From contig CANAAV010000019.1 of the NCBI GenBank assembly GCA_947346365.1, positions 1-49,729 of the forward strand: a DNA stretch of 49,729 nucleotides. Reading direction: 5' to 3'. Shown one piece after another: positions 1-49,729 of the stretch. Origin of the DNA: an uncultured Flavonifractor sp. Its GTDB lineage: Bacteria; Bacillota; Clostridia; Oscillospirales; Oscillospiraceae. The position numbers and the translations under genes are program-made. The notes beneath the pieces were generated by a model, which ran no database searches, was not told the origin of the DNA, and saw only the letters and a list, made by a program, of their open reading frames with translations. Each line of letters starts with the position of its first letter. Position 1 is the stretch's first letter.

Positions 1-84
1 TGGTGTGTCACGACTTCATTCTACCAGAGACTGCAAACCTTGTCCTTTTTATTTGCGCAACTTATTGTACCTTATCCAGTATAA

Positions 85-121
85 AAGGGCAAGACAGACC
101 GCTGCGGCCTGTCTTGCCCTT
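85..121. terminator. Bidirectional hairpin terminator candidate
   Basis: A perfect 13-bp stem (85-97 with 109-121) encloses an inner CCGC/GCGG stem. The plus side is followed by a weak T-rich stretch and the minus side by TTTTA, so it could act in either direction. It is the first of three hairpins between whatever lies left of the window and the peptidase gene that ends at 232. Confidence 0.6.
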
Positions 122-141
122 AACTTCTTTATGACGCCTTA

Positions 142-163
142 CCCTCCTGCGGAGGGCTTTTTT
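142..163 (+). terminator. Intrinsic terminator, plus strand
   Basis: A six-bp GC-rich stem (142-147 with 151-156) with a 3-nt loop is followed directly by C and seven T residues. This is a classic Rho-independent terminator for a plus-strand gene lying left of the window. Confidence 0.65.
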
Positions 164-175
164 GACAATCTGAAA

Positions 176-209
176 GGAGGCGCGGATATCATCCGCGCCC
201 CCTTTTTTT
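176..209. terminator. Terminator at the end of the SLH peptidase gene
   Basis: A perfect nine-bp stem (179-187 with 191-199) can extend outward past one mismatch. A seven-T run (203-209) follows on the plus strand and a shorter T-rich tail on the minus strand. It lies 23 bases past the stop of the minus-strand peptidase gene and probably ends that transcript as well as plus-strand read-through. Confidence 0.65.
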
Positions 210-231
210 GAATGGAGTGTGCAGGCCTGCC

Positions 232-2670
232 TCAGGGCAGCACGGGAACGGTGACGGCGGTGTTGGCGTTGTCCACAGTGAAGCTGGTCACCGCCTGGGG
301 CCAATAGGTGACCTCAACATCGGTGGAGTAGAGCACCAGGACCAGCTGGTGCCCGGCCTTGACAGTGTAGTCGATGGGCTGAAGCTCCAGCACGAAGTCA
401 TAGGCCGTGCCGGGTTCTACCACGTCTGCCTGGTAGATGGAGGTACGGTTCTGGATATCCATCCAGCCGCGGGTGATGATCTTGGAGTCCGTGTGGCTCA
501 TAGCAAACTGGGTCAGGTCCAGGTTATCCAGGCCGCCGCCCTGCCATAGGGCCCCCTCGCTGAGAGTCCGGGTGGGGACGGCTTCGCTGTACTGTTCCAG
601 CATCACCGCGTCCATGCCGCCCTCGGGCGCTACATCCACCAGCATGACGCTGAGAATGCCCGTGGGCTGGTCGGCGCTGGCGCGGACCGTGACCGTGGGC
701 GTGCCGCTGATGTGCAGATCCTCGGCGATAGGGAAGGGATAGGCCGTGCTGGCGCCGGTGGCGCCGGAGATAATCTCATTTTCCCAGGCGTAGGCCATGT
801 CGGTGCAGTATTCGATCCAACCCTCGTCTACGTCCGCCTGGGCGGTGTCAAAGCTGGTGGCGGACAGGTCGCTGGAGAAGGTGCTCTCCCCCTCGCCGGC
901 GGTGAAAACGGTACTCTCGCGCTGGGCGTCCCAGGCGTCGTAGGCGCGCCAGGACAGGTCCAGGTTGCTCTGTACCCGCACGCCGGGCTCGGTCTGGACG
1001 CCGTTGTCCACGCCGTAGAGATAGTGAGCGTACCAGCGGCCCAGGATGCCGTTCAGGTCCAGGCCGTCAATTTGGGTGGGGGTCATATGGGCGCCCTGGT
1101 GGAGGATGAGCTGGACCTCCTGCCCGGCGGTGCGGAAGGCGTCATACATCAGGTCAAACTGCTTGGGACGCACGTTGAAGTCGTTGAGGCCGTGGATAAT
1201 CAGGGCGCTGCAGGAGAGGTTTTCGGCTCCGTTGGTGTAGTTGCGCTCGTCCCAGAAACGGTTATAGTCGCCGCCCAGGCGGTCCTGATCCTCGATCATC
1301 TGAGCTAAGTAGGCCTCGTAGGCGCCCTGGATGGGGGCGTAGTCCGCCTCGTCAAACTGCCGGGACATGCAGTAGTCGGCCAGGATGTTGCAGTCGTCGC
1401 CGGGGTAGAAGAGCCCGCCGGCGGCGGTGCCCTGAGAGCGGTAGTAGTCATACCAGCTGGCGATGCCGGCGCGGGGCACGATGGTTTTGAGCCCGTCGAT
1501 GCCTAGACTGGCTACGGCAAAGGCGGTGGACCCGGCGTAGGACTGTCCGCTCATGGCTACGCTGCCGTTACACCAGTCCGCCGCTACGGCGAGGTTGGAA
1601 GTGCGGTCTGCGTAAGCCTTCACGGTCTCGTCCCCCGCCAGCCAGCGCACTACGGCGGCAAAGGCGGCGGTCTCGTCGGCGCTGGCACAGGTCTCAAAGC
1701 CGTCGGAGCCCAGGGTGCCCAGGCCGGAGCAGGACACGTAGGCGTAGCCCCGGACCAGCCAATAGTCGTAAGAGTCCACGTTCTCGGTGGAGGTCCACAC
1801 ATCCCCGCCGTCCCCGGCGGCGCCGGTCCCGGAGGGAGTGCGGGCTTCCGGCGCGGCAGCGGCCTGCTGTCCGGCGGTCCAATCCCAGTCGGCCTTGGTG
1901 GTTGCGGTGGACTGCTCCGCCTGCTTGAGCTGGGCGTTGACCACGTGGGCGTTCCAGGTGTCCAGGTCATAGGCGTCGGTGCACCCGGCGGAGTAGGGCC
2001 GGGCCTCGAAGATGGCGGCGGCCTTCATGCCCCGGGCCGTAGCGGCGGGCCGCTGGACGAGTACCTGGACCAGGTCGGCTTTCCCGTCGGCGTCGCTGTC
2101 CACGCCGGTCTCCACATAGACCACCTCCCGCACGGCCGTGTCAAGGGGGAAGATAGGCTGGGCCTGCCCGTCCACAAAGAGGGGGGCGGGTGTTTCCGCG
2201 GTGATGACCGCCCGGTAGGCGGCGGCCTTTTCCACCATTCCGGCGAGGGCTTCGGCGGTGAGGGGGTCCTGCGCGGTCAGCTCCAGGCTTTCCGCCAGGC
2301 CGGAGCAGCCGCTGGGCCAGGCGCCGATGACCCCGTCGCTGAGCCCCGCCCAGCGCAGCAGCACGGCGGCGGCCTCCAGGGCGGTCATGGTCCGCTCCGG
2401 ATGGAACGCGCCGGAGCCGTCTCCCCGCATCAGCCCCTTGTCCGCCAGCAGAGCGGCGGCGGAGCGGCAGGGCGCGTTTTGAGCCACATCGGAGAAAGCG
2501 CTGTCCTTGGTGGCATAGGCCGCCAGCTCATCGGAATAGCCGCAGGCCTCTGCCAGCAGCTGGGCGGCCTCGCCCCGGGTGAGACCCTCCGGCTGTTCCG
2601 CCGCCAGGGCGGGCAGGGCCAAGCCGGCGCACAGGGACAGGGCCAAAAGTACGCTGAGGAATTTTTTCAT
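232..2670 (-). CDS. Secreted SLH-domain X-prolyl dipeptidyl-peptidase (S15 family)
   Basis: An 812-residue exported peptidase of the CocE/PepX (S15) family, expected to release Xaa-Pro dipeptides from peptide N-termini. Residues 1-23 form a signal peptide ending at an ALA site. Residues about 30-150 look like two weak S-layer homology repeats. The catalytic domain starts near residue 175 with the PepX-like block VREVVYVETGVDSDADGK. The nucleophile lies in SGQSYAG (S377); D497 in HGLNDF and H528 in QGAHM complete the triad. The C-terminal 200 residues match the jelly-roll domain of this family. The start has AGGAGG upstream. PepX of lactic acid bacteria is cytosolic, so surface anchoring here suggests digestion of external proline-rich peptides. 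Other S15 members are esterases, so substrate specificity is inferred. It lies 44 bases after the topoisomerase-like gene and may share its transcript. Confidence 0.85.
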   Translation of the reverse strand: MKKFLSVLLALSLCAGLALPALAAEQPEGLTRGEAAQLLAEACGYSDELAAYATKDSAFSDVAQNAPCRSAAALLADKGLMRGDGSGAFHPERTMTALEAAAVLLRWAGLSDGVIGAWPSGCSGLAESLELTAQDPLTAEALAGMVEKAAAYRAVITAETPAPLFVDGQAQPIFPLDTAVREVVYVETGVDSDADGKADLVQVLVQRPAATARGMKAAAIFEARPYSAGCTDAYDLDTWNAHVVNAQLKQAEQSTATTKADWDWTAGQQAAAAPEARTPSGTGAAGDGGDVWTSTENVDSYDYWLVRGYAYVSCSGLGTLGSDGFETCASADETAAFAAVVRWLAGDETVKAYADRTSNLAVAADWCNGSVAMSGQSYAGSTAFAVASLGIDGLKTIVPRAGIASWYDYYRSQGTAAGGLFYPGDDCNILADYCMSRQFDEADYAPIQGAYEAYLAQMIEDQDRLGGDYNRFWDERNYTNGAENLSCSALIIHGLNDFNVRPKQFDLMYDAFRTAGQEVQLILHQGAHMTPTQIDGLDLNGILGRWYAHYLYGVDNGVQTEPGVRVQSNLDLSWRAYDAWDAQRESTVFTAGEGESTFSSDLSATSFDTAQADVDEGWIEYCTDMAYAWENEIISGATGASTAYPFPIAEDLHISGTPTVTVRASADQPTGILSVMLVDVAPEGGMDAVMLEQYSEAVPTRTLSEGALWQGGGLDNLDLTQFAMSHTDSKIITRGWMDIQNRTSIYQADVVEPGTAYDFVLELQPIDYTVKAGHQLVLVLYSTDVEVTYWPQAVTSFTVDNANTAVTVPVLP

Positions 2671-2714
2671 ACTAGGACACCTCCTAATAAAAATAACAAA
2701 ACGCAGCTGAGGAC

Positions 2715-4706
2715 TTATGAGATATCCGCCAGCTCCAGGTATTTATATCCCTCGTTGGCGATGTGATCCTTCCGGCCCTGGAGGTTGTCCCCCAGCAGCA
2801 GGTCGAAGACGGCGGCGGTGCGCTCCACATCCTCGGGCATGACCTTCACCATCCGCCGGGTGGCCGGGTTCATGGTGGTCAGCCACATCATCTCCGGGTC
2901 GTTTTCGCCCAGGCCTTTGGAGCGGTTGATAGCGCACTTCTTTCCCGCCAGCTCCCCGGCTACAATGTCGTTTTTCTCCTTGTCGGAGTAGGCAAACCAG
3001 GTCTTTTCCTTGTAGGAAATTTCATACAGCGGGGACTCGGCAATGTAGACGTACCCCCGCTGGATAAGGGTGGGGGTCAGCCGGTAGAGCATGGTGAGAA
3101 TCAGCGTGCGGATCTGGAAGCCGTCCACGTCGGCGTCGGTGCAGATGACCACCTTGTTCCACCGCAGGCTGCCCAGGTCAAAGGCCGCCATGTCCTTGGC
3201 GTGGCGGTCCTGCACCTCCACGCCGCAGCCCAGGACCTTGAGCAGGTCGGTGATGATCTCACTTTTGAAAATTTTGGCGTAGTCGGCCTTGAGACAGTTG
3301 AGAATTTTCCCCCGCACGGGCATGATGCCCTGAAACTCCGCGTCCCGGGAGAGCTTGACGCTGCCCAGGGCGGAGTCGCCCTCCACAATATACAGCTCCC
3401 GCCGGGTGGTGTCCCGGGTGCGGCAGTCCACGAATTTCTGGACGCGGTTGGAAATATCCATGCTGCCGGTAAGCTTTTTCTTGATATTCAGCCGGGCCCG
3501 TTCGGCGTTTTCCCGGCTGCGCTTGTTGATGAGCGCCTGTTCGGCGATCTTTCCGGCGTCGGCGGGATTTTCGATGAAGTAGACCTCCAGCTGAGCGCGG
3601 AGAAATTCCGTCATGGCCTCCTGCACGAATTTGTTGTTGATGGCCTTTTTGGTCTGGTTTTCATAGCTGGTCTGGGTGGAGAAATTGTTGCTGACCAGCA
3701 CCAGACAGTCCTCGATATCCGCCCAGGCGATTTTGCTCTCACTTTTCTGGTACTTGCCCTGGGCCTTGAGAAAGCCGTCGATGGCGGAGACAAAGGCGCT
3801 CTTCACGGCTTTTTCCGGGGAGCCTCCGTGCTCCAGCCAAGAGGAATTGTGGTAGTGCTCGATCCGCTGAACCGTATTGGAAAAGCAGAACGCCACCGAG
3901 AGCTTGACCTTGTAGTCCGGCTTGTCGGAGCGGTCCCTCCCCCGGCGCTCCGCCTGCCAGAACACCGGGGCGGTCAGGGGGGCTTCCCCAGCCAGCTCGG
4001 CTACATAGTCCGCAATGCCGTTTTCATAGCGGAATTCGGTGGTCTCAAATTTCCCGTCTACCTGATTGCGGAAACGGAAGGTGACCCCCGCGTTGACAAC
4101 CGCCTGGCGCTTCATCACGTCCAGGTAGTACGCCGCGGGAATGTCGATGTCGGTAAAGACCTCCAGGTCGGGCAGCCAGTGGAATTTAGAGCCGGTCTTT
4201 TTCCCGCTCCAGGGGGTCTTGGCGAGTCCGCCGATGTTTTCTCCTTTTTCGAAGTGGAGCGTGTAGGCAAAGCCGTCCCGGTGGATCACCGCGTCGAACC
4301 AGGCGGAGGCGTACTGGGTGGCGCAGGAGCCCAGACCGTTGAGCCCCAGGGAGTACTCATAGTTGTCCCCCTCGCTTCCGCCGTATTTTCCACCGGCATA
4401 GAGCTCGCAGAATACCAATTCCCAGTTAAATTTCTGCTCTTTTTCGTTCCAGTCCACCGGGCAGCCCCGGCCGAAGTCCTCTACCTCAATGGACTTGTCC
4501 TCGTACCGGGTGACGGTGATAAGCTCCCCGTGGCCCTCCCGGGCCTCGTCAATGGCGTTGGATAAAATTTCAAAAACCGCGTGCTGGCAGCCCTCCAGTC
4601 CGTCAGAGCCAAAAATGACGCCGGGGCGCTTGCGCACCCGCTGCGCCCCCTTCAGGGCGGAGATGGAGTCGTTGCCGTAATCCTTTGGGGATATGCTTTT
4701 TGCCAT
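2715..4706 (-). CDS. GyrB/ParE-like type II topoisomerase ATPase subunit (orphan)
   Basis: A 663-residue protein with the layout of a type IIA topoisomerase B subunit. The GHKL ATPase domain shows the N-box EILSNAIDEA, the DFGRG motif and GLNGLGS as lid glycines. The transducer domain follows, then a TOPRIM domain with VEGDSALGS (E442) and DADVDG. The usual B-subunit sequence is EGDSAGGS; here Leu replaces the first Gly of that pair. I chose ATG 4706 because AGAGGA lies six bases upstream; a TTG at 4721 overlaps that site. B subunits need a DNA-cleaving GyrA/ParC partner, and none is adjacent. The gene lies between an ABC-F gene and the SLH peptidase on the same strand. It is probably the second, ParE-like B subunit common in Clostridia, not the housekeeping GyrB. 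Confidence 0.85.
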   Translation of the reverse strand: MAKSISPKDYGNDSISALKGAQRVRKRPGVIFGSDGLEGCQHAVFEILSNAIDEAREGHGELITVTRYEDKSIEVEDFGRGCPVDWNEKEQKFNWELVFCELYAGGKYGGSEGDNYEYSLGLNGLGSCATQYASAWFDAVIHRDGFAYTLHFEKGENIGGLAKTPWSGKKTGSKFHWLPDLEVFTDIDIPAAYYLDVMKRQAVVNAGVTFRFRNQVDGKFETTEFRYENGIADYVAELAGEAPLTAPVFWQAERRGRDRSDKPDYKVKLSVAFCFSNTVQRIEHYHNSSWLEHGGSPEKAVKSAFVSAIDGFLKAQGKYQKSESKIAWADIEDCLVLVSNNFSTQTSYENQTKKAINNKFVQEAMTEFLRAQLEVYFIENPADAGKIAEQALINKRSRENAERARLNIKKKLTGSMDISNRVQKFVDCRTRDTTRRELYIVEGDSALGSVKLSRDAEFQGIMPVRGKILNCLKADYAKIFKSEIITDLLKVLGCGVEVQDRHAKDMAAFDLGSLRWNKVVICTDADVDGFQIRTLILTMLYRLTPTLIQRGYVYIAESPLYEISYKEKTWFAYSDKEKNDIVAGELAGKKCAINRSKGLGENDPEMMWLTTMNPATRRMVKVMPEDVERTAAVFDLLLGDNLQGRKDHIANEGYKYLELADIS

Positions 4707-4778
4707 GGCGTTTCCTCTCAATAGTCATAAATCAGGCAGAATGGAACCTGCCCGCGCTGCGCTGCTTTCCGTTCGGCG

Positions 4779-6374
4779 TTAAACGCCGGTCTGACTGTCC
4801 AGGTACTCGTCATAGGTCATCTTCCGGTCGATGAGCGCGCCGTCCGCGGTGAAGTCGAATACCCGGTTGGCTACGGTCTGGACCAGCTGGTGGTCGTGAG
4901 AGGAGAAGAGCACGTTGCACTTCACCGCCTCCAGGCCGTTGTTCAGTGCGGCGATGGACTCCAAATCCAGGTGGTTGGTGGGCTGGTCCAGCAGCAGCAC
5001 GTTGGCCCCCGAGAGCATCATCCGGGAGAGCATGCACCGGACCTTTTCCCCGCCGGAGAGGACCTTGACGGGCTTGTAAACCTCGTCCCCGGAGAAGAGC
5101 ATCCGGCCCAGAAAACCCCGCAGATAGGCCTCGTGGGGGTCGCTGGACCACTGGCGCAGCCACTCCACCAGGTTGTCGTCGCAGTCCTTGAAAAACTCCG
5201 TATTGTCTTTGGGGAAATAGGAGAAGGTGGCGGTCTGTCCCCATTTGACGCTTCCCTCGTCGGGCTCCAGCTCTCCGGTGAGGATTTTAAACAAAGCGGT
5301 GTGGGCGTTTTCATTGTCCCCCACAAAGGCGATCTTGTCCCCGTGGCCGACGATGAAGCTCACCTTGTTCAGCACCTTTACTCCATCAATAGTTTTGCTC
5401 ACGTCGGTGACAAAAAGGATATCCTTGCCTACCTCCCGGTCAGGGGAGAAGGCCACCCAGGGGTAGCGGCGGGAGGAGGCGGGGATTTCCTCCAGCGTGA
5501 TTTTTTCCAGCAGCTTGCGCCGGGCGGTGGCCTGCTTGCTCTTGGACTTGTTGGCGGAGAAGCGGGAGATGAATTCCTTTAACTCCTGGGCCTTTTCCTC
5601 GTTTTTCTTATTCTGGTTTTTCATCAGGTTTTGCATCAGCTGGGAAGCGTCGTACCAGAAATCGTAGTTGCCCACGTAGAGCTTGATCTTGTTATAATCA
5701 ATATCCACAATGTGGGTGCAGATGGTGTTGAGAAAATGCCGGTCGTGGCTGACCACAATGACGGTGCCCTCGAACTCCAGCAGAAAGTCCTCCAGCCAGT
5801 TGACGGCGTTGATGTCCAGGTTGTTGGTGGGTTCGTCCAGCAGGAGGATGTCCGGCGCGCCGAAAAGGGCCTGGGCCAGCAGAACCTTGACCTTCAGCCG
5901 GGAGTCCAGGGTGGCCATGCCGCTCTCGTGCAGCCCGGTGCCCAGTCCCAGGCCCTGAAGAATGCGGGAGGCGTCGCTTTCGGCCTCCCAACCGCCCAGC
6001 TCGGCAAATTCCTCCTCCAGCAGGCAGGCGCGAATGCCGTCCTGCTCGGTCATCTCGTCCTTGGCGTAGAGAGACTCCTTCTCCTTACCGACGTCGTACA
6101 GGCGCTGGTTGCCCATGATGACGGTGTCCATGACGCTGTAAGCGTCATAGGCGTTCTGGTCCTGCTTGAGCACCGACATGCGGGTTTTAGGCAGAATGGA
6201 TACCTCGCCGGAAGTGGGTTCCAGCTCTCCGGAAAGAATTTTCAAAAAGGTGGACTTGCCGGCGCCGTTGGCGCCGATAATGCCGTAGCAGTTGCCCTTG
6301 GTAAATTGCAGGTCCACGTGGGAAAACAGCGGCTGGCCGCTGTACTGAAGGCCCAGGTCGGAAACTGTAATCAT
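4779..6374 (-). CDS. ABC-F ATPase, YkpA/YbiT subfamily
   Basis: A 531-residue protein with two ATP-binding domains and no membrane segments, closely resembling Bacillus YkpA and E. coli YbiT. ABC-F proteins bind the ribosomal E-site region and modulate translation. The first domain has Walker A GANGAGKS and Walker B DEPTNNLD (E181). A basic, charged linker follows, with FSANKSKSKQ typical of the subfamily. The second domain has a degenerate Walker A (GDNENAHTAL), intact LSGGEK, and Walker B DQPTNHLD, in which the catalytic Glu is Gln464 (codon CAG). The start at 6374 has AGGAG upstream; an in-frame extension to 6446 would run into the promoter. Loss of both key residues suggests the second site binds but barely hydrolyses ATP. 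Confidence 0.9.
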   Translation of the reverse strand: MITVSDLGLQYSGQPLFSHVDLQFTKGNCYGIIGANGAGKSTFLKILSGELEPTSGEVSILPKTRMSVLKQDQNAYDAYSVMDTVIMGNQRLYDVGKEKESLYAKDEMTEQDGIRACLLEEEFAELGGWEAESDASRILQGLGLGTGLHESGMATLDSRLKVKVLLAQALFGAPDILLLDEPTNNLDINAVNWLEDFLLEFEGTVIVVSHDRHFLNTICTHIVDIDYNKIKLYVGNYDFWYDASQLMQNLMKNQNKKNEEKAQELKEFISRFSANKSKSKQATARRKLLEKITLEEIPASSRRYPWVAFSPDREVGKDILFVTDVSKTIDGVKVLNKVSFIVGHGDKIAFVGDNENAHTALFKILTGELEPDEGSVKWGQTATFSYFPKDNTEFFKDCDDNLVEWLRQWSSDPHEAYLRGFLGRMLFSGDEVYKPVKVLSGGEKVRCMLSRMMLSGANVLLLDQPTNHLDLESIAALNNGLEAVKCNVLFSSHDHQLVQTVANRVFDFTADGALIDRKMTYDEYLDSQTGV

Positions 6375-6436
6375 AGCGAACTCCTTCACTTCTTCATTGC
6401 GTGTCGAACTCAGCCCGCAGAGGGGCAGCTTGAGTA

Positions 6437-6464
6437 AGTATACCATATTTTTTGACTAACGCAA
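6437..6464 (-). promoter_or_regulatory. Promoter of the ABC-F gene
   Basis: Reading on the minus strand, TTGCGT (6459-6464), a 16-base spacer and TATACT (6437-6442) lie about 65 bases before the ABC-F start. It could also drive the topoisomerase-like and peptidase genes downstream. Confidence 0.6.
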
Positions 6465-6506
6465 GATAGAAGCCGGGTTAATTTTCTTTTTGGGTGCGGT
6501 TTGTTC

Positions 6507-6535
6507 ACAGTTTTTTAAAATCCATAGGGTACAAT
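6507..6535 (+). promoter_or_regulatory. Possible promoter of the SLH protein gene
   Basis: TACAAT at 6530-6535 is a fair -10 element 36 bases before the SLH gene. The -35 at 17-base spacing (CACAGT, 6507-6512) is poor. Confidence 0.35.
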
Positions 6536-6570
6536 CGTGGCATTCTAAATAAAACGGACGTGATTTAGAT

Positions 6571-7191
6571 ATGAAAAAACAGATTGCCGCCCTGGCCTGC
6601 GCGGGAGCGCTTTTGTCGGCGGCCTGCCTGCCTGCGCGGGCGGCGGGGGCATATATAGATGTAGCGCCGACGGCCTGGTATGCCGAAGCGGTGGCCGAGG
6701 CCGGCGAAAAGGGTTATATGACCGGGACGGGAGAGGGATACTTCAGCCCCGGCGCGCCGGTGACCCGGGCCACGGCGGTGACGGTGCTTTGGCGCCTGGC
6801 GGGCTCGCCGGCGCCCGGGGGACAGGCGTCCTTTTCAGACGTGCCTGGCGGAAGCTGGTACGAGACCGCCGCGGCCTGGGCCCAGGCCGCGGCCATCGCC
6901 AAGGGAGACGACCAGGGGCGCTTTAACCCAGACGCGGCGGTTACCCGGCAGGAGCTGGCGGTGTTTTTGGCCCGCTATGATTTGAATCGGGGCGTGGAAC
7001 TGGCGGAGGGACGGCTGAGCCTTTTCTCCGACGCGGAACAGATCTCCGCCTGGGCGGGAGACGGTATGAGGCACGCAGTGGGTATGGGGCTGCTCCAGGG
7101 CAGCGGCGGGTGCATCAGCCCCCGCGGAACGGCCACCCGCGCCCAGCTGGCGGTGGTGCTCCAGCGGCTGACCACCCCGGCGGCAGGATAA
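6571..7191 (+). CDS. Secreted triple S-layer-homology protein
   Basis: A 206-residue protein made almost entirely of three SLH repeats after a signal peptide (residues 1-24, ending PARA). The repeats begin near residues 27 (YIDVAPTAWYAEAV), 88 (FSDVPGGSWYETAA) and 150 (FSDAEQISAWAGDGM), each with a TRA/TRQ motif. SLH triplets bind pyruvylated secondary cell-wall polymers. No catalytic or cargo domain is attached, so it is either a minimal wall-binding protein or a partner for another surface protein. A MarR gene follows 58 bases later in the same direction. Confidence 0.85.
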   Translation: MKKQIAALACAGALLSAACLPARAAGAYIDVAPTAWYAEAVAEAGEKGYMTGTGEGYFSPGAPVTRATAVTVLWRLAGSPAPGGQASFSDVPGGSWYETAAAWAQAAAIAKGDDQGRFNPDAAVTRQELAVFLARYDLNRGVELAEGRLSLFSDAEQISAWAGDGMRHAVGMGLLQGSGGCISPRGTATRAQLAVVLQRLTTPAAG

Positions 7192-7249
7192 GGCCGGCGC
7201 GGCCCGCGGGCGGGCACGAACAGAACGGAAACAGAAAGGAGTGCGGCCG

Positions 7250-7705
7250 ATGGAACAACACGATATTTTAATGTCCTATCTGCGGGTGACGCAGCACATG
7301 TCCCAGCAGTTTCGCGCCCATTTCGGGCGGCTGAACCTGACCTTTCCCCAGGCGCTGGTGCTCAATGTGCTGGGCGAGGGCGACCCGCTGCCGATCAGCG
7401 CCCTGGCGGAGCGCACAGGCAGCGCCAACAGTACGGTTTCGGGCATTGTGGACCGGCTGGAAAAGCTGGGCCTGGCCCAGCGGGTGCGCAGCGAGCAGGA
7501 CCGGCGGGTCATCTACGTGGCCGCTACGGACCGTTACAACGAGCTGCGCAGCCGGGCGGCCACCGATGTGGGGGGATATTTTGAGGCGATTCTCAGCGAC
7601 CTGGATCAAGAGGACCGGCAGATGCTCTTTATCGCTCTGAAAAAGCTGGACGAGGCCCTTACCCGCCGGGAAGAGGCGGAATTCCAGCAAAATGCGCAAA
7701 AATAA
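7250..7705 (+). CDS. MarR family transcriptional regulator
   Basis: A 151-residue winged-helix repressor of MarR type. The recognition region reads LPISALAERTGSANSTVSGIVDRLEKLGLAQR, followed by the wing with SEQDRRVIYV. MarR proteins work as dimers and usually respond to small phenolic or toxic ligands. ATG 7250 is eight bases after AAAGGAG; an upstream GTG at 7241 overlaps that site. It lies between the SLH protein and the DUF4015-type gene, so its targets cannot be told from position alone. Confidence 0.9.
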   Translation: MEQHDILMSYLRVTQHMSQQFRAHFGRLNLTFPQALVLNVLGEGDPLPISALAERTGSANSTVSGIVDRLEKLGLAQRVRSEQDRRVIYVAATDRYNELRSRAATDVGGYFEAILSDLDQEDRQMLFIALKKLDEALTRREEAEFQQNAQK

Positions 7706-7862
7706 AAGCGGCGTGGAAAGTCGGCGCGCAGTTTCTGCCTGCATGTAAAAATAGTGGTTTTATCCTTCGGTATTTTGTGATACAATAGCTGCGGACAGCT
7801 GCCGGGCCGCAGCGCCCAAACGGTGAAATTCCGCGCCGCGCCGTTTCCGGCGGCGCCCGGTC

Positions 7863-7892
7863 TTGCATCGAGGGTGAAATTTCTGATACAAT
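7863..7892 (+). promoter_or_regulatory. Promoter before the DUF4015-type gene
   Basis: TTGCAT (7863-7868), an 18-base spacer and an extended -10 TGA-TACAAT (7887-7892) lie 55 bases before the start codon at 7947. A second TGA-TACAAT occurs at 7778-7786 with no convincing -35, so two start points are possible in this 241-base gap. Confidence 0.55.
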
Positions 7893-7946
7893 GAGAAAAA
7901 GCGCCCTGTCCAGCGTAGGACAGGGAGAGGCAGAGGTGGACAAACG

Positions 7947-9020
7947 ATGGCGACGAAGGGATATGGCTCCTACCGGGGCCGCAGCCGGCTTCGCACCTTT
8001 TTGATGGTATTGATCGGGGCCTTGCTGGTGCTGCTGGTGCTGCTGCTGGCTGCGTTTTTTATATTAGAGCCCCACATCATTTATTCCGCCGACGGCATCC
8101 GCGTGGATCTGTCCTTCCTCCAGGGGAAGGGCGGCGGGGAGACGCCCGGCGTGCCGGAGAGCGCCCCCCCCCTGGACCTGGCCACGCCGGAGCCCACCCT
8201 GGCGCCCACGCCGGAGCCGGCGCCTGTGTTCCATGGGGTGCTTCTGCCCGCGGCGGCCCTCTACGACGGTACCGCCCGCAGCCAGATGGATGCCGTCGGC
8301 GGAAACGCCGTGATTTTTGATATGAAGCCGGACGAGGGGACCCTGGCATATATTTCAGAGCTGCCGCTGGCCGTTGACGCCGGGGCGTGCGCTGAGGACG
8401 GGGCCATCAACGCGGCAATCCGCCTGCTCAATACGGAGGAGGAGCTGTATACGGTGGCGCGGGTCTCCTGTTTCCGGGACAACACGGTTCCCCGGCGCAA
8501 CATGGCCCTGGCCCTGCGCAGCAGCGCGGGAAACTGGCGGGACGGCGGCAATTACCGCTGGCTCAACGCAGTCAACCCTCAGGCGAGGGCCTACGTGGTG
8601 GGCGTATGCGTGGAGCTGGCACAGCTGGGGTTTGACGAGCTGCTGCTGGACAACTGCGCGTTTCCTACCCAGGGGAGAATCAACACCATTCGAGCCAACG
8701 AGGGTTACTCCGCCGAGGCCCTGGTTCCCTCCGCCGAGGCGTTTTTTGAGGAGCTGGAGAGCGCTTTGGCGGATTATCCGGAGATTAAGATTTCGGTGAT
8801 GTCCAGCGGCGGTGTGCTTGGCGGCACAGGAGAGGACTCCAGCGGTCAGACTCCGGAGCTGCTGGCACAGTATGCTTGGCGGGTATGGACGCCGGAGGGC
8901 CTGGAGCAGGAGGAGGCGTACGCCGCGGCATTGGCGCGGCTGGGAGTGGAGCGGGAACGTCTGGTGTGCGCCGCCGGAGAGGTACGCCCGGTGGAACGGA
9001 GCTGGGCTGTGTGGGAATAA
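7947..9020 (+). CDS. Membrane-anchored DUF4015 glycosidase-like TIM-barrel protein
   Basis: A 357-residue protein with a short basic N-terminus, one transmembrane helix (about residues 16-42), a Pro/Glu-rich linker (about 75-95) and an extracellular domain resembling the putative glycosyl hydrolase family DUF4015. Diagnostic stretches are NAVIFDMKPDEGTLAY, a VARVSCFRDN block, GNWRDGGNYRWLNAVNP and LGFDELLLDNCAFP, where family members usually read EIQFDYVRFP. The final acidic region of that motif is changed to DNCAFP, so catalytic competence is uncertain. Homologues are linked to cell-envelope polysaccharides, but no substrate can be stated. It has its own promoter and a terminator just downstream, so it is likely monocistronic. 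Confidence 0.7.
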   Translation: MATKGYGSYRGRSRLRTFLMVLIGALLVLLVLLLAAFFILEPHIIYSADGIRVDLSFLQGKGGGETPGVPESAPPLDLATPEPTLAPTPEPAPVFHGVLLPAAALYDGTARSQMDAVGGNAVIFDMKPDEGTLAYISELPLAVDAGACAEDGAINAAIRLLNTEEELYTVARVSCFRDNTVPRRNMALALRSSAGNWRDGGNYRWLNAVNPQARAYVVGVCVELAQLGFDELLLDNCAFPTQGRINTIRANEGYSAEALVPSAEAFFEELESALADYPEIKISVMSSGGVLGGTGEDSSGQTPELLAQYAWRVWTPEGLEQEEAYAAALARLGVERERLVCAAGEVRPVERSWAVWE

Positions 9021-9038
9021 ATTGAACGGATGCTTTGT

Positions 9039-9073
9039 AAGGGAGGACGCAGGAGTGTGCGTCTTCCCTTTTT
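9039..9073 (+). terminator. Terminator after the DUF4015-type gene
   Basis: A 13-bp stem with one G-T pair (9039-9051 with 9058-9070) and a 6-nt loop ends in five T residues. It starts 19 bases past the stop codon. Confidence 0.8.
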
Positions 9074-9305
9074 GATGGACCGCGCTTAAAAATCAGCCTG
9101 TCGAAAAGACTAAACTGCCTGGTATGCAAATTTCACAAAAATGCCGGCCGGGAATTTCCACAAAATGGAGGCGCGCTAGACACAATTGCAGGGTGTGTAC
9201 AAAGAAGGAGCATGAAAGGACAGAGAAAAAAAGGCGCGGAATTAAAGAGACTCCCCGTTTTCACCAAAAATGGGAGAGCGGCCGGATGACGGACAGATTT
9301 TGAAC

Positions 9306-9334
9306 TTGCAATTCTTTCCTATTTGAAGTATGAT
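9306..9334 (+). promoter_or_regulatory. Promoter of the V-ATPase operon
   Basis: TTGCAA (9306-9311), a 17-base spacer and TATGAT (9329-9334) sit 90 bases before the first V-ATPase gene. The rest of the 404-base gap 9021-9424 holds the upstream terminator and AT-rich sequence. Apart from a doubtful 25-codon frame at 9212-9289, I see no gene there. Confidence 0.75.
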
Positions 9335-9424
9335 TTAATATCATCGGCGTGATCCCCACCTGACCTGCGATCAGCTTCCAGGCAAGGCGGCGGAACGCCA
9401 ATCAAGAAAGGCGGTGAGAAGACT

Positions 9425-9739
9425 ATGTCTTTTGAGGCAATCAGGCAGGTGACCCAGGCGGAGGAGGAAAACCGCGCCCGGAAGACCCAGGCTCAGGCTG
9501 AGGCTAAACGGGTGGTGGCCGAGGCGGAGCGGGCGGGCAGGGCCCATCTGGAGCAAGCGCGCTCCCAAGCGGAGGAACAGGTTCGCGGCTTTATGAAGCA
9601 GGCGGAGGAGAAGGCGGCCCAGCGTACCAAGGAGGCGTTGGCGCAGACGGAAGCCTCCTGCGGTGCCCTGCGGGCCAAAGCGGAGGGGCGCCTGGCCCAA
9701 GCCGCTCAAAGCATCGTGAGAAGGGTAGTGAATAGCTGA
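9425..9739 (+). CDS. V-type ATPase peripheral stalk subunit G/H
   Basis: A 104-residue, Ala/Glu/Gln/Arg-rich protein that is almost one continuous coiled coil. This is typical of the G (H) subunit that pairs with subunit E to form the peripheral stalks of prokaryotic V/A-ATPases. It is the first gene of the operon. Its TGA stop overlaps the ATG of the subunit I gene (TGATG), indicating translational coupling. Sequence conservation in this family is weak, so the call leans on gene position and coiled-coil character. Confidence 0.8.
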   Translation: MSFEAIRQVTQAEEENRARKTQAQAEAKRVVAEAERAGRAHLEQARSQAEEQVRGFMKQAEEKAAQRTKEALAQTEASCGALRAKAEGRLAQAAQSIVRRVVNS

Positions 9740-11691
9740 TGTCCATCGTCAAGATGAAGCGGCTGCGCCTGATTGGCATGCGCACAGAGCGCGAGGCACT
9801 TTTGCGGCTGCTTCAGCACATGGGCTGCGTGGAAATTGACGAGCTTGAGGACCGGCAGGACAATCCGGACTGGGCCGCGCTGTCCCGCCCGGATACGGCC
9901 GCGCTGGACCAGGCCAGGCAGGCCAAGGCAAGCGTTGAGGCTGCGCTTAAAGCTCTGAAAAAATACGCGCCCAAAGAAAAAGGCGCCCTGCTCCAGGGGA
10001 GGCCGGCTATTACGGAAAAGCAGCTGTTTGACGAGGGGGCCTATGCCGGCGCGCTGGCGGATGCGCAGGCGCTGAACGTCCTGGAGCGCAACATTGCGGC
10101 GCTGCAGACCCAGCAGAACAAGCTGCGCGCCCAGCGGCTGTCCCTGGAGCCCTGGCTGGAGCTGGATGTGCCCTTGGAGAGCGCATCCACCGCCGAGGTG
10201 CAGGTGAGCTTTGGCGCGGTGCCCTCCAGCGCGGACCTGGACGCCATGGAGGCTGCCCTGGGGGCGGCGGGCGAGCTGTTTCAGGTCCTGCGGGCGGGCC
10301 GGGACGCCGAGCTGAGCTATTTCGTGCTGGTCTGCCATAAGAGCCAGGCGGAAGCCTGCCAGGAGGTTTTAAAGGAGTATGGCTTTACCCGCTCCGCCCT
10401 GCGGGGCTGGACGGGCACCGCGGCGGAGAACGACCGCCGTCTGGCGCAGGAGCTTTCGGAAAGTCAGAAGGAGCTGGAGCAGGCCATGGCCGGGGCGGCG
10501 GCCTACGCCCCCAAAAAGGCCGCGCTGGAGCTGTGTCTGGACCGGGCGGAACAGGAAATTTTCCGGGAGACGGCCCGCAGCCGCCTGCTGGACAGCGGAT
10601 CGGCCTTTTTCCTGGAGGGGTGGGTTCCCGCGCCGGAGGCGCCCGAGATTGAGCGGGCCTTGAGCGGATATGCCTGCGCCTGGGAGCTGGAGGATCCGAC
10701 TCCCGAGGAGTACCCGACCGTTCCGGTCAAGCTGAAAAACAATGTGGTAACCCGTTCGATGAACGTGATTACCGAGATGTACTCCCTGCCCGCGTACGAC
10801 GGAATTGACCCCAACCCGCTGATGTTCCCATTCTTCGTCTTCTTCTTCGGAATGATGATGGCGGACATGGCGTACGGCCTATTAATGGTAGCGGGCGCTC
10901 TGGTGGTGCTGGTTAGGACAAAACCGAAGAATCCCGCCTTTATGGAGATGATTCTCTGGTGCGGCATCAGCACCTTTATCTGGGGAGCCATGACCGGCGG
11001 CTTTTTCGGAGATTTCATCCCCCAGCTGCTGCGGGTGATTAACCCGGCGAGCACCTTTGAAATGCCGGCCCTGTTTACCCCCCTGACCGACACCATCGCA
11101 ATTCTGCTGGGGTCGCTGGTGCTGGGCTGTATCCAGGTCTTTACCGGAATGCTCATCAGCGTAGTGCGGAAGATCCAGGCCGGCGATTTTATCGACGCGC
11201 TCTTTGACGAGATTACCTGGTGGATCATCCTGGCCGGCGTGGCCCTGGCCGTGCTGGGCCTGGGCAGCGTGGGCGGCGTGCCCGTGCTGGTGGTGGCCGG
11301 ATTTTTGATGCTGGCCGTGGGCGGGACCCGGAACGCCAAAGGCTTTGGCAAGCTCACCAGCCTGGTGGGGCTGGTCTACAATGGGGTCAGCGGCTTTTTC
11401 AGCGACATTTTGTCCTATCTGCGCCTGATGGCCCTGATGTTGGCGGGCAGCGTCATTGCCCAGGTGTTCAACACCCTGGGCGCTGTGTTTGGCAATGTGA
11501 TCGTGTTTGTGCTGATCTCCATGGTGGGCAACGCCCTCAACCTGGCGCTGAACCTGCTGGGGTGTTACGTCCACGATCTGCGCCTACAGTGCCTGGAATA
11601 TTTCAATCGGTTCTACAAGGGGGGCGGGCGGCCCTTCAAGCCTTTAAATATCGACACGAATTATGTACAAATTATGAAGGAGGAACAGTAA
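9739..11691 (+). CDS. ntpI: V-type ATPase subunit I (membrane a-subunit)
   Basis: A 650-residue subunit that forms the ion half-channels against the proteolipid ring. The N-terminal half (to about 335) is cytoplasmic and largely coiled coil. The C-terminal half holds seven or eight transmembrane helices, starting at PLMFPFFVFFFGMMMADMAYG. The essential arginine of the family lies in SYLRLMALMLAGS (about R562). Order and overlap with the preceding stalk gene match other clostridial ntp operons. Confidence 0.93.
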   Translation: MSIVKMKRLRLIGMRTEREALLRLLQHMGCVEIDELEDRQDNPDWAALSRPDTAALDQARQAKASVEAALKALKKYAPKEKGALLQGRPAITEKQLFDEGAYAGALADAQALNVLERNIAALQTQQNKLRAQRLSLEPWLELDVPLESASTAEVQVSFGAVPSSADLDAMEAALGAAGELFQVLRAGRDAELSYFVLVCHKSQAEACQEVLKEYGFTRSALRGWTGTAAENDRRLAQELSESQKELEQAMAGAAAYAPKKAALELCLDRAEQEIFRETARSRLLDSGSAFFLEGWVPAPEAPEIERALSGYACAWELEDPTPEEYPTVPVKLKNNVVTRSMNVITEMYSLPAYDGIDPNPLMFPFFVFFFGMMMADMAYGLLMVAGALVVLVRTKPKNPAFMEMILWCGISTFIWGAMTGGFFGDFIPQLLRVINPASTFEMPALFTPLTDTIAILLGSLVLGCIQVFTGMLISVVRKIQAGDFIDALFDEITWWIILAGVALAVLGLGSVGGVPVLVVAGFLMLAVGGTRNAKGFGKLTSLVGLVYNGVSGFFSDILSYLRLMALMLAGSVIAQVFNTLGAVFGNVIVFVLISMVGNALNLALNLLGCYVHDLRLQCLEYFNRFYKGGGRPFKPLNIDTNYVQIMKEEQ

Positions 11692-11692
11692 C

Positions 11693-12181
11693 ATGCAAGC
11701 ATTTTTTGAAGCGTTCGGTGGGTTGGGTCTGGCCTTTTTGGGCTCGGCAGTAGCAGTGGCTATGTGCTGCGTCGGTTCCGCTAAGGGCACCGGCATGGTG
11801 GGCGAGGCCGCGACCGGCGTCATCAGCGAGGCCCCTGAAAATTTCTCCAAGTGCCTGATTCTTCAGGTGCTCCCCGGCACCCAGGGTCTGTACGGCATCG
11901 TGGCCTGGTTCTTTGTGCTGTTTACCCTGGGCGCCTTCTCCGGCGGCGTGCAGGCTCTGACGGTTGCCGAAGGCATGACCATCTTTGTCTCCTGCCTGCC
12001 CATCGCCTTCGGCGGCCTGCTCTCCGCCATTGCCCAGGGCCGGGTGGCCGCCTCCGCCATCAACATTGTCGCCAAGCGCCCCGATGAGGCCACCAAGGGC
12101 ATCATCCTGTGCGGCATCGTGGAATTCTACGCGATCCTCTCCCTGCTGGCCACCATTCTGCTGCTGATGAACGCCCTTTAA
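11693..12181 (+). CDS. ntpK: V-type ATPase proteolipid subunit K, Na+-type ligands
   Basis: A 162-residue proteolipid with four transmembrane helices formed from two fused hairpins; about ten copies build the rotor ring. The ion-carrying carboxylate is E144 in GIVEFYAIL, present only in the second hairpin. In Enterococcus hirae NtpK, Na+ is held by Leu, Thr, Gln, Gln and Glu. The matching positions here are L60, T63, Q64 (LPGTQG), Q115 (AIAQGR) and E144, all kept. Na+ coupling is therefore likely, though it remains an inference. The start has AAGGAGG upstream and follows subunit I by one base. Confidence 0.93.
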   Translation: MQAFFEAFGGLGLAFLGSAVAVAMCCVGSAKGTGMVGEAATGVISEAPENFSKCLILQVLPGTQGLYGIVAWFFVLFTLGAFSGGVQALTVAEGMTIFVSCLPIAFGGLLSAIAQGRVAASAINIVAKRPDEATKGIILCGIVEFYAILSLLATILLLMNAL

Positions 12182-12204
12182 GCTAGGAAAGGCGGTTATA
12201 CCCC

Positions 12205-12795
12205 ATGAACGGAATTGACAAAATCACCAGCCAGATCAGCGCCGATACCCAGAAGGAGATCGACGCGCTGGCTGCCGACGCTCAGCGCCAGGCCGGTGAA
12301 ATTACCGCCCGCTACGCCCAGCAGGCCGAGCGGGAGTGCGGGGAGATCCTCGCCCGGGGCCGCCGCAGCGCGGAAGAGCGTGAGGAGCGGCTGGGCAGCA
12401 TGGCCCAGCTGGAGTGCCGCAAGCTGGAGCTGTCCGCCAAGCAGGAGATGCTCGCCAAGGCCTATGACGCGGCTTTGGAGCAGCTTTTGAATCTGCCCGA
12501 CCAGGAATATACGGCGCTGCTGGCCGATTTGGCGGTGAAAGCGTCCTCCACCGGGCGGGAGGCGGTGATTCTCTCCCAGAAGGACCGCACCCGCTTCGGC
12601 AAGCAGGTGGTCACCCAGGCCAACGAGAAGCTGAAGGACGGCGGGCTCACCCTCTCCGGGGAAACCCGCCCCATCCAGGGGGGACTGGTCCTCAGCGATG
12701 GGGACGTGGAGGTCAACTGCACCTTCGAGACCCTGGTGCGCCTCCAGCGGGGGGCCATGGACCGGGAGATTGCCGCGCTGCTCTTCGGCGAATAG
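12205..12795 (+). CDS. ntpE: V-type ATPase peripheral stalk subunit E
   Basis: A 196-residue protein with an N-terminal charged helix of about 110 residues, rich in Ala, Glu and Arg, followed by a compact domain containing GGLVLSDGDVEVNCTFETLV. That segment is a conserved C-terminal signature of V/A-ATPase subunit E. It is expected to pair with the G/H subunit and hold the A3B3 head static. It lies 23 bases after ntpK. Confidence 0.9.
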   Translation: MNGIDKITSQISADTQKEIDALAADAQRQAGEITARYAQQAERECGEILARGRRSAEEREERLGSMAQLECRKLELSAKQEMLAKAYDAALEQLLNLPDQEYTALLADLAVKASSTGREAVILSQKDRTRFGKQVVTQANEKLKDGGLTLSGETRPIQGGLVLSDGDVEVNCTFETLVRLQRGAMDREIAALLFGE

Positions 12796-12825
12796 CGCCT
12801 GCTCCCGGCTGAAGGAGGCATTGAT

Positions 12826-13821
12826 TTGAGTAAGATCAAGGATACGGACTATCTGAGCGTTTCCGCCTGGCTGCGCGCCATGGAAAACCGGCTGCTGAAC
12901 CGGGAGCGCATGGAGCGGATGCTGGAGGCCCGCAGTGATGACGACGCGGTCAAGGTCCTGTCTGAGTGCGGCTACGGCGAAATGGGCGCGCTGAGCGGCA
13001 GCGCCCTGGACGCCTTGACGGCCAAGGCCCGCTCTGAGCTGTACCGGCAGCTCAAGGACGCGGCCCCCGACCCGCGCTTGGTGGAAGTATTTCAGATGAA
13101 ATACGATTACCACAACGCAAAGGTGCTCCTCAAGGCCCAAGCGGTGGGCGCCCAGGCGGCCGGGCTGCTGATGGAGGGAGGACGCTGGAGCGCCGGCGCC
13201 GTCCGGGAGGCGTTTCAAAAGGACGACCTGAGAGAATTTACCCCCGTGTTCCAGCAGGCTGTGGACCAGGCTCGGGAAGTCCTCCGCGCCGGCGGGGACC
13301 CCCAGCAGGCGGATTTTGCGCTGGACCGGGCCTATTTTGAGGAGATGCGCCAGACCGCGAAGGCGAGCGAAAGCGCCTTTCTCCAGGGCTATGTGGAGCT
13401 GCTCACCGACGCGGTGAACCTGCGTTCCTGCGTCCGGGCCGCCCGGATGGGAAAGGGAGGGGAGTTCCTCTCCCAGGTGCTCCTGCCCGGCGGAAGCGTA
13501 AGCGTGCGGGATTTGGCCGACCGGAAGAGCGACCTGGCGGCGCTGTTTCGCTCTACCCCCCTGGCGGACGCCGCGGCCCTGGGGGCGGGATTGAGCGCCC
13601 CCGGCAGCGGGGAACTGACCGGGTTTGAGCGCGCCTGCGACAACGCGGTGACGGCCTATCTGGCCCAGGCGAAGCGGACGCCCTTTGGGGAGCGGGTGGT
13701 CATCGGCTATGTGTACGCGCGGGAGAGCGAGCTGACCGCCATCCGCACCATCCTGTCCGGCCGCATGGCGGGACTGAGCGCGGATACGATCCGGGAAAGG
13801 CTGCGTGAAGCCTATGTCTAA
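12826..13821 (+). CDS. ntpC: V-type ATPase subunit C (central stalk socket)
   Basis: A 331-residue protein of the subunit C/d family, which links the rotor stalk D-F to the proteolipid ring. It shows the expected all-helical, three-fold repeated character, with the segments VFQMKYDYHNAKVLLKA and AYLAQAKRTPFGERVVIGYVYARESE. The start is TTG preceded by GAAGGAGG. The stop overlaps the beginning of the subunit F gene. Confidence 0.88.
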   Translation: MSKIKDTDYLSVSAWLRAMENRLLNRERMERMLEARSDDDAVKVLSECGYGEMGALSGSALDALTAKARSELYRQLKDAAPDPRLVEVFQMKYDYHNAKVLLKAQAVGAQAAGLLMEGGRWSAGAVREAFQKDDLREFTPVFQQAVDQAREVLRAGGDPQQADFALDRAYFEEMRQTAKASESAFLQGYVELLTDAVNLRSCVRAARMGKGGEFLSQVLLPGGSVSVRDLADRKSDLAALFRSTPLADAAALGAGLSAPGSGELTGFERACDNAVTAYLAQAKRTPFGERVVIGYVYARESELTAIRTILSGRMAGLSADTIRERLREAYV

Positions 13822-14137
13822 TATGGAACGCTATAAGATTGCGGTCCTGGGGGACAAGGACAGCGTGCTGGGGTTTAAGGCTCTGGGGCTGGACGTGTTC
13901 CCCGCCGAGACCGTGGAAGAAGCCCGCAAGACCCTGCACGCCCTGGCCAAGCAGGACTACGCGGTGGTCTATCTCACCGAGCAGTACGCCGCGGGCATGC
14001 AGGCCGAAGTGGAGCGCTATAAGGACGAGCTGACCCCCGCCGTGATTTTGATTCCCGGCAAGGAGGGGTCGCTGGGCATTGGCATGGCAAACGTCAAGAG
14101 CGCCGTGGAGCGCGCGGTAGGCGCAGACATCCTGTGA
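13814..14137 (+). CDS. ntpF: V-type ATPase subunit F
   Basis: A 107-residue regulatory rotor subunit. It begins with the family's KIAVLGDKDSVLGFKALGL (GD near the N-terminus), continues with YAVVYLTEQYA and ends with an amphipathic helix after the segment VILIPGKEGSLGIGMANV. It binds subunit D in the central shaft. ATG 13814 overlaps the ntpC stop by frame shift. GTG 13805 and ATG 13823 are also possible starts, and 13805 has the better-spaced AAAGG. Confidence 0.88.
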   Translation: MSNMERYKIAVLGDKDSVLGFKALGLDVFPAETVEEARKTLHALAKQDYAVVYLTEQYAAGMQAEVERYKDELTPAVILIPGKEGSLGIGMANVKSAVERAVGADIL

Positions 14138-14187
14138 CGTTCCTTTAGAAAGCGCGCTCTCTTGTGCAGACGGCTTCTGGTCCAATC

Positions 14188-14206
14188 TCCGCCGCTGTGC
14201 GGCGGA
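14188..14206 (+). other. Stem-loop between ntpF and ntpA
   Basis: A perfect 8-bp GC stem (14188-14195 with 14199-14206) with a TGT loop sits in the only sizeable gap of the V-ATPase operon (132 bases). No T-run follows, so it is more likely an mRNA processing or stability element than a terminator. Confidence 0.4.
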
Positions 14207-14269
14207 AGCTCTGCCAGGCACTTGCAGAGATCTTTGTATAAATCAAACCTGAAAGAAGGTTAGATAAAC

Positions 14270-16048
14270 TTGAGCGGAAAAATCGTCAAAGTTTCCGGCC
14301 CCCTGGTGGTCGCCACCGGACTGAAGGACGCCAATATGGCCGACGTGGTCCGCGTGGGCGGGCAGCGCCTGATTGGCGAAATCCTCACCATGAACGGCGA
14401 CGCCGCGTCCATCCAGGTTTACGAGGAGACCTCCGGACTGGGCCCCGGCGCGGTGGTGGAGTCCACCGGTGCGCCGTTGTCCGTGGAGCTGGGCCCCGGC
14501 ATTATTGAGAACATCTACGACGGCATTCAGCGCCCCCTGGAGGAGATTATGAAAAAAACCGGGGGTAACAACCTACCCCGCGGCGTAGAGGTCCCGGCCG
14601 TGGACCACCAGAAGAAGTGGGAGTTCAACGCGACCGCCAAGCCCGGCGATAAGCTCACCGGCGGCGATATCCTGGGCACCGTCCAGGAGACCAGCGTAGT
14701 GCTCCATAAGATCATGGTCCCCCCCGCCCTCAGCGGCACCATCGAGTCGATCCAGTCGGGCAGCTTCACCGTGGAGGACACGGTGGCCGTGCTGGTGGAT
14801 GAGAAGGGGGAAAAGCATTCCCTGACCATGCTGCAAAAGTGGCCCGTGCGCGTGGGCCGCCCCTATAAGCACAAATATCCCCCCCGCACGCCGCTGCTGT
14901 CCGGGCAGCGGATTGTGGACGCCATGTTCCCCGTGGCCAAGGGCGGCACCGCCGCCATCCCCGGCCCCTTCGGCTCGGGCAAGACGGTTATGCAGCACCA
15001 GATGGCCAAGTGGTCCGACGTGGACATCGTGGTCTACATCGGCTGCGGCGAGCGCGGCAACGAGATGACCGACGTGCTTCGGGAGTTCCCGGAGCTGGTG
15101 GACCCCCGTACCGGGGAATCCCTGATGAAGCGCACGGTGCTCATCGCCAACACCTCCGATATGCCCGTGGCCGCCCGGGAGGCGTCCATCTACACCGGCA
15201 TCACCATTGCCGAGTATTTCCGGGATATGGGCTATGACGTAGCCGTAATCGCCGACTCCACCTCCCGCTGGGCCGAGGCCCTGCGCGAGATGTCCGGCCG
15301 CCTGGAGGAGATGCCCGGCGAAGAAGGCTACCCCGCCTATCTGTCCTCCCGCCTGGCCCAGTTCTACGAGCGGGCCGGTATGGTGGAGTGTCTGGGCTCC
15401 GACGAGGAGCGCCGGGGCTCTCTGACCGCTATCGGCGCGGTCTCCCCGCCCGGCGGCGACCTGTCCGAGCCCGTCAGCCAGGCCACCATGCGCATCGTCA
15501 AGGTGTTCTGGGCGCTGGACGCCTCTTTGGCCTACCGCCGCCACTTCCCCGCCATCAACTGGCTCAGCTCCCACTCCCTGTACCTGGACACTCTGAAGCC
15601 CTGGTATGACGAGCATCTGGGCAAGCAGTTCATGGTCAACCGGGAGAAGTCCATGAGCATCCTCCAGGAGGAGGCCAGCCTCAACGAGATTGTCCAGCTG
15701 GTAGGCAAGGACTCCCTGTCCCCCGGCGACCAGCTGACCTTGGAAACCGCCAAAATGTTGCGGGAGGATTTCCTCCAGCAGAACGGCTTTATGGAGGTGG
15801 ACTGGTACTCCAGCTACGAGCGGCAGGATAAGATGCTCGCCATGATTTTGGAGTACGACCGGCTCTGCCGCGCCGCCATTGAGAAGGGCGCTCAGATTAA
15901 CGACCTGTTCAACATCCCCTTCCGGGAGCGCATGGGCCGGGCCAAGAGCGTGCCCGACGGGGAATACCCCGCCGTCTACGCGGAGATGGAGCGGGAGATG
16001 GCCCAGCAGATTGATGCGGCGGTGGTCAAAGGAGGTGCAGAGGCATGA
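14270..16048 (+). CDS. ntpA: V-type ATPase catalytic subunit A
   Basis: A 592-residue catalytic subunit. Walker A GPFGSGKT is at residues 232-239, GERGNEM follows near 261, and the family insert lies between the N-terminal barrel and the nucleotide-binding domain. The length matches bacterial and archaeal A subunits. The start is TTG with AAGAAGG upstream. Its TGA overlaps the ATG of ntpB (ATGA), which fits stoichiometric A3B3 synthesis. In fermentative clostridia such enzymes often hydrolyse ATP to export ions; direction cannot be read from sequence. Confidence 0.97.
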
Positions 16049-17430
16049 TTCGGGAATACCGTACCATTCAGGAGATTAACGGCCCTTTGATGGTGGTGCG
16101 CAAGGTCAGCGGCGTCACCTATGACGAGCTGGGCGAAATCGAGCTGCCCGACGGCTCCCTGCGCCGCTGCCAGGTGCTGGAGGTCAACGGCGACAACGCC
16201 GTGGTCCAGCTCTTTGAATCCTCCGCGGGGATCAACCTGGCTGAATCCAAAATCCGCTTTTTGGGCCATCCCCTCCAGCTGGGTGTGTCCAGCGACATGC
16301 TGGGCCGGGTGTTTAACGGCATGGGCCAGCCCATTGACGGCGGACCGGAGATTATGCCCGAGGCCTACCGGGACATCAACGGCCTGCCCATGAACCCGGC
16401 GGCCCGCGATTATCCCAACGAATTTATTCAAACGGGTATTTCCACCATCGACGGGCTGAATACCCTGGTCCGCGGGCAGAAGCTGCCCATCTTCTCCGGC
16501 TCCGGCCTGCCCCACGCCAATCTGGCGGCCCAGATTGCCCGCCAGGCCAAGGTGCTGGGGGACGAGGGCGCCAACTTCGCCGTGGTCTTTGCCGCCATCG
16601 GCATCACCTTTGAGGAGTCCAACTTCTTCGTGGAGGAGTTCAAACGCACCGGGGCCATCGACCGCACGGTGCTGTTCACCAACCTGGCCAACGACCCTGC
16701 CGTGGAGCGTATCGCCACCCCCCGCATGGCCTTGACGGCTGCGGAGCACTTGGCCTTTGACAAAGGGATGCATGTACTGGTCATCATGACCGACATTACC
16801 AACTATGCCGAGGCCCTGCGGGAGGTCTCCGCCGCCAAGAAGGAGGTCCCCGGACGGCGGGGCTATCCCGGCTATCTGTATACCAATCTGGCCACCCTCT
16901 ACGAGCGGGCCGGCCGCCAGATGGGCAAGCCCGGCTCGGTGACCATGATTCCCATCCTCACCATGCCCGAGGACGACAAGACCCACCCCATCCCTGACCT
17001 GACCGGATATATCACCGAGGGACAGATCATTTTGTCCCGGGAACTGTTCCGCAAGGGCGTCAATCCCCCGGTGGACGTGCTGCCCTCCCTGTCCCGCCTG
17101 AAGGACAAGGGCGTTGGTCCCGGCAAAACCCGCGAGGACCACGCGGGCACGATGAACCAGCTTTTCGCTGCCTATTCCACCGGCAAGGAGAACAAGGAGC
17201 TCATGAGTATTCTGGGCGAGGCGGCCCTCTCCCCCACCGACCTGCTGTACGCCAAGTTTGCCGACGAGTTTGAGAAGCGCTACGTCTCCCAGGGACCCGA
17301 CGAAAACCGCTCCATTACCGAGACCCTGGACCTGGGCTGGGAGCTGCTGAGCATCTTGCCTCCCGCGGAGCTCAAGCGTATCAAGCCGGAGTTCATTGAG
17401 AAATATCTGCCGAAAAAAGAAGAAGCATAA
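16045..17430 (+). CDS. ntpB: V-type ATPase subunit B
   Basis: A 461-residue non-catalytic head subunit. In place of a Walker A it has the normal B-subunit sequence [18 protein letters not shown], followed by the segments [22 protein letters not shown] and [19 protein letters not shown]. It shares a four-base overlap with ntpA and is followed 13 bases later by ntpD. Confidence 0.97.
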
Positions 17431-17443
17431 GGGGGTGGGGTAA

Positions 17444-18157
17444 ATGCCTGCGATCAACGTCAACCCCACCCGGCAGGAGCTCACCCGGCTTAAAGGCCGC
17501 CTGCGCACCTCCGTGCGGGGGCACAAGCTCCTCAAGGATAAGCGCGATGAGCTCATGAAGCAGTTCATGGATGTGGTGCGGGAAAACCGTGCCCTCCGGC
17601 AGAAGGTGGAGCGGGAGCTTCTGCGGGCCTACGCCTCTTTCACCGTGGCCTCGGCGGTTATGTCTCCGGAGATGCTGGAGCAGTCGTTGCTCTACCCAAA
17701 GCAGAGCGTGGAGCTGGACATGTCGTTCCAGAACGTCATGAGCGTCAACGTGCCGGAGTACCACTTTAAAACCCGCAGTAGCGACGCCGGGGAGATCTAT
17801 CCCTATGGCTTTGCCACCACCTCCGGTGAGCTGGACGACGCGGTCAACGCCCTGTCCGGGGTGTTCCAGGATATGCTCCGTCTGGCCCAGATCGAAAAAA
17901 CCTCTCAGCTGCTGGCAGAGGAGATTGAGAAGACCAGAAGGCGTGTGAACGCTCTGGAGTATGTCAAGATCCCCCAGATGCAGGAGGCCATCAAGTATAT
18001 CACCATGAAGCTGGATGAAAACGAGCGCGCGTCCACAATCCGGCTGATGAAGGTCAAGGATATGATCCTGAAACAGGCCATTGAGGAGAAGCGGGAGGAG
18101 ACCGCCAACGCGGTCAAGACCTTCGGTGGCTCTGACGAAGGGACTGGCGAGGTGTAA
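17444..18157 (+). CDS. ntpD: V-type ATPase central shaft subunit D
   Basis: A 237-residue protein with long N- and C-terminal helices around a short middle domain, typical of the rotor shaft that turns inside the A3B3 head. It begins with the conserved INVNPTRQELTRLKGRL and has RRVNALEYVKIPQM near the second helix. It is the last gene of the operon; a 14-bp hairpin lies 58 bases past its stop. Confidence 0.95.
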   Translation: MPAINVNPTRQELTRLKGRLRTSVRGHKLLKDKRDELMKQFMDVVRENRALRQKVERELLRAYASFTVASAVMSPEMLEQSLLYPKQSVELDMSFQNVMSVNVPEYHFKTRSSDAGEIYPYGFATTSGELDDAVNALSGVFQDMLRLAQIEKTSQLLAEEIEKTRRRVNALEYVKIPQMQEAIKYITMKLDENERASTIRLMKVKDMILKQAIEEKREETANAVKTFGGSDEGTGEV

Positions 18158-18214
18158 GGGCCGGGTGTCCTTACACCGCCGCCGGAGCACAGATTCCCAG
18201 CAAGAGGGAAGGCT

Positions 18215-18247
18215 GCTGCTGCCTGGAGTTTTCCTCCAGGCAGCAGC
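18215..18247 (+). terminator. Strong hairpin after the V-ATPase operon
   Basis: A perfect 14-bp stem (18215-18228 with 18234-18247) with loop TTTTC, placed where the ntp transcript should end. No T-run follows, so it may terminate poorly or protect the 3' end. Confidence 0.45.
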
Positions 18248-18281
18248 GCCGGTAAAAGAGCATACGGCGAGCAAGATTTTC

Positions 18282-18320
18282 AGTGTGGCGCCACACTTTG
18301 TTTTGTGTACACAAAACAAA
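18282..18320. repeat. Two adjoining perfect palindromes
   Basis: A perfect 16-bp palindrome (18282-18297, left half AGTGTGGC) shares its last base with a perfect 24-bp palindrome (18297-18320, left half TTTGTTTTGTGT). Neither has a loop spacer, so both read the same on the two strands. They could be a binding site for a dimeric protein, a recombination site or part of a repeat family. They lie just before a decayed gene. Confidence 0.7.
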
Positions 18321-18610
18321 GGCCGTTTAGCAGCACGAGAAAAAATTATGAGCTGGATGAAAAAGCAGTAAATTATTTTCCTCAAAATATGCTAGCGGCC
18401 TGCTTGAAAAGGGTCAAAACGCCATTGGGACTGCGTTAATTTGTCTTGAAATTTGCCAGGATTCCTGCGCCAAATTGCCTTGCCCGGCGAAAACATCTGC
18501 CGCAACCCGCTGTGGCTACTACATATGAGCGTTATGCTTGTTTGCGAAAAATTTGTCTACAAGGCGCCATTGCGAGAAAGGAGATAAATCAGCTGAGGAC
18601 GGACGGTGAG
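18321..18610. other. AT-richer gene-poor stretch before the pseudogene
   Basis: About 290 bases with lower GC than the flanking genes. A 91-codon frame opens at 18446 and runs into the decayed FkbM gene, but its first half resembles no protein I know. The AGAAAGGAG at 18577 is a good ribosome-binding site without a clear start. This is probably the original 5' leader of the FkbM gene. Confidence 0.4.
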
Positions 18611-19339
18611 ATGTACGGTTTCATTGAACGGGCCGATCTATGCTATCGTCTTTTACAGGATGATCTTTCTAGAAAGATTTTTCACGCAAGGCTTGCGCTT
18701 GATTTTGACCGGTCCCCCTAGCTATTAAGCAGGATCGTCGGCTTATCCGAACAGCAGAAATGGCTGAGCACGCTGGAAAGCAATATTCCGGAGATCCTTC
18801 GGAAGATGGAGCAGGACCAGAAGAAATTGATTTTGTATGGAACAAATACTACCGGATGTGCGATAGCAGCATTTTTTTCAAAGAAAAGACATAGATTTTT
18901 ATGGTTTTTGCGGGCGGAGGGCAAAAGAATTTACCGACGGCTTGATGGGAAAGCCGGTCATTGCTCCTGATGAATTATTCCGCCATCCGGAGGACTTCTA
19001 TGTCATTTTAGCTGTGGGGGAGGCAATTGATGAAATTCTAGGGATCCTGAAAAAGAACGGGTTTCCCCAGGCGCAGGTATTGTCCTGCTTTTGGTTGGGG
19101 AAGAACGGGTTGGCTTTATCAAATTGGATGTCGAAGGCGCAGAATTCGCCACTTTGCAGGGTGAGAAGGGGGTGATTGTGCGGGACCGGCCGTTGCTGGC
19201 GATCTCTGTTTACCGCCGCAAAGGCGATATGCTTGCACTTATGGATCTTGTGCGGCAGTTCGTGCCAGAGTATCGCTTTTGGCTTCGCGACTATAGCATA
19301 GGAGCAGTCGACACCGTACTCTATGCGTCGGTTGATTGA
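18611..19339 (+). pseudogene. Decayed FkbM family methyltransferase gene
   Basis: Pieces of one FkbM-type SAM-dependent methyltransferase can be followed in order but not in one frame. The first piece (from ATG 18611) reads MYGFIERADLCYRLLQDDLS and meets an in-frame TAG at 18719. It resumes in the same frame through QQKWLSTLESNIPEIL and KLILYGTNTTGCAIA. At a seven-T run near 18872 the frame changes to DIDFYGFCGRRAKEF and GKPVIAPDELF. A later shift near 19090 gives the methyltransferase end, VGFIKLDVEGAEFATLQG and LLAISVYRRKGD, stopping at 19339. The middle of the SAM-binding fold is missing, so there is also an internal deletion. It has lower GC than its neighbours, which suggests transfer followed by decay. 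FkbM proteins commonly modify glycans or small molecules. Confidence 0.75.
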
Positions 19340-19353
19340 CAATTTAGGAAGAG

Positions 19354-19405
19354 ACCGGCAAGACAAAGAGCGCCGTCTGGAGAGAAATTCCAGGCGGCGC
19401 CGGTT
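19354..19405 (+). terminator. Hairpin terminator after the FkbM pseudogene
   Basis: A 12-bp stem with one G-T pair (19370-19381 with 19389-19400), with possible outer pairing of ACCGGC and GCCGGT, is followed by TTTTA. It insulates gdpP from upstream transcription. Confidence 0.6.
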
Positions 19406-19443
19406 TTATGCCCTAAATTCTTGAACGGCCCCTTGAAAGGAAC

Positions 19444-19472
19444 TTGTTTTTATACGGGCAATTTGATATAAT
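19444..19472 (+). promoter_or_regulatory. Promoter of the gdpP-rplI-dnaB operon
   Basis: TTGTTT (19444-19449), a 17-base spacer and a perfect TATAAT (19467-19472) lie 76 bases before the gdpP start codon. Confidence 0.8.
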
Positions 19473-19548
19473 ACCGTTTATCTGCTGGATGATCCCCCTG
19501 CGGTCCGCTCCCTGTGCCATAGGCCGTCAGAGTAACAGGAGGTGTCCC

Positions 19549-21540
19549 ATGCGCAAGAACAAATTGCTGCGGCTGTTGGAGCCCAGCCTGCGGCTGTATT
19601 TTCTGTGCCTGGTGGCCTTTGCCGCCCTATCTGCGCTGTTCAGCCTGCCCTTAGCGGCGGGGGAGCTGGCGGTGGTGGTGCTGCTGTATGTCTATTTCCG
19701 CCGCAGCAATGTCCAGCGGCAGAAGGAGATTCTCCAATATATTGAAAATGTCACCTGCAATATGGACACTGCGGCAAAGGACACGATGGTCAACGCCCCG
19801 CTGCCCATGGTGATTTTCCGCCCGGAGAATGATGAGGTAATCTGGTCCAACAGCCAGTTTTTGCACATTACCGGTGAGAGGGATCACCTCTTTGACACCA
19901 AAATCAGCGCGGCGGTGCCCGAATTCTCCTCCCGCTGGCTGATGGAAGGAAAAACACAGTGTCCCGGCGAGGTGCGCCTTGGGCAGCGGCGCTTTTTGGT
20001 GTTCGGACACTTGGTGCGCACGGAGGAGTCCGGGGCGCGGGGATATCTGGCCACCACCTATTGGGTGGACGTTACCGAGCTGGCCGACGTGCGGGACAGC
20101 TATCGGGCCGCCCGCCCTGTGGCCGCCATTCTTATGCTGGACAACTATGAGGAGATCATGAAGGGCGTCTCCGACAACGCCCGTTCGGCCATGCGCAGCG
20201 AAATTGACCAGCATCTGGACCAGTGGACGGCCCCTGCTCAGGGACTGTTCTGCCGGTATGACCGGGACCGCTATCTATTTATTTTTGAGGCGGGCTACCT
20301 GCCCCAGCTGCAGGAGGGGAAGTTTTCCGTTTTGGACGCGGTTCACTCCGTGCAGAGCCCCAACGGCATACCCGCCTCTCTATCCATTGGCATCGGCAAA
20401 GATGCGGATACCCTGGAGGAGCTGTTCCAGTATGCCTCTTTATCTGTGGAGATGGCCCTGTCCCGGGGCGGAGACCAGGCAGTCATCAAAAATAAATTCA
20501 ATTTCGAGTTTTACGGCGGGCGCACCAAGGAGATGGAAAAGCGCACGAAGGTGAAAAGCCGGGTGATGGCAAACGCCTTGGGAGAATTGGTGCTCTCTGC
20601 CTCCCAGGTGCTGGTCATGGGCCACCGCTATCCGGACATGGACTGCGTGGGGGCTGCCGCCGGCGTGTGCGCCATTGCGCGTAAAAAGGGTACGCCGGTG
20701 CACATTGTCCAGGAGGCGGGGGCGAATCCCGGCTCCGACATGACCGAGCGGCTCTCCCGCCTGCCGGAGTATGAGCGGGCGTTCTTTTCAGTCCAGGACG
20801 CCATTCTGGCCGCCGACCCGGAGGCGCTGCTGGTGGTGGTGGACACCAACCGCCCGGAGCAGGTGGTGAGCCAGGACCTGCTGGAGGCCTGCCACAAGGT
20901 GGCGGTAATTGACCATCACCGCCGGGCCTCCTCGTATATCGCCAACGCCGCGCTGAATTTCCACGAGCCCTACGCCTCCTCGGCCAGCGAGCTGGTCACC
21001 GAGCTGCTGCAATATCTGCTGGAGCCCGCCGATCTGCTGAAAACAGAGGCGGAGGCCCTGCTGGCGGGCATTGTGCTGGACACGAAGCATTTTACCATGC
21101 GTACCGGCAGCCGCACCTTTGAGGCGGCGGCCTTCCTGCGCCGGTCCGGCGCGGACACCGGGGACGTGAAGAAGCTCTTCCAAAACGACCTGGAGGGCAC
21201 CATTGCCCGCTACGGCATCATCCAGAACGCCCGCATGTACCGGCAGAATATTGCCGTGGCGCGGGTGGACCACACAGTCGGCCGGGTCACTGCCGCCCAG
21301 GCGGCGGACGAGCTGCTGAACATCTCGGGCATTGAAACCTCCTTTGTGCTCTTCCCGGATGGAGAGCGGGTGATTATCTCCGCCCGCAGCATGGGGGAGA
21401 CCAACGTCCAGGTCATTTTGGAAAAGCTGGGCGGCGGCGGCAATGGGGCCACTGCGGGCGCCCAGGTGTCCAGTAAAAACGTGGAGGAGGTCACCCGGCA
21501 GCTCCTCCAGGCCATCGACCAGTATTTTGAGGAGGAGTGA
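19549..21540 (+). CDS. gdpP: GdpP-type cyclic-di-AMP phosphodiesterase
   Basis: A 663-residue membrane phosphodiesterase that turns c-di-AMP into pApA and so influences wall and K+ homeostasis. Two transmembrane helices (about 12-50) lead to a PAS-like domain with the segment VNAPLPMVIFRPENDEVIW, then a degenerate GGDEF domain, then DHH/DHHA1. Catalytic motifs are GHRYPDMD (H359, D363, D365) and VIDHHRR (D455, H456, H457). The DHHA1 end contains a glycine-rich stretch with GGGGN. I chose ATG 19549 because AGGAGGTG precedes it and longer frames would start inside the promoter. The order gdpP-rplI-dnaB is conserved in many Gram-positives. Confidence 0.95.
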   Translation: MRKNKLLRLLEPSLRLYFLCLVAFAALSALFSLPLAAGELAVVVLLYVYFRRSNVQRQKEILQYIENVTCNMDTAAKDTMVNAPLPMVIFRPENDEVIWSNSQFLHITGERDHLFDTKISAAVPEFSSRWLMEGKTQCPGEVRLGQRRFLVFGHLVRTEESGARGYLATTYWVDVTELADVRDSYRAARPVAAILMLDNYEEIMKGVSDNARSAMRSEIDQHLDQWTAPAQGLFCRYDRDRYLFIFEAGYLPQLQEGKFSVLDAVHSVQSPNGIPASLSIGIGKDADTLEELFQYASLSVEMALSRGGDQAVIKNKFNFEFYGGRTKEMEKRTKVKSRVMANALGELVLSASQVLVMGHRYPDMDCVGAAAGVCAIARKKGTPVHIVQEAGANPGSDMTERLSRLPEYERAFFSVQDAILAADPEALLVVVDTNRPEQVVSQDLLEACHKVAVIDHHRRASSYIANAALNFHEPYASSASELVTELLQYLLEPADLLKTEAEALLAGIVLDTKHFTMRTGSRTFEAAAFLRRSGADTGDVKKLFQNDLEGTIARYGIIQNARMYRQNIAVARVDHTVGRVTAAQAADELLNISGIETSFVLFPDGERVIISARSMGETNVQVILEKLGGGGNGATAGAQVSSKNVEEVTRQLLQAIDQYFEEE

Positions 21541-21619
21541 GAGCGATGGCGCTCTACAAGGCTCCATGTTACCCTATGAGACGAAAAATCAGATCCATGC
21601 AGCGAAAGGATGAACAGAT

Positions 21620-22066
21620 ATGAAGGTAATTTTACAGCAGGATGTGCGGGGCCAGGGTAAGAAGGGCCAGCTGATCGAGGCCAGCGACGGCTATGCCCGC
21701 AACTATCTGCTTCCCCGCAAGCTGGCGGTTTTGGCTACGGCGGAGAACGTAAACACCATGAAGATGCAGGAGAAAGCCAAGCTGGCCCAGCAGGCTGCCG
21801 AGAAGGCCGAGGCCGAGGCGGTTGCCGCCAAGCTCAAAGACCTGAGCGTTAAAGTGGTGGCCAAGGGGGGCAGCAACGGGCGGCTTTTCGGCGCTGTGAC
21901 CTCCAAGGAGATTGCCGACGCCCTCAGCGCCCAGCACGGTATTACGATCAACAAAAGTAAGCTGGTCCAGGAGGAGCCCATCAAAGCCTTCGGCGGCTAT
22001 GATTTGAAGGTGAAGCTGGGCTATGAGATCACTGGCACCCTGAAGGTGATTGTGGCCGAATCCTGA
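21620..22066 (+). CDS. rplI: 50S ribosomal protein L9
   Basis: A 148-residue protein that matches L9 throughout. The N-terminal 23S-binding domain reads MKVILQQDVRGQGKKG with GYARNYLLPRKLA. A long Ala/Lys/Glu helix (about 45-80) connects to the C-terminal domain with GGSNGRLFGAVTSKEIADAL. It lies 79 bases after gdpP and 50 before dnaB. Confidence 0.98.
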   Translation: MKVILQQDVRGQGKKGQLIEASDGYARNYLLPRKLAVLATAENVNTMKMQEKAKLAQQAAEKAEAEAVAAKLKDLSVKVVAKGGSNGRLFGAVTSKEIADALSAQHGITINKSKLVQEEPIKAFGGYDLKVKLGYEITGTLKVIVAES

Positions 22067-22116
22067 CCGCGCCTGCGCTGTACAGAACTTGAGATGCTTC
22101 CGGGGAGGTGATGCCC

Positions 22117-23466
22117 ATGGCTTTGGAGGAAGAGCTCTTAATCCGCCAGATGCCCCACAGCGTTGAGGCGGAGCAGAGCGTGTTAGGCTCGATCCTGATT
22201 GACGCCCGCTGTATTCCGGAGGTGATCGAGCTTCTCAAACCGGAGGATTTCTACCTGCGGCAGAACCGGGAAATTTATGAGACCATCTATTCCATGTTTA
22301 ATTTCTCCCAGACGGTGGACCCGGTTACCGTTTTGGACCACATGAAGCAGAACGGCGTGTATGACGAGAACACCTCCCGCGGGTATGTCCTCCAGCTGAT
22401 GGAAATCACTCCCACGGCGGCCAACGTAAAGGAATACGCCGAGATTGTCAAGGACAAATCCTTGCTGCGCCGCATTGCTGAGACGGCGGGCGAGGTGACT
22501 GCCATGGTTCAGGAGGGCACCGGCACCGCGCAGGAGGTGCTGGAGGCCGCCGAGCAGCGCATCTACGCCATCCGCCAAGGGCGCGCCGCCCAGGGACTGG
22601 AGCATATCTCCACCGTGATTCTGGGGGTTTATGAGCGGCTCAACGAGCTGGCCGCCAGCGATTCGGCGGTGCCCGGCCTGTCCACCGGCCTGGCCGACCT
22701 GGATACGGCGATTGCCGGGCTCAACAAGTCGGACCTGCTGCTGGTGGCGGCCCGGCCGGGTATGGGCAAGACCTCTTTCGCGCTGAACGTTCTGCTCCAT
22801 GCGGGGAAGTTTTCAGGCAAGTCGGTGGTGTTCTTTTCCCTGGAGATGAGCCGGGAGCAGCTGGCAATGCGCCTGATCTCCAACGAATCCTTTGTAGAGC
22901 TGAAAAAGCTCATCACGGGCAAGCTCAACGAGGATGACTGGAGCCGGATTGCCGCCGCTTCCGCCGCGCTCAACCAGACGCAGATTTTAATTGACGACAA
23001 CCCGATGCTCTCGGTGGCGGACATGAATGCCAAGTGCCGCAGGGTGGATAACCTGGGCCTGGTGGTGATCGACTATCTTCAGCTGATGACCTCCGCCGGA
23101 GGAACCGTCCGGAACGGGGATAACCGGCAGCAGATTGTCTCTGATATCTCCCGGTCGCTGAAAATTATGGCCAAGGAGCTCAACGTGCCGGTGATCTGCC
23201 TGTCTCAGCTCTCCCGTGGACCGGAGAGCCGCAGCGACAAACGGCCTATGCTGTCCGATCTGCGGGAGTCCGGGGCGATTGAGCAGGACGCGGACATTGT
23301 CATGTTCCTCTATCGGGAGGACTATTATAATGACGACAGCGAGAACCACAACCTGGCGGAGTGTATCATTGCGAAAAACCGCCATGGGGAGACCCGTACG
23401 GTAGAGCTGCAATGGCTGCCGGAGTATACCACCTTCTCCTCTGTGGAACGCAGATATTCCGAGTAG
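22117..23466 (+). CDS. dnaB: Replicative DNA helicase DnaB
   Basis: A 449-residue hexameric helicase (DnaC in Bacillus nomenclature) that unwinds DNA at the replication fork. The N-terminal domain begins with PHSVEAEQSVLGSILID. The RecA-like domain has Walker A RPGMGKTSFAL, FFSLEMSREQL, Walker B LVVIDYLQLM and the segment LNVPVICLSQLSRGPESR. The start at 22117 is eight bases after GGGGAGG; GTG 22108 and ATG 22111 are too close to it. No intein is present. Confidence 0.97.
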   Translation: MALEEELLIRQMPHSVEAEQSVLGSILIDARCIPEVIELLKPEDFYLRQNREIYETIYSMFNFSQTVDPVTVLDHMKQNGVYDENTSRGYVLQLMEITPTAANVKEYAEIVKDKSLLRRIAETAGEVTAMVQEGTGTAQEVLEAAEQRIYAIRQGRAAQGLEHISTVILGVYERLNELAASDSAVPGLSTGLADLDTAIAGLNKSDLLLVAARPGMGKTSFALNVLLHAGKFSGKSVVFFSLEMSREQLAMRLISNESFVELKKLITGKLNEDDWSRIAAASAALNQTQILIDDNPMLSVADMNAKCRRVDNLGLVVIDYLQLMTSAGGTVRNGDNRQQIVSDISRSLKIMAKELNVPVICLSQLSRGPESRSDKRPMLSDLRESGAIEQDADIVMFLYREDYYNDDSENHNLAECIIAKNRHGETRTVELQWLPEYTTFSSVERRYSE

Positions 23467-23535
23467 CCCGCGCGGGGAGATCATGGTGAAAGGCGGCTGT
23501 GCGGGCGGAATTTGACGGGATAGGGGACGTGTTTT

Positions 23536-24270
23536 ATGGGCGTTGGCGGACGGATGCGCGACGCTTTGGGCAGGCTGGCGCTGCTCACGCCGCTGTTGGC
23601 GGCAATGCTTGCCCTGGGGGCGCTGGTGCTGGTTTTGAACCATGTGGATTGGTTTGTTTCCGGCGGAGAAGGAGACGGAGCCTATACGCTGCTTCTGCTC
23701 CAGGGCTGCCGGAGCTGGTATGTGGCGCTGGCGGTTACGGCGGCGGGAGGCTTTCTGCTGGTGCTGGCGGTGGGACTGTGGCTGATTGTGGCCGCCGTGC
23801 GCAGCGCAGACATTCCGGTGCGGCAGACGGTATTTATGGTATTGGTTCTGCTGGGCGTTACCGGCGCGATTGGCGGCGGAATGCTGGTGCTGGAGGACGT
23901 GCCGGGGCTGTACCGGCAGGCGGGGGAGGACCTTCAGGCCATTGAGGACGGACGCCTGGAGGAGGCCGTAGTGTGGATCAGCCCCAAAACACGGCAGGCC
24001 GCGCTTCCCGGCCCCTGGTCCTCCGCCCGGGAGGACGGCTTGACGCGTATCGGCGTAATCAATGAGGACATGAGCCGCTGGCTGGAGCTGTACGTCCCGG
24101 ACGCCATGGGTTTTGCCATGGACCGGGAGCACCCGTTTAATGAGAACTGGAGCTATCAGTGGAACCGGGAGAACGCCCGGCAGTACCAGGTTTTTTATAC
24201 GCCCAACTTTCACTTTGCCGTGACCATACGGCCCTTGGCAGAGCCGGCGGGCTCTGGCGAAGGGCCATAA
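23536..24270 (+). CDS. Membrane protein of unknown function (three TM helices)
   Basis: A 244-residue protein I do not recognise. Three hydrophobic helices span about residues 15-35, 53-80 and 95-115. About 125 non-membrane residues follow, with the conserved-looking segments GLTRIGVINEDMSRWLELYVPD and YQVFYTPNFHFAVT. That tail probably lies on the outer face. It sits between dnaB and a 47-residue membrane protein, all in one direction, and may belong to the tilS-hpt-ftsH transcript. Confidence 0.6.
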   Translation: MGVGGRMRDALGRLALLTPLLAAMLALGALVLVLNHVDWFVSGGEGDGAYTLLLLQGCRSWYVALAVTAAGGFLLVLAVGLWLIVAAVRSADIPVRQTVFMVLVLLGVTGAIGGGMLVLEDVPGLYRQAGEDLQAIEDGRLEEAVVWISPKTRQAALPGPWSSAREDGLTRIGVINEDMSRWLELYVPDAMGFAMDREHPFNENWSYQWNRENARQYQVFYTPNFHFAVTIRPLAEPAGSGEGP

Positions 24271-24285
24271 TACGGAGGAAACGCT

Positions 24286-24429
24286 ATGAAAAAGGAACGC
24301 TGCATTCTGCTCGCCGGCCTGCTCTCTGCGGCTGCTCTGCTGGTGCTGGCCATCGGCCTTGGGATGGATTCTGACGGGGCGTATGGGGAGGACGGCTGGG
24401 AGGGCGAAGAGGCCTGGGACATCGACTGA
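24286..24429 (+). CDS. Small single-pass membrane protein with acidic tail
   Basis: A 47-residue protein: a basic start (KKERC), a hydrophobic helix (about 6-26) and a tail of some 20 residues with Asp/Glu/Gly/Trp and no basic residue (DGWEGEEAWDID). GGAGG lies eight bases before the ATG. Its TGA overlaps the ATG of tilS as TGATG, which strongly supports real translation. It resembles no family I can name. It could be a lipoprotein-like or FtsH-related small membrane protein, but this is speculation from position. Confidence 0.65.
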   Translation: MKKERCILLAGLLSAAALLVLAIGLGMDSDGAYGEDGWEGEEAWDID

Positions 24430-25820
24430 TGCCGGAGAATAGAACCGCCGGCGCCGGGCTGGAGGGCTTTGCGGCCCTGACGGAGGAATATGAGATGCTC
24501 CCCGCCGGGGGGCATGTGCTGTGCGCCCTCTCCGGAGGGGCGGATTCCATGTGCCTGCTCCACCTGCTGCTGCGCCGGGGACGGGAGAAGGGCTTTAGCG
24601 TCTGCGCCGCCCACTTTAACCACCGCCTGCGGGGGGAAGAATCTGAGCGGGACGAGGCGTTTGTGCGGGAGATGTGCGAGCGCTGGGGGGTGCCCCTGAC
24701 TGTGGGAGAGGGGGACGTGCGCTCCTTTGCCCAGCGGGAGGGACAGAGCCTTGAGGAGGCGGCCCGGACGCTGCGGTATGCTTTTTTAGAGCAGAGCGCC
24801 CAAAAAGAGAAGTGCTGCCGCATCGCGACGGCCCACAACGCTGAGGATAATTTGGAGACGCTGCTGCTCCACCTGGTACGGGGAGCGGGGCTTCACGGTT
24901 TGGCGGGTATTCCGCCCCGGCGGGGACGGATTGTCCGGCCCCTGCTGGCCTGCTCGCGGGCGGAAATCGAGGATTATCTGGCGGCCTGGGGCATTCCCCA
25001 TGTGGAGGACGCCAGCAACGCCGATGAGCGGTACAGCCGCAACCGCCTGCGGGGGCAGGTGCTGCCCGTGCTGCGGCAGCTGAATCCCAATCTGGCGCGC
25101 CGTACGGCGCAGAGCATGGCCTATCTGCGGGCGGATGACGCGTACCTAAACGCCCAGGCCAGGGAAGCCTGCGCCTGTGCAGACGTTACGCCGGAGGGAA
25201 TGTGCATTCCGGCCCAAGCGATTGCCCAGCTGCCGGCGGCCTTGGCGCCCCGGGCCGCCCGGTATCTGCTGGAGCGCACCGGGGAGGGGGATACCGACTG
25301 CTCTTCCACCCACCTGAGGGCCCTCGTGGCGCTCGCCCGCAGCGCGGACCCGTCGGCGGAAATTTTCCTGCCCGGCGGGCGCAGGGCTTACCGGCGCTAT
25401 GAGGAGCTGGTGATTACAACTAGGCCTGCGCCGGAGTCTTTTTTGCCGGTTCCTCTGAAAATAGACGGTGAAACCCCCTTGACAGGCTCCCCCTGGCGGG
25501 TCCGCTGCCGCCCGGTGCAGGCCCCGCCGCCGGAGGCGGAGCGGGACGGGTGCGTTTACCTGGCCGTAAGGGCTTTTTCCGCAGCGCCGGTCCTCCGGCC
25601 CCGGCAGACAGGGGACCGGATTGCTCTGCCCCGCCGGGGCACAAAAACGATAAAAAAGCTCTTGATTGAGGCGCGGATCCCCCGCTGGGAACGGGAGGCG
25701 CTTCCAATTTTGGCAGACGGAACAGAAGTGGCGGCGACGGCCGGTTTTGGAGCGGACCGGAGATATCTGGCCCAGCCGGGAGAGGCGGCCTATGAGCTTT
25801 TATTTTGGAAGGAAGTGTAG
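24429..25820 (+). CDS. tilS: tRNA(Ile)-lysidine synthetase
   Basis: A 463-residue PP-loop ATPase that converts C34 of the AUA-reading tRNA(Ile) to lysidine. The ATP motif SGGADS is at residues 35-40, followed by CAAHFNHRLRGEESERDEAF and TAHNAEDNLET. The C-terminal domain carries RRGTKTIKKLLIEARIPRWER, typical of the long form. It is coupled to the small membrane gene upstream and lies five bases before hpt, in the conserved tilS-hpt-ftsH cluster. Confidence 0.96.
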   Translation: MPENRTAGAGLEGFAALTEEYEMLPAGGHVLCALSGGADSMCLLHLLLRRGREKGFSVCAAHFNHRLRGEESERDEAFVREMCERWGVPLTVGEGDVRSFAQREGQSLEEAARTLRYAFLEQSAQKEKCCRIATAHNAEDNLETLLLHLVRGAGLHGLAGIPPRRGRIVRPLLACSRAEIEDYLAAWGIPHVEDASNADERYSRNRLRGQVLPVLRQLNPNLARRTAQSMAYLRADDAYLNAQAREACACADVTPEGMCIPAQAIAQLPAALAPRAARYLLERTGEGDTDCSSTHLRALVALARSADPSAEIFLPGGRRAYRRYEELVITTRPAPESFLPVPLKIDGETPLTGSPWRVRCRPVQAPPPEAERDGCVYLAVRAFSAAPVLRPRQTGDRIALPRRGTKTIKKLLIEARIPRWEREALPILADGTEVAATAGFGADRRYLAQPGEAAYELLFWKEV

Positions 25821-25825
25821 GTAAT

Positions 25826-26380
25826 ATGGTGCATTTGCTGGACAAGGATATAGAACGGGTCCTTTTTTCCGAGGAGGACCTGTCCCGCCGGGTGGGTGAA
25901 ATCGCCGGGGAGATTACCCGGGATTACGCCGGGCGGGAGCCGCTGCTGGTCAGCGTGCTACGGGGTTCTTTCGTTTTTATGGCGGACCTGGTGCGCAAGA
26001 TCGAGCTGCCCTGTACGGTGGACTTCATGGCGGTTTCCTCTTACGGCGTAGGCACCAGCAGCTCTGGCCAGGTGAAAATTGTAAAAGACCTGAGCGAGAA
26101 CATTGAGGGACGGGATCTCATCGTGGTGGAAGATATCCTGGACAGCGGGAATACCCTGAGCTATCTGCTCAGGCTGCTGGAAGCCCGCCACCCGGCGTCC
26201 GTCCGGCTGTGTACGCTGCTGGATAAGCCCTCCCGCCGGGTCAAGCCGGTAGAGCTGCACTATTCCGGCTTTTCCATTCCGGACTATTTTGTGGTGGGCT
26301 ACGGATTGGATTATGCGGAAAAATACCGCAACCTGCCGTACATAGGGGTGCTTAAGCCCTCGGTCTACGGGGGAGAATAG
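25826..26380 (+). CDS. hpt: Hypoxanthine phosphoribosyltransferase
   Basis: A 184-residue purine-salvage enzyme that makes IMP or GMP from hypoxanthine or guanine and PRPP. The PRPP motif VVEDILDSGNTL is at about 100-111. VSVLRGSFVFMADLVR and DYFVVGYGLDYAEKYRNLPYIG are family signatures. ATG 25826 gives the normal N-terminus (HLLDKDIERVLFSEEDL). In Bacillus, TilS and Hpt together affect ftsH expression; the shared order suggests the same here. Confidence 0.96.
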   Translation: MVHLLDKDIERVLFSEEDLSRRVGEIAGEITRDYAGREPLLVSVLRGSFVFMADLVRKIELPCTVDFMAVSSYGVGTSSSGQVKIVKDLSENIEGRDLIVVEDILDSGNTLSYLLRLLEARHPASVRLCTLLDKPSRRVKPVELHYSGFSIPDYFVVGYGLDYAEKYRNLPYIGVLKPSVYGGE

Positions 26381-26443
26381 TACTCTGCGCATGATAAGCC
26401 AGCCGCTCTATCTCAATTTTCCCGGAAAGGACGTGTCCCCTGT

Positions 26444-28360
26444 TTGAAATACCGTGGTATGCGCGACATCGGGTTTTACCTGCTGATTGCCGTGATTTTA
26501 TTTATGACCGTGTTTGCCCTGCGGGGCGGCTTTGATGCCCAGGAGCCGATTACCTATGGGGAGGTCCGGGCCCTGCTGGAGCAGGAGCAGGTCGTTCAGG
26601 TTCAGGTAAAGGATAATACCGTTACCCTCTGGCTTCGGGAACCGGTGAACGGTCAGGCGGCCGTCACGTATGACGTGGGCGACCCGGAGTGGTTCTACAA
26701 CGACTTTAACGAGCTGATTGTAGAGCAGCAGCGCCGGGGAGTCATTTTGGACTATGACTATCCCCAGGGCTTTGTGGCCCCCGCCTGGATGTCCCTGGTT
26801 CCCTGGGTGGTGATCCTGGTGGTGTTCGGCCTGCTGTGGTACTTTATGTTCCTGCGTCAAAACGGCGGCGCCGGCGGCGCCGGCGGAGGTGTGGACCGGG
26901 GGGCGCGCTTTGGGCGGGCCCGCACCCGCACCGGGGCGGACGAGCAGAAAAAGGTCACCTTTGCCGACGTGGCCGGCGCGGAGGAGGAAAAGGAGGAGCT
27001 CAAGGAGATTGTGGAGTTCCTCAAGGACCCTAAGCGCTTTTTGGAGCTGGGGGCCCGCATTCCCAAAGGGGTGCTGCTGGTGGGCCCGCCGGGCACCGGA
27101 AAAACTCTGCTGGCCAAGGCCGTTGCGGGAGAGGCGGGGGTGCATTTCCTGTCCATTTCCGGCTCTGACTTTGTGGAGCTCTACGTGGGCGTAGGCGCCT
27201 CCCGCGTACGGGATTTGTTTGACCAGGCAAAGAAGGATTCGCCGGCCATCGTGTTCATCGATGAGATCGATGCGGTGGGCCGCCAGCGGGGCGCAGGCCT
27301 GGGCGGCGGACACGACGAGCGGGAGCAGACCCTGAACCAGCTGCTGGTGGAGATGGATGGGTTCGGCAATAATGAGGGTGTGGTGGTCATGGCGGCGACC
27401 AACCGGCAGGATATTTTAGATCCCGCCCTGCTGCGTCCCGGCCGCTTTGACCGGCAGGTCTATGTAGGCTACCCGGATATCCGGGGCCGGGAGGAGATCC
27501 TGAAGGTCCACACCCGGAGCAAGCCTTTGGCGGAGGACGTGGATTTGGCGGAGCTGGCCCGGGCCACCGGCGGTTTTACCGGCGCGGATCTGGAGAATCT
27601 GACAAATGAGGCGGCCCTTCTCGCCGCCCGGAAGCGGGCCCGGTTTATCACCATGGCGGACCTCCATGCGGCGGTCGTCAAGGTCATTGCCGGACCGGAA
27701 AAGAAGAGCCGGGCGGTGATTGAGCGGGAGCGCAGGCTCACCGCTTACCATGAGGCGGGCCATGCCGTCGTGATCCACGGTCTGGAGACCCAGGACCCGG
27801 TCCACCAGATCACCATTATCCCCAGAGGGGCGGCGGGGGGCATGACCATCTCCCTGCCCCGAGAGGATGTGTCGTTTCAATCCCGGCAGGAGCTCACCGA
27901 GCGCATCGCCGTGTGCCTGGGGGGCCGCGCGGCGGAACAGATGGTGCTGGGAGACATTTCCACCGGCGCGGGCAGCGACCTGCGCAAGGCCACCTCCATC
28001 GCCCGGAATATGGTTACCCGGTACGGCATGAGCCAGCGCGTGGGCAATGTGGTGTTCGACTCTGGGCACGACGAGGTGTTCATCGGCCGGAGCATGGCGC
28101 AGACCAAGAATTATTCGGAAGAAGTCGCCGCCCTCATTGACGAGGAGGTCAAGGCGCTGATTGACAAAGCCTATGACCGGTGCGGGGAGATTCTGGCCGC
28201 CCACCGGCAGGAGCTGGATTTTGTGGCGGATTACCTGCTGAAATACGAAAACATGGATGGAGACATGTTTGCCCTGGTGTTTACCGACCCCGGCGCGGTT
28301 AAACCGCCGAAAGGCTTTGACAATCCGGCTGGGACCGGGGAGGACGCCCCCTGCGTTTGA
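26444..28360 (+). CDS. ftsH: ATP-dependent zinc metalloprotease FtsH
   Basis: A 638-residue membrane AAA+ protease for misfolded membrane proteins and short-lived regulators. Transmembrane helices lie near 8-25 and 112-132, with a periplasmic-type loop between them. Walker A GPPGTGKT is at 214-221, Walker B and sensor motifs follow, then the segment [17 protein letters not shown]. The zinc site HEAGH is at 436-440. The start is TTG with GGAAAGG 13 bases upstream; ATG 26459 is an alternative. A strong terminator lies 128 bases past the stop. Confidence 0.97.
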
Positions 28361-28487
28361 CGGCTTGGGCGCATGGTTTATCGAAACAGCGCCGCAGAGT
28401 TGGTATCTTTGGGTGTAAACCGGACAACAGCTTGCTTTTTATAGGCAATCAGACCGGAAAAGCGGTTTCTCTGTTTTTCGACGGCCT

Positions 28488-28523
28488 CAGACCCCCGCTG
28501 TTTGACAGCGGGGGTCTGTTTTG
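28488..28523 (+). terminator. Intrinsic terminator downstream of ftsH
   Basis: A perfect 13-bp stem (28488-28500 with 28506-28518) with a 5-nt loop, followed by four T residues. It ends the dnaB/tilS/ftsH-direction transcript. Confidence 0.85.
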
Positions 28524-28561
28524 TAAGAAAAGTTTAACAGACGCAGGGCCGGTGTGTATGC

Positions 28562-28567
28562 TATAAT
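28562..28567 (+). promoter_or_regulatory. Extended -10 promoter of the amidase gene
   Basis: A perfect TATAAT preceded by TGC (extended -10). No good -35 is present at normal spacing; TTTAAC lies 23 bases upstream. A leader of about 175 bases would separate it from the amidase start. Confidence 0.55.
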
Positions 28568-28607
28568 CAAATGAGTTGAAAAGAGTCGAAAGCCTTTTCA
28601 AGTATTG

Positions 28608-28677
28608 CGGCGCAGCGCCGTAACAGGCCGCCGAAGGCGGCCTTGGTTTGGATTTCACAGGCGGCAAAGCCCGCCTG
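28608..28677 (+). other. Three tandem hairpins in the amidase leader
   Basis: Three GC-rich inverted repeats follow one another: CGGCGC-A-GCGCCG (28608-28620), an 8-bp stem with GAA loop (28625-28643), and a 7-bp stem with 6-nt loop (28658-28677). They occupy the untranslated leader between the promoter and the amidase. No match to a known riboswitch was recognised. The 386-base gap 28361-28746 otherwise holds only the ftsH terminator and the promoter. Confidence 0.5.
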
Positions 28678-28746
28678 AAAAATAACGAAACTGTTTTTAA
28701 GTCATCTGACTGTAAGCCTTGGTTGAAGGATAGGAGGCGACCGCCC

Positions 28747-29490
28747 ATGGAACAAAACCAAACCCCGGTACAGGAACGCCCGCCGGAGGGGGTGCGGCTT
28801 CTTCCGCCGGAGGAAACCCCTGGCCCGGAGCTTCCGCCTAAGCCCTCCCGGCCGGCTAAACGCCCGCCTAGAAGGGGGACCAGGCTCTCTCTTCCCGCGC
28901 TGGCTGCGGCGCTGGCGGTTTTGGTGGCGGTGCTGGCCCTGATCAAGGCGGCGGACCCCTTTGCCCCCGCGCCGGAGGAGAGCGGAGATCCCGGCGTGGC
29001 CGGCATTCCGGAGTGGATAGAAATCCGGCTCCTGCCGGAAAATCCCTATTCCCGCCCCGGCGATCCGCTGGAGCAGGTCAACGGCGTGGTGGTCCACTAC
29101 GTAGGCAATCCCGGCACCTCGGCGGAGCAAAACCATGGCTACTTTGAAAACCTGGCCTCTACCGGGGAGACCTATGCCAGCAGCCATTTCCTAATCGGCT
29201 TGAACGGAGAGGTGCTGCTGAACGTCCCCCTGGATGAAATCGCGTACTGCTCCAACCAGCGCAACGCAGACACCATCTCGATCGAATGCTGCCACCCGGA
29301 CGCCACCGGTGAATTTACCGCCGCTACGTATCAGTCCCTGCTGTCCCTGACCCGCTGGCTGATGGAAACCTACGGCCTGGACAGCGGGCAGTTGCTGCGG
29401 CACTTTGATGTAACCGGTAAAGAGTGCCCCCGGTATTTTGTACAGCATCCGGAGGCCTGGGAGCAATTTTTGGCAGACGCCGCAGAATAG
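28747..29490 (+). CDS. Membrane-anchored N-acetylmuramoyl-L-alanine amidase (Amidase_2)
   Basis: A 247-residue wall hydrolase that cuts the amide between muramic acid and the stem peptide. A Pro/Glu-rich cytoplasmic N-terminus (1-45) precedes one transmembrane helix (about 50-75). The amidase domain begins near residue 105 with VNGVVVHYVGNPG. Likely zinc ligands are H117, H219 (RHFDVTGKECP) and C227, as in PGRP/T7-lysozyme-like amidases. SSHFLIGLNGEVL and DTISIECCHP are also typical. The start is set by ATAGGAGG nine bases upstream of ATG 28747. Confidence 0.88.
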   Translation: MEQNQTPVQERPPEGVRLLPPEETPGPELPPKPSRPAKRPPRRGTRLSLPALAAALAVLVAVLALIKAADPFAPAPEESGDPGVAGIPEWIEIRLLPENPYSRPGDPLEQVNGVVVHYVGNPGTSAEQNHGYFENLASTGETYASSHFLIGLNGEVLLNVPLDEIAYCSNQRNADTISIECCHPDATGEFTAATYQSLLSLTRWLMETYGLDSGQLLRHFDVTGKECPRYFVQHPEAWEQFLADAAE

Positions 29491-29499
29491 TCCGGTTTA

Positions 29500-29528
29500 T
29501 TGGACATTTCTTTCTGTATACTCTAGAT
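29500..29528 (+). promoter_or_regulatory. Weak promoter before the 40-residue gene
   Basis: TTGGAC (29500-29505), 17 bases, then CTAGAT (29523-29528). An overlapping TATACT at 29517-29522 could serve as the -10 instead, but then lacks a good -35. Confidence 0.35.
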
Positions 29529-29556
29529 ATCACAGTACAGGAAGGAGCGTCAGAGG

Positions 29557-29679
29557 ATGAACTACGAGATTAGATACGTTTACGGGCATGTGGAGGTTTA
29601 TGACTGCGCGGGCCGCTTCCTCTTTTCCGCCGACAGCGAGGGGGAGGCGCTGGAGGAGCTGGAGCGTGACGCGGCATGA
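29557..29679 (+). CDS. Small protein of 40 residues, unknown function
   Basis: A 40-residue soluble acidic protein starting MNYEIRYVYGHVEVYDCAG and ending in a Glu-rich helix (GEALEELERD). The pattern (two or three strands, then a helix) resembles a minimal beta-beta-alpha fold. GAAGGAG lies 11 bases before the ATG and a candidate promoter lies upstream. It is convergent with the P-type ATPase gene, whose stop is at 29771. No function can be assigned. Confidence 0.6.
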   Translation: MNYEIRYVYGHVEVYDCAGRFLFSADSEGEALEELERDAA

Positions 29680-29770
29680 CGCGGCGCGTTCCGCGGAAAA
29701 GGCTTTCTACCCGGTCGGAAAGCGAGCTGGGGCGGGACCCTTTGGGGGTCCCGCTCTCTTTTTCGCGGCG

Positions 29771-32386
29771 CTATGCCTGGGGCTTAAGGAGCCTGAAAAC
29801 CTGCACCGCCCCGGTGGGAAGAAAGGCCAGCAGGACAGTCTGCCCCAGCTGGAGCGGGCCAAACCCGGCGGGCACCAGGAACAGCGTCCTGAGCCCCGGC
29901 AGGAAGAGTGCCGCCAGCAGCAGTGCCGCGCCCGCGGCAAAGGCCGCCAAGGAATAGGGGTTGCTGCGCAGTCTTAAGCGCCGGAGAGATTCCCGGCCCC
30001 GGCAGTTAAAGCCGTGAAACAGCCGGGCCAGAGCCAGAGCGGCAAAGGCCATGGCGCTGGCCAGCGCCGCGCCGCCCTGGGCCAGGCCCAGGTAAAAGGC
30101 GGCCATGGCCGCGGCCGCGATCAACAGGCCCTGGCCGCCGATTCTCAGCAGCAGCGCCCGGTCCAGAAGAGGCTCCCGGGGGTTCCGGGGCGGACGCTTG
30201 AGCAGGCCGGACCGGGCCGGCTCCATGCCAATGGCAATGGCGGGCAGGGAATCGGTCAACAGGTTGATAAACAGCAGGTGCACCGGAGCAAAGGGGGCAG
30301 GAAGTGAAAACAAAACGGCGTACAGCACGCATAGTATCCCCGCTGTATTACCAGAAAGGAGAAACTGGATGGCATTTTTGATATTTTCATAGATGCTGCG
30401 GCCATTGACCACCGCCTTTACAATGGTAGCGAAGTTATCATCTGTCAGGACCATCGAGGCGGCGTCCTTGCTGACTTCGGTGCCGGTGATCCCCATGGCC
30501 ACGCCAATGTCCGCCCTTTTTAGGGCTGGCGCGTCGTTGACGCCGTCGCCTGTCATGGCAGTGATGGCGCCCCGCCGCTGCCAGGCTTCAACAATGCGTA
30601 TTTTATGCTCTGGAGATACCCTTGCGTATACGCTGATCCGCTCCAACCGCCGGTCCAGCTCCGCGGAGTCCAGGGCGTCCAGCTCCAGACCGGAAAGGGC
30701 CTCGTCCTCCTCCCGAAGGATTCCCAGCTGGCGGGCAATGGCGGAGGCGGTGATTTTGTGGTCGCCGGTAATCATAACCGTGCGAATTCCACCCTGGCGG
30801 GCGTCGGCCACCGCCTGTACGGCCTCCGGCCGCGGCGGGTCGATCATGGCGGCCAGACCGATGAAGGTAAAATCCGACTCATCCTCCAGCGTGAGCGGGC
30901 GAAGGTCCTCCAGCTGCTTGCAGGCGAAGGCCAGCACCCGCAGGCCCTGCTGGGACAGGGTTTCATTTACATGGGCAATCTCCTCCCGCCGGTGCTGGTC
31001 CAGTATCTCCACACCGCCGCCGGTGAGCAGAAAGGAGGAGCGCTCCAGCAGCACGTCGATGGCCCCCTTGGAGTAGAGCGTAGGCACGCCCTCAATATTG
31101 TGCAGGGTGCTCATCAGCTTGCGTTGTGAGTCAAAGGCCAGCTCGCCCAGCCGGGGGTGCTGCCGCCGGTAGCTGACCTCCTCCACACCGAAGAGGTCTC
31201 CCAGCTGGACCAGGGCCACCTCCGTGGGGTCACCAATAGCGGCGCCGTCCACCTCGGTAGCGTCGGAGGCGAGGACCGCCGCTTTTAAAAGCAGACGCTG
31301 CGCATTGTCCGCCAAGGACAGGTCCTCCGCCGCCAGCAGGGCGCCGCCGGCGTAAATTTTCTGCACTGTCATGCGGTTTTGCGTGAGAGTGCCCGTTTTG
31401 TCTGAGCAGATGACCGATACCGCCCCCAGGCTCTCCACCGCTTTGAGGTCCTTCATCACCGCGTTTTGGCGGGCCATTTTCTGGGTGCCCATGGCCAGAA
31501 CGATGGTGACAATGGAGCTCAGGGCCTCCGGGATGGCGGCGACCGCCAGGGCGACGGCGAACATCAGCGCGTCCAGCACGCCCATGCCCGAGCGGAGAAC
31601 CGACAGCAGAAATACCAGGGCGCAGATGCATAGAATTCCCACCGCCAGCTTGGCGCTGAAAACGTCCAGGCTCTCTTGCAGGGGTGTTTTCCGCTGCTGG
31701 GTTCGATTCATGAGGGCGGCGATGCGCCCCAGCTGTGTGTCCATGCCTGTGGCGGTGACCAGCACGCTGGCCCGCCCATAGGTGACCAGGGAGCCAGAAA
31801 AGACCATATTTTTTTGATCTGCCAGGGCGGTGTGACCGGCGGGGAGGGGTTGGTCGGATTTTTCCACCCCCTCCGATTCCCCGGTGAGGGAGCTCTCGTT
31901 GACCTTCAGGGAGAAATTCTCTAAAATCCGCCCGTCCGCCGCCGCCAGGTCGCCGGCCTCCAGGAGAAGAATGTCCCCGGGGACCACCTGCGCGGCGGGA
32001 ATTTCCAACCGCGCCCCGCCGCGGAGGACCTTGGCGGCGGGGGCGGACATAGCCTTCAGGCTCTCCAGGGATTTTTCCGCCTTCACATGCTGCACCGTGC
32101 CCAAAAGCGCGTTGAGCAGCAGCACCGCGAAAATAACCAGAGTGCTCTCACCGCTGCCGGACAGGGCGGAGATTACGGCAGCAGCCAAGAGAATAGCCAC
32201 CATCAGGTCTTGAAACTGCGCCAGGAAAACCTGCCATACGGGCTTTTTCTTCCCCTCGGAGAGCTTGTTCGGGCCGCAGCGCTCCAACCGCCGGAGGGCT
32301 TCCTCCGGGCTGAGTCCCTCCGGCGCGGCGCCTTGGGCGCGCAGCGCCTGCTGTGCTGTCATGCTGGAATAATTGTGTTTTACCAT
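29771..32386 (-). CDS. P-type cation ATPase under Mn2+ riboswitch (Ca2+/Mn2+ exporter)
   Basis: An 871-residue P2-type ATPase of the calcium-transporting family. The N-terminal cation ATPase domain begins SSMTAQQALRAQ. The phosphorylated Asp is D329 in CSDKTGTLTQNR, with MTGDGVNDAPALKRADIG as the hinge motif. About ten membrane helices include PEALSSIVTIVLAMGTQKMA in M4 (PEAL, usual PEGL) and NLLTDSLPAIAIGMEP in M6. By sequence alone it would be called a Ca2+ pump. The yybP-ykoY riboswitch in its leader instead points to Mn2+ efflux, alone or with Ca2+. ATG 32386 has AAGAAGGGGG upstream; longer frames would begin inside the riboswitch. Confidence 0.9.
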   Translation of the reverse strand: MVKHNYSSMTAQQALRAQGAAPEGLSPEEALRRLERCGPNKLSEGKKKPVWQVFLAQFQDLMVAILLAAAVISALSGSGESTLVIFAVLLLNALLGTVQHVKAEKSLESLKAMSAPAAKVLRGGARLEIPAAQVVPGDILLLEAGDLAAADGRILENFSLKVNESSLTGESEGVEKSDQPLPAGHTALADQKNMVFSGSLVTYGRASVLVTATGMDTQLGRIAALMNRTQQRKTPLQESLDVFSAKLAVGILCICALVFLLSVLRSGMGVLDALMFAVALAVAAIPEALSSIVTIVLAMGTQKMARQNAVMKDLKAVESLGAVSVICSDKTGTLTQNRMTVQKIYAGGALLAAEDLSLADNAQRLLLKAAVLASDATEVDGAAIGDPTEVALVQLGDLFGVEEVSYRRQHPRLGELAFDSQRKLMSTLHNIEGVPTLYSKGAIDVLLERSSFLLTGGGVEILDQHRREEIAHVNETLSQQGLRVLAFACKQLEDLRPLTLEDESDFTFIGLAAMIDPPRPEAVQAVADARQGGIRTVMITGDHKITASAIARQLGILREEDEALSGLELDALDSAELDRRLERISVYARVSPEHKIRIVEAWQRRGAITAMTGDGVNDAPALKRADIGVAMGITGTEVSKDAASMVLTDDNFATIVKAVVNGRSIYENIKNAIQFLLSGNTAGILCVLYAVLFSLPAPFAPVHLLFINLLTDSLPAIAIGMEPARSGLLKRPPRNPREPLLDRALLLRIGGQGLLIAAAAMAAFYLGLAQGGAALASAMAFAALALARLFHGFNCRGRESLRRLRLRSNPYSLAAFAAGAALLLAALFLPGLRTLFLVPAGFGPLQLGQTVLLAFLPTGAVQVFRLLKPQA

Positions 32387-32430
32387 GCTGCCCCCTTCTT
32401 TCCGTTGATCCGATGTCCGCGGAGGGGGAT

Positions 32431-32475
32431 AAAAAAAGACCCTCCGCCAACCGCCGCATACTGCGGCAGTTGCCG
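32431..32475 (-). terminator. Riboswitch-controlled terminator
   Basis: On the minus strand, a stem of about 13 bp with one mismatch and one G-T pair (32462-32475 with 32445-32458, loop 32459-32461) is followed by seven T residues (32437-32431). Its first arm overlaps the 3' side of the aptamer's closing stem, so the two structures exclude each other. Confidence 0.8.
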
Positions 32476-32566
32476 AAAAGTCTTGTTGCCAAAGTTGGCG
32501 CATACCGCCAGACCCGTCAGGGCCGTGATGTTGACGGCATGTCTTTTAACTACTCCCTTTTCAACT
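32469..32566 (-). ncRNA. yybP-ykoY manganese riboswitch
   Basis: The leader of the P-type ATPase contains the conserved yybP-ykoY elements in order: GGGAGTAG (32557-32550), CCGTCAACAT (32537-32528), CCCTGACGGGT (32522-32512) and GGCAACAAGAC (32490-32480). GTTGAAAAG (32565-32557) can pair with CTTTTC...CAAC (32480-32469) as the closing stem. Members of this class bind Mn2+ and usually switch on Mn2+ exporters. Stabilising the closing stem would take away the first arm of the following terminator, so Mn2+ should turn the gene on. Confidence 0.85.
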
Positions 32567-32572
32567 GCTGAT

Positions 32573-32601
32573 AGAATACCACAGCCAGAGATATAAGTCA
32601 A
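32573..32601 (-). promoter_or_regulatory. Promoter of the riboswitch/P-type ATPase transcript
   Basis: On the minus strand, TTGACT (32601-32596), a 17-base spacer and TATTCT (32578-32573). Transcription would start near 32566, exactly at the beginning of the aptamer. Confidence 0.8.
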
Positions 32602-32690
32602 ACTATTTTGCGCGGCGCTCTGCTAGGATGAACCATTTGGGCCAAAGGTATACGGGCAGGAGAAAAGCATGCGCAGGGAAGGGAAAAGAA

Positions 32691-34013
32691 TCAGGAACAT
32701 TCATTCAGAATGCCCGCCTGACGGGCCTGGTCTTTCAGCTGCTCCCGGAACTGGGGGTGGGCCAGACCGATCATCGCACGCACCCGGTCCCGCATAGACA
32801 GGGGCTTGAGGTTGACGCAGCCATACTCGGTGGCGATATACTGCACGTCGGAGCGTGGAGTTGTGACGGCGGTGCCCGCCGGAAAAGCGGATACAATCCG
32901 GCTGAGAGGCGGCCGGCCCGGTTTTTCCAGGGTGGAGGTCAGGGCGAAAAAGGATTTTCCGCCCTTGGCCAGCTGGGCGCCGCGTACAAAATCCAGCTGC
33001 CCGCCGGTACCGCTCTGCTGGCGGAAGCCCAAGGAGTCGGCGGCGACCTGGCCGAACAGGTCGATAGACATGGCGGTGTTGATGGAGATCATGTTTTCGT
33101 TCTGGGCAATCAGCGCCGGGTCGTTGGTTTTGGAAAAGGGCAGGAAGTAGACGCTGGAATTGTGGTCCAGGAATTGATAGAGCTCCTCAGAACCAAAGGC
33201 GAAGCTGGCGACGCTTTTCCCGGGGAAAAGGGTTTTCCTCCGGTTTGTGACTACGCCGTCCTTCATCAGGCGCATCATGACGTCGCTCATCAGCTCCGAG
33301 TGAATGCCCAAGTCATTTTTTTCCCGCAGGCCATAGCCTACCGCGGAGGCAAGACCGCCCAGCCCCAGCTGAATGGTGGCCCCGTCTGGAATCAGCGCGA
33401 CGATGTGCCGGGAGATGGCCTGCACGCGCGCGTCGGCGGGCAGCTCCTGCGCAGTCTCCAGGCTGTCGTCGGCCTCTACAATAAAGTCGGCCTGGGAACA
33501 GTGAATGAGATGGTCCTCGCCGTATACGTAGGGGACGCTGCGGTTTACCTGGAGAATTACGGTGTCGGCCTGATCTGCGATCTGGCGGTGTAGCGCCACG
33601 CCGCTGGCGCCAAAGCTCATATAGCCGTTGGAATCGCAGGGGGAGACCTCCAGAAACGCCACGTTGGGCCGGGCGGTCTGGGCGCACCAAATGCCAATTT
33701 GGCTCAGGTGGACGGAGGTAAATTCACCGCGCTCCGGGCCTAGGCCCTGCCGTTCGGAGATTCCCATAAAATAAGAGCAAAAATCAAAATGGCCCTGGGC
33801 GTCCTGCGCAAAAAAACGCGCGCTCCGGCGGTACTGGGAGCAGGAGATCACTACGTTTTCCAGCTCCTGCTCCCGCTGCTCCAAGGCCTGACAGAGCTTG
33901 TAAGCGATGCTGGAGCATGTGCCCACATAAATACGGTCGCCGCTTTTGACCTGCTGTACCGCCTGCTGGGCGGTGCATTTTTTTTGCTCATATTCCGCCT
34001 GGAAGTCTGACAT
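32691..34013 (-). CDS. Acetyl-CoA hydrolase/transferase family CoA-transferase
   Basis: A 440-residue class I CoA-transferase resembling 4-hydroxybutyrate or butyrate:acetate CoA-transferases. The catalytic Glu is E240 in GIHSELMSD. The C-terminal domain has SGTGGQLDFVRGAQLAKGGK and the segments VTTPRSDVQYIATEYG and VRAMIGLAHPQFREQL. It would move CoA between acetyl-CoA and an organic acid. It is the last gene of the minus-strand catabolic operon, 39 bases after the aldolase with its own GGGAGG site. In context it may activate the pathway substrate or a product using the acetyl-CoA made by the dehydrogenase. The acid partner is unknown. Confidence 0.85.
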   Translation of the reverse strand: MSDFQAEYEQKKCTAQQAVQQVKSGDRIYVGTCSSIAYKLCQALEQREQELENVVISCSQYRRSARFFAQDAQGHFDFCSYFMGISERQGLGPERGEFTSVHLSQIGIWCAQTARPNVAFLEVSPCDSNGYMSFGASGVALHRQIADQADTVILQVNRSVPYVYGEDHLIHCSQADFIVEADDSLETAQELPADARVQAISRHIVALIPDGATIQLGLGGLASAVGYGLREKNDLGIHSELMSDVMMRLMKDGVVTNRRKTLFPGKSVASFAFGSEELYQFLDHNSSVYFLPFSKTNDPALIAQNENMISINTAMSIDLFGQVAADSLGFRQQSGTGGQLDFVRGAQLAKGGKSFFALTSTLEKPGRPPLSRIVSAFPAGTAVTTPRSDVQYIATEYGCVNLKPLSMRDRVRAMIGLAHPQFREQLKDQARQAGILNECS

Positions 34014-34052
34014 AGCGGCAAATTCCTCCCTTCTTATTCCGTTTTTCCATGC

Positions 34053-35084
34053 CTACTGTCCCTCCAGATCCTGTTTTCCTTCCGCCATAAAGGCCTGGCA
34101 GATGTCCAGAATCATGTCCTCCTGACCGCCGATAGCCCCCCGACGGCCCAGCTCTTCAAAAATGCGCTGGTAAGGGATACCATATTTTTGGGAGGCCTCC
34201 AGGGTATTCAAATAAAAGCTGGAATAGATGCCGACCTTGCCGAGGGTGCACGATTCGCTGGTGACCTGCAAAGGCCGCTGCATAATGGGGACCACGTACT
34301 TGTCCGCCGCCTCGCACAGGGCGTAAAAGTCGCACCCGGTGTCAACGTGCATTTTTTCCAGCACGGCCGCAATGGCCTGAGTACACCCGTTGCCGGACCC
34401 GGCTCCCAGCCCGTTCAGCGCTCCGTCCACATAATCCGCCCCCGCCTCGACTGCGGCGACGACGTTTCCGACGCCGAGCCCAAGGTTGTTATGGGTATGC
34501 ACGCCGATGGGGAGCCCGGTGGCCTGCTTCAGCGCCACGACGCGGTCCCGGATATCCTGGGGCGTAAAGGCGCCGGCGGAGTCGGCGAAATAAATAACGT
34601 CCGCGCCGTAGCTTTTCGCCTTCATCGCGTTCTCTACCAGCTCGTCAATGCTGATGAGATGGCACATCATCAAAAAACAGATGACGTCCAGCCCCAATTC
34701 CTTGCCGCCCTGGATGTGGGTTTCGCCCAGGTCGGCCTCTGAGCAGTGGACGGCCACCCGCACGCCGTCCAGCCCGTAGTGCTCCTTTGCGTAGCGCATA
34801 TCCTTCATGGTGGCGATGCCCGGGCAGAACAGGTCATAGAGCTTGGTGTGGTGAAGCTGGGCCCGCGCGGCGGTCAAAAGGGCCTCGTCGCTGTATTTTC
34901 CAAAGCCGTACTGCAGCAGGGAGCCGTTCAAACCGGCCCCGTGGCCAACCTCCGCGGCATATACGCCCGCCCGCTCCAGGCAGGCGCAGATATTGGATAC
35001 AGTCTCCGGGCTCTGGGTGTGATGCAGGGCGTGGCTACCGTCGCGCATGGTGGTGTCGATGATCCTGACTTTTTGACTCATCAT
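34053..35084 (-). CDS. mhpE: 4-hydroxy-2-oxovalerate aldolase
   Basis: A 343-residue class II aldolase (MhpE/DmpG/BphI type) that splits 4-hydroxy-2-oxovalerate into pyruvate and acetaldehyde. Active-site residues are in DTTMRDGSHA (R14, D15, H18), and the metal-binding HTH is at 196-198 in GVHTHNNLGLGVGN. The C-terminal DmpG communication domain, which delivers acetaldehyde to the dehydrogenase, is present. Its ATG overlaps the TGA of the dehydrogenase gene, consistent with the channelling complex these two proteins form in aerobes. Confidence 0.93.
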   Translation of the reverse strand: MMSQKVRIIDTTMRDGSHALHHTQSPETVSNICACLERAGVYAAEVGHGAGLNGSLLQYGFGKYSDEALLTAARAQLHHTKLYDLFCPGIATMKDMRYAKEHYGLDGVRVAVHCSEADLGETHIQGGKELGLDVICFLMMCHLISIDELVENAMKAKSYGADVIYFADSAGAFTPQDIRDRVVALKQATGLPIGVHTHNNLGLGVGNVVAAVEAGADYVDGALNGLGAGSGNGCTQAIAAVLEKMHVDTGCDFYALCEAADKYVVPIMQRPLQVTSESCTLGKVGIYSSFYLNTLEASQKYGIPYQRIFEELGRRGAIGGQEDMILDICQAFMAEGKQDLEGQ

Positions 35085-35965
35085 AGTTGGGCGCCTCCTA
35101 ATACTTTTTGTGCGTAGAGCTCTGCCATGCGGACGCCCGACGCCGTCTCCATGTCCAGATTTCCCGCGTATTTGGGCAGGAAATCTCCCGCGCCCGTTAC
35201 GGTGATGATGGTGGTGATGATTCCATGATTCACCATGGGGGGCAGGGTGAGGGCATATCCGGGGATGTACGCCTGAACCCGTGCGACCATAGCCCGGACG
35301 CTTTTGTCTACCGCTTCAATGTCAAAGGGGCCCTCCGGAATGGCCATGATGGTGTTGCGCATGTGGCATTCCGGCTTGCAGGGATTGATGACGGAGAACA
35401 CACGGGCGGATTTTGCCCCGCCCAGGCGGCACAGGGCGTTCTGCGTGGTATAGGTGAACTCGTCGATGTTTTTGCGGGTGGCCGGGCCGTCGCTCTTGCT
35501 GGCAGTTTGGGCGACCACCTCCGCATAGGAGACGGGGATCACCTGCGTAATGGCGTGGAGCGCCGCCGTCGAGGCCTGGCCGACGCAGGTAATCATGTTG
35601 ACGTTCCTGCTCTGAAGGCCCTCTTCCGGGTTGACCACTGGGGAGACGCTGACGCCTACCGCGGCTGGCGTCAGGTCTACTGCGAACTTGCCCAGCTTTT
35701 CCAGGAGCGGGGCGTGGACCTGCTTATGGAGGGAGGCCATTGTGGCGTCAAAGACGACGTCGGCGGTTTCGGGATGCCGCTCCAAATAGCCGATCCCCTC
35801 GGTGGAGGCAATAAAGCCCAGATTCCGGGCCCGCTTGAGACCCTCTGACTCGACGACGCCCAGCATGGCGGACATCTCCAGCCAATCGCTGCGCATGACC
35901 TTAAACATCAGGTCTGTTCCAATGTTGCCGGGACCGATAATAGCTACTTTCAATTTTTTCTTCAC
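35081..35965 (-). CDS. mhpF: Acetaldehyde dehydrogenase (acetylating)
   Basis: A 294-residue MhpF/DmpF/BphJ-type enzyme that oxidises acetaldehyde to acetyl-CoA with NAD+ and CoA. The Rossmann motif is IIGPGNIGTDLM. The catalytic Cys is C127 in MITCVGQAS (aerobic relatives usually read TCGGQAT). NPCKPECHMRNTI and MVNHGIITTII are family segments. GGAAGGG precedes the start. It is the first gene of the minus-strand catabolic operon, behind a repeat motif it shares with the adjacent IclR gene. Confidence 0.93.
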   Translation of the reverse strand: MKKKLKVAIIGPGNIGTDLMFKVMRSDWLEMSAMLGVVESEGLKRARNLGFIASTEGIGYLERHPETADVVFDATMASLHKQVHAPLLEKLGKFAVDLTPAAVGVSVSPVVNPEEGLQSRNVNMITCVGQASTAALHAITQVIPVSYAEVVAQTASKSDGPATRKNIDEFTYTTQNALCRLGGAKSARVFSVINPCKPECHMRNTIMAIPEGPFDIEAVDKSVRAMVARVQAYIPGYALTLPPMVNHGIITTIITVTGAGDFLPKYAGNLDMETASGVRMAELYAQKVLGGAQL

Positions 35966-36010
35966 GAGAAATCCCTTCCTTTCTGTGGCGGCACACGCCA
36001 GATGTATGAC

Positions 36011-36036
36011 AATATCAGACTAAGTTCTTAAAATTG
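36011..36036. promoter_or_regulatory. Shared operator/promoter motif, copy A
   Basis: This 26-base stretch matches 21 of 26 positions with 37007-37032, in the same orientation; the common core is ACTAAGTT. It lies 46 bases before mhpF. On the minus strand GATATTGT could hold the -10. It probably marks a common regulatory site of mhpF and the IclR gene. Confidence 0.5.
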
Positions 36037-36042
36037 AGTAAA

Positions 36043-36070
36043 GGAAAAAGCATCTTAGGATGCTTTTTCC
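36043..36070 (-). terminator. Terminator downstream of the first IclR gene
   Basis: A perfect 12-bp stem (36043-36054 with 36059-36070) with a 4-nt loop. On the minus strand its 3' arm is T-rich and runs into CCTTTACTC. It separates the IclR transcript from the mhpF promoter. Confidence 0.65.
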
Positions 36071-36193
36071 CAGATTGCCGAAAAAAGCCTTGCAGAGTGC
36101 CCGCCGGCAGGCGGGGGTGACGCCCGGCGAAGGCAGCAACGCCGCCATGCGGAAATCCGGCCCAGGCCGAATGCAAGCTCCCGGCTTGGCAGA

Positions 36194-36982
36194 CTACGAA
36201 TCCCGGCGGGGGCTGCCGCCGAGCTGAGCGGAGATGTCCCTGGCCGTATTCCGTACGGCTTTGGTCAGCGCGGGAATGTCGTGTTGCGCGGCCCTGCCCG
36301 CAGGCAGAGAAAGGCTGATGGCGGCCACGCACGCGCCATGGGCGTCGGTGACGGGGGCGGAGATGCAGAATAAGCCCTCCTCCCGCTCCTCGCGGTCATA
36401 AGCGTACCCGTCTGTGCGGACCTGCTCCAGCTGACAGAGCAGCGCCTGGGGGGACTGCACCGTGGCCCGGGTGTAGGGGGTAAATTCCATGGTCTCCAGA
36501 AGAGGCAGCAGCTGCTCCCGGGGAAGGGCGGCCAGCAGCACCTTGCCCAGGGCGGAGCAATAGGCGGGCATATTAGCCCCGATCTGCGTCACCATGCGGA
36601 TACTCTTGGAGCTTTCCGCCTTTGCCACATAGGTGATCTCGCTGCCGGAGAGGACCGCCATGTGGACGGTTTCCCCGTATTGGGTGCACAGGCGGTCCAG
36701 GTGAGGCTGGGCGTCAAGCACTAGGTCCATATGACTCTGTACGGCCAAGCCGTATTGCAGCATCCGGATTCCCAGGGAGTAGCGCCCCGTGTCCTGATCC
36801 TGCCGGACGAGACCGAGCGCCTCCAGCGAGGAGATGAGGCTGAAAGCGGTGCTCTTATTGAGGTCCAGATCCCGGCTGATGGAGGTCAGCCGGGCCCCGC
36901 GGCCGGCCTCGGCCAGGTAATCCAAAATGGAGACCGCCCGCTGGAGAGACTGTATGACGCGTTTTCCACCTAAAGGCTCCAC
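36194..36982 (-). CDS. IclR family transcriptional regulator (first)
   Basis: About 262 residues with an N-terminal winged helix (IQSLQRAVSILDYLAE, then LTSISRDLDLNKSTAFSLISSLEALGLVRQ) and a C-terminal effector domain (NMPAYCSALGKVLLAALP, ISAPVTDAHGACVAAISLSLPAG). IclR proteins often control aromatic or small-acid catabolism. The start is uncertain: GTG 36982 is used here, with TTG 36997 and GTG 36994 as alternatives. None has a clear ribosome-binding site, and the shared motif lies only 25 bases upstream, so the transcript may have almost no leader. It probably controls the neighbouring operon. Confidence 0.85.
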   Translation of the reverse strand: MEPLGGKRVIQSLQRAVSILDYLAEAGRGARLTSISRDLDLNKSTAFSLISSLEALGLVRQDQDTGRYSLGIRMLQYGLAVQSHMDLVLDAQPHLDRLCTQYGETVHMAVLSGSEITYVAKAESSKSIRMVTQIGANMPAYCSALGKVLLAALPREQLLPLLETMEFTPYTRATVQSPQALLCQLEQVRTDGYAYDREEREEGLFCISAPVTDAHGACVAAISLSLPAGRAAQHDIPALTKAVRNTARDISAQLGGSPRRDS

Positions 36983-37006
36983 ATAGATCAGCACCAATCG
37001 TTTGAT

Positions 37007-37032
37007 AATATCGCACTAAGTTTTTGAATTTG
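37007..37032. promoter_or_regulatory. Shared operator/promoter motif, copy B
   Basis: Partner of the motif at 36011-36036 with 21 of 26 identical bases. On the minus strand it precedes TATTAT (37010-37005), a possible -10 with no good -35. It lies directly in front of the IclR gene, as expected for autoregulation. Confidence 0.5.
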
Positions 37033-37120
37033 GGCATAAAATATGCTACCAGCAGATATGCTGATTTTCAAGGGGCAAAATTTACAAAAAAGAAATCAAA
37101 AATTTGTGCACCATGTCAAA

Positions 37121-37144
37121 CGGCGCCGGAGTTCTCCGGCGCCG
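37121..37144 (-). terminator. Hairpin after the second IclR gene
   Basis: A perfect 10-bp stem (37121-37130 with 37135-37144) with a 4-nt loop, seven bases past the stop of the second IclR gene. On the minus strand the tail is only TTTG. The plus-strand side reads GCTGTTTTAT. Confidence 0.5.
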
Positions 37145-37150
37145 GCTGTT

Positions 37151-37954
37151 TTATAAAAAGGGCTGGCTGTTTGCTCCCATGCTGCGGGAGAGCCTGGTGG
37201 CGAAGGCGAGAATTTCTCTGAGGTACGCCTGCTTGTTGACCTCAAAAGCGTCCTTGTTGGAGCCCACGCTGACGGCCGCGATGAGCTTTTGCTGGGGGCC
37301 AAAGACCGGCGCGGCGATGAAAAAGGTATTCATAATGTACTCGCCGCGGTTGACACAGTAGCCGTCCTTGCGGATATCCCGCAGCTGCTGGGCCAGATAA
37401 GCCGTTTCCTTTACCGTGCTGGCCGTATACTGTGCCAGGCTGGCTTCCTCATACTGCTGGAAAAACTCCATCTGAAATTCCTGAGTGGCGAAGGCGAGCA
37501 ATACCTTGCCGATAGCGGTCGCGTGCAGGGGGAACCCGGTTCCGCTGTTGATGTAGGGATCCGTCACCGCGACGGAACCCAGATAGACGCCCCGGGCTTT
37601 ATCCGCCAGGACGCCCAGATAGATTTCACTGGTGGGAATCGCCTTGAGCAGCATATTGGCATTTTGATAGAACAAGTGGGTCAGCGGATTGTTGTTGCAG
37701 AACATAGAACCGAATTCAAACATCCGGCTGGTGAGGATATACCGGCCGTTTTGCTGCTTGCGGACATATTTGCGCTCTTCCAGCGTGCGCATCAGCTTAT
37801 ATGCGGTCACTTTGTTGATTTTGAGCTTCCGGCTGATCTCTGGCACGCTTTCCGCCACGCCGTGGACGGCCATATGCTCCAAAATCAGCAAAGCCCGCTC
37901 CAGGGAGCCATTGGTATCCACCGTTTTTTTCTGTCCGTCCTGATTTGCCATCAT
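37151..37954 (-). CDS. IclR family transcriptional regulator (second)
   Basis: A 267-residue IclR protein only distantly like its neighbour. The winged helix reads SLERALLILEHMAV and VPEISRKLKINKVTAYKLMRTLEERKYV. The effector domain contains GFPLHATAIGKVLLAFA and FIAAPVFGPQQKLIAAVSVG. ATG 37954 is eight bases after AAAGG and downstream of a strong promoter; longer frames would begin upstream of that promoter. It is divergent from the hydratase gene, the usual place for the regulator of that operon. Confidence 0.88.
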   Translation of the reverse strand: MMANQDGQKKTVDTNGSLERALLILEHMAVHGVAESVPEISRKLKINKVTAYKLMRTLEERKYVRKQQNGRYILTSRMFEFGSMFCNNNPLTHLFYQNANMLLKAIPTSEIYLGVLADKARGVYLGSVAVTDPYINSGTGFPLHATAIGKVLLAFATQEFQMEFFQQYEEASLAQYTASTVKETAYLAQQLRDIRKDGYCVNRGEYIMNTFFIAAPVFGPQQKLIAAVSVGSNKDAFEVNKQAYLREILAFATRLSRSMGANSQPFL

Positions 37955-38026
37955 ATCCAAAACCTTTGATCTCCCGCTGAGGCGTCGGGGCTGCCGGATG
38001 GCGGGAAGAGTAGAGTTGCCCTTATT

Positions 38027-38055
38027 TTTATAGCATATTCCATAAAAAATGTCAA
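38027..38055 (-). promoter_or_regulatory. Strong promoter of the second IclR gene
   Basis: On the minus strand, a perfect TTGACA (38055-38050), a 17-base spacer and TATAAA (38032-38027) preceded by TGC. Confidence 0.8.
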
Positions 38056-38090
38056 TTCTTCTGAGCACGGATGTATATTTTGTATATTTC

Positions 38091-38110
38091 TAGTTTATAT
38101 TTCTAAACTA
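38091..38110. promoter_or_regulatory. Inverted-repeat operator candidate between divergent genes
   Basis: A perfect inverted repeat TAGTTTA-N6-TAAACTA in the 221-base divergent gap between the second IclR gene and the hydratase operon. The size and symmetry fit a dimeric regulator. It lies upstream of the hydratase promoter region, a position typical for IclR activators. Confidence 0.5.
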
Positions 38111-38124
38111 TAGATAAATTATTA

Positions 38125-38151
38125 TTGACGAATAGAGCCGAATCCTATATT
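38125..38151 (+). promoter_or_regulatory. Possible weak promoter of the hydratase operon
   Basis: TTGACG (38125-38130) and TATATT (38146-38151) with a short 15-base spacer. The suboptimal spacing would suit an activator-dependent promoter, with the inverted repeat 15 bases upstream. Confidence 0.4.
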
Positions 38152-38175
38152 TTCGAAGAGAGGAGGTCGATACCC

Positions 38176-38967
38176 ATGACGATGACGATGGAAGAAATCC
38201 AAGAGCAAGGCCGGCTTCATTATCAGTCGATTCAAGCGGCTGTACCGGTTACGCCGCCCAGCCATCTCTACCCCAAAATGGACGAGGAGGACGCCTATGC
38301 CATTGCGGGAGAAGTGGTCCGGCGCTATTTGGAGGACGGGTACACGGTTGCCGGAAAGAAGATCGGGCTCACCAGCAGCGCTATGCGCAGGCTGGGCGGA
38401 ATCTATGAGCCGGACTATGGCGTCATTTTCAACGAGTGCTGTTATGCCAACGAGGGCGAGGTGCCCGCGGCGGGGTTTGTCCAGCCCGCGGTGGAGGCCG
38501 AGCTGGGCTTCCGCCTGAAGGCGGATCTGACCGGCAGAGAGATTACGCCGGAGGATGTGCTGCGGGCCACGGAATATGTGGTGCCCTGTCTGGAGCTGGT
38601 GGATGTGCGCCAGCGCCTGGACGTGCCGCGCAAGGTGTTTGACAGCATTGCGGACAACGCCTCTTTTGGCGCTTTCGTAGTGGGAGACACTCCGGTGCGT
38701 CCCTATGCGATTGACTTTGGCTTGGTGGGCTATGTATATGAGCACAATAACCGTCAGGCGGAGGTATCCTGCGGCGCGGCGGTGCTGGACCATCCGGTGA
38801 AAGCGGTGGCCTGGCTGGCCAACCGGTTTAGAGAGATCGGGCAGCCGCTGCGGGCCGGAGAATTCATCCTTTCCGGCTCCGCCATAGCGATGGAGACGGC
38901 TGCGGCCGGGGACAATTTCCGGTGCCGGTATGGGAGATTGGGTGAGGTTTCGGTCAATTTTGTCTGA
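38176..38967 (+). CDS. 2-oxopent-4-enoate hydratase (MhpD/XylJ type)
   Basis: A 263-residue member of the fumarylacetoacetase-fold hydratase/decarboxylase family, expected to hydrate 2-hydroxypenta-2,4-dienoate to 4-hydroxy-2-oxovalerate, the aldolase substrate. Signatures are AGKKIGLTSSAMRRLGGIYEPDYGV, the metal-binding VEAELGF, CLELVDVRQRLD and DHPVKAVAWLANRF. AGGAGG lies nine bases before ATG 38176; two more in-frame ATGs follow within 12 bases. It is the first gene of the plus-strand catabolic operon. Family members differ little in sequence, so hydratase rather than decarboxylase activity is inferred from context. Confidence 0.82.
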   Translation: MTMTMEEIQEQGRLHYQSIQAAVPVTPPSHLYPKMDEEDAYAIAGEVVRRYLEDGYTVAGKKIGLTSSAMRRLGGIYEPDYGVIFNECCYANEGEVPAAGFVQPAVEAELGFRLKADLTGREITPEDVLRATEYVVPCLELVDVRQRLDVPRKVFDSIADNASFGAFVVGDTPVRPYAIDFGLVGYVYEHNNRQAEVSCGAAVLDHPVKAVAWLANRFREIGQPLRAGEFILSGSAIAMETAAAGDNFRCRYGRLGEVSVNFV

Positions 38968-38981
38968 GGGGAGAATGCCAG

Positions 38982-39806
38982 ATGTCTGTTGATAAAAAAA
39001 TACTGGAGGAATTGGCCCATATTTCCCTGGAAGGGGAGCGCGGCAATTACGAGATAGAACCGTTTTACACCAAGTATCCCGAGCTGGACCGGAACGACGG
39101 CTATCAGGCCCAAAAGCTCAGGCTGGATATGCAGCTCTCAGAAGGCCAGCGGCGGGTGGGCTTTAAGCTGGGGGGCACCAGCCTGGCCAAACGGAAGCAG
39201 GTGGCCCTTGAGCTGACCAGCGGCGCTTACATCCCGCCGGACGCGCCGACGGTGGGGCAACTGATGGACTATATGCGGCTGGAGGAGGACGCCGAGCTGG
39301 TTTTGTCGGAGTATATCCACCCGAAGCTGGAGGCGGAGCTGGCCTTTGTGCTGGACCGGGAGCTCTTTGGCCCCAACGTTCACGCGCCTGATGTGATGAT
39401 GGCGACGGCCTATGTCACCCCGGCCTTTGAGATCATTGACAGCCGTTTCCGGGATTTCAAAATGGGCGGGAAGGCGGATGCGATTATTGATAATGTCTCT
39501 TCCCGGGGCTTCAAGCTGGGCCGGGTGCGGAAAAGTCCCTTTGATGTGGACATGACCGGCATGGGGGTGCGCACCAGCTTTAACGGCGCGTTTACCGGCT
39601 ACAGCGCTGCGGGCGCGGTGATGGGACATCCGGCCCGGGCGGTGGCCTCGCTGTGCAGGACCATGTATGAGCAGTGGAACGCCGGCCTTCCGGCGGGGTC
39701 TATTATTTTGACGGGCGCAATCTGCCCCTCTCACGTTTTGACGCGGGGGGACCGGGTTATTTCCGACTTTGAAGGGCTGGGCTCTATTTGGGTCAATGTG
39801 GTGTGA
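38982..39806 (+). CDS. 4-oxalocrotonate decarboxylase/hydratase family protein (XylI type)
   Basis: A 274-residue second member of the same fold, 14 bases after the first. It shows KLGGTSLAKRKQ, LEAELAFVLDRELFG, AYVTPAFEIIDSRFRDF and GHPARAVASLCRTM. In meta-cleavage operons such tandem pairs are the decarboxylase (2-oxo-3-hexenedioate to 2-hydroxypentadienoate) and the hydratase, acting as a complex. This longer protein fits the decarboxylase. An HpaH-like hydratase for a seven-carbon intermediate is the main alternative. Confidence 0.8.
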   Translation: MSVDKKILEELAHISLEGERGNYEIEPFYTKYPELDRNDGYQAQKLRLDMQLSEGQRRVGFKLGGTSLAKRKQVALELTSGAYIPPDAPTVGQLMDYMRLEEDAELVLSEYIHPKLEAELAFVLDRELFGPNVHAPDVMMATAYVTPAFEIIDSRFRDFKMGGKADAIIDNVSSRGFKLGRVRKSPFDVDMTGMGVRTSFNGAFTGYSAAGAVMGHPARAVASLCRTMYEQWNAGLPAGSIILTGAICPSHVLTRGDRVISDFEGLGSIWVNVV

Positions 39807-39895
39807 TTCTGTTTAGGGAGGAGGTCGCAGAGAACGGCACGGCAGCCACATAGGCGTGATAGAATAATTAATCAAAAGAAAAGGAGAGAAAACGA

Positions 39896-41041
39896 ATGAT
39901 CACAAACTCATGGCTTATTTGGGGTATTTTGGCCGCCGCTACAGGGTTTTCCATCTGGGCGTCCAACAATACGAAATGGGGCAAGTTCCTGGGCTATGTC
40001 AACGTGGCCATCATCATCGGCGCGATTATCTCCAACGTGGGCATACTCCCCGTATCCAGCGGGGAATATGGCACCATTATGAATTCGTTTGTACCGATCG
40101 GCATCGTATGTATGCTGTTCATGGCGGACCTGACCAAGCTGGGCAAGTGCGGGCCCAAGATGATTATTTGTATGCTGGTCGCCAGCCTGGTGTTTTTGCT
40201 GGTCGCAATAATCGGCGCCATCCTGTTCAATATGGGCGGGGAGACCTGGAAGGTGGCGGCTGTGGCGGCCTCCTACTTCACCGGCAACCTCCAGACTGCG
40301 GCCGGCACCGCCTCCTCCGTGGAGCTTTCCAGCGAAATGATGGCGTTTTTCAATGCGGCGGCGGCAGTGCCCTGGGTGATCTACAGCCTGGGCTGCTACA
40401 TGGTCGGACGCTCCCCCATCCCCAAGTTCCTGCGCTCGTATACGGACAGCGACTCCGGCATTACCCTCAGTGAGCAGGAGCAGGCGGAGGCGCGGGCGCA
40501 CCTGGACCGGAAAGAGGTCCTGCTGAATATCAACGAGACCGCCATTGTCATCGGCGCGGCGGTGCTGATTGTGGGCGTAGGCCAGTGGCTGGGCGCCGTC
40601 ACCAATTTCTACTCGATTGTCTTCTATGCCACGTTCGGCATTCTGGTGGCAAACTTTACCCCCATCCGGAAATTTGTCATTAACGACTATCTGGCCACCT
40701 TCATCTTTACGATGTACATGGTAACCTGCGGCATCGGCGCCCATTACAGCACCTTTTCCAGGCTGCCCTGGCAGATGTTTGCCTATGTCATCTTTATCTA
40801 TGTGGTCTCTATCGTGGTGTTTGTTGTACTGCTCAAGGTGCTGCGTCTGCCGTGGGAGATGGGTCTTTTGGCCCACATGGCCTGCGTGGGCGGCCCCATC
40901 GCCACTCCGCCTTTGGCTAAGAGCTACAACTGGACCGATCTGGTCCTGCCCGGCATTATCATTGCGGTTTTGGGACAGGTTTTTGGCGCCTATATCGGTA
41001 TCGGCGCCGGCAGCATCGTGCGTACCATCCTTGGCGGCTGA
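39896..41041 (+). CDS. DUF819 family membrane protein, putative substrate transporter
   Basis: A 381-residue polytopic protein with about ten to twelve membrane helices, matching the DUF819 (YjcL-like) family. Recognisable parts are AAVAASYFTGNLQTAAGTASSVE and GLLAHMACVGGPIATPPLAKSYNW, each with glycine-rich turns typical of secondary transporters. No family member has a firmly known substrate that I can name. It sits between the decarboxylase-like gene and the amidohydrolase with a good AAGGAG site, so uptake of the pathway substrate is the simplest role. This is inference from position. Confidence 0.75.
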   Translation: MITNSWLIWGILAAATGFSIWASNNTKWGKFLGYVNVAIIIGAIISNVGILPVSSGEYGTIMNSFVPIGIVCMLFMADLTKLGKCGPKMIICMLVASLVFLLVAIIGAILFNMGGETWKVAAVAASYFTGNLQTAAGTASSVELSSEMMAFFNAAAAVPWVIYSLGCYMVGRSPIPKFLRSYTDSDSGITLSEQEQAEARAHLDRKEVLLNINETAIVIGAAVLIVGVGQWLGAVTNFYSIVFYATFGILVANFTPIRKFVINDYLATFIFTMYMVTCGIGAHYSTFSRLPWQMFAYVIFIYVVSIVVFVVLLKVLRLPWEMGLLAHMACVGGPIATPPLAKSYNWTDLVLPGIIIAVLGQVFGAYIGIGAGSIVRTILGG

Positions 41042-41061
41042 GAGCCGCCGGAACGCCGCTG

Positions 41062-41129
41062 CCGGCGGGGCGGGGTGCTCCCTCCGCCCCGTCCCGCCGG
41101 GGTTGCGGCTTAAAAGCCTGCGCGCAGGC
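41062..41129 (+). other. Long GC hairpin and palindrome between transporter and amidohydrolase
   Basis: A 14-bp stem with one G-T pair (41062-41075 with 41087-41100) is followed by the perfect 14-bp palindrome GCCTGCGCGCAGGC (41116-41129). No T-run follows. In this 232-base gap it could limit read-through or define an mRNA end, lowering expression of the downstream genes. No separate promoter was found. Confidence 0.45.
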
Positions 41130-41273
41130 CGTTGCTTGAACCGGGTCAAAGCGCCCGAAGGGAAGCCTTCCGCCGCCCATCGTTCCACCTTCCTGCCGGG
41201 CTGTGCGTCCCGTCCATTTTCAAACAAAATCTGACAGATAAGAGCTGTTTATTAAAAAGAAAGGACGATTTTT

Positions 41274-42434
41274 ATGCCGTTTGCTGTTTTTTGTTATGAT
41301 CTGCTGATTAAAAATGGGACCGTTGTGGATCCCGCCAACGGTATCCACAAAAAAATGGACATTGGTATTTATGAGCCCAATATTGCGGATGTGTTTGAGC
41401 CGGGCACTATGCCCGGCCGTGTCTGCGCCCGGAAGGTCATCGACGCGGAAGGGCTGCTTGTTGTGCCCGGCTTTGTGGAAGGACATGGGCATGTGCTCCC
41501 CTTGGCCTTTGCCTATCCGATTGAAGAGCTGTGGAAGCGCGGCATCACAGCCATCTGCGATATGGGCAGCGTGTCTATCACGTCCTTCAACCGCTGCCGG
41601 CGGGACATCATCAACAGCGCTCCGCTGACCGTCAACGCCGCGCTGTGCCTGAGCACGCTGATGGAGTGCGACCGCTATTATGACATTAACGCCAACGTAG
41701 AGGCCGAGGTAGACAAGTATGTCATCAAGGATGTGTTTGAAACCCACCCGGATGTGCTCGTGGGCATCAAGCTCTTTATCGGCCATGCCAGCACGCCGGG
41801 GGCGGAAAAGACGATTGAAGTAATGAAAAAGGCGCGGGAGGTCTGCGACTTTGTGGGCTGTCCCATGGTGGTCCATGTGGCGGCGCCGGATATCCCGCTG
41901 CCTGAATTTATCGGCTATTTTAACGCGGGGGACAATTTCACCCATACGTACAACAAGGGTAACATTATCGACCCCAAAACCGGCGGCGTCTACCGGGAGG
42001 CGTGGGAGGCGCGCAAACGGGGAGTCATTTTCGATTCCGCCAGAGGCGGGCGCAACTGGAGCGCCGAGGTGGCCAAGGTGGCCTTCGCGGAGGGCTTTAC
42101 CCCCGACATTATCTCCTCCGATTTGACGTGCCTGAGCAACGATCCCAGAACATCCCGCCTGGATGTGCACATGTCCGAGTGCATGGCTATGGGCATGAGC
42201 TTTGAGGATGTGCTTTACCACGCCACCAATGTGCCCGCCAGCTGCATGAAAGGGGTTCACCCCGGCGTAAAACGCGGCCTACAGGCCAATTTGACCATTA
42301 TTGACCTGCAAAAAGGGCCCCATATCTTTAACGACGCCTACGGCGTGGAATACGAGGGAGAGTATAAAATCGTGCCCAAGGCCACTGTCGTCAGGGGCAA
42401 GGTGATGTACAACGAGCTGAAAACCGACTATTGA
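41274..42434 (+). CDS. Amidohydrolase-superfamily hydrolase with binuclear metal site
   Basis: A 386-residue cyclic amidohydrolase-like protein. The N-terminal beta-sandwich starts DLLIKNGTVVDPANGI. The metal site looks complete: H71 and H73 (GHGH in place of the usual DxHxH), K166 (VGIKLFIGHAS, the likely carboxylated Lys), H201, H224 and D283 (SSDLTC). It resembles the metallo-dependent deacetylase/dihydroorotase-like group. Relatives open cyclic amides, lactones or enamides. In this operon, hydrolytic ring opening that feeds the tautomerases is the most attractive role, but the substrate is unknown. AAAGGA lies eight bases before the ATG. Confidence 0.82.
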   Translation: MPFAVFCYDLLIKNGTVVDPANGIHKKMDIGIYEPNIADVFEPGTMPGRVCARKVIDAEGLLVVPGFVEGHGHVLPLAFAYPIEELWKRGITAICDMGSVSITSFNRCRRDIINSAPLTVNAALCLSTLMECDRYYDINANVEAEVDKYVIKDVFETHPDVLVGIKLFIGHASTPGAEKTIEVMKKAREVCDFVGCPMVVHVAAPDIPLPEFIGYFNAGDNFTHTYNKGNIIDPKTGGVYREAWEARKRGVIFDSARGGRNWSAEVAKVAFAEGFTPDIISSDLTCLSNDPRTSRLDVHMSECMAMGMSFEDVLYHATNVPASCMKGVHPGVKRGLQANLTIIDLQKGPHIFNDAYGVEYEGEYKIVPKATVVRGKVMYNELKTDY

Positions 42435-42484
42435 CCGGAGGAGAAGCGCCTAAAAGGCGCGGCGAGTAATTGGAGGTAAGAAAC

Positions 42485-42877
42485 ATGCCTTTTGTCACAT
42501 TGTATCTGCGCAGCGGCTGCGACGACAGCGCGGTGGAGACCTGTATGCGGGAGATCTCTCAGGCCGGCGCGGAAATTATGGAGAACACGCTGCTGCGCAT
42601 GGTCCGGGTCAGCGTGTATGATATTCCCGGCAACCGGATTTATGAGGGTGGAAAGCTGGTCGGCGAGGACGACCTGGCGCCTACGGTTGTGTTTGACATC
42701 GGTCCCGGCCGCAGCGACGAGGCGAAAACCCGGTTTATGGACCGGATTGCCGACATCCTGCACGAAAACCTGGGGGTTGACAAGCGGCGGGTTCGGGCCT
42801 ACGTGCGGGATAACACCCGGCCGGAAAACTTCTGCATTGACGGAAAGCAAAAAGATTTTTCCAAGAAGGTGAAATAG
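42485..42877 (+). CDS. Tautomerase-superfamily protein, long form
   Basis: A 130-residue protein beginning Met-Pro, so removal of Met would expose the catalytic Pro1 of the 4-oxalocrotonate tautomerase superfamily. Its length fits fused-type members (cis-CaaD or malonate semialdehyde decarboxylase size) rather than the short hexameric form. Basic residues in MREI and MVRVSVYDIPGNRIYEGG may bind the carboxylate. GGAGGT precedes the ATG. It lies directly before the short tautomerase gene; the pair could form a mixed oligomer or handle two isomerisations. Confidence 0.7.
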   Translation: MPFVTLYLRSGCDDSAVETCMREISQAGAEIMENTLLRMVRVSVYDIPGNRIYEGGKLVGEDDLAPTVVFDIGPGRSDEAKTRFMDRIADILHENLGVDKRRVRAYVRDNTRPENFCIDGKQKDFSKKVK

Positions 42878-42878
42878 T

Positions 42879-43085
42879 ATGCCAATTATGTGTACCATAC
42901 AGATGCCGGAGGGACGCACCCGGCAGGAAATTCAGAAGGTGATGGCCGACGTGTCAGAGGCGCTGATGCGGGATCTCCAGACGGGAGAGCGGGAGGTGCG
43001 CGTGTCTGTGGTGGAGCTGCCGCGGGTCCGCTTCATGGCGGGGGGCGTTTTGGCCCGGGATATGCCGGCTTTTCAAAAGGAGTAA
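42879..43085 (+). CDS. 4-oxalocrotonate tautomerase family protein
   Basis: A 68-residue short tautomerase starting Met-Pro-Ile, with the expected Pro1, a helix (TRQEIQKVMADVSEALMRDL) and a second strand with VRVSVVELPRVRFMAGG. The classic enzyme converts 2-hydroxymuconate to 2-oxo-3-hexenedioate, exactly the substrate of the decarboxylase-like protein in this operon. It starts two bases after the long tautomerase. Confidence 0.82.
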   Translation: MPIMCTIQMPEGRTRQEIQKVMADVSEALMRDLQTGEREVRVSVVELPRVRFMAGGVLARDMPAFQKE

Positions 43086-43142
43086 CCGTACCGCAGTCTG
43101 GAGCGCAGAGAACTCCGGCAAAAACTTTGACAGGAGGTTGCC

Positions 43143-44297
43143 ATGATTTCAAAATATGTCCAGCCCTGTCCAATTACCTTTGGCAGGGGAGCCCTTGGGC
43201 AGCTGCCCGCCCTGCTGGAGGAGGCGGGGGTCTGTAGGCCGCTGATCATCACCGACCGGGGGGTGGCCGCCGCGGGACTTTTGGCGCGGACAGAGCGGCT
43301 GCTGGCGGCCGGCGGCGTCAGCTATACATCCTATGACGCCATGCTGCCGGACACACCGGATTACTGCTGCACCCAGGCGGCGCAGCAGGCGGCGGAATTT
43401 GGGGCGGACGGCGTGATCGGCCTGGGCGGCGGGAGCTGCATGGACGCGGCCAAGGCGGTTTCGGTCCTGTGCGCAAACCGGGAGCAGACCATTACCCAGC
43501 TGATTACGGGCACGCCCTTCCGGCAGAAGCCCCTGCCTTCGATTTTGATTCCGACCACCGCCGGCACCGGGTCAGAGAGCACGATTTTTGCAGTTGTCTC
43601 CTGTAGCGAGGACGGGAGGAAACGCTCTTTGTTTACCTATGCCTCCATGGGAGTGCTGGACCCGGAGCTGACGGTGGACCTTCCCCCGGAGGTTACCGCC
43701 TATACGGGGATGGACGCGCTGGCGCACGCAGTTGAGGCGTATACCAGCGTACGGCCCAACCCCCAGTCGGATCTGCTGAGTCTGGACGCAATCCGGCGCA
43801 TTGCGGCGTGGCTGCCGGCGGCCTGCCGGGAGGGGCAGAACATGCAGGCCCGGGAGAACCTCTGCCTGGCCAGCAATTTTGCCGGGATTGCCTTTAACAA
43901 CTCCGCCACCCATATCGGCCACGCCATGGCCCACGCCATGGGCGCGATTCTTCACCTTTCCCACGGAATCGCCTGCGCCTGGGACGTGCCGGAGGTGCTG
44001 TACCTGATGGCACGCTACCTGCCGGAGAAAGCGCGCCAGATCGGCTGCGCCCTGGGCATTGTGCCCGCCCAGGAGCTGAGCGGGGAGGAGCTGGGAGAAG
44101 TCCTGCGCAGACACGTGCACCGCTTCATGAAGGAGATCGGAATCCCCACCTGCGCAGCGCTTGGAATTGACGAGGAAAAGCTGGCGTCCTGCGGCGATTA
44201 TGCGGTAAGCGAAAAGCTGCGGGGACTGTGCGGCGCGCCGGTTACGAACGGTGAGATCCGCCAGGCGCTGGTCAACTGCGCCAGGAACTACCGGTAA
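43143..44297 (+). CDS. Iron-containing alcohol dehydrogenase
   Basis: A 384-residue group III alcohol dehydrogenase. The nucleotide site is GLGGGSCMDAAKAV, and IPTTAGTGSE follows. Iron ligands are probably D191, H195 (GMDALAHAVEAY), H260 and H274. In this pathway it could reduce acetaldehyde to ethanol to dispose of reducing equivalents, or act on a hydroxy or oxo intermediate. Family members also include maleylacetate reductases and 4-hydroxybutyrate dehydrogenases, so the substrate is open. It follows the tautomerase by 57 bases and precedes the flavin reductase by 14. Confidence 0.88.
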   Translation: MISKYVQPCPITFGRGALGQLPALLEEAGVCRPLIITDRGVAAAGLLARTERLLAAGGVSYTSYDAMLPDTPDYCCTQAAQQAAEFGADGVIGLGGGSCMDAAKAVSVLCANREQTITQLITGTPFRQKPLPSILIPTTAGTGSESTIFAVVSCSEDGRKRSLFTYASMGVLDPELTVDLPPEVTAYTGMDALAHAVEAYTSVRPNPQSDLLSLDAIRRIAAWLPAACREGQNMQARENLCLASNFAGIAFNNSATHIGHAMAHAMGAILHLSHGIACAWDVPEVLYLMARYLPEKARQIGCALGIVPAQELSGEELGEVLRRHVHRFMKEIGIPTCAALGIDEEKLASCGDYAVSEKLRGLCGAPVTNGEIRQALVNCARNYR

Positions 44298-44311
44298 AGG
44301 AGAGAAGCCAT

Positions 44312-46282
44312 ATGTACGACAGCTTGTTTTCCCCCTTAAAAATCGGTTCCCTTACCATCCGCAACCGGGTAATCATGGCGGCGATGGGCTGTGGGACTGC
44401 CAACCGGGACGGCACAGTCTCTGAGCGGCAGATTGCCTACTACACACAGCGGGCCCAGGGCGGTGCCGGCCTGATTATCACCGGCGTGACCCGGGTGGAT
44501 GATGAGACCGGTGCGATGGATGCCAATCAAATATCGGTGTCTAAGGATGAGACGATTCCCTCGATCCAGCGCCTGGTCCGCGCCGTTCATGCCCAGGGCG
44601 CCGCGATTTTTCTCCAGCTTCACCATCCGGGCAACCAGACCAGCCCGCGGGCCCTGGGCGGACAGCCCACCGTGGGCCCCAGCGGGATTAAGTGCCAGTT
44701 GTCCAACGCGCCCTGCCGCGCTATGACCCTGGAGGAGATACGCCGCCTGGTGGAATCCTTCGCCCAGGGGGCGCTCCGGGCGCAGAAGGCCGGGGCGGAC
44801 GGCGTGGAGCTGCACTGCGCCCACGGCTATCTGCTGGAGCAGTTTTTGTCCCCGTATACCAACCGGAGGACGGACGAGTACGGCGGCTGTATGGAAAACC
44901 GGGCCAGAATTGTGGAGGAGATCATCCGGGCGATCCGGGAAAAGGTGGGCAGGGATTATCCCGTTACCATGCGGATCTCGGTGGATGAATTTTTGGAGAC
45001 TTCCGTCTTTCCCCATGACCGCCCTGGCTTAAAGCTGGAGGAAGGAGTGGCGCTGTGCCGTTATCTGGCGCCCTTCGGCCTGGATGGGGTGAACGTCTCG
45101 GCGGGCACCTATGAGACGATGAATACGGCCTGGGAACCGACTTCCTACGAGGAGGGCTGGAAGGTCTATCTGGCGGAGGCGGTGAAACAGGCGGTGGATG
45201 TGCCTGTTTTTTGCGTGGGTTCCATCCGCAACCCAGACTATGCCGAGCGGGTGCTGGAGGAGGGCCGGGCGGATGCGGTGTGCATTGCCCGCGGCCAGCT
45301 GGCCGACCCGGAGTGGTGCCGCAAGGCGGCCGCCGGCCGCAAAGAGGAGATACGGCGGTGCATCTCCTGTCTGTACTGTATGCAGGAGCTGACCACCCAC
45401 GGGCATGAGGGGCGGCCCTTCGGCTGCGCCATCAACGCCCGTGCGGCCCACGAGATCGACTACCCCGTACCGGCAGCGGACGGCGGCGGGCGCAAGGTAG
45501 TAATCGTCGGCGGCGGCCCGGCGGGGATGGAAGCGGCGCGGGTGCTGTCCCTGCGGGGATTCCATGTGGTTTTGCTGGAGGAAGGGCCGCGGCTGGGCGG
45601 ACAGCTCCTGCTGGCGGCAAAGCCGCCGCGAAAAGAGAAGCTCCTCTGGCTGGTGGAGTATTTTGAGACGGTTCTGCCCAGGCAGGGGGTGGAGATCCGC
45701 CTGAATACCAGGGGAGATGCGGCGATGATTGAGGCGCAGCGGCCCTATGCCGTGTTTGACGCCACCGGTGCCGCGCCGGTGCGCCCCGGCGGTATTCCCG
45801 GCATCGAAGGAGAGCATGTGGCCCTGTACACCGAGGTGCTCAAGGGTGAAGTCGTGCTGAAAGACAAGCAGGTGGCGCTGATCGGTTCGGGAATGTCCGG
45901 CCTGGAGACGGCGGCCCTGCTGGCGCAGTCGGGAAACCGCCTGGACATTGTGGAGATGGCGCCGAGCATAGGCCCGGGGGTGAGCTTCCAGCTCCGGACT
46001 GACGCGCAGGCCCACTTAAAGGGCTACCCGGTGCGCTATTACCCGGGGCATAAGCTGGTGGGCATTTCGAACGCCGGGGTTGCGCTGGAGCATGAAGGGG
46101 AAGCGGTGACCCTCCCGGCGGACTGGGTGGTTCTGGCGCTGGGGGTGCGCGGCGACGGAGCCCTGACCGCGGCGCTGAAAAAACGGCTGGATCGGGTGAC
46201 GGCGCTGGGCGACGCGCAGCATCCCGGACGGATTGCCGAGGCCGTTCACTCCGGATTTGAGGCGGCATACCGGTTGGAATAA
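44312..46282 (+). CDS. Old Yellow Enzyme-type flavin/4Fe-4S/FAD enoate reductase
   Basis: A 656-residue three-domain reductase like 2,4-dienoyl-CoA reductase, enoate reductase and BaiCD/BaiH. The FMN barrel (1-330) begins YDSLFSPLKIGSLTIRNRV. The 4Fe-4S cysteines are probably C350, C353, C356 and C372. The FAD/NAD domain starts KVVIVGGGPAGMEAARVL. Such enzymes reduce activated C=C bonds in anaerobes. It is the last gene of the operon and could reduce an unsaturated ring or a diene acid before or beside ring opening. A perfect 18-bp hairpin follows. Confidence 0.9.
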   Translation: MYDSLFSPLKIGSLTIRNRVIMAAMGCGTANRDGTVSERQIAYYTQRAQGGAGLIITGVTRVDDETGAMDANQISVSKDETIPSIQRLVRAVHAQGAAIFLQLHHPGNQTSPRALGGQPTVGPSGIKCQLSNAPCRAMTLEEIRRLVESFAQGALRAQKAGADGVELHCAHGYLLEQFLSPYTNRRTDEYGGCMENRARIVEEIIRAIREKVGRDYPVTMRISVDEFLETSVFPHDRPGLKLEEGVALCRYLAPFGLDGVNVSAGTYETMNTAWEPTSYEEGWKVYLAEAVKQAVDVPVFCVGSIRNPDYAERVLEEGRADAVCIARGQLADPEWCRKAAAGRKEEIRRCISCLYCMQELTTHGHEGRPFGCAINARAAHEIDYPVPAADGGGRKVVIVGGGPAGMEAARVLSLRGFHVVLLEEGPRLGGQLLLAAKPPRKEKLLWLVEYFETVLPRQGVEIRLNTRGDAAMIEAQRPYAVFDATGAAPVRPGGIPGIEGEHVALYTEVLKGEVVLKDKQVALIGSGMSGLETAALLAQSGNRLDIVEMAPSIGPGVSFQLRTDAQAHLKGYPVRYYPGHKLVGISNAGVALEHEGEAVTLPADWVVLALGVRGDGALTAALKKRLDRVTALGDAQHPGRIAEAVHSGFEAAYRLE

Positions 46283-46310
46283 GGATAGGGTTCCCCTGAA
46301 AAGAAATTTT

Positions 46311-46352
46311 GGACCGTCGGCGGCCTGCAACGCAGGCCGCCGACGGTCCTTT
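46311..46352. terminator. Long bidirectional terminator at the end of the catabolic island
   Basis: A perfect 18-bp stem (46311-46328 with 46332-46349) with a 3-nt loop AAC, TTTA on the plus side and a stretch reading AAAATTTC on the minus side. It lies between two convergent genes and marks the right edge of the catabolic island. Confidence 0.8.
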
Positions 46353-46416
46353 AAAGCATAGGATACCTGTCCCATGTCTGCCGGAGCGCAGGAAAGAGAG
46401 AAACAGAGTGCCGGCG

Positions 46417-47262
46417 TTACGGCAGCTGTGCGCTCTGGAACTGGGCCGCCGTCTCCTGGGCTTGTTCTCCGATGACAAAGAGGACCCAGTCTCCGTTCAG
46501 CGCCACCTGGGCGTTTTGAATTTTGGGCAGATGTTCTGACAAATACCAGGTGAAGATCTCCTCCTGGTTTTTCCGGTAATTCTCCAGGTCCGCCCTCACC
46601 TGCTCCAGCTTCCCCGGCGCTACTCTGCCTAAAATCAGCGTATCCGGACTGGTCATCATAGGCAGAAAGCCCACCGCCTCCGTAAAGCCGCCAGGGGTAA
46701 GCACCTGGTATTCCTCCAGCTCCGCCAAGCTGGTTCTCATGCCGCCGCCCACCAGCCCGGCGCTCTCCGCCAGCTGATAGCCCAGCTGGAGCATGGGCGT
46801 ACCGTTGGGGGTGGCGATATCAATCCGCTGCACATCCAGCTCCGGATGCAGATCAACGCTGTACCCCTCCAGGCCGTCCACCACCGCGGCGGGCACAAAG
46901 GTCACGCCCTGTACCACTTGGGCGGTCTGACCGGCGCTCAGGTCGTCTACCGAGATGGCACCGGTAGCAAAGTCCACCGATATCATGTGGCTGTCCAAGT
47001 AAAAGCGGCCGGAATTTTCCTCCTGGTCCCAGATTACCACACCCCAGTCGTTCTCCGCCACCAGACGGAGGGGAAGCATGTCATAGGCCGGTGCGGCAGG
47101 CAAGCTGTCGGTGTCTAAAGCGTCCCCGTTGACGGTCAGAACACCGGTGTAGGAGGGGGGAAACGCTGCGGGGGCGGCTTCCGGCAAGGAAACCGCCAGA
47201 GTGGGGGCGCTGAGGGCTCCTGCCAGTCCGAGCCCGATTACGAAGGAAACAAATTTTTTCAT
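46417..47262 (-). CDS. Secreted protein with stalk-like and DUF4358 domains
   Basis: A 281-residue exported protein with a signal peptide (1-23). The first half resembles the copper-amine-oxidase N-terminal (stalk) domain: LTVNGDALDTDSLPAAPAYDMLPLRLVAENDWGV and VQGVTFVPAAVVDGL. The second half (about 170-281) resembles DUF4358, with the segments SPDTLILGRVAPGKLEQVRADLE and NGDWVLFVIGEQAQE. Function is unknown; both domains are common on clostridial surfaces. AGGAACC lies before the ATG. Confidence 0.7.
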   Translation of the reverse strand: MKKFVSFVIGLGLAGALSAPTLAVSLPEAAPAAFPPSYTGVLTVNGDALDTDSLPAAPAYDMLPLRLVAENDWGVVIWDQEENSGRFYLDSHMISVDFATGAISVDDLSAGQTAQVVQGVTFVPAAVVDGLEGYSVDLHPELDVQRIDIATPNGTPMLQLGYQLAESAGLVGGGMRTSLAELEEYQVLTPGGFTEAVGFLPMMTSPDTLILGRVAPGKLEQVRADLENYRKNQEEIFTWYLSEHLPKIQNAQVALNGDWVLFVIGEQAQETAAQFQSAQLP

Positions 47263-47346
47263 ACAGGTGGTTCCTTTCTTTTTATGCGATATAATAGATA
47301 GACGCGTTCAGATGGAAAAAGGTTCCCGCCGGGATACCCCGTCCGC

Positions 47347-47835
47347 CTACGCCGTCCGCTCCCGGCTCACCGGGGCGAAACGTCCGCGCACCAGCCGGCA
47401 CAGCGCATCCGGCGGGAGCTCTACCTGCGCGCCGATTCTCCCGGCGCTGACGGTCACGGCGGGCAGGTTCTGGGCGCTCTGGTCCAGGAATGTGGCCAAC
47501 TGCTTTTTCATACCCAGGGGGGAGCAGCCGCCGTGGACATAGCCGGTCAGGGGGAGCAGCTCCGCCTGACGGATCATGGCGACAGATTTTTCTCCCGCCG
47601 CTTTGGCGGCCGCCTTGAGATCCAGCTCCCGCAGGACCGGAATTACAAAGACGAAGTAGCGTCTGCTGGAGCCCTGGGTTACCAGAGTTTTGAATACGGT
47701 CCCGGCATCCTTTCCCAGCAGCGCCGCTACCACGGCGCCGTCTACCGCGCCGTCCGGGCTGGCATACCAATGGGGAAGGTAGGGGATTTTCTTTTGGTCC
47801 AAAAGGCGCATCACATTGGTTTTTTCCTCTTGCAC
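47347..47835 (-). CDS. ybaK: YbaK/EbsC-type aminoacyl-tRNA deacylase
   Basis: A 162-residue protein of the YbaK family, which hydrolyses mischarged Cys-tRNA(Pro). The conserved Lys lies in TVFKTLVTQG, and GGCSPLGMKKQ and DLKAAAKAAGEKSV are typical. The start is GTG with GAGGAGG upstream. It lies 13 bases after the ttcA-like gene, so the two are probably co-transcribed and share a role in tRNA quality. Confidence 0.88.
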   Translation of the reverse strand: MQEEKTNVMRLLDQKKIPYLPHWYASPDGAVDGAVVAALLGKDAGTVFKTLVTQGSSRRYFVFVIPVLRELDLKAAAKAAGEKSVAMIRQAELLPLTGYVHGGCSPLGMKKQLATFLDQSAQNLPAVTVSAGRIGAQVELPPDALCRLVRGRFAPVSRERTA

Positions 47836-47848
47836 AGCGTTTGCCTCC

Positions 47849-48616
47849 TCACACAGTTTTCTCGTCCTCCGGCAGGGGAACCCGCCGGCGCTCCACGGGG
47901 CCCCACTCCGGCAGGGGGAGATGCTGCATGGCGCTAAAGACCCGGCTTTTCAGGCCGGGATACCGCCCGTCCAAGGTCCGGATGAGCGCTTTGATCTCCT
48001 CCCGCTTGGTATTCCCGTCGGCGGGACAGGGGTTGCATACCACCGGCAGGGCGCTGCGCAAGGCTGCGTTGCGCACCATTCCCTCCCCGCAGTAGAGCAG
48101 GGGGCGGATCTGGGTGATTCCCGTGCGGTCCAGGTAGGTGACCGGCTGAAAGCAGGACAGCCTGCCCTCGTAGATCAGGGAGAGAAAAAAGGTCTCCACC
48201 GCGTCGTCAAAGTGGTGGCCCAGGGCAATTTTCCGGATGCCTCGCTCCGCCAGTGCATTGTGAAGAGCTCCCCGGCGCATTTTCGCGCACATAGAGCAGG
48301 GGTTTTTCTCCCTGCGCAGGTCAAAAATAATGTGGTGGATTTCCGAGGGAAGGAGAGTAAAGGGCACGTCCAGGCTCCGGCAGAAGGCCGCTACAGGGGT
48401 AAAATCCATGCCGGTTCCGCCGTCTACATGGCCCATGTCCAGGGTAACGGCCTCCACGCGGAAGGGCTTGGGGTAAAATTCCCGCAGCTTGGCCAGCGCC
48501 GTGAGCAGCACTAGGGAATCTTTCCCGCCGGACACCCCCACCGCGATCCGGTCACCGGGGTGAATCATGTCGTAGTCCTCCGCACAGCGGCGGACATAGC
48601 TGAGTATTTTGTTCAT
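47849..48616 (-). CDS. TtcA-like tRNA sulfurtransferase/PP-loop ATPase
   Basis: A 255-residue PP-loop protein of the TtcA/TtuA group. The ATP motif is GVSGGKDS. The central cysteine pair CSMC and GHHFDDAVET are conserved, and a second CNPC motif lies near the C-terminus. TtcA makes 2-thiocytidine at tRNA position 32 with a 4Fe-4S cluster; the exact tRNA position in this organism is not certain. ATG 48616 has GAGG five bases upstream; GTG 48622 overlaps that site. Confidence 0.85.
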   Translation of the reverse strand: MNKILSYVRRCAEDYDMIHPGDRIAVGVSGGKDSLVLLTALAKLREFYPKPFRVEAVTLDMGHVDGGTGMDFTPVAAFCRSLDVPFTLLPSEIHHIIFDLRREKNPCSMCAKMRRGALHNALAERGIRKIALGHHFDDAVETFFLSLIYEGRLSCFQPVTYLDRTGITQIRPLLYCGEGMVRNAALRSALPVVCNPCPADGNTKREEIKALIRTLDGRYPGLKSRVFSAMQHLPLPEWGPVERRRVPLPEDEKTV

Positions 48617-48647
48617 AGGCACCTCAAAAATTTAAAAATTGAACATG

Positions 48648-48676
48648 AGAATAAGAGAGTATTAAACAGCAATCAA
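48648..48676 (-). promoter_or_regulatory. Promoter of the ttcA-like/ybaK pair
   Basis: On the minus strand, TTGATT (48676-48671), a 17-base spacer and TATTCT (48653-48648), 32 bases before the start codon. Confidence 0.65.
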
Positions 48677-48726
48677 GAGAAAACGAGAGATTTCTATTTT
48701 CTAAATTAAAAAAATGGGAAAACGTG

Positions 48727-48755
48727 TTGACAGCGGGAAACAAGCGTATTATAAT
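48727..48755 (+). promoter_or_regulatory. Strong promoter of rplM-rpsI
   Basis: A perfect TTGACA (48727-48732), a 17-base spacer and a perfect TATAAT (48750-48755), as expected for ribosomal protein genes. Confidence 0.92.
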
Positions 48756-48762
48756 ACAAAAC

Positions 48763-48815
48763 GCTCCGGCCGTCCAGCTTGGAGCGAAAACTATGTTTAG
48801 ACTTATTTCACATAG
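48763..48815 (+). promoter_or_regulatory. Possible L13 autoregulatory leader
   Basis: Two hairpins in the rplM leader: GCTCC (48763-48767) with GGAGC (48781-48785), and CTATGT (48791-48796) with ACATAG (48810-48815) around a 13-nt loop. Position fits the L13 leader RNAs of Bacillota, by which L13 represses its own operon. The match rests on placement and pairing only. Confidence 0.45.
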
Positions 48816-48848
48816 CAAGAAGTACAACGCGAAAATGGAGGTTTCACC

Positions 48849-49280
48849 ATGTCCACATTTATGGCAAACAAGGGGAACATCGTCCGCAAATGGTATATCC
48901 TTGACGCGGCGGGCAAACCCCTGGGCAAAACTGCTGCCACCGCCGCCACCCTGCTGCGGGGCAAGCATAAGCCCGAGTACACCCCCCATGCCGACTGCGG
49001 CGATTATGTTGTGATCGTCAACGCCGAAAAGGCCGTGCTCACCGGCAAGAAGCTGGAGCAGAAGTATTACCGCACCCACTCCGGCTGGGTCGGCGGCCTG
49101 AAAGAGACCAAGTACCGTCTGCTCATGCAGCAGAAGCCGGAGCTGGCTATGCGCGTAGCCATCCGCGGCATGATGCCCCGGAACATCATTACCAAGGATT
49201 CTCTGACCCGCCTGCACATCTACCGCGGCGCCGAGCATCCCCACAACGCCCAGAAGCCCGAGACCTGGGCGGCCAACTAA
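48849..49280 (+). CDS. rplM: 50S ribosomal protein L13
   Basis: A 143-residue protein matching L13: VRKWYILDAAGKPLGKTAATAA, RGKHKPEYTPHADCGDYVVI, KKLEQKYYRTHSG and AIRGMMPRN. GGAGG lies ten bases before the ATG. It forms the conserved pair with rpsI 18 bases downstream. Confidence 0.98.
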   Translation: MSTFMANKGNIVRKWYILDAAGKPLGKTAATAATLLRGKHKPEYTPHADCGDYVVIVNAEKAVLTGKKLEQKYYRTHSGWVGGLKETKYRLLMQQKPELAMRVAIRGMMPRNIITKDSLTRLHIYRGAEHPHNAQKPETWAAN

Positions 49281-49298
49281 GCAGGAGGTACGAAACTG

Positions 49299-49703
49299 AT
49301 GTATAAGAGCAAGAAGCCTTATCTGTATGGCACCGGCCGCCGCAAGTCCTCCGTGGCCCGGGTGCACCTGTTCCCCAACGGTACCGGCGCGATTACGATC
49401 AACGGCCGTGATATTGACGACTATTTCGGCCTGGAGACCCTGAAGCTGATTGTCCGTCAGCCCCTGGTGACCACCGATATGACCGGCAAGGTGGATATTG
49501 TGGCCACCGTTACCGGCGGCGGCGTCACCGGCCAGGCCGGTGCCATCCGCCACGGCATCTCCCGCGCCCTGCTGGAGGTCAATCCGGAGTTCCGCGCCCC
49601 TCTGAAGGCCGCCGGCTTCCTGACCCGCGACCCGCGCATGAAGGAGCGCAAGAAGTACGGCCTCAAGGCCGCCCGCCGCGCGCCCCAGTTCTCCAAGCGT
49701 TGA
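49299..49703 (+). CDS. rpsI: 30S ribosomal protein S9
   Basis: A 134-residue protein ending in the universal QFSKR tail that reaches the P-site t[22 protein letters not shown] and [19 protein letters not shown] are diagnostic. AGGAGG lies nine bases upstream. The gene is complete, with its stop 26 bases before the window edge. Confidence 0.98.
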
Positions 49704-49729
49704 TATTCCTGCAAAACCCCGGAGCCACA

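Follow-up and report, generated by a model that had tools for sequence, protein, structure and literature searches.

The lower part of a meta-type cleavage pathway is customarily read as a sign of oxygen-dependent ring cleavage. The window analysed here, a stretch of 49,729 nucleotides, carries genes typical of such a lower pathway at positions 32691–46282, with no ring-cleaving oxygenase among them. The locus raises the question of what feeds these enzymes and which aldehyde they release.

Organization of the cluster

Reading of the window places 13 genes in two divergent arms. The reverse-strand arm encodes a CoA-transferase of the acetyl-CoA hydrolase/transferase family (32691–34013; PF13336, PF02550), for which the nearest model is butyryl-CoA:acetate CoA-transferase (TIGR03948, 314 bits against an NCBIfam cut-off of 674.8). 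It continues with a DmpG-type 4-hydroxy-2-oxoacid aldolase (34053–35084), a DmpF-type acylating aldehyde dehydrogenase (35081–35965) and two IclR-family regulators. Regulator 1 (36194–36997) matches IclR-type models below their cut-offs, and regulator 2 (37151–37954) is 41% identical to the IclR protein of an Enterocloster cluster (L019). Between regulator 1 and DmpF lies a perfect 12-nt inverted repeat (36043–36070), a putative operator or terminator. Another inverted repeat, of 13 nt (85%; 38085–38116), separates the two arms.

The forward-strand arm begins with FAH1, an HpaH-like hydratase (38176–38967; probable start picked from codon score and orthologues), and FAH2, a 4-oxalocrotonate-decarboxylase-like protein (38982–39806). 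These are followed by a DUF819 membrane protein (39896–41041; PF05684) that is probably the substrate transporter, and by AHA, a hydrolase of the amidohydrolase/deacetylase family (41274–42434) proposed as the ring-opening or entry enzyme. Two 4-oxalocrotonate tautomerase (4-OT)-type proteins come next. One is a tandem, fused form with Pro-1 in its N-terminal half (open reading frame 42470–42877, probable start 42485), and the other is Taut1 (42879–43085). The arm ends with an iron-containing alcohol dehydrogenase (43143–44297; PF00465) and a BaiCD-like flavoprotein of the OYE/enoate-reductase type (OYE; 44312–46282; NF041087, 482.7 bits, cut-off 825), the sole PF00724 match in the source genome.

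Family models recovered every enzyme named in a preliminary description of this DNA; the alcohol dehydrogenase and both regulators had been missed there. The FAH pair, both tautomerases, AHA, OYE and the CoA-transferase belong to the expected families but all score below the NCBIfam cut-offs, so the exact reactions given below are predicted ones.

A conserved five-gene core

The core formed by FAH1, FAH2, AHA, the tandem tautomerase and Taut1 is present in the genome of the window and in four others, two from the same family, one Enterocloster metagenome-assembled genome (MAG) and one Lachnospiraceae MAG. This recurrence, a check that the preliminary description had called for, indicates that the arrangement is not due to chance. 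AHA adjoins both tautomerases in all five clusters, and its orthologues in the four sister clusters are 65–67% identical to the window protein. A flavin reductase lies in or next to every cluster, as an OYE in four and as a flavin-reductase-domain gene in the fifth; the window OYE shares only 33–34% identity with those of the sisters. A TctC-like binding protein in G119 and in G206 is a candidate for binding the imported acid there.

AHA carriers were found in three of 330 genomes of a family-level sample and in one of 20 genomes from the genus of G119. Among 391 genomes of the class and 398 of the phylum, only the window's own genome matched. A looser cut-off gave matches in three of 60 genomes, which besides the own match were hits of 28–32%. 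AHA had zero matches in plasmid records; DmpF matched 263 of them, every one at less than 60% identity. A search of open-licence papers brought up nothing on point about the cluster, the candidate substrates or the DmpFG pocket residues, and no paper on the PDB entry nearest to AHA.

Hydratase, decarboxylase, tautomerases and amidohydrolase

The window FAH1 scores 226.8 bits against the HpaH model (TIGR02312, cut-off 351.5) and 222.1 bits against dmpE, the 2-oxopent-4-enoate hydratase equivalog (TIGR03220, cut-off 408.8), a small margin with both values below the cut-offs. HpaH is the best model of FAH1 in all five clusters (227–249 bits, all below 351.5), and dmpE outscores HpaH for the FAH enzymes of two comparison clusters, L015 and L018. 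The nearest solved chain to FAH1 is that of HpaH/HpcG (2EB4, 171 bits vs 146). FAH1 carries the HpaH-type PRKVFD loop. An arginine within a loop is common to HpaH and the five FAH1 proteins and missing in 8IH6_A, L015, L017 and L018. FAH2 has TIGR03218 as its best model (185.6 bits, cut-off 350.55) and NahK as its nearest solved chains; its IDSR[FY]xxFK motif, common to NahK, matches 5D2I/8IH6_F.

In an alignment the window Taut1 has the Pro, Arg, Arg and Phe of 4-OT, at positions that we take to correspond to Pro-1, Arg-11, Arg-39 and Phe-50 of the 4-OT numbering. The four sister proteins have Lys in place of Arg-11 and Tyr in place of Phe-50. All NCBIfam scores of Taut1 are below the cut-offs.

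AHA matches PRK12394 and PRK09237 at about 226 bits, below their cut-offs. The amidohydrolase/deacetylase family is among those that come nearest to it in NCBIfam, although the scores stay below the curated cut-offs (PRK12394, 226 vs 442; EF_0837, 146 vs 432). The LigI model is absent from the 25 listed of the 31 families matching AHA. An AlphaFold model from three AHA sequences had a mean pLDDT of 46, too low for a fold search. The other four AHA proteins agree on 266 residues, 52 of which are different in the window protein; the segments PGLRF and AETQGEIPRY, likewise invariant in the four, are missing from it. As the window AHA and tautomerases are outliers within the five-cluster set, conclusions drawn from the sister clusters may not hold for the window.

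The aldolase and the acylating dehydrogenase

DmpFG is found only in the window cluster among the five, and both subunits exceed their curated cut-offs (DmpG, TIGR03217, 382 bits against 286; DmpF, TIGR03215, 343.5 bits against 282). The catalytic residues of DmpG are kept when mapped onto 1NVM, but LFCPG replaces the L[LIV][LIV]PG of 31 homologues. In DmpF the alignment places NPCKPECHM where 32 homologues have NPA[ED]PP[IML]xM. Unusual changes number 24 in DmpF and 29 in DmpG; as these two proteins also diverge more than any others compared (mean identity 0.50 and 0.44, against 0.59 and 0.55 for the next), some of the changes are plain divergence.

All four sister clusters contain an HpaI-class aldolase. 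HpaI is the best NCBIfam model of the three that were scored, all below the cut-off of 368.8, and the fourth (L014) matches HpcH/HpaI-class structures. GarL and rhamnonate-aldolase models also score well, and among solved structures the G206 enzyme comes closest to 2-dehydro-3-deoxygalactarate aldolase (1DXE, 157 bits; HpaI-type entries, 130–150). SucD-like dehydrogenases occur in three of the four sisters. The two searched in the PDB are nearest to Clostridium kluyveri SucD (8CEI; 455 and 452 bits, next entries 322 and 334). In NCBIfam the sister dehydrogenases score highest with AdhE and the sulfoacetaldehyde dehydrogenase SauS, at about 420 bits and below the cut-offs. In SucD the distal carboxyl of bound mesaconyl-C1-CoA is coordinated by Lys70 and Ser243 (PMC10249356). 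K66 and K70 are kept in all three sister dehydrogenases; position 243 aligns with Thr, not Ser, in the L020 enzyme, and all three have the same LCTC stretch.

Indirectly, these sister sequences suggest cleavage into pyruvate and an aldehyde that is anionic, for which succinate semialdehyde is a candidate. For the window we propose, tentatively and at less than an even chance, that the aldehyde is likewise anionic (succinate semialdehyde) and that DmpFG has been retuned for it or for another product than acetaldehyde. The divergence of the window AHA means that the substrate and aldehyde of the window cluster may differ from those of the sisters. Moreover, the usual product of DmpFG is acetaldehyde, and no HpaI-like gene was found on the window contig and no SucD-like gene in its cluster, so a C5 route is possible there.

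Search for a ring-cleaving oxygenase

The models for catechol-2,3-dioxygenase (TIGR03211) and HpaD (TIGR02295) match none of the five core-bearing genomes, two of which are 99% complete; the source genome of the window is 85.8% complete. The search comprised these two models and PF02900 (LigB family). PF02900 gave one match among the five genomes, a 462-aa protein in the source genome of the window (G000; C21:30663). Its gene neighbour looks radical-SAM-like, and we take the protein to be part of an AmmeMemoRadiSam system. The null result with the two dioxygenase models supports a hydrolase-fed, oxygen-independent route, and the host is presumably an anaerobe.

A picolinate-type entry through a molybdenum hydroxylase was set aside. 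The two family matches of the source genome have as presumed neighbours SsnA/YgfK-like genes and separate XDH-subunit-like ones. In the RUI412 genome (1.9 Mb, of unstated completeness) there is no match, so some members may do without such a step. Carbon count was the ground for leaving aside four further candidate substrates: dipicolinate, mimosine-derived pyridones, hydroxyquinol-type rings and bile-pigment pyrroles.

Comparison with known systems

The clusters resemble the homoprotocatechuate (Hpa/Hpc) pathway in their HpaH-like hydratase (5/5), the HpaI-class aldolase of four sisters, the SucD-close dehydrogenase of three, and two isomerase-type genes beside a decarboxylase-like gene. They differ in that HpaD has no match, the dehydrogenase is acylating, AHA and OYE are additional and the window uses DmpFG; furthermore, the isomerases are of the 4-OT type and the decarboxylase of the XylI type, whereas the Hpa pathway employs HpaF/HpaG. 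With the catechol lower meta pathway (XylHIJKQ/DmpEFGHI) the window shares 4-OT, the 4-oxalocrotonate decarboxylase (4-OD)-like protein, a hydratase, DmpG and DmpF. Its 13 genes, however, include no dioxygenase, 2-hydroxymuconate semialdehyde dehydrogenase or hydrolase, its hydratase matches HpaH before dmpE, and the DmpFG segments are altered.

Two further systems are similar in their entry. In the nicotinate fermentation of the anaerobe Eubacterium barkeri, reduction is followed by hydrolytic ring opening by an enamidase of the amidohydrolase superfamily. The idea is the same, likened here by description, but the later steps (2-formylglutarate, 2-methyleneglutarate) are not known to involve FAH, 4-OT or DmpFG enzymes. 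In protocatechuate 4,5-cleavage, LigI, of the amidohydrolase superfamily, opens 2-pyrone dicarboxylate before 4-oxalomesaconate tautomerase acts. Hydrolysis followed by tautomerization is shared, whereas the later enzymes differ and LigI is missing from the listed AHA matches.

Proposed route and alternatives

With moderate confidence we favour a regulated, oxygen-independent catabolic cluster, presumably induced and used under anaerobic conditions, for an anionic and probably cyclic, unsaturated substrate such as a lactone or lactam. The DUF819 protein would import the substrate and OYE would optionally reduce it; AHA would then hydrolyse it, leaving a di- or tricarboxylate of the 2-hydroxy-diene or 2-oxo-ene type. 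Tautomerization, decarboxylation by FAH2 and water addition by FAH1 would follow. Retro-aldol cleavage (DmpG in the window, the HpaI-class enzyme in the sisters) may then yield pyruvate and an aldehyde, which DmpF or, in three sisters, the SucD-like enzyme would oxidize to its CoA thioester, with CoA transfer for energy as the last step. A more specific version is unlikely as a whole: a rare oxygen-independent (hetero)aromatic ring opening in which AHA and the flavin reductase yield a 5-carboxymethyl-2-hydroxymuconate-type acid, finished by a meta-type lower pathway, with DmpF–DmpG of the window rebuilt for an anionic aldehyde, e.g. succinate semialdehyde.

The preliminary description had proposed lower meta chemistry with a hydrolytic entry and no dioxygenase. 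That proposal is strengthened: no ring-cleaving oxygenase lies in the cluster, the two dioxygenase models that might have revealed one elsewhere are silent in the source genome at its 85.8% completeness, and the amidohydrolase is constant across the five clusters, all of which have a flavin reductase within or next to them. The assignment to a XylH-I-J-K-Q route through 2-hydroxymuconate fares worse as stated, given the HpaH-like hydratases, the HpaI-class aldolases (4/4 sisters) and the SucD-like dehydrogenases (3/4), and is weakened further by window DmpFG changes at segments conserved in all homologues compared. The alternative offered there, an HpaH-like variant acting on a seven-carbon acid, gains from FAH1, the sister enzymes and those DmpFG changes, but the window keeps DmpFG.

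A rather unlikely reading, in line with the preliminary description, restores a C5 route for the window. Its starting compound would be a 2-pyrone or 2-pyridone carboxylate (2-pyrone-6-carboxylate and 6-hydroxypicolinate being the candidates suggested earlier) that on hydrolysis gives 2-hydroxymuconate or its amino form, and a true Xyl/Dmp C6 to C5 sequence (4-OT, 4-OD, 2-oxopent-4-enoate hydratase, DmpG, DmpF) would end in pyruvate and acetaldehyde, while the sisters would act on a carboxymethyl homologue. The DmpFG scores, the 4-OD-like FAH2, the 4-OT residues and an AHA lacking two segments, which would fit a different, perhaps smaller substrate, are consistent with this; the HpaH-type loop and first-ranked HpaH score of FAH1, if by a small margin, and the departures of DmpFG argue against it. 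An improbable alternative is a non-aromatic sugar-acid or keto-acid route, in which FAH enzymes, tautomerases and HpaI/DmpG aldolases handle aliphatic 2-oxo acids and AHA strips an acyl or carbamoyl group. The deacetylase-family models of AHA and the GarL and rhamnonate-aldolase affinities of the aldolases would suit it, but a 4-OT of the Pro/Arg/Arg/Phe type together with 4-OD-like and HpaH-like proteins fits muconate-type chemistry. Very improbable is an ordinary dioxygenase-fed meta pathway, with the oxygenase encoded in what the 85.8% complete genome lacks, or coming from a family beyond those searched, and AHA and OYE unrelated. In three MAGs from within the order (G166, G097, G260), a catechol-2,3-dioxygenase does lie beside DmpFG and a hydratase, yet the dioxygenase clusters L015 and L017 lack AHA and tautomerase in the stretches examined, with a dmpE-type hydratase in L015, while AHA and both tautomerases are contiguous in all five core clusters and the dioxygenase models match none of their genomes, including the two nearly complete ones.

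Implications

If a hydrolase and a reductase do accompany meta chemistry in the conserved core, the lower half of such a pathway can be fed without oxygen. This would be a warning against taking lower-meta genes as markers of aerobic metabolism, and it offers five concrete enzymes for study. If the aldehyde of the window DmpFG has changed, the complex would provide a natural test of specificity in this channelling system.

Organization of the gene cluster

Thirteen genes in two divergent arms occupy 32691-46282 of the window, a contig of 49,729 bases from a genome of 2.59 Mb that is 85.8% complete. The minus arm encodes IclR2, IclR1, DmpF, DmpG and a CoA-transferase. The plus arm encodes two FAH-family enzymes (FAH1, an HpaH-like hydratase, and FAH2), a DUF819 membrane protein, an amidohydrolase (AHA), a tandem tautomerase (Taut2x), a single-domain tautomerase (Taut1), an iron-containing alcohol dehydrogenase and an OYE-type flavoprotein. 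Among the products, DmpG and DmpF clear their NCBIfam equivalog cut-offs and DUF819 its Pfam cut-off, while the remaining enzymes with NCBIfam matches score under theirs. Gene calls and family matches bear out the enzyme set of the preliminary description, whose list lacked the iron-containing alcohol dehydrogenase and the IclR regulators. Inverted repeats at 36043-36070 and 38085-38116, in the gaps beside the IclR genes, are possible operators. Elsewhere on the contig, a run resembling a V/A-type ATPase operon is seen by eye at 9425-18157.

Conservation of the five-gene core

The same gene set was sought in other genomes, and the five-gene core was found in four. Of 394 genomes in the order, 7 have a FAH1 match (E<=1e-30), counting that of the window; two of the 7, G119 and G206, belong to the same family and have the genes arranged as FAH1-FAH2-AHA-Taut2x-Taut1. 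Scanning 84,980 species genomes for AHA gave two further carriers of all five genes, a MAG titled Enterocloster and the Lachnospiraceae MAG RUI412. Between FAH2 and AHA the former has an inserted FMN-reductase-family gene, the latter an aldolase gene and, by eye, an AraC-like gene. Identities of these four sister clusters to the window are 65-67% for AHA, 59-62% for the tandem tautomerase, 44-54% for the single tautomerase, 48-63% for FAH1 and 43-63% for FAH2. An AHA ortholog is confined to the window's own genome among 391 genomes of the class (E<=1e-90) and 398 of the phylum (E<=1e-60); it is present in 3 of 330 family genomes (own included) and 1 of 20 in the genus of G119. The core is therefore a conserved unit, but a rare one. 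A literature search found no published description of it, which is weak evidence as most subscription journals lay outside its coverage.

In the window's single tautomerase the Pro, both Arg and the Phe characteristic of 4-oxalocrotonate tautomerase are present; the sisters have Lys for the first Arg and Tyr for Phe. The tandem protein carries Pro-1 in its first half and 4-oxalocrotonate tautomerase-like segments in its second. An OYE lies in or beside four of the five clusters (65-76% identity among G119, G206 and Enterocloster; 33-34% to that of the window) and a flavin-reductase-domain protein in the fifth, RUI412. Transporter types vary between DUF819, CitMHS/MatC-like and TctABC-like (the Tct label by eye), the second and third of which suggest that carboxylates are imported. 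In RUI412 the core and a SucD-like gene are followed (L020, 13275-16993) by acyl-CoA dehydrogenase, family III CoA-transferase, MaoC-type and enoyl-CoA-hydratase genes, which may or may not belong to the pathway.

Oxygenases and contrasting clusters

The search covered models for catechol 2,3-dioxygenase, HpaD and the LigB family. Neither of the first two models matched in any of the five core genomes, and the same catechol 2,3-dioxygenase search found its target in all three genomes examined from a different genus of the order. For these two models, the claim that a ring-cleaving oxygenase is absent is upheld. Since the core recurs with no oxygenase detected by them, the finding is firmer than the preliminary description could know. 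Of the five genomes, only the window's matched LigB, by a 462-residue protein with a radical-SAM-like neighbour, a pair which we take to be AmmeMemoRadiSam. In the same genome (contig C8; L049, 4427-11367) a row of genes that we liken to SsnA, YgfK and selenium-type xanthine dehydrogenase resembles a purine-catabolism locus.

Catechol meta-cleavage loci were seen in another family of this presumably anaerobic order, in MAGs G166 (L015, 6130-11798), G097 (L017, 4667-10373) and G260 (L016, 3568-7487, a short contig). Each has an extradiol enzyme, catechol 2,3-dioxygenase (about 349 bits; curated cut-off 320), a ferredoxin-like protein (by eye), DmpF, DmpG and a FAH hydratase; L015 and L017 also have an alpha/beta-hydrolase-like protein, an IclR regulator and his-operon-like genes alongside. 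The L015 hydratase ranks dmpE (257.6) above HpaH (230.2), and neither AHA nor the tautomerases were seen in the stretches examined of L015 and L017. These two resemble the usual version of the pathway and make a useful contrast.

Hydratase, aldolase and dehydrogenase types

FAH1 ranks HpaH above dmpE in all five core clusters, with all scores below cut-offs. The margin is small in the window (226.8 vs 222.1); the sisters give 236.5/216.3, 239.9/216.2, 248.9/211.2 and 235.1/213.8. The closest solved chain to the window's FAH1 is HpaH/HpcG 2EB4 (171 bits; runner-up 146). In the alignment, an Arg-containing loop is common to 2EB4 and the five FAH1 proteins and missing from 8IH6_A, L015, L017 and the further comparison locus L018; its Arg may bind a distal carboxylate. 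FAH2 is decarboxylase-like throughout and carries the NahK motif IDSR[FY]xxFK.

In all four sisters HpcH/HpaI-class aldolases replace DmpG. HpaI is the best NCBIfam model, below its cut-off, for the three scored; the fourth (G206) is closest to the GarL-type structure 1DXE (157 bits; HpaI-type entries 130-150). An acylating aldehyde dehydrogenase is encoded in three sisters. The two searched in the PDB are closest to Clostridium kluyveri SucD 8CEI (455 and 452 bits; next 322 and 334), although in NCBIfam AdhE and SauS are their best models (about 420 bits, under the cut-offs), with no SucD model among those listed. All three keep Lys66 and Lys70. In SucD with bound mesaconyl-C1-CoA, the distal carboxyl of the ester is coordinated by Lys70 and Ser243 (PMC10249356); position 243 aligns with Thr in the RUI412 enzyme. 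The aldolase class, the nearness to SucD and the retained lysines favour pyruvate and an anionic aldehyde, succinate semialdehyde being the simplest choice, as the predicted sister products.

Divergence of the window enzymes

Of the five core clusters, only the window has DmpFG. DmpF occurs in 39 of 373 genomes of the phylum, the window's included, and the other 38 are placed only as belonging to that phylum. The pair with an adjoining FAH hydratase is not rare there, a FAH1-like neighbour lying at 26 of the 29 loci inspected in other genomes (L053-L081). Homologs for comparison came from these 29 loci, out of 39 match places in other genomes, and from the three dioxygenase clusters, one locus lacking DmpG. 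The window's DmpG retains Arg, Asp and His, which we take to be catalytic, two His that we take to be metal ligands, and Tyr. In DmpF, NPA[ED]PP[IML]xM (32/32 homologs) has become NPCKPECHM, and C[GA]GQ has become CVGQ. In DmpG, L[LIV][LIV]PG (31/31) has become LFCPG, the Gly of GF[LM]M[ML] is Cys, and F[LM][LI]H is FYLN. In the BphI/BphJ pair these segments presumably form part of the aldehyde pocket or adjoin it. The window departs at 24 (DmpF) and 29 (DmpG) columns where nearly all others agree, any other sequence at no more than 9 and 13. It is also the most divergent of the set (mean identity 0.50 and 0.44, against 0.59 and 0.55 for the next sequence), which means that plain divergence accounts for some of these departures.

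The window's AHA and tautomerases are likewise outliers, whereas its FAH1 and FAH2 group with those of the Enterocloster MAG (63%). Of 266 AHA positions that do not vary among the other four, the window's protein deviates at 52 (2 to 15 when each other member is left out in turn); among its changes, the AETQGEIPRY segment is lost, as is PGLRF next to the HxH motif. Tentatively, the window may run the same route as the HpaH-like type, from a seven-carbon acid to pyruvate and succinate semialdehyde, with a retuned DmpFG. The second reading, somewhat less likely, is a Xyl/Dmp-type C6 to C5 route on a smaller substrate and ending in acetaldehyde.

Proposed pathway

AHA would hydrolyse the ring of an unsaturated lactone, lactam or related compound, and its product is probably the tautomerase substrate, since AHA adjoins both tautomerases in all five clusters. 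A preceding reductive step is plausible because a flavin reductase lies in or beside every cluster. After tautomerization FAH2 would decarboxylate and FAH1 add water, whereupon the aldolase would release pyruvate and an aldehyde; the acylating dehydrogenase would convert the latter to a CoA ester, whose energy the CoA-transferase could save. The XylHIJKQ label given previously is weakened by the HpaH-first ranking of FAH1 and by the sister aldolases, and should shift towards an HpaH-like, hydrolysis-fed variant.
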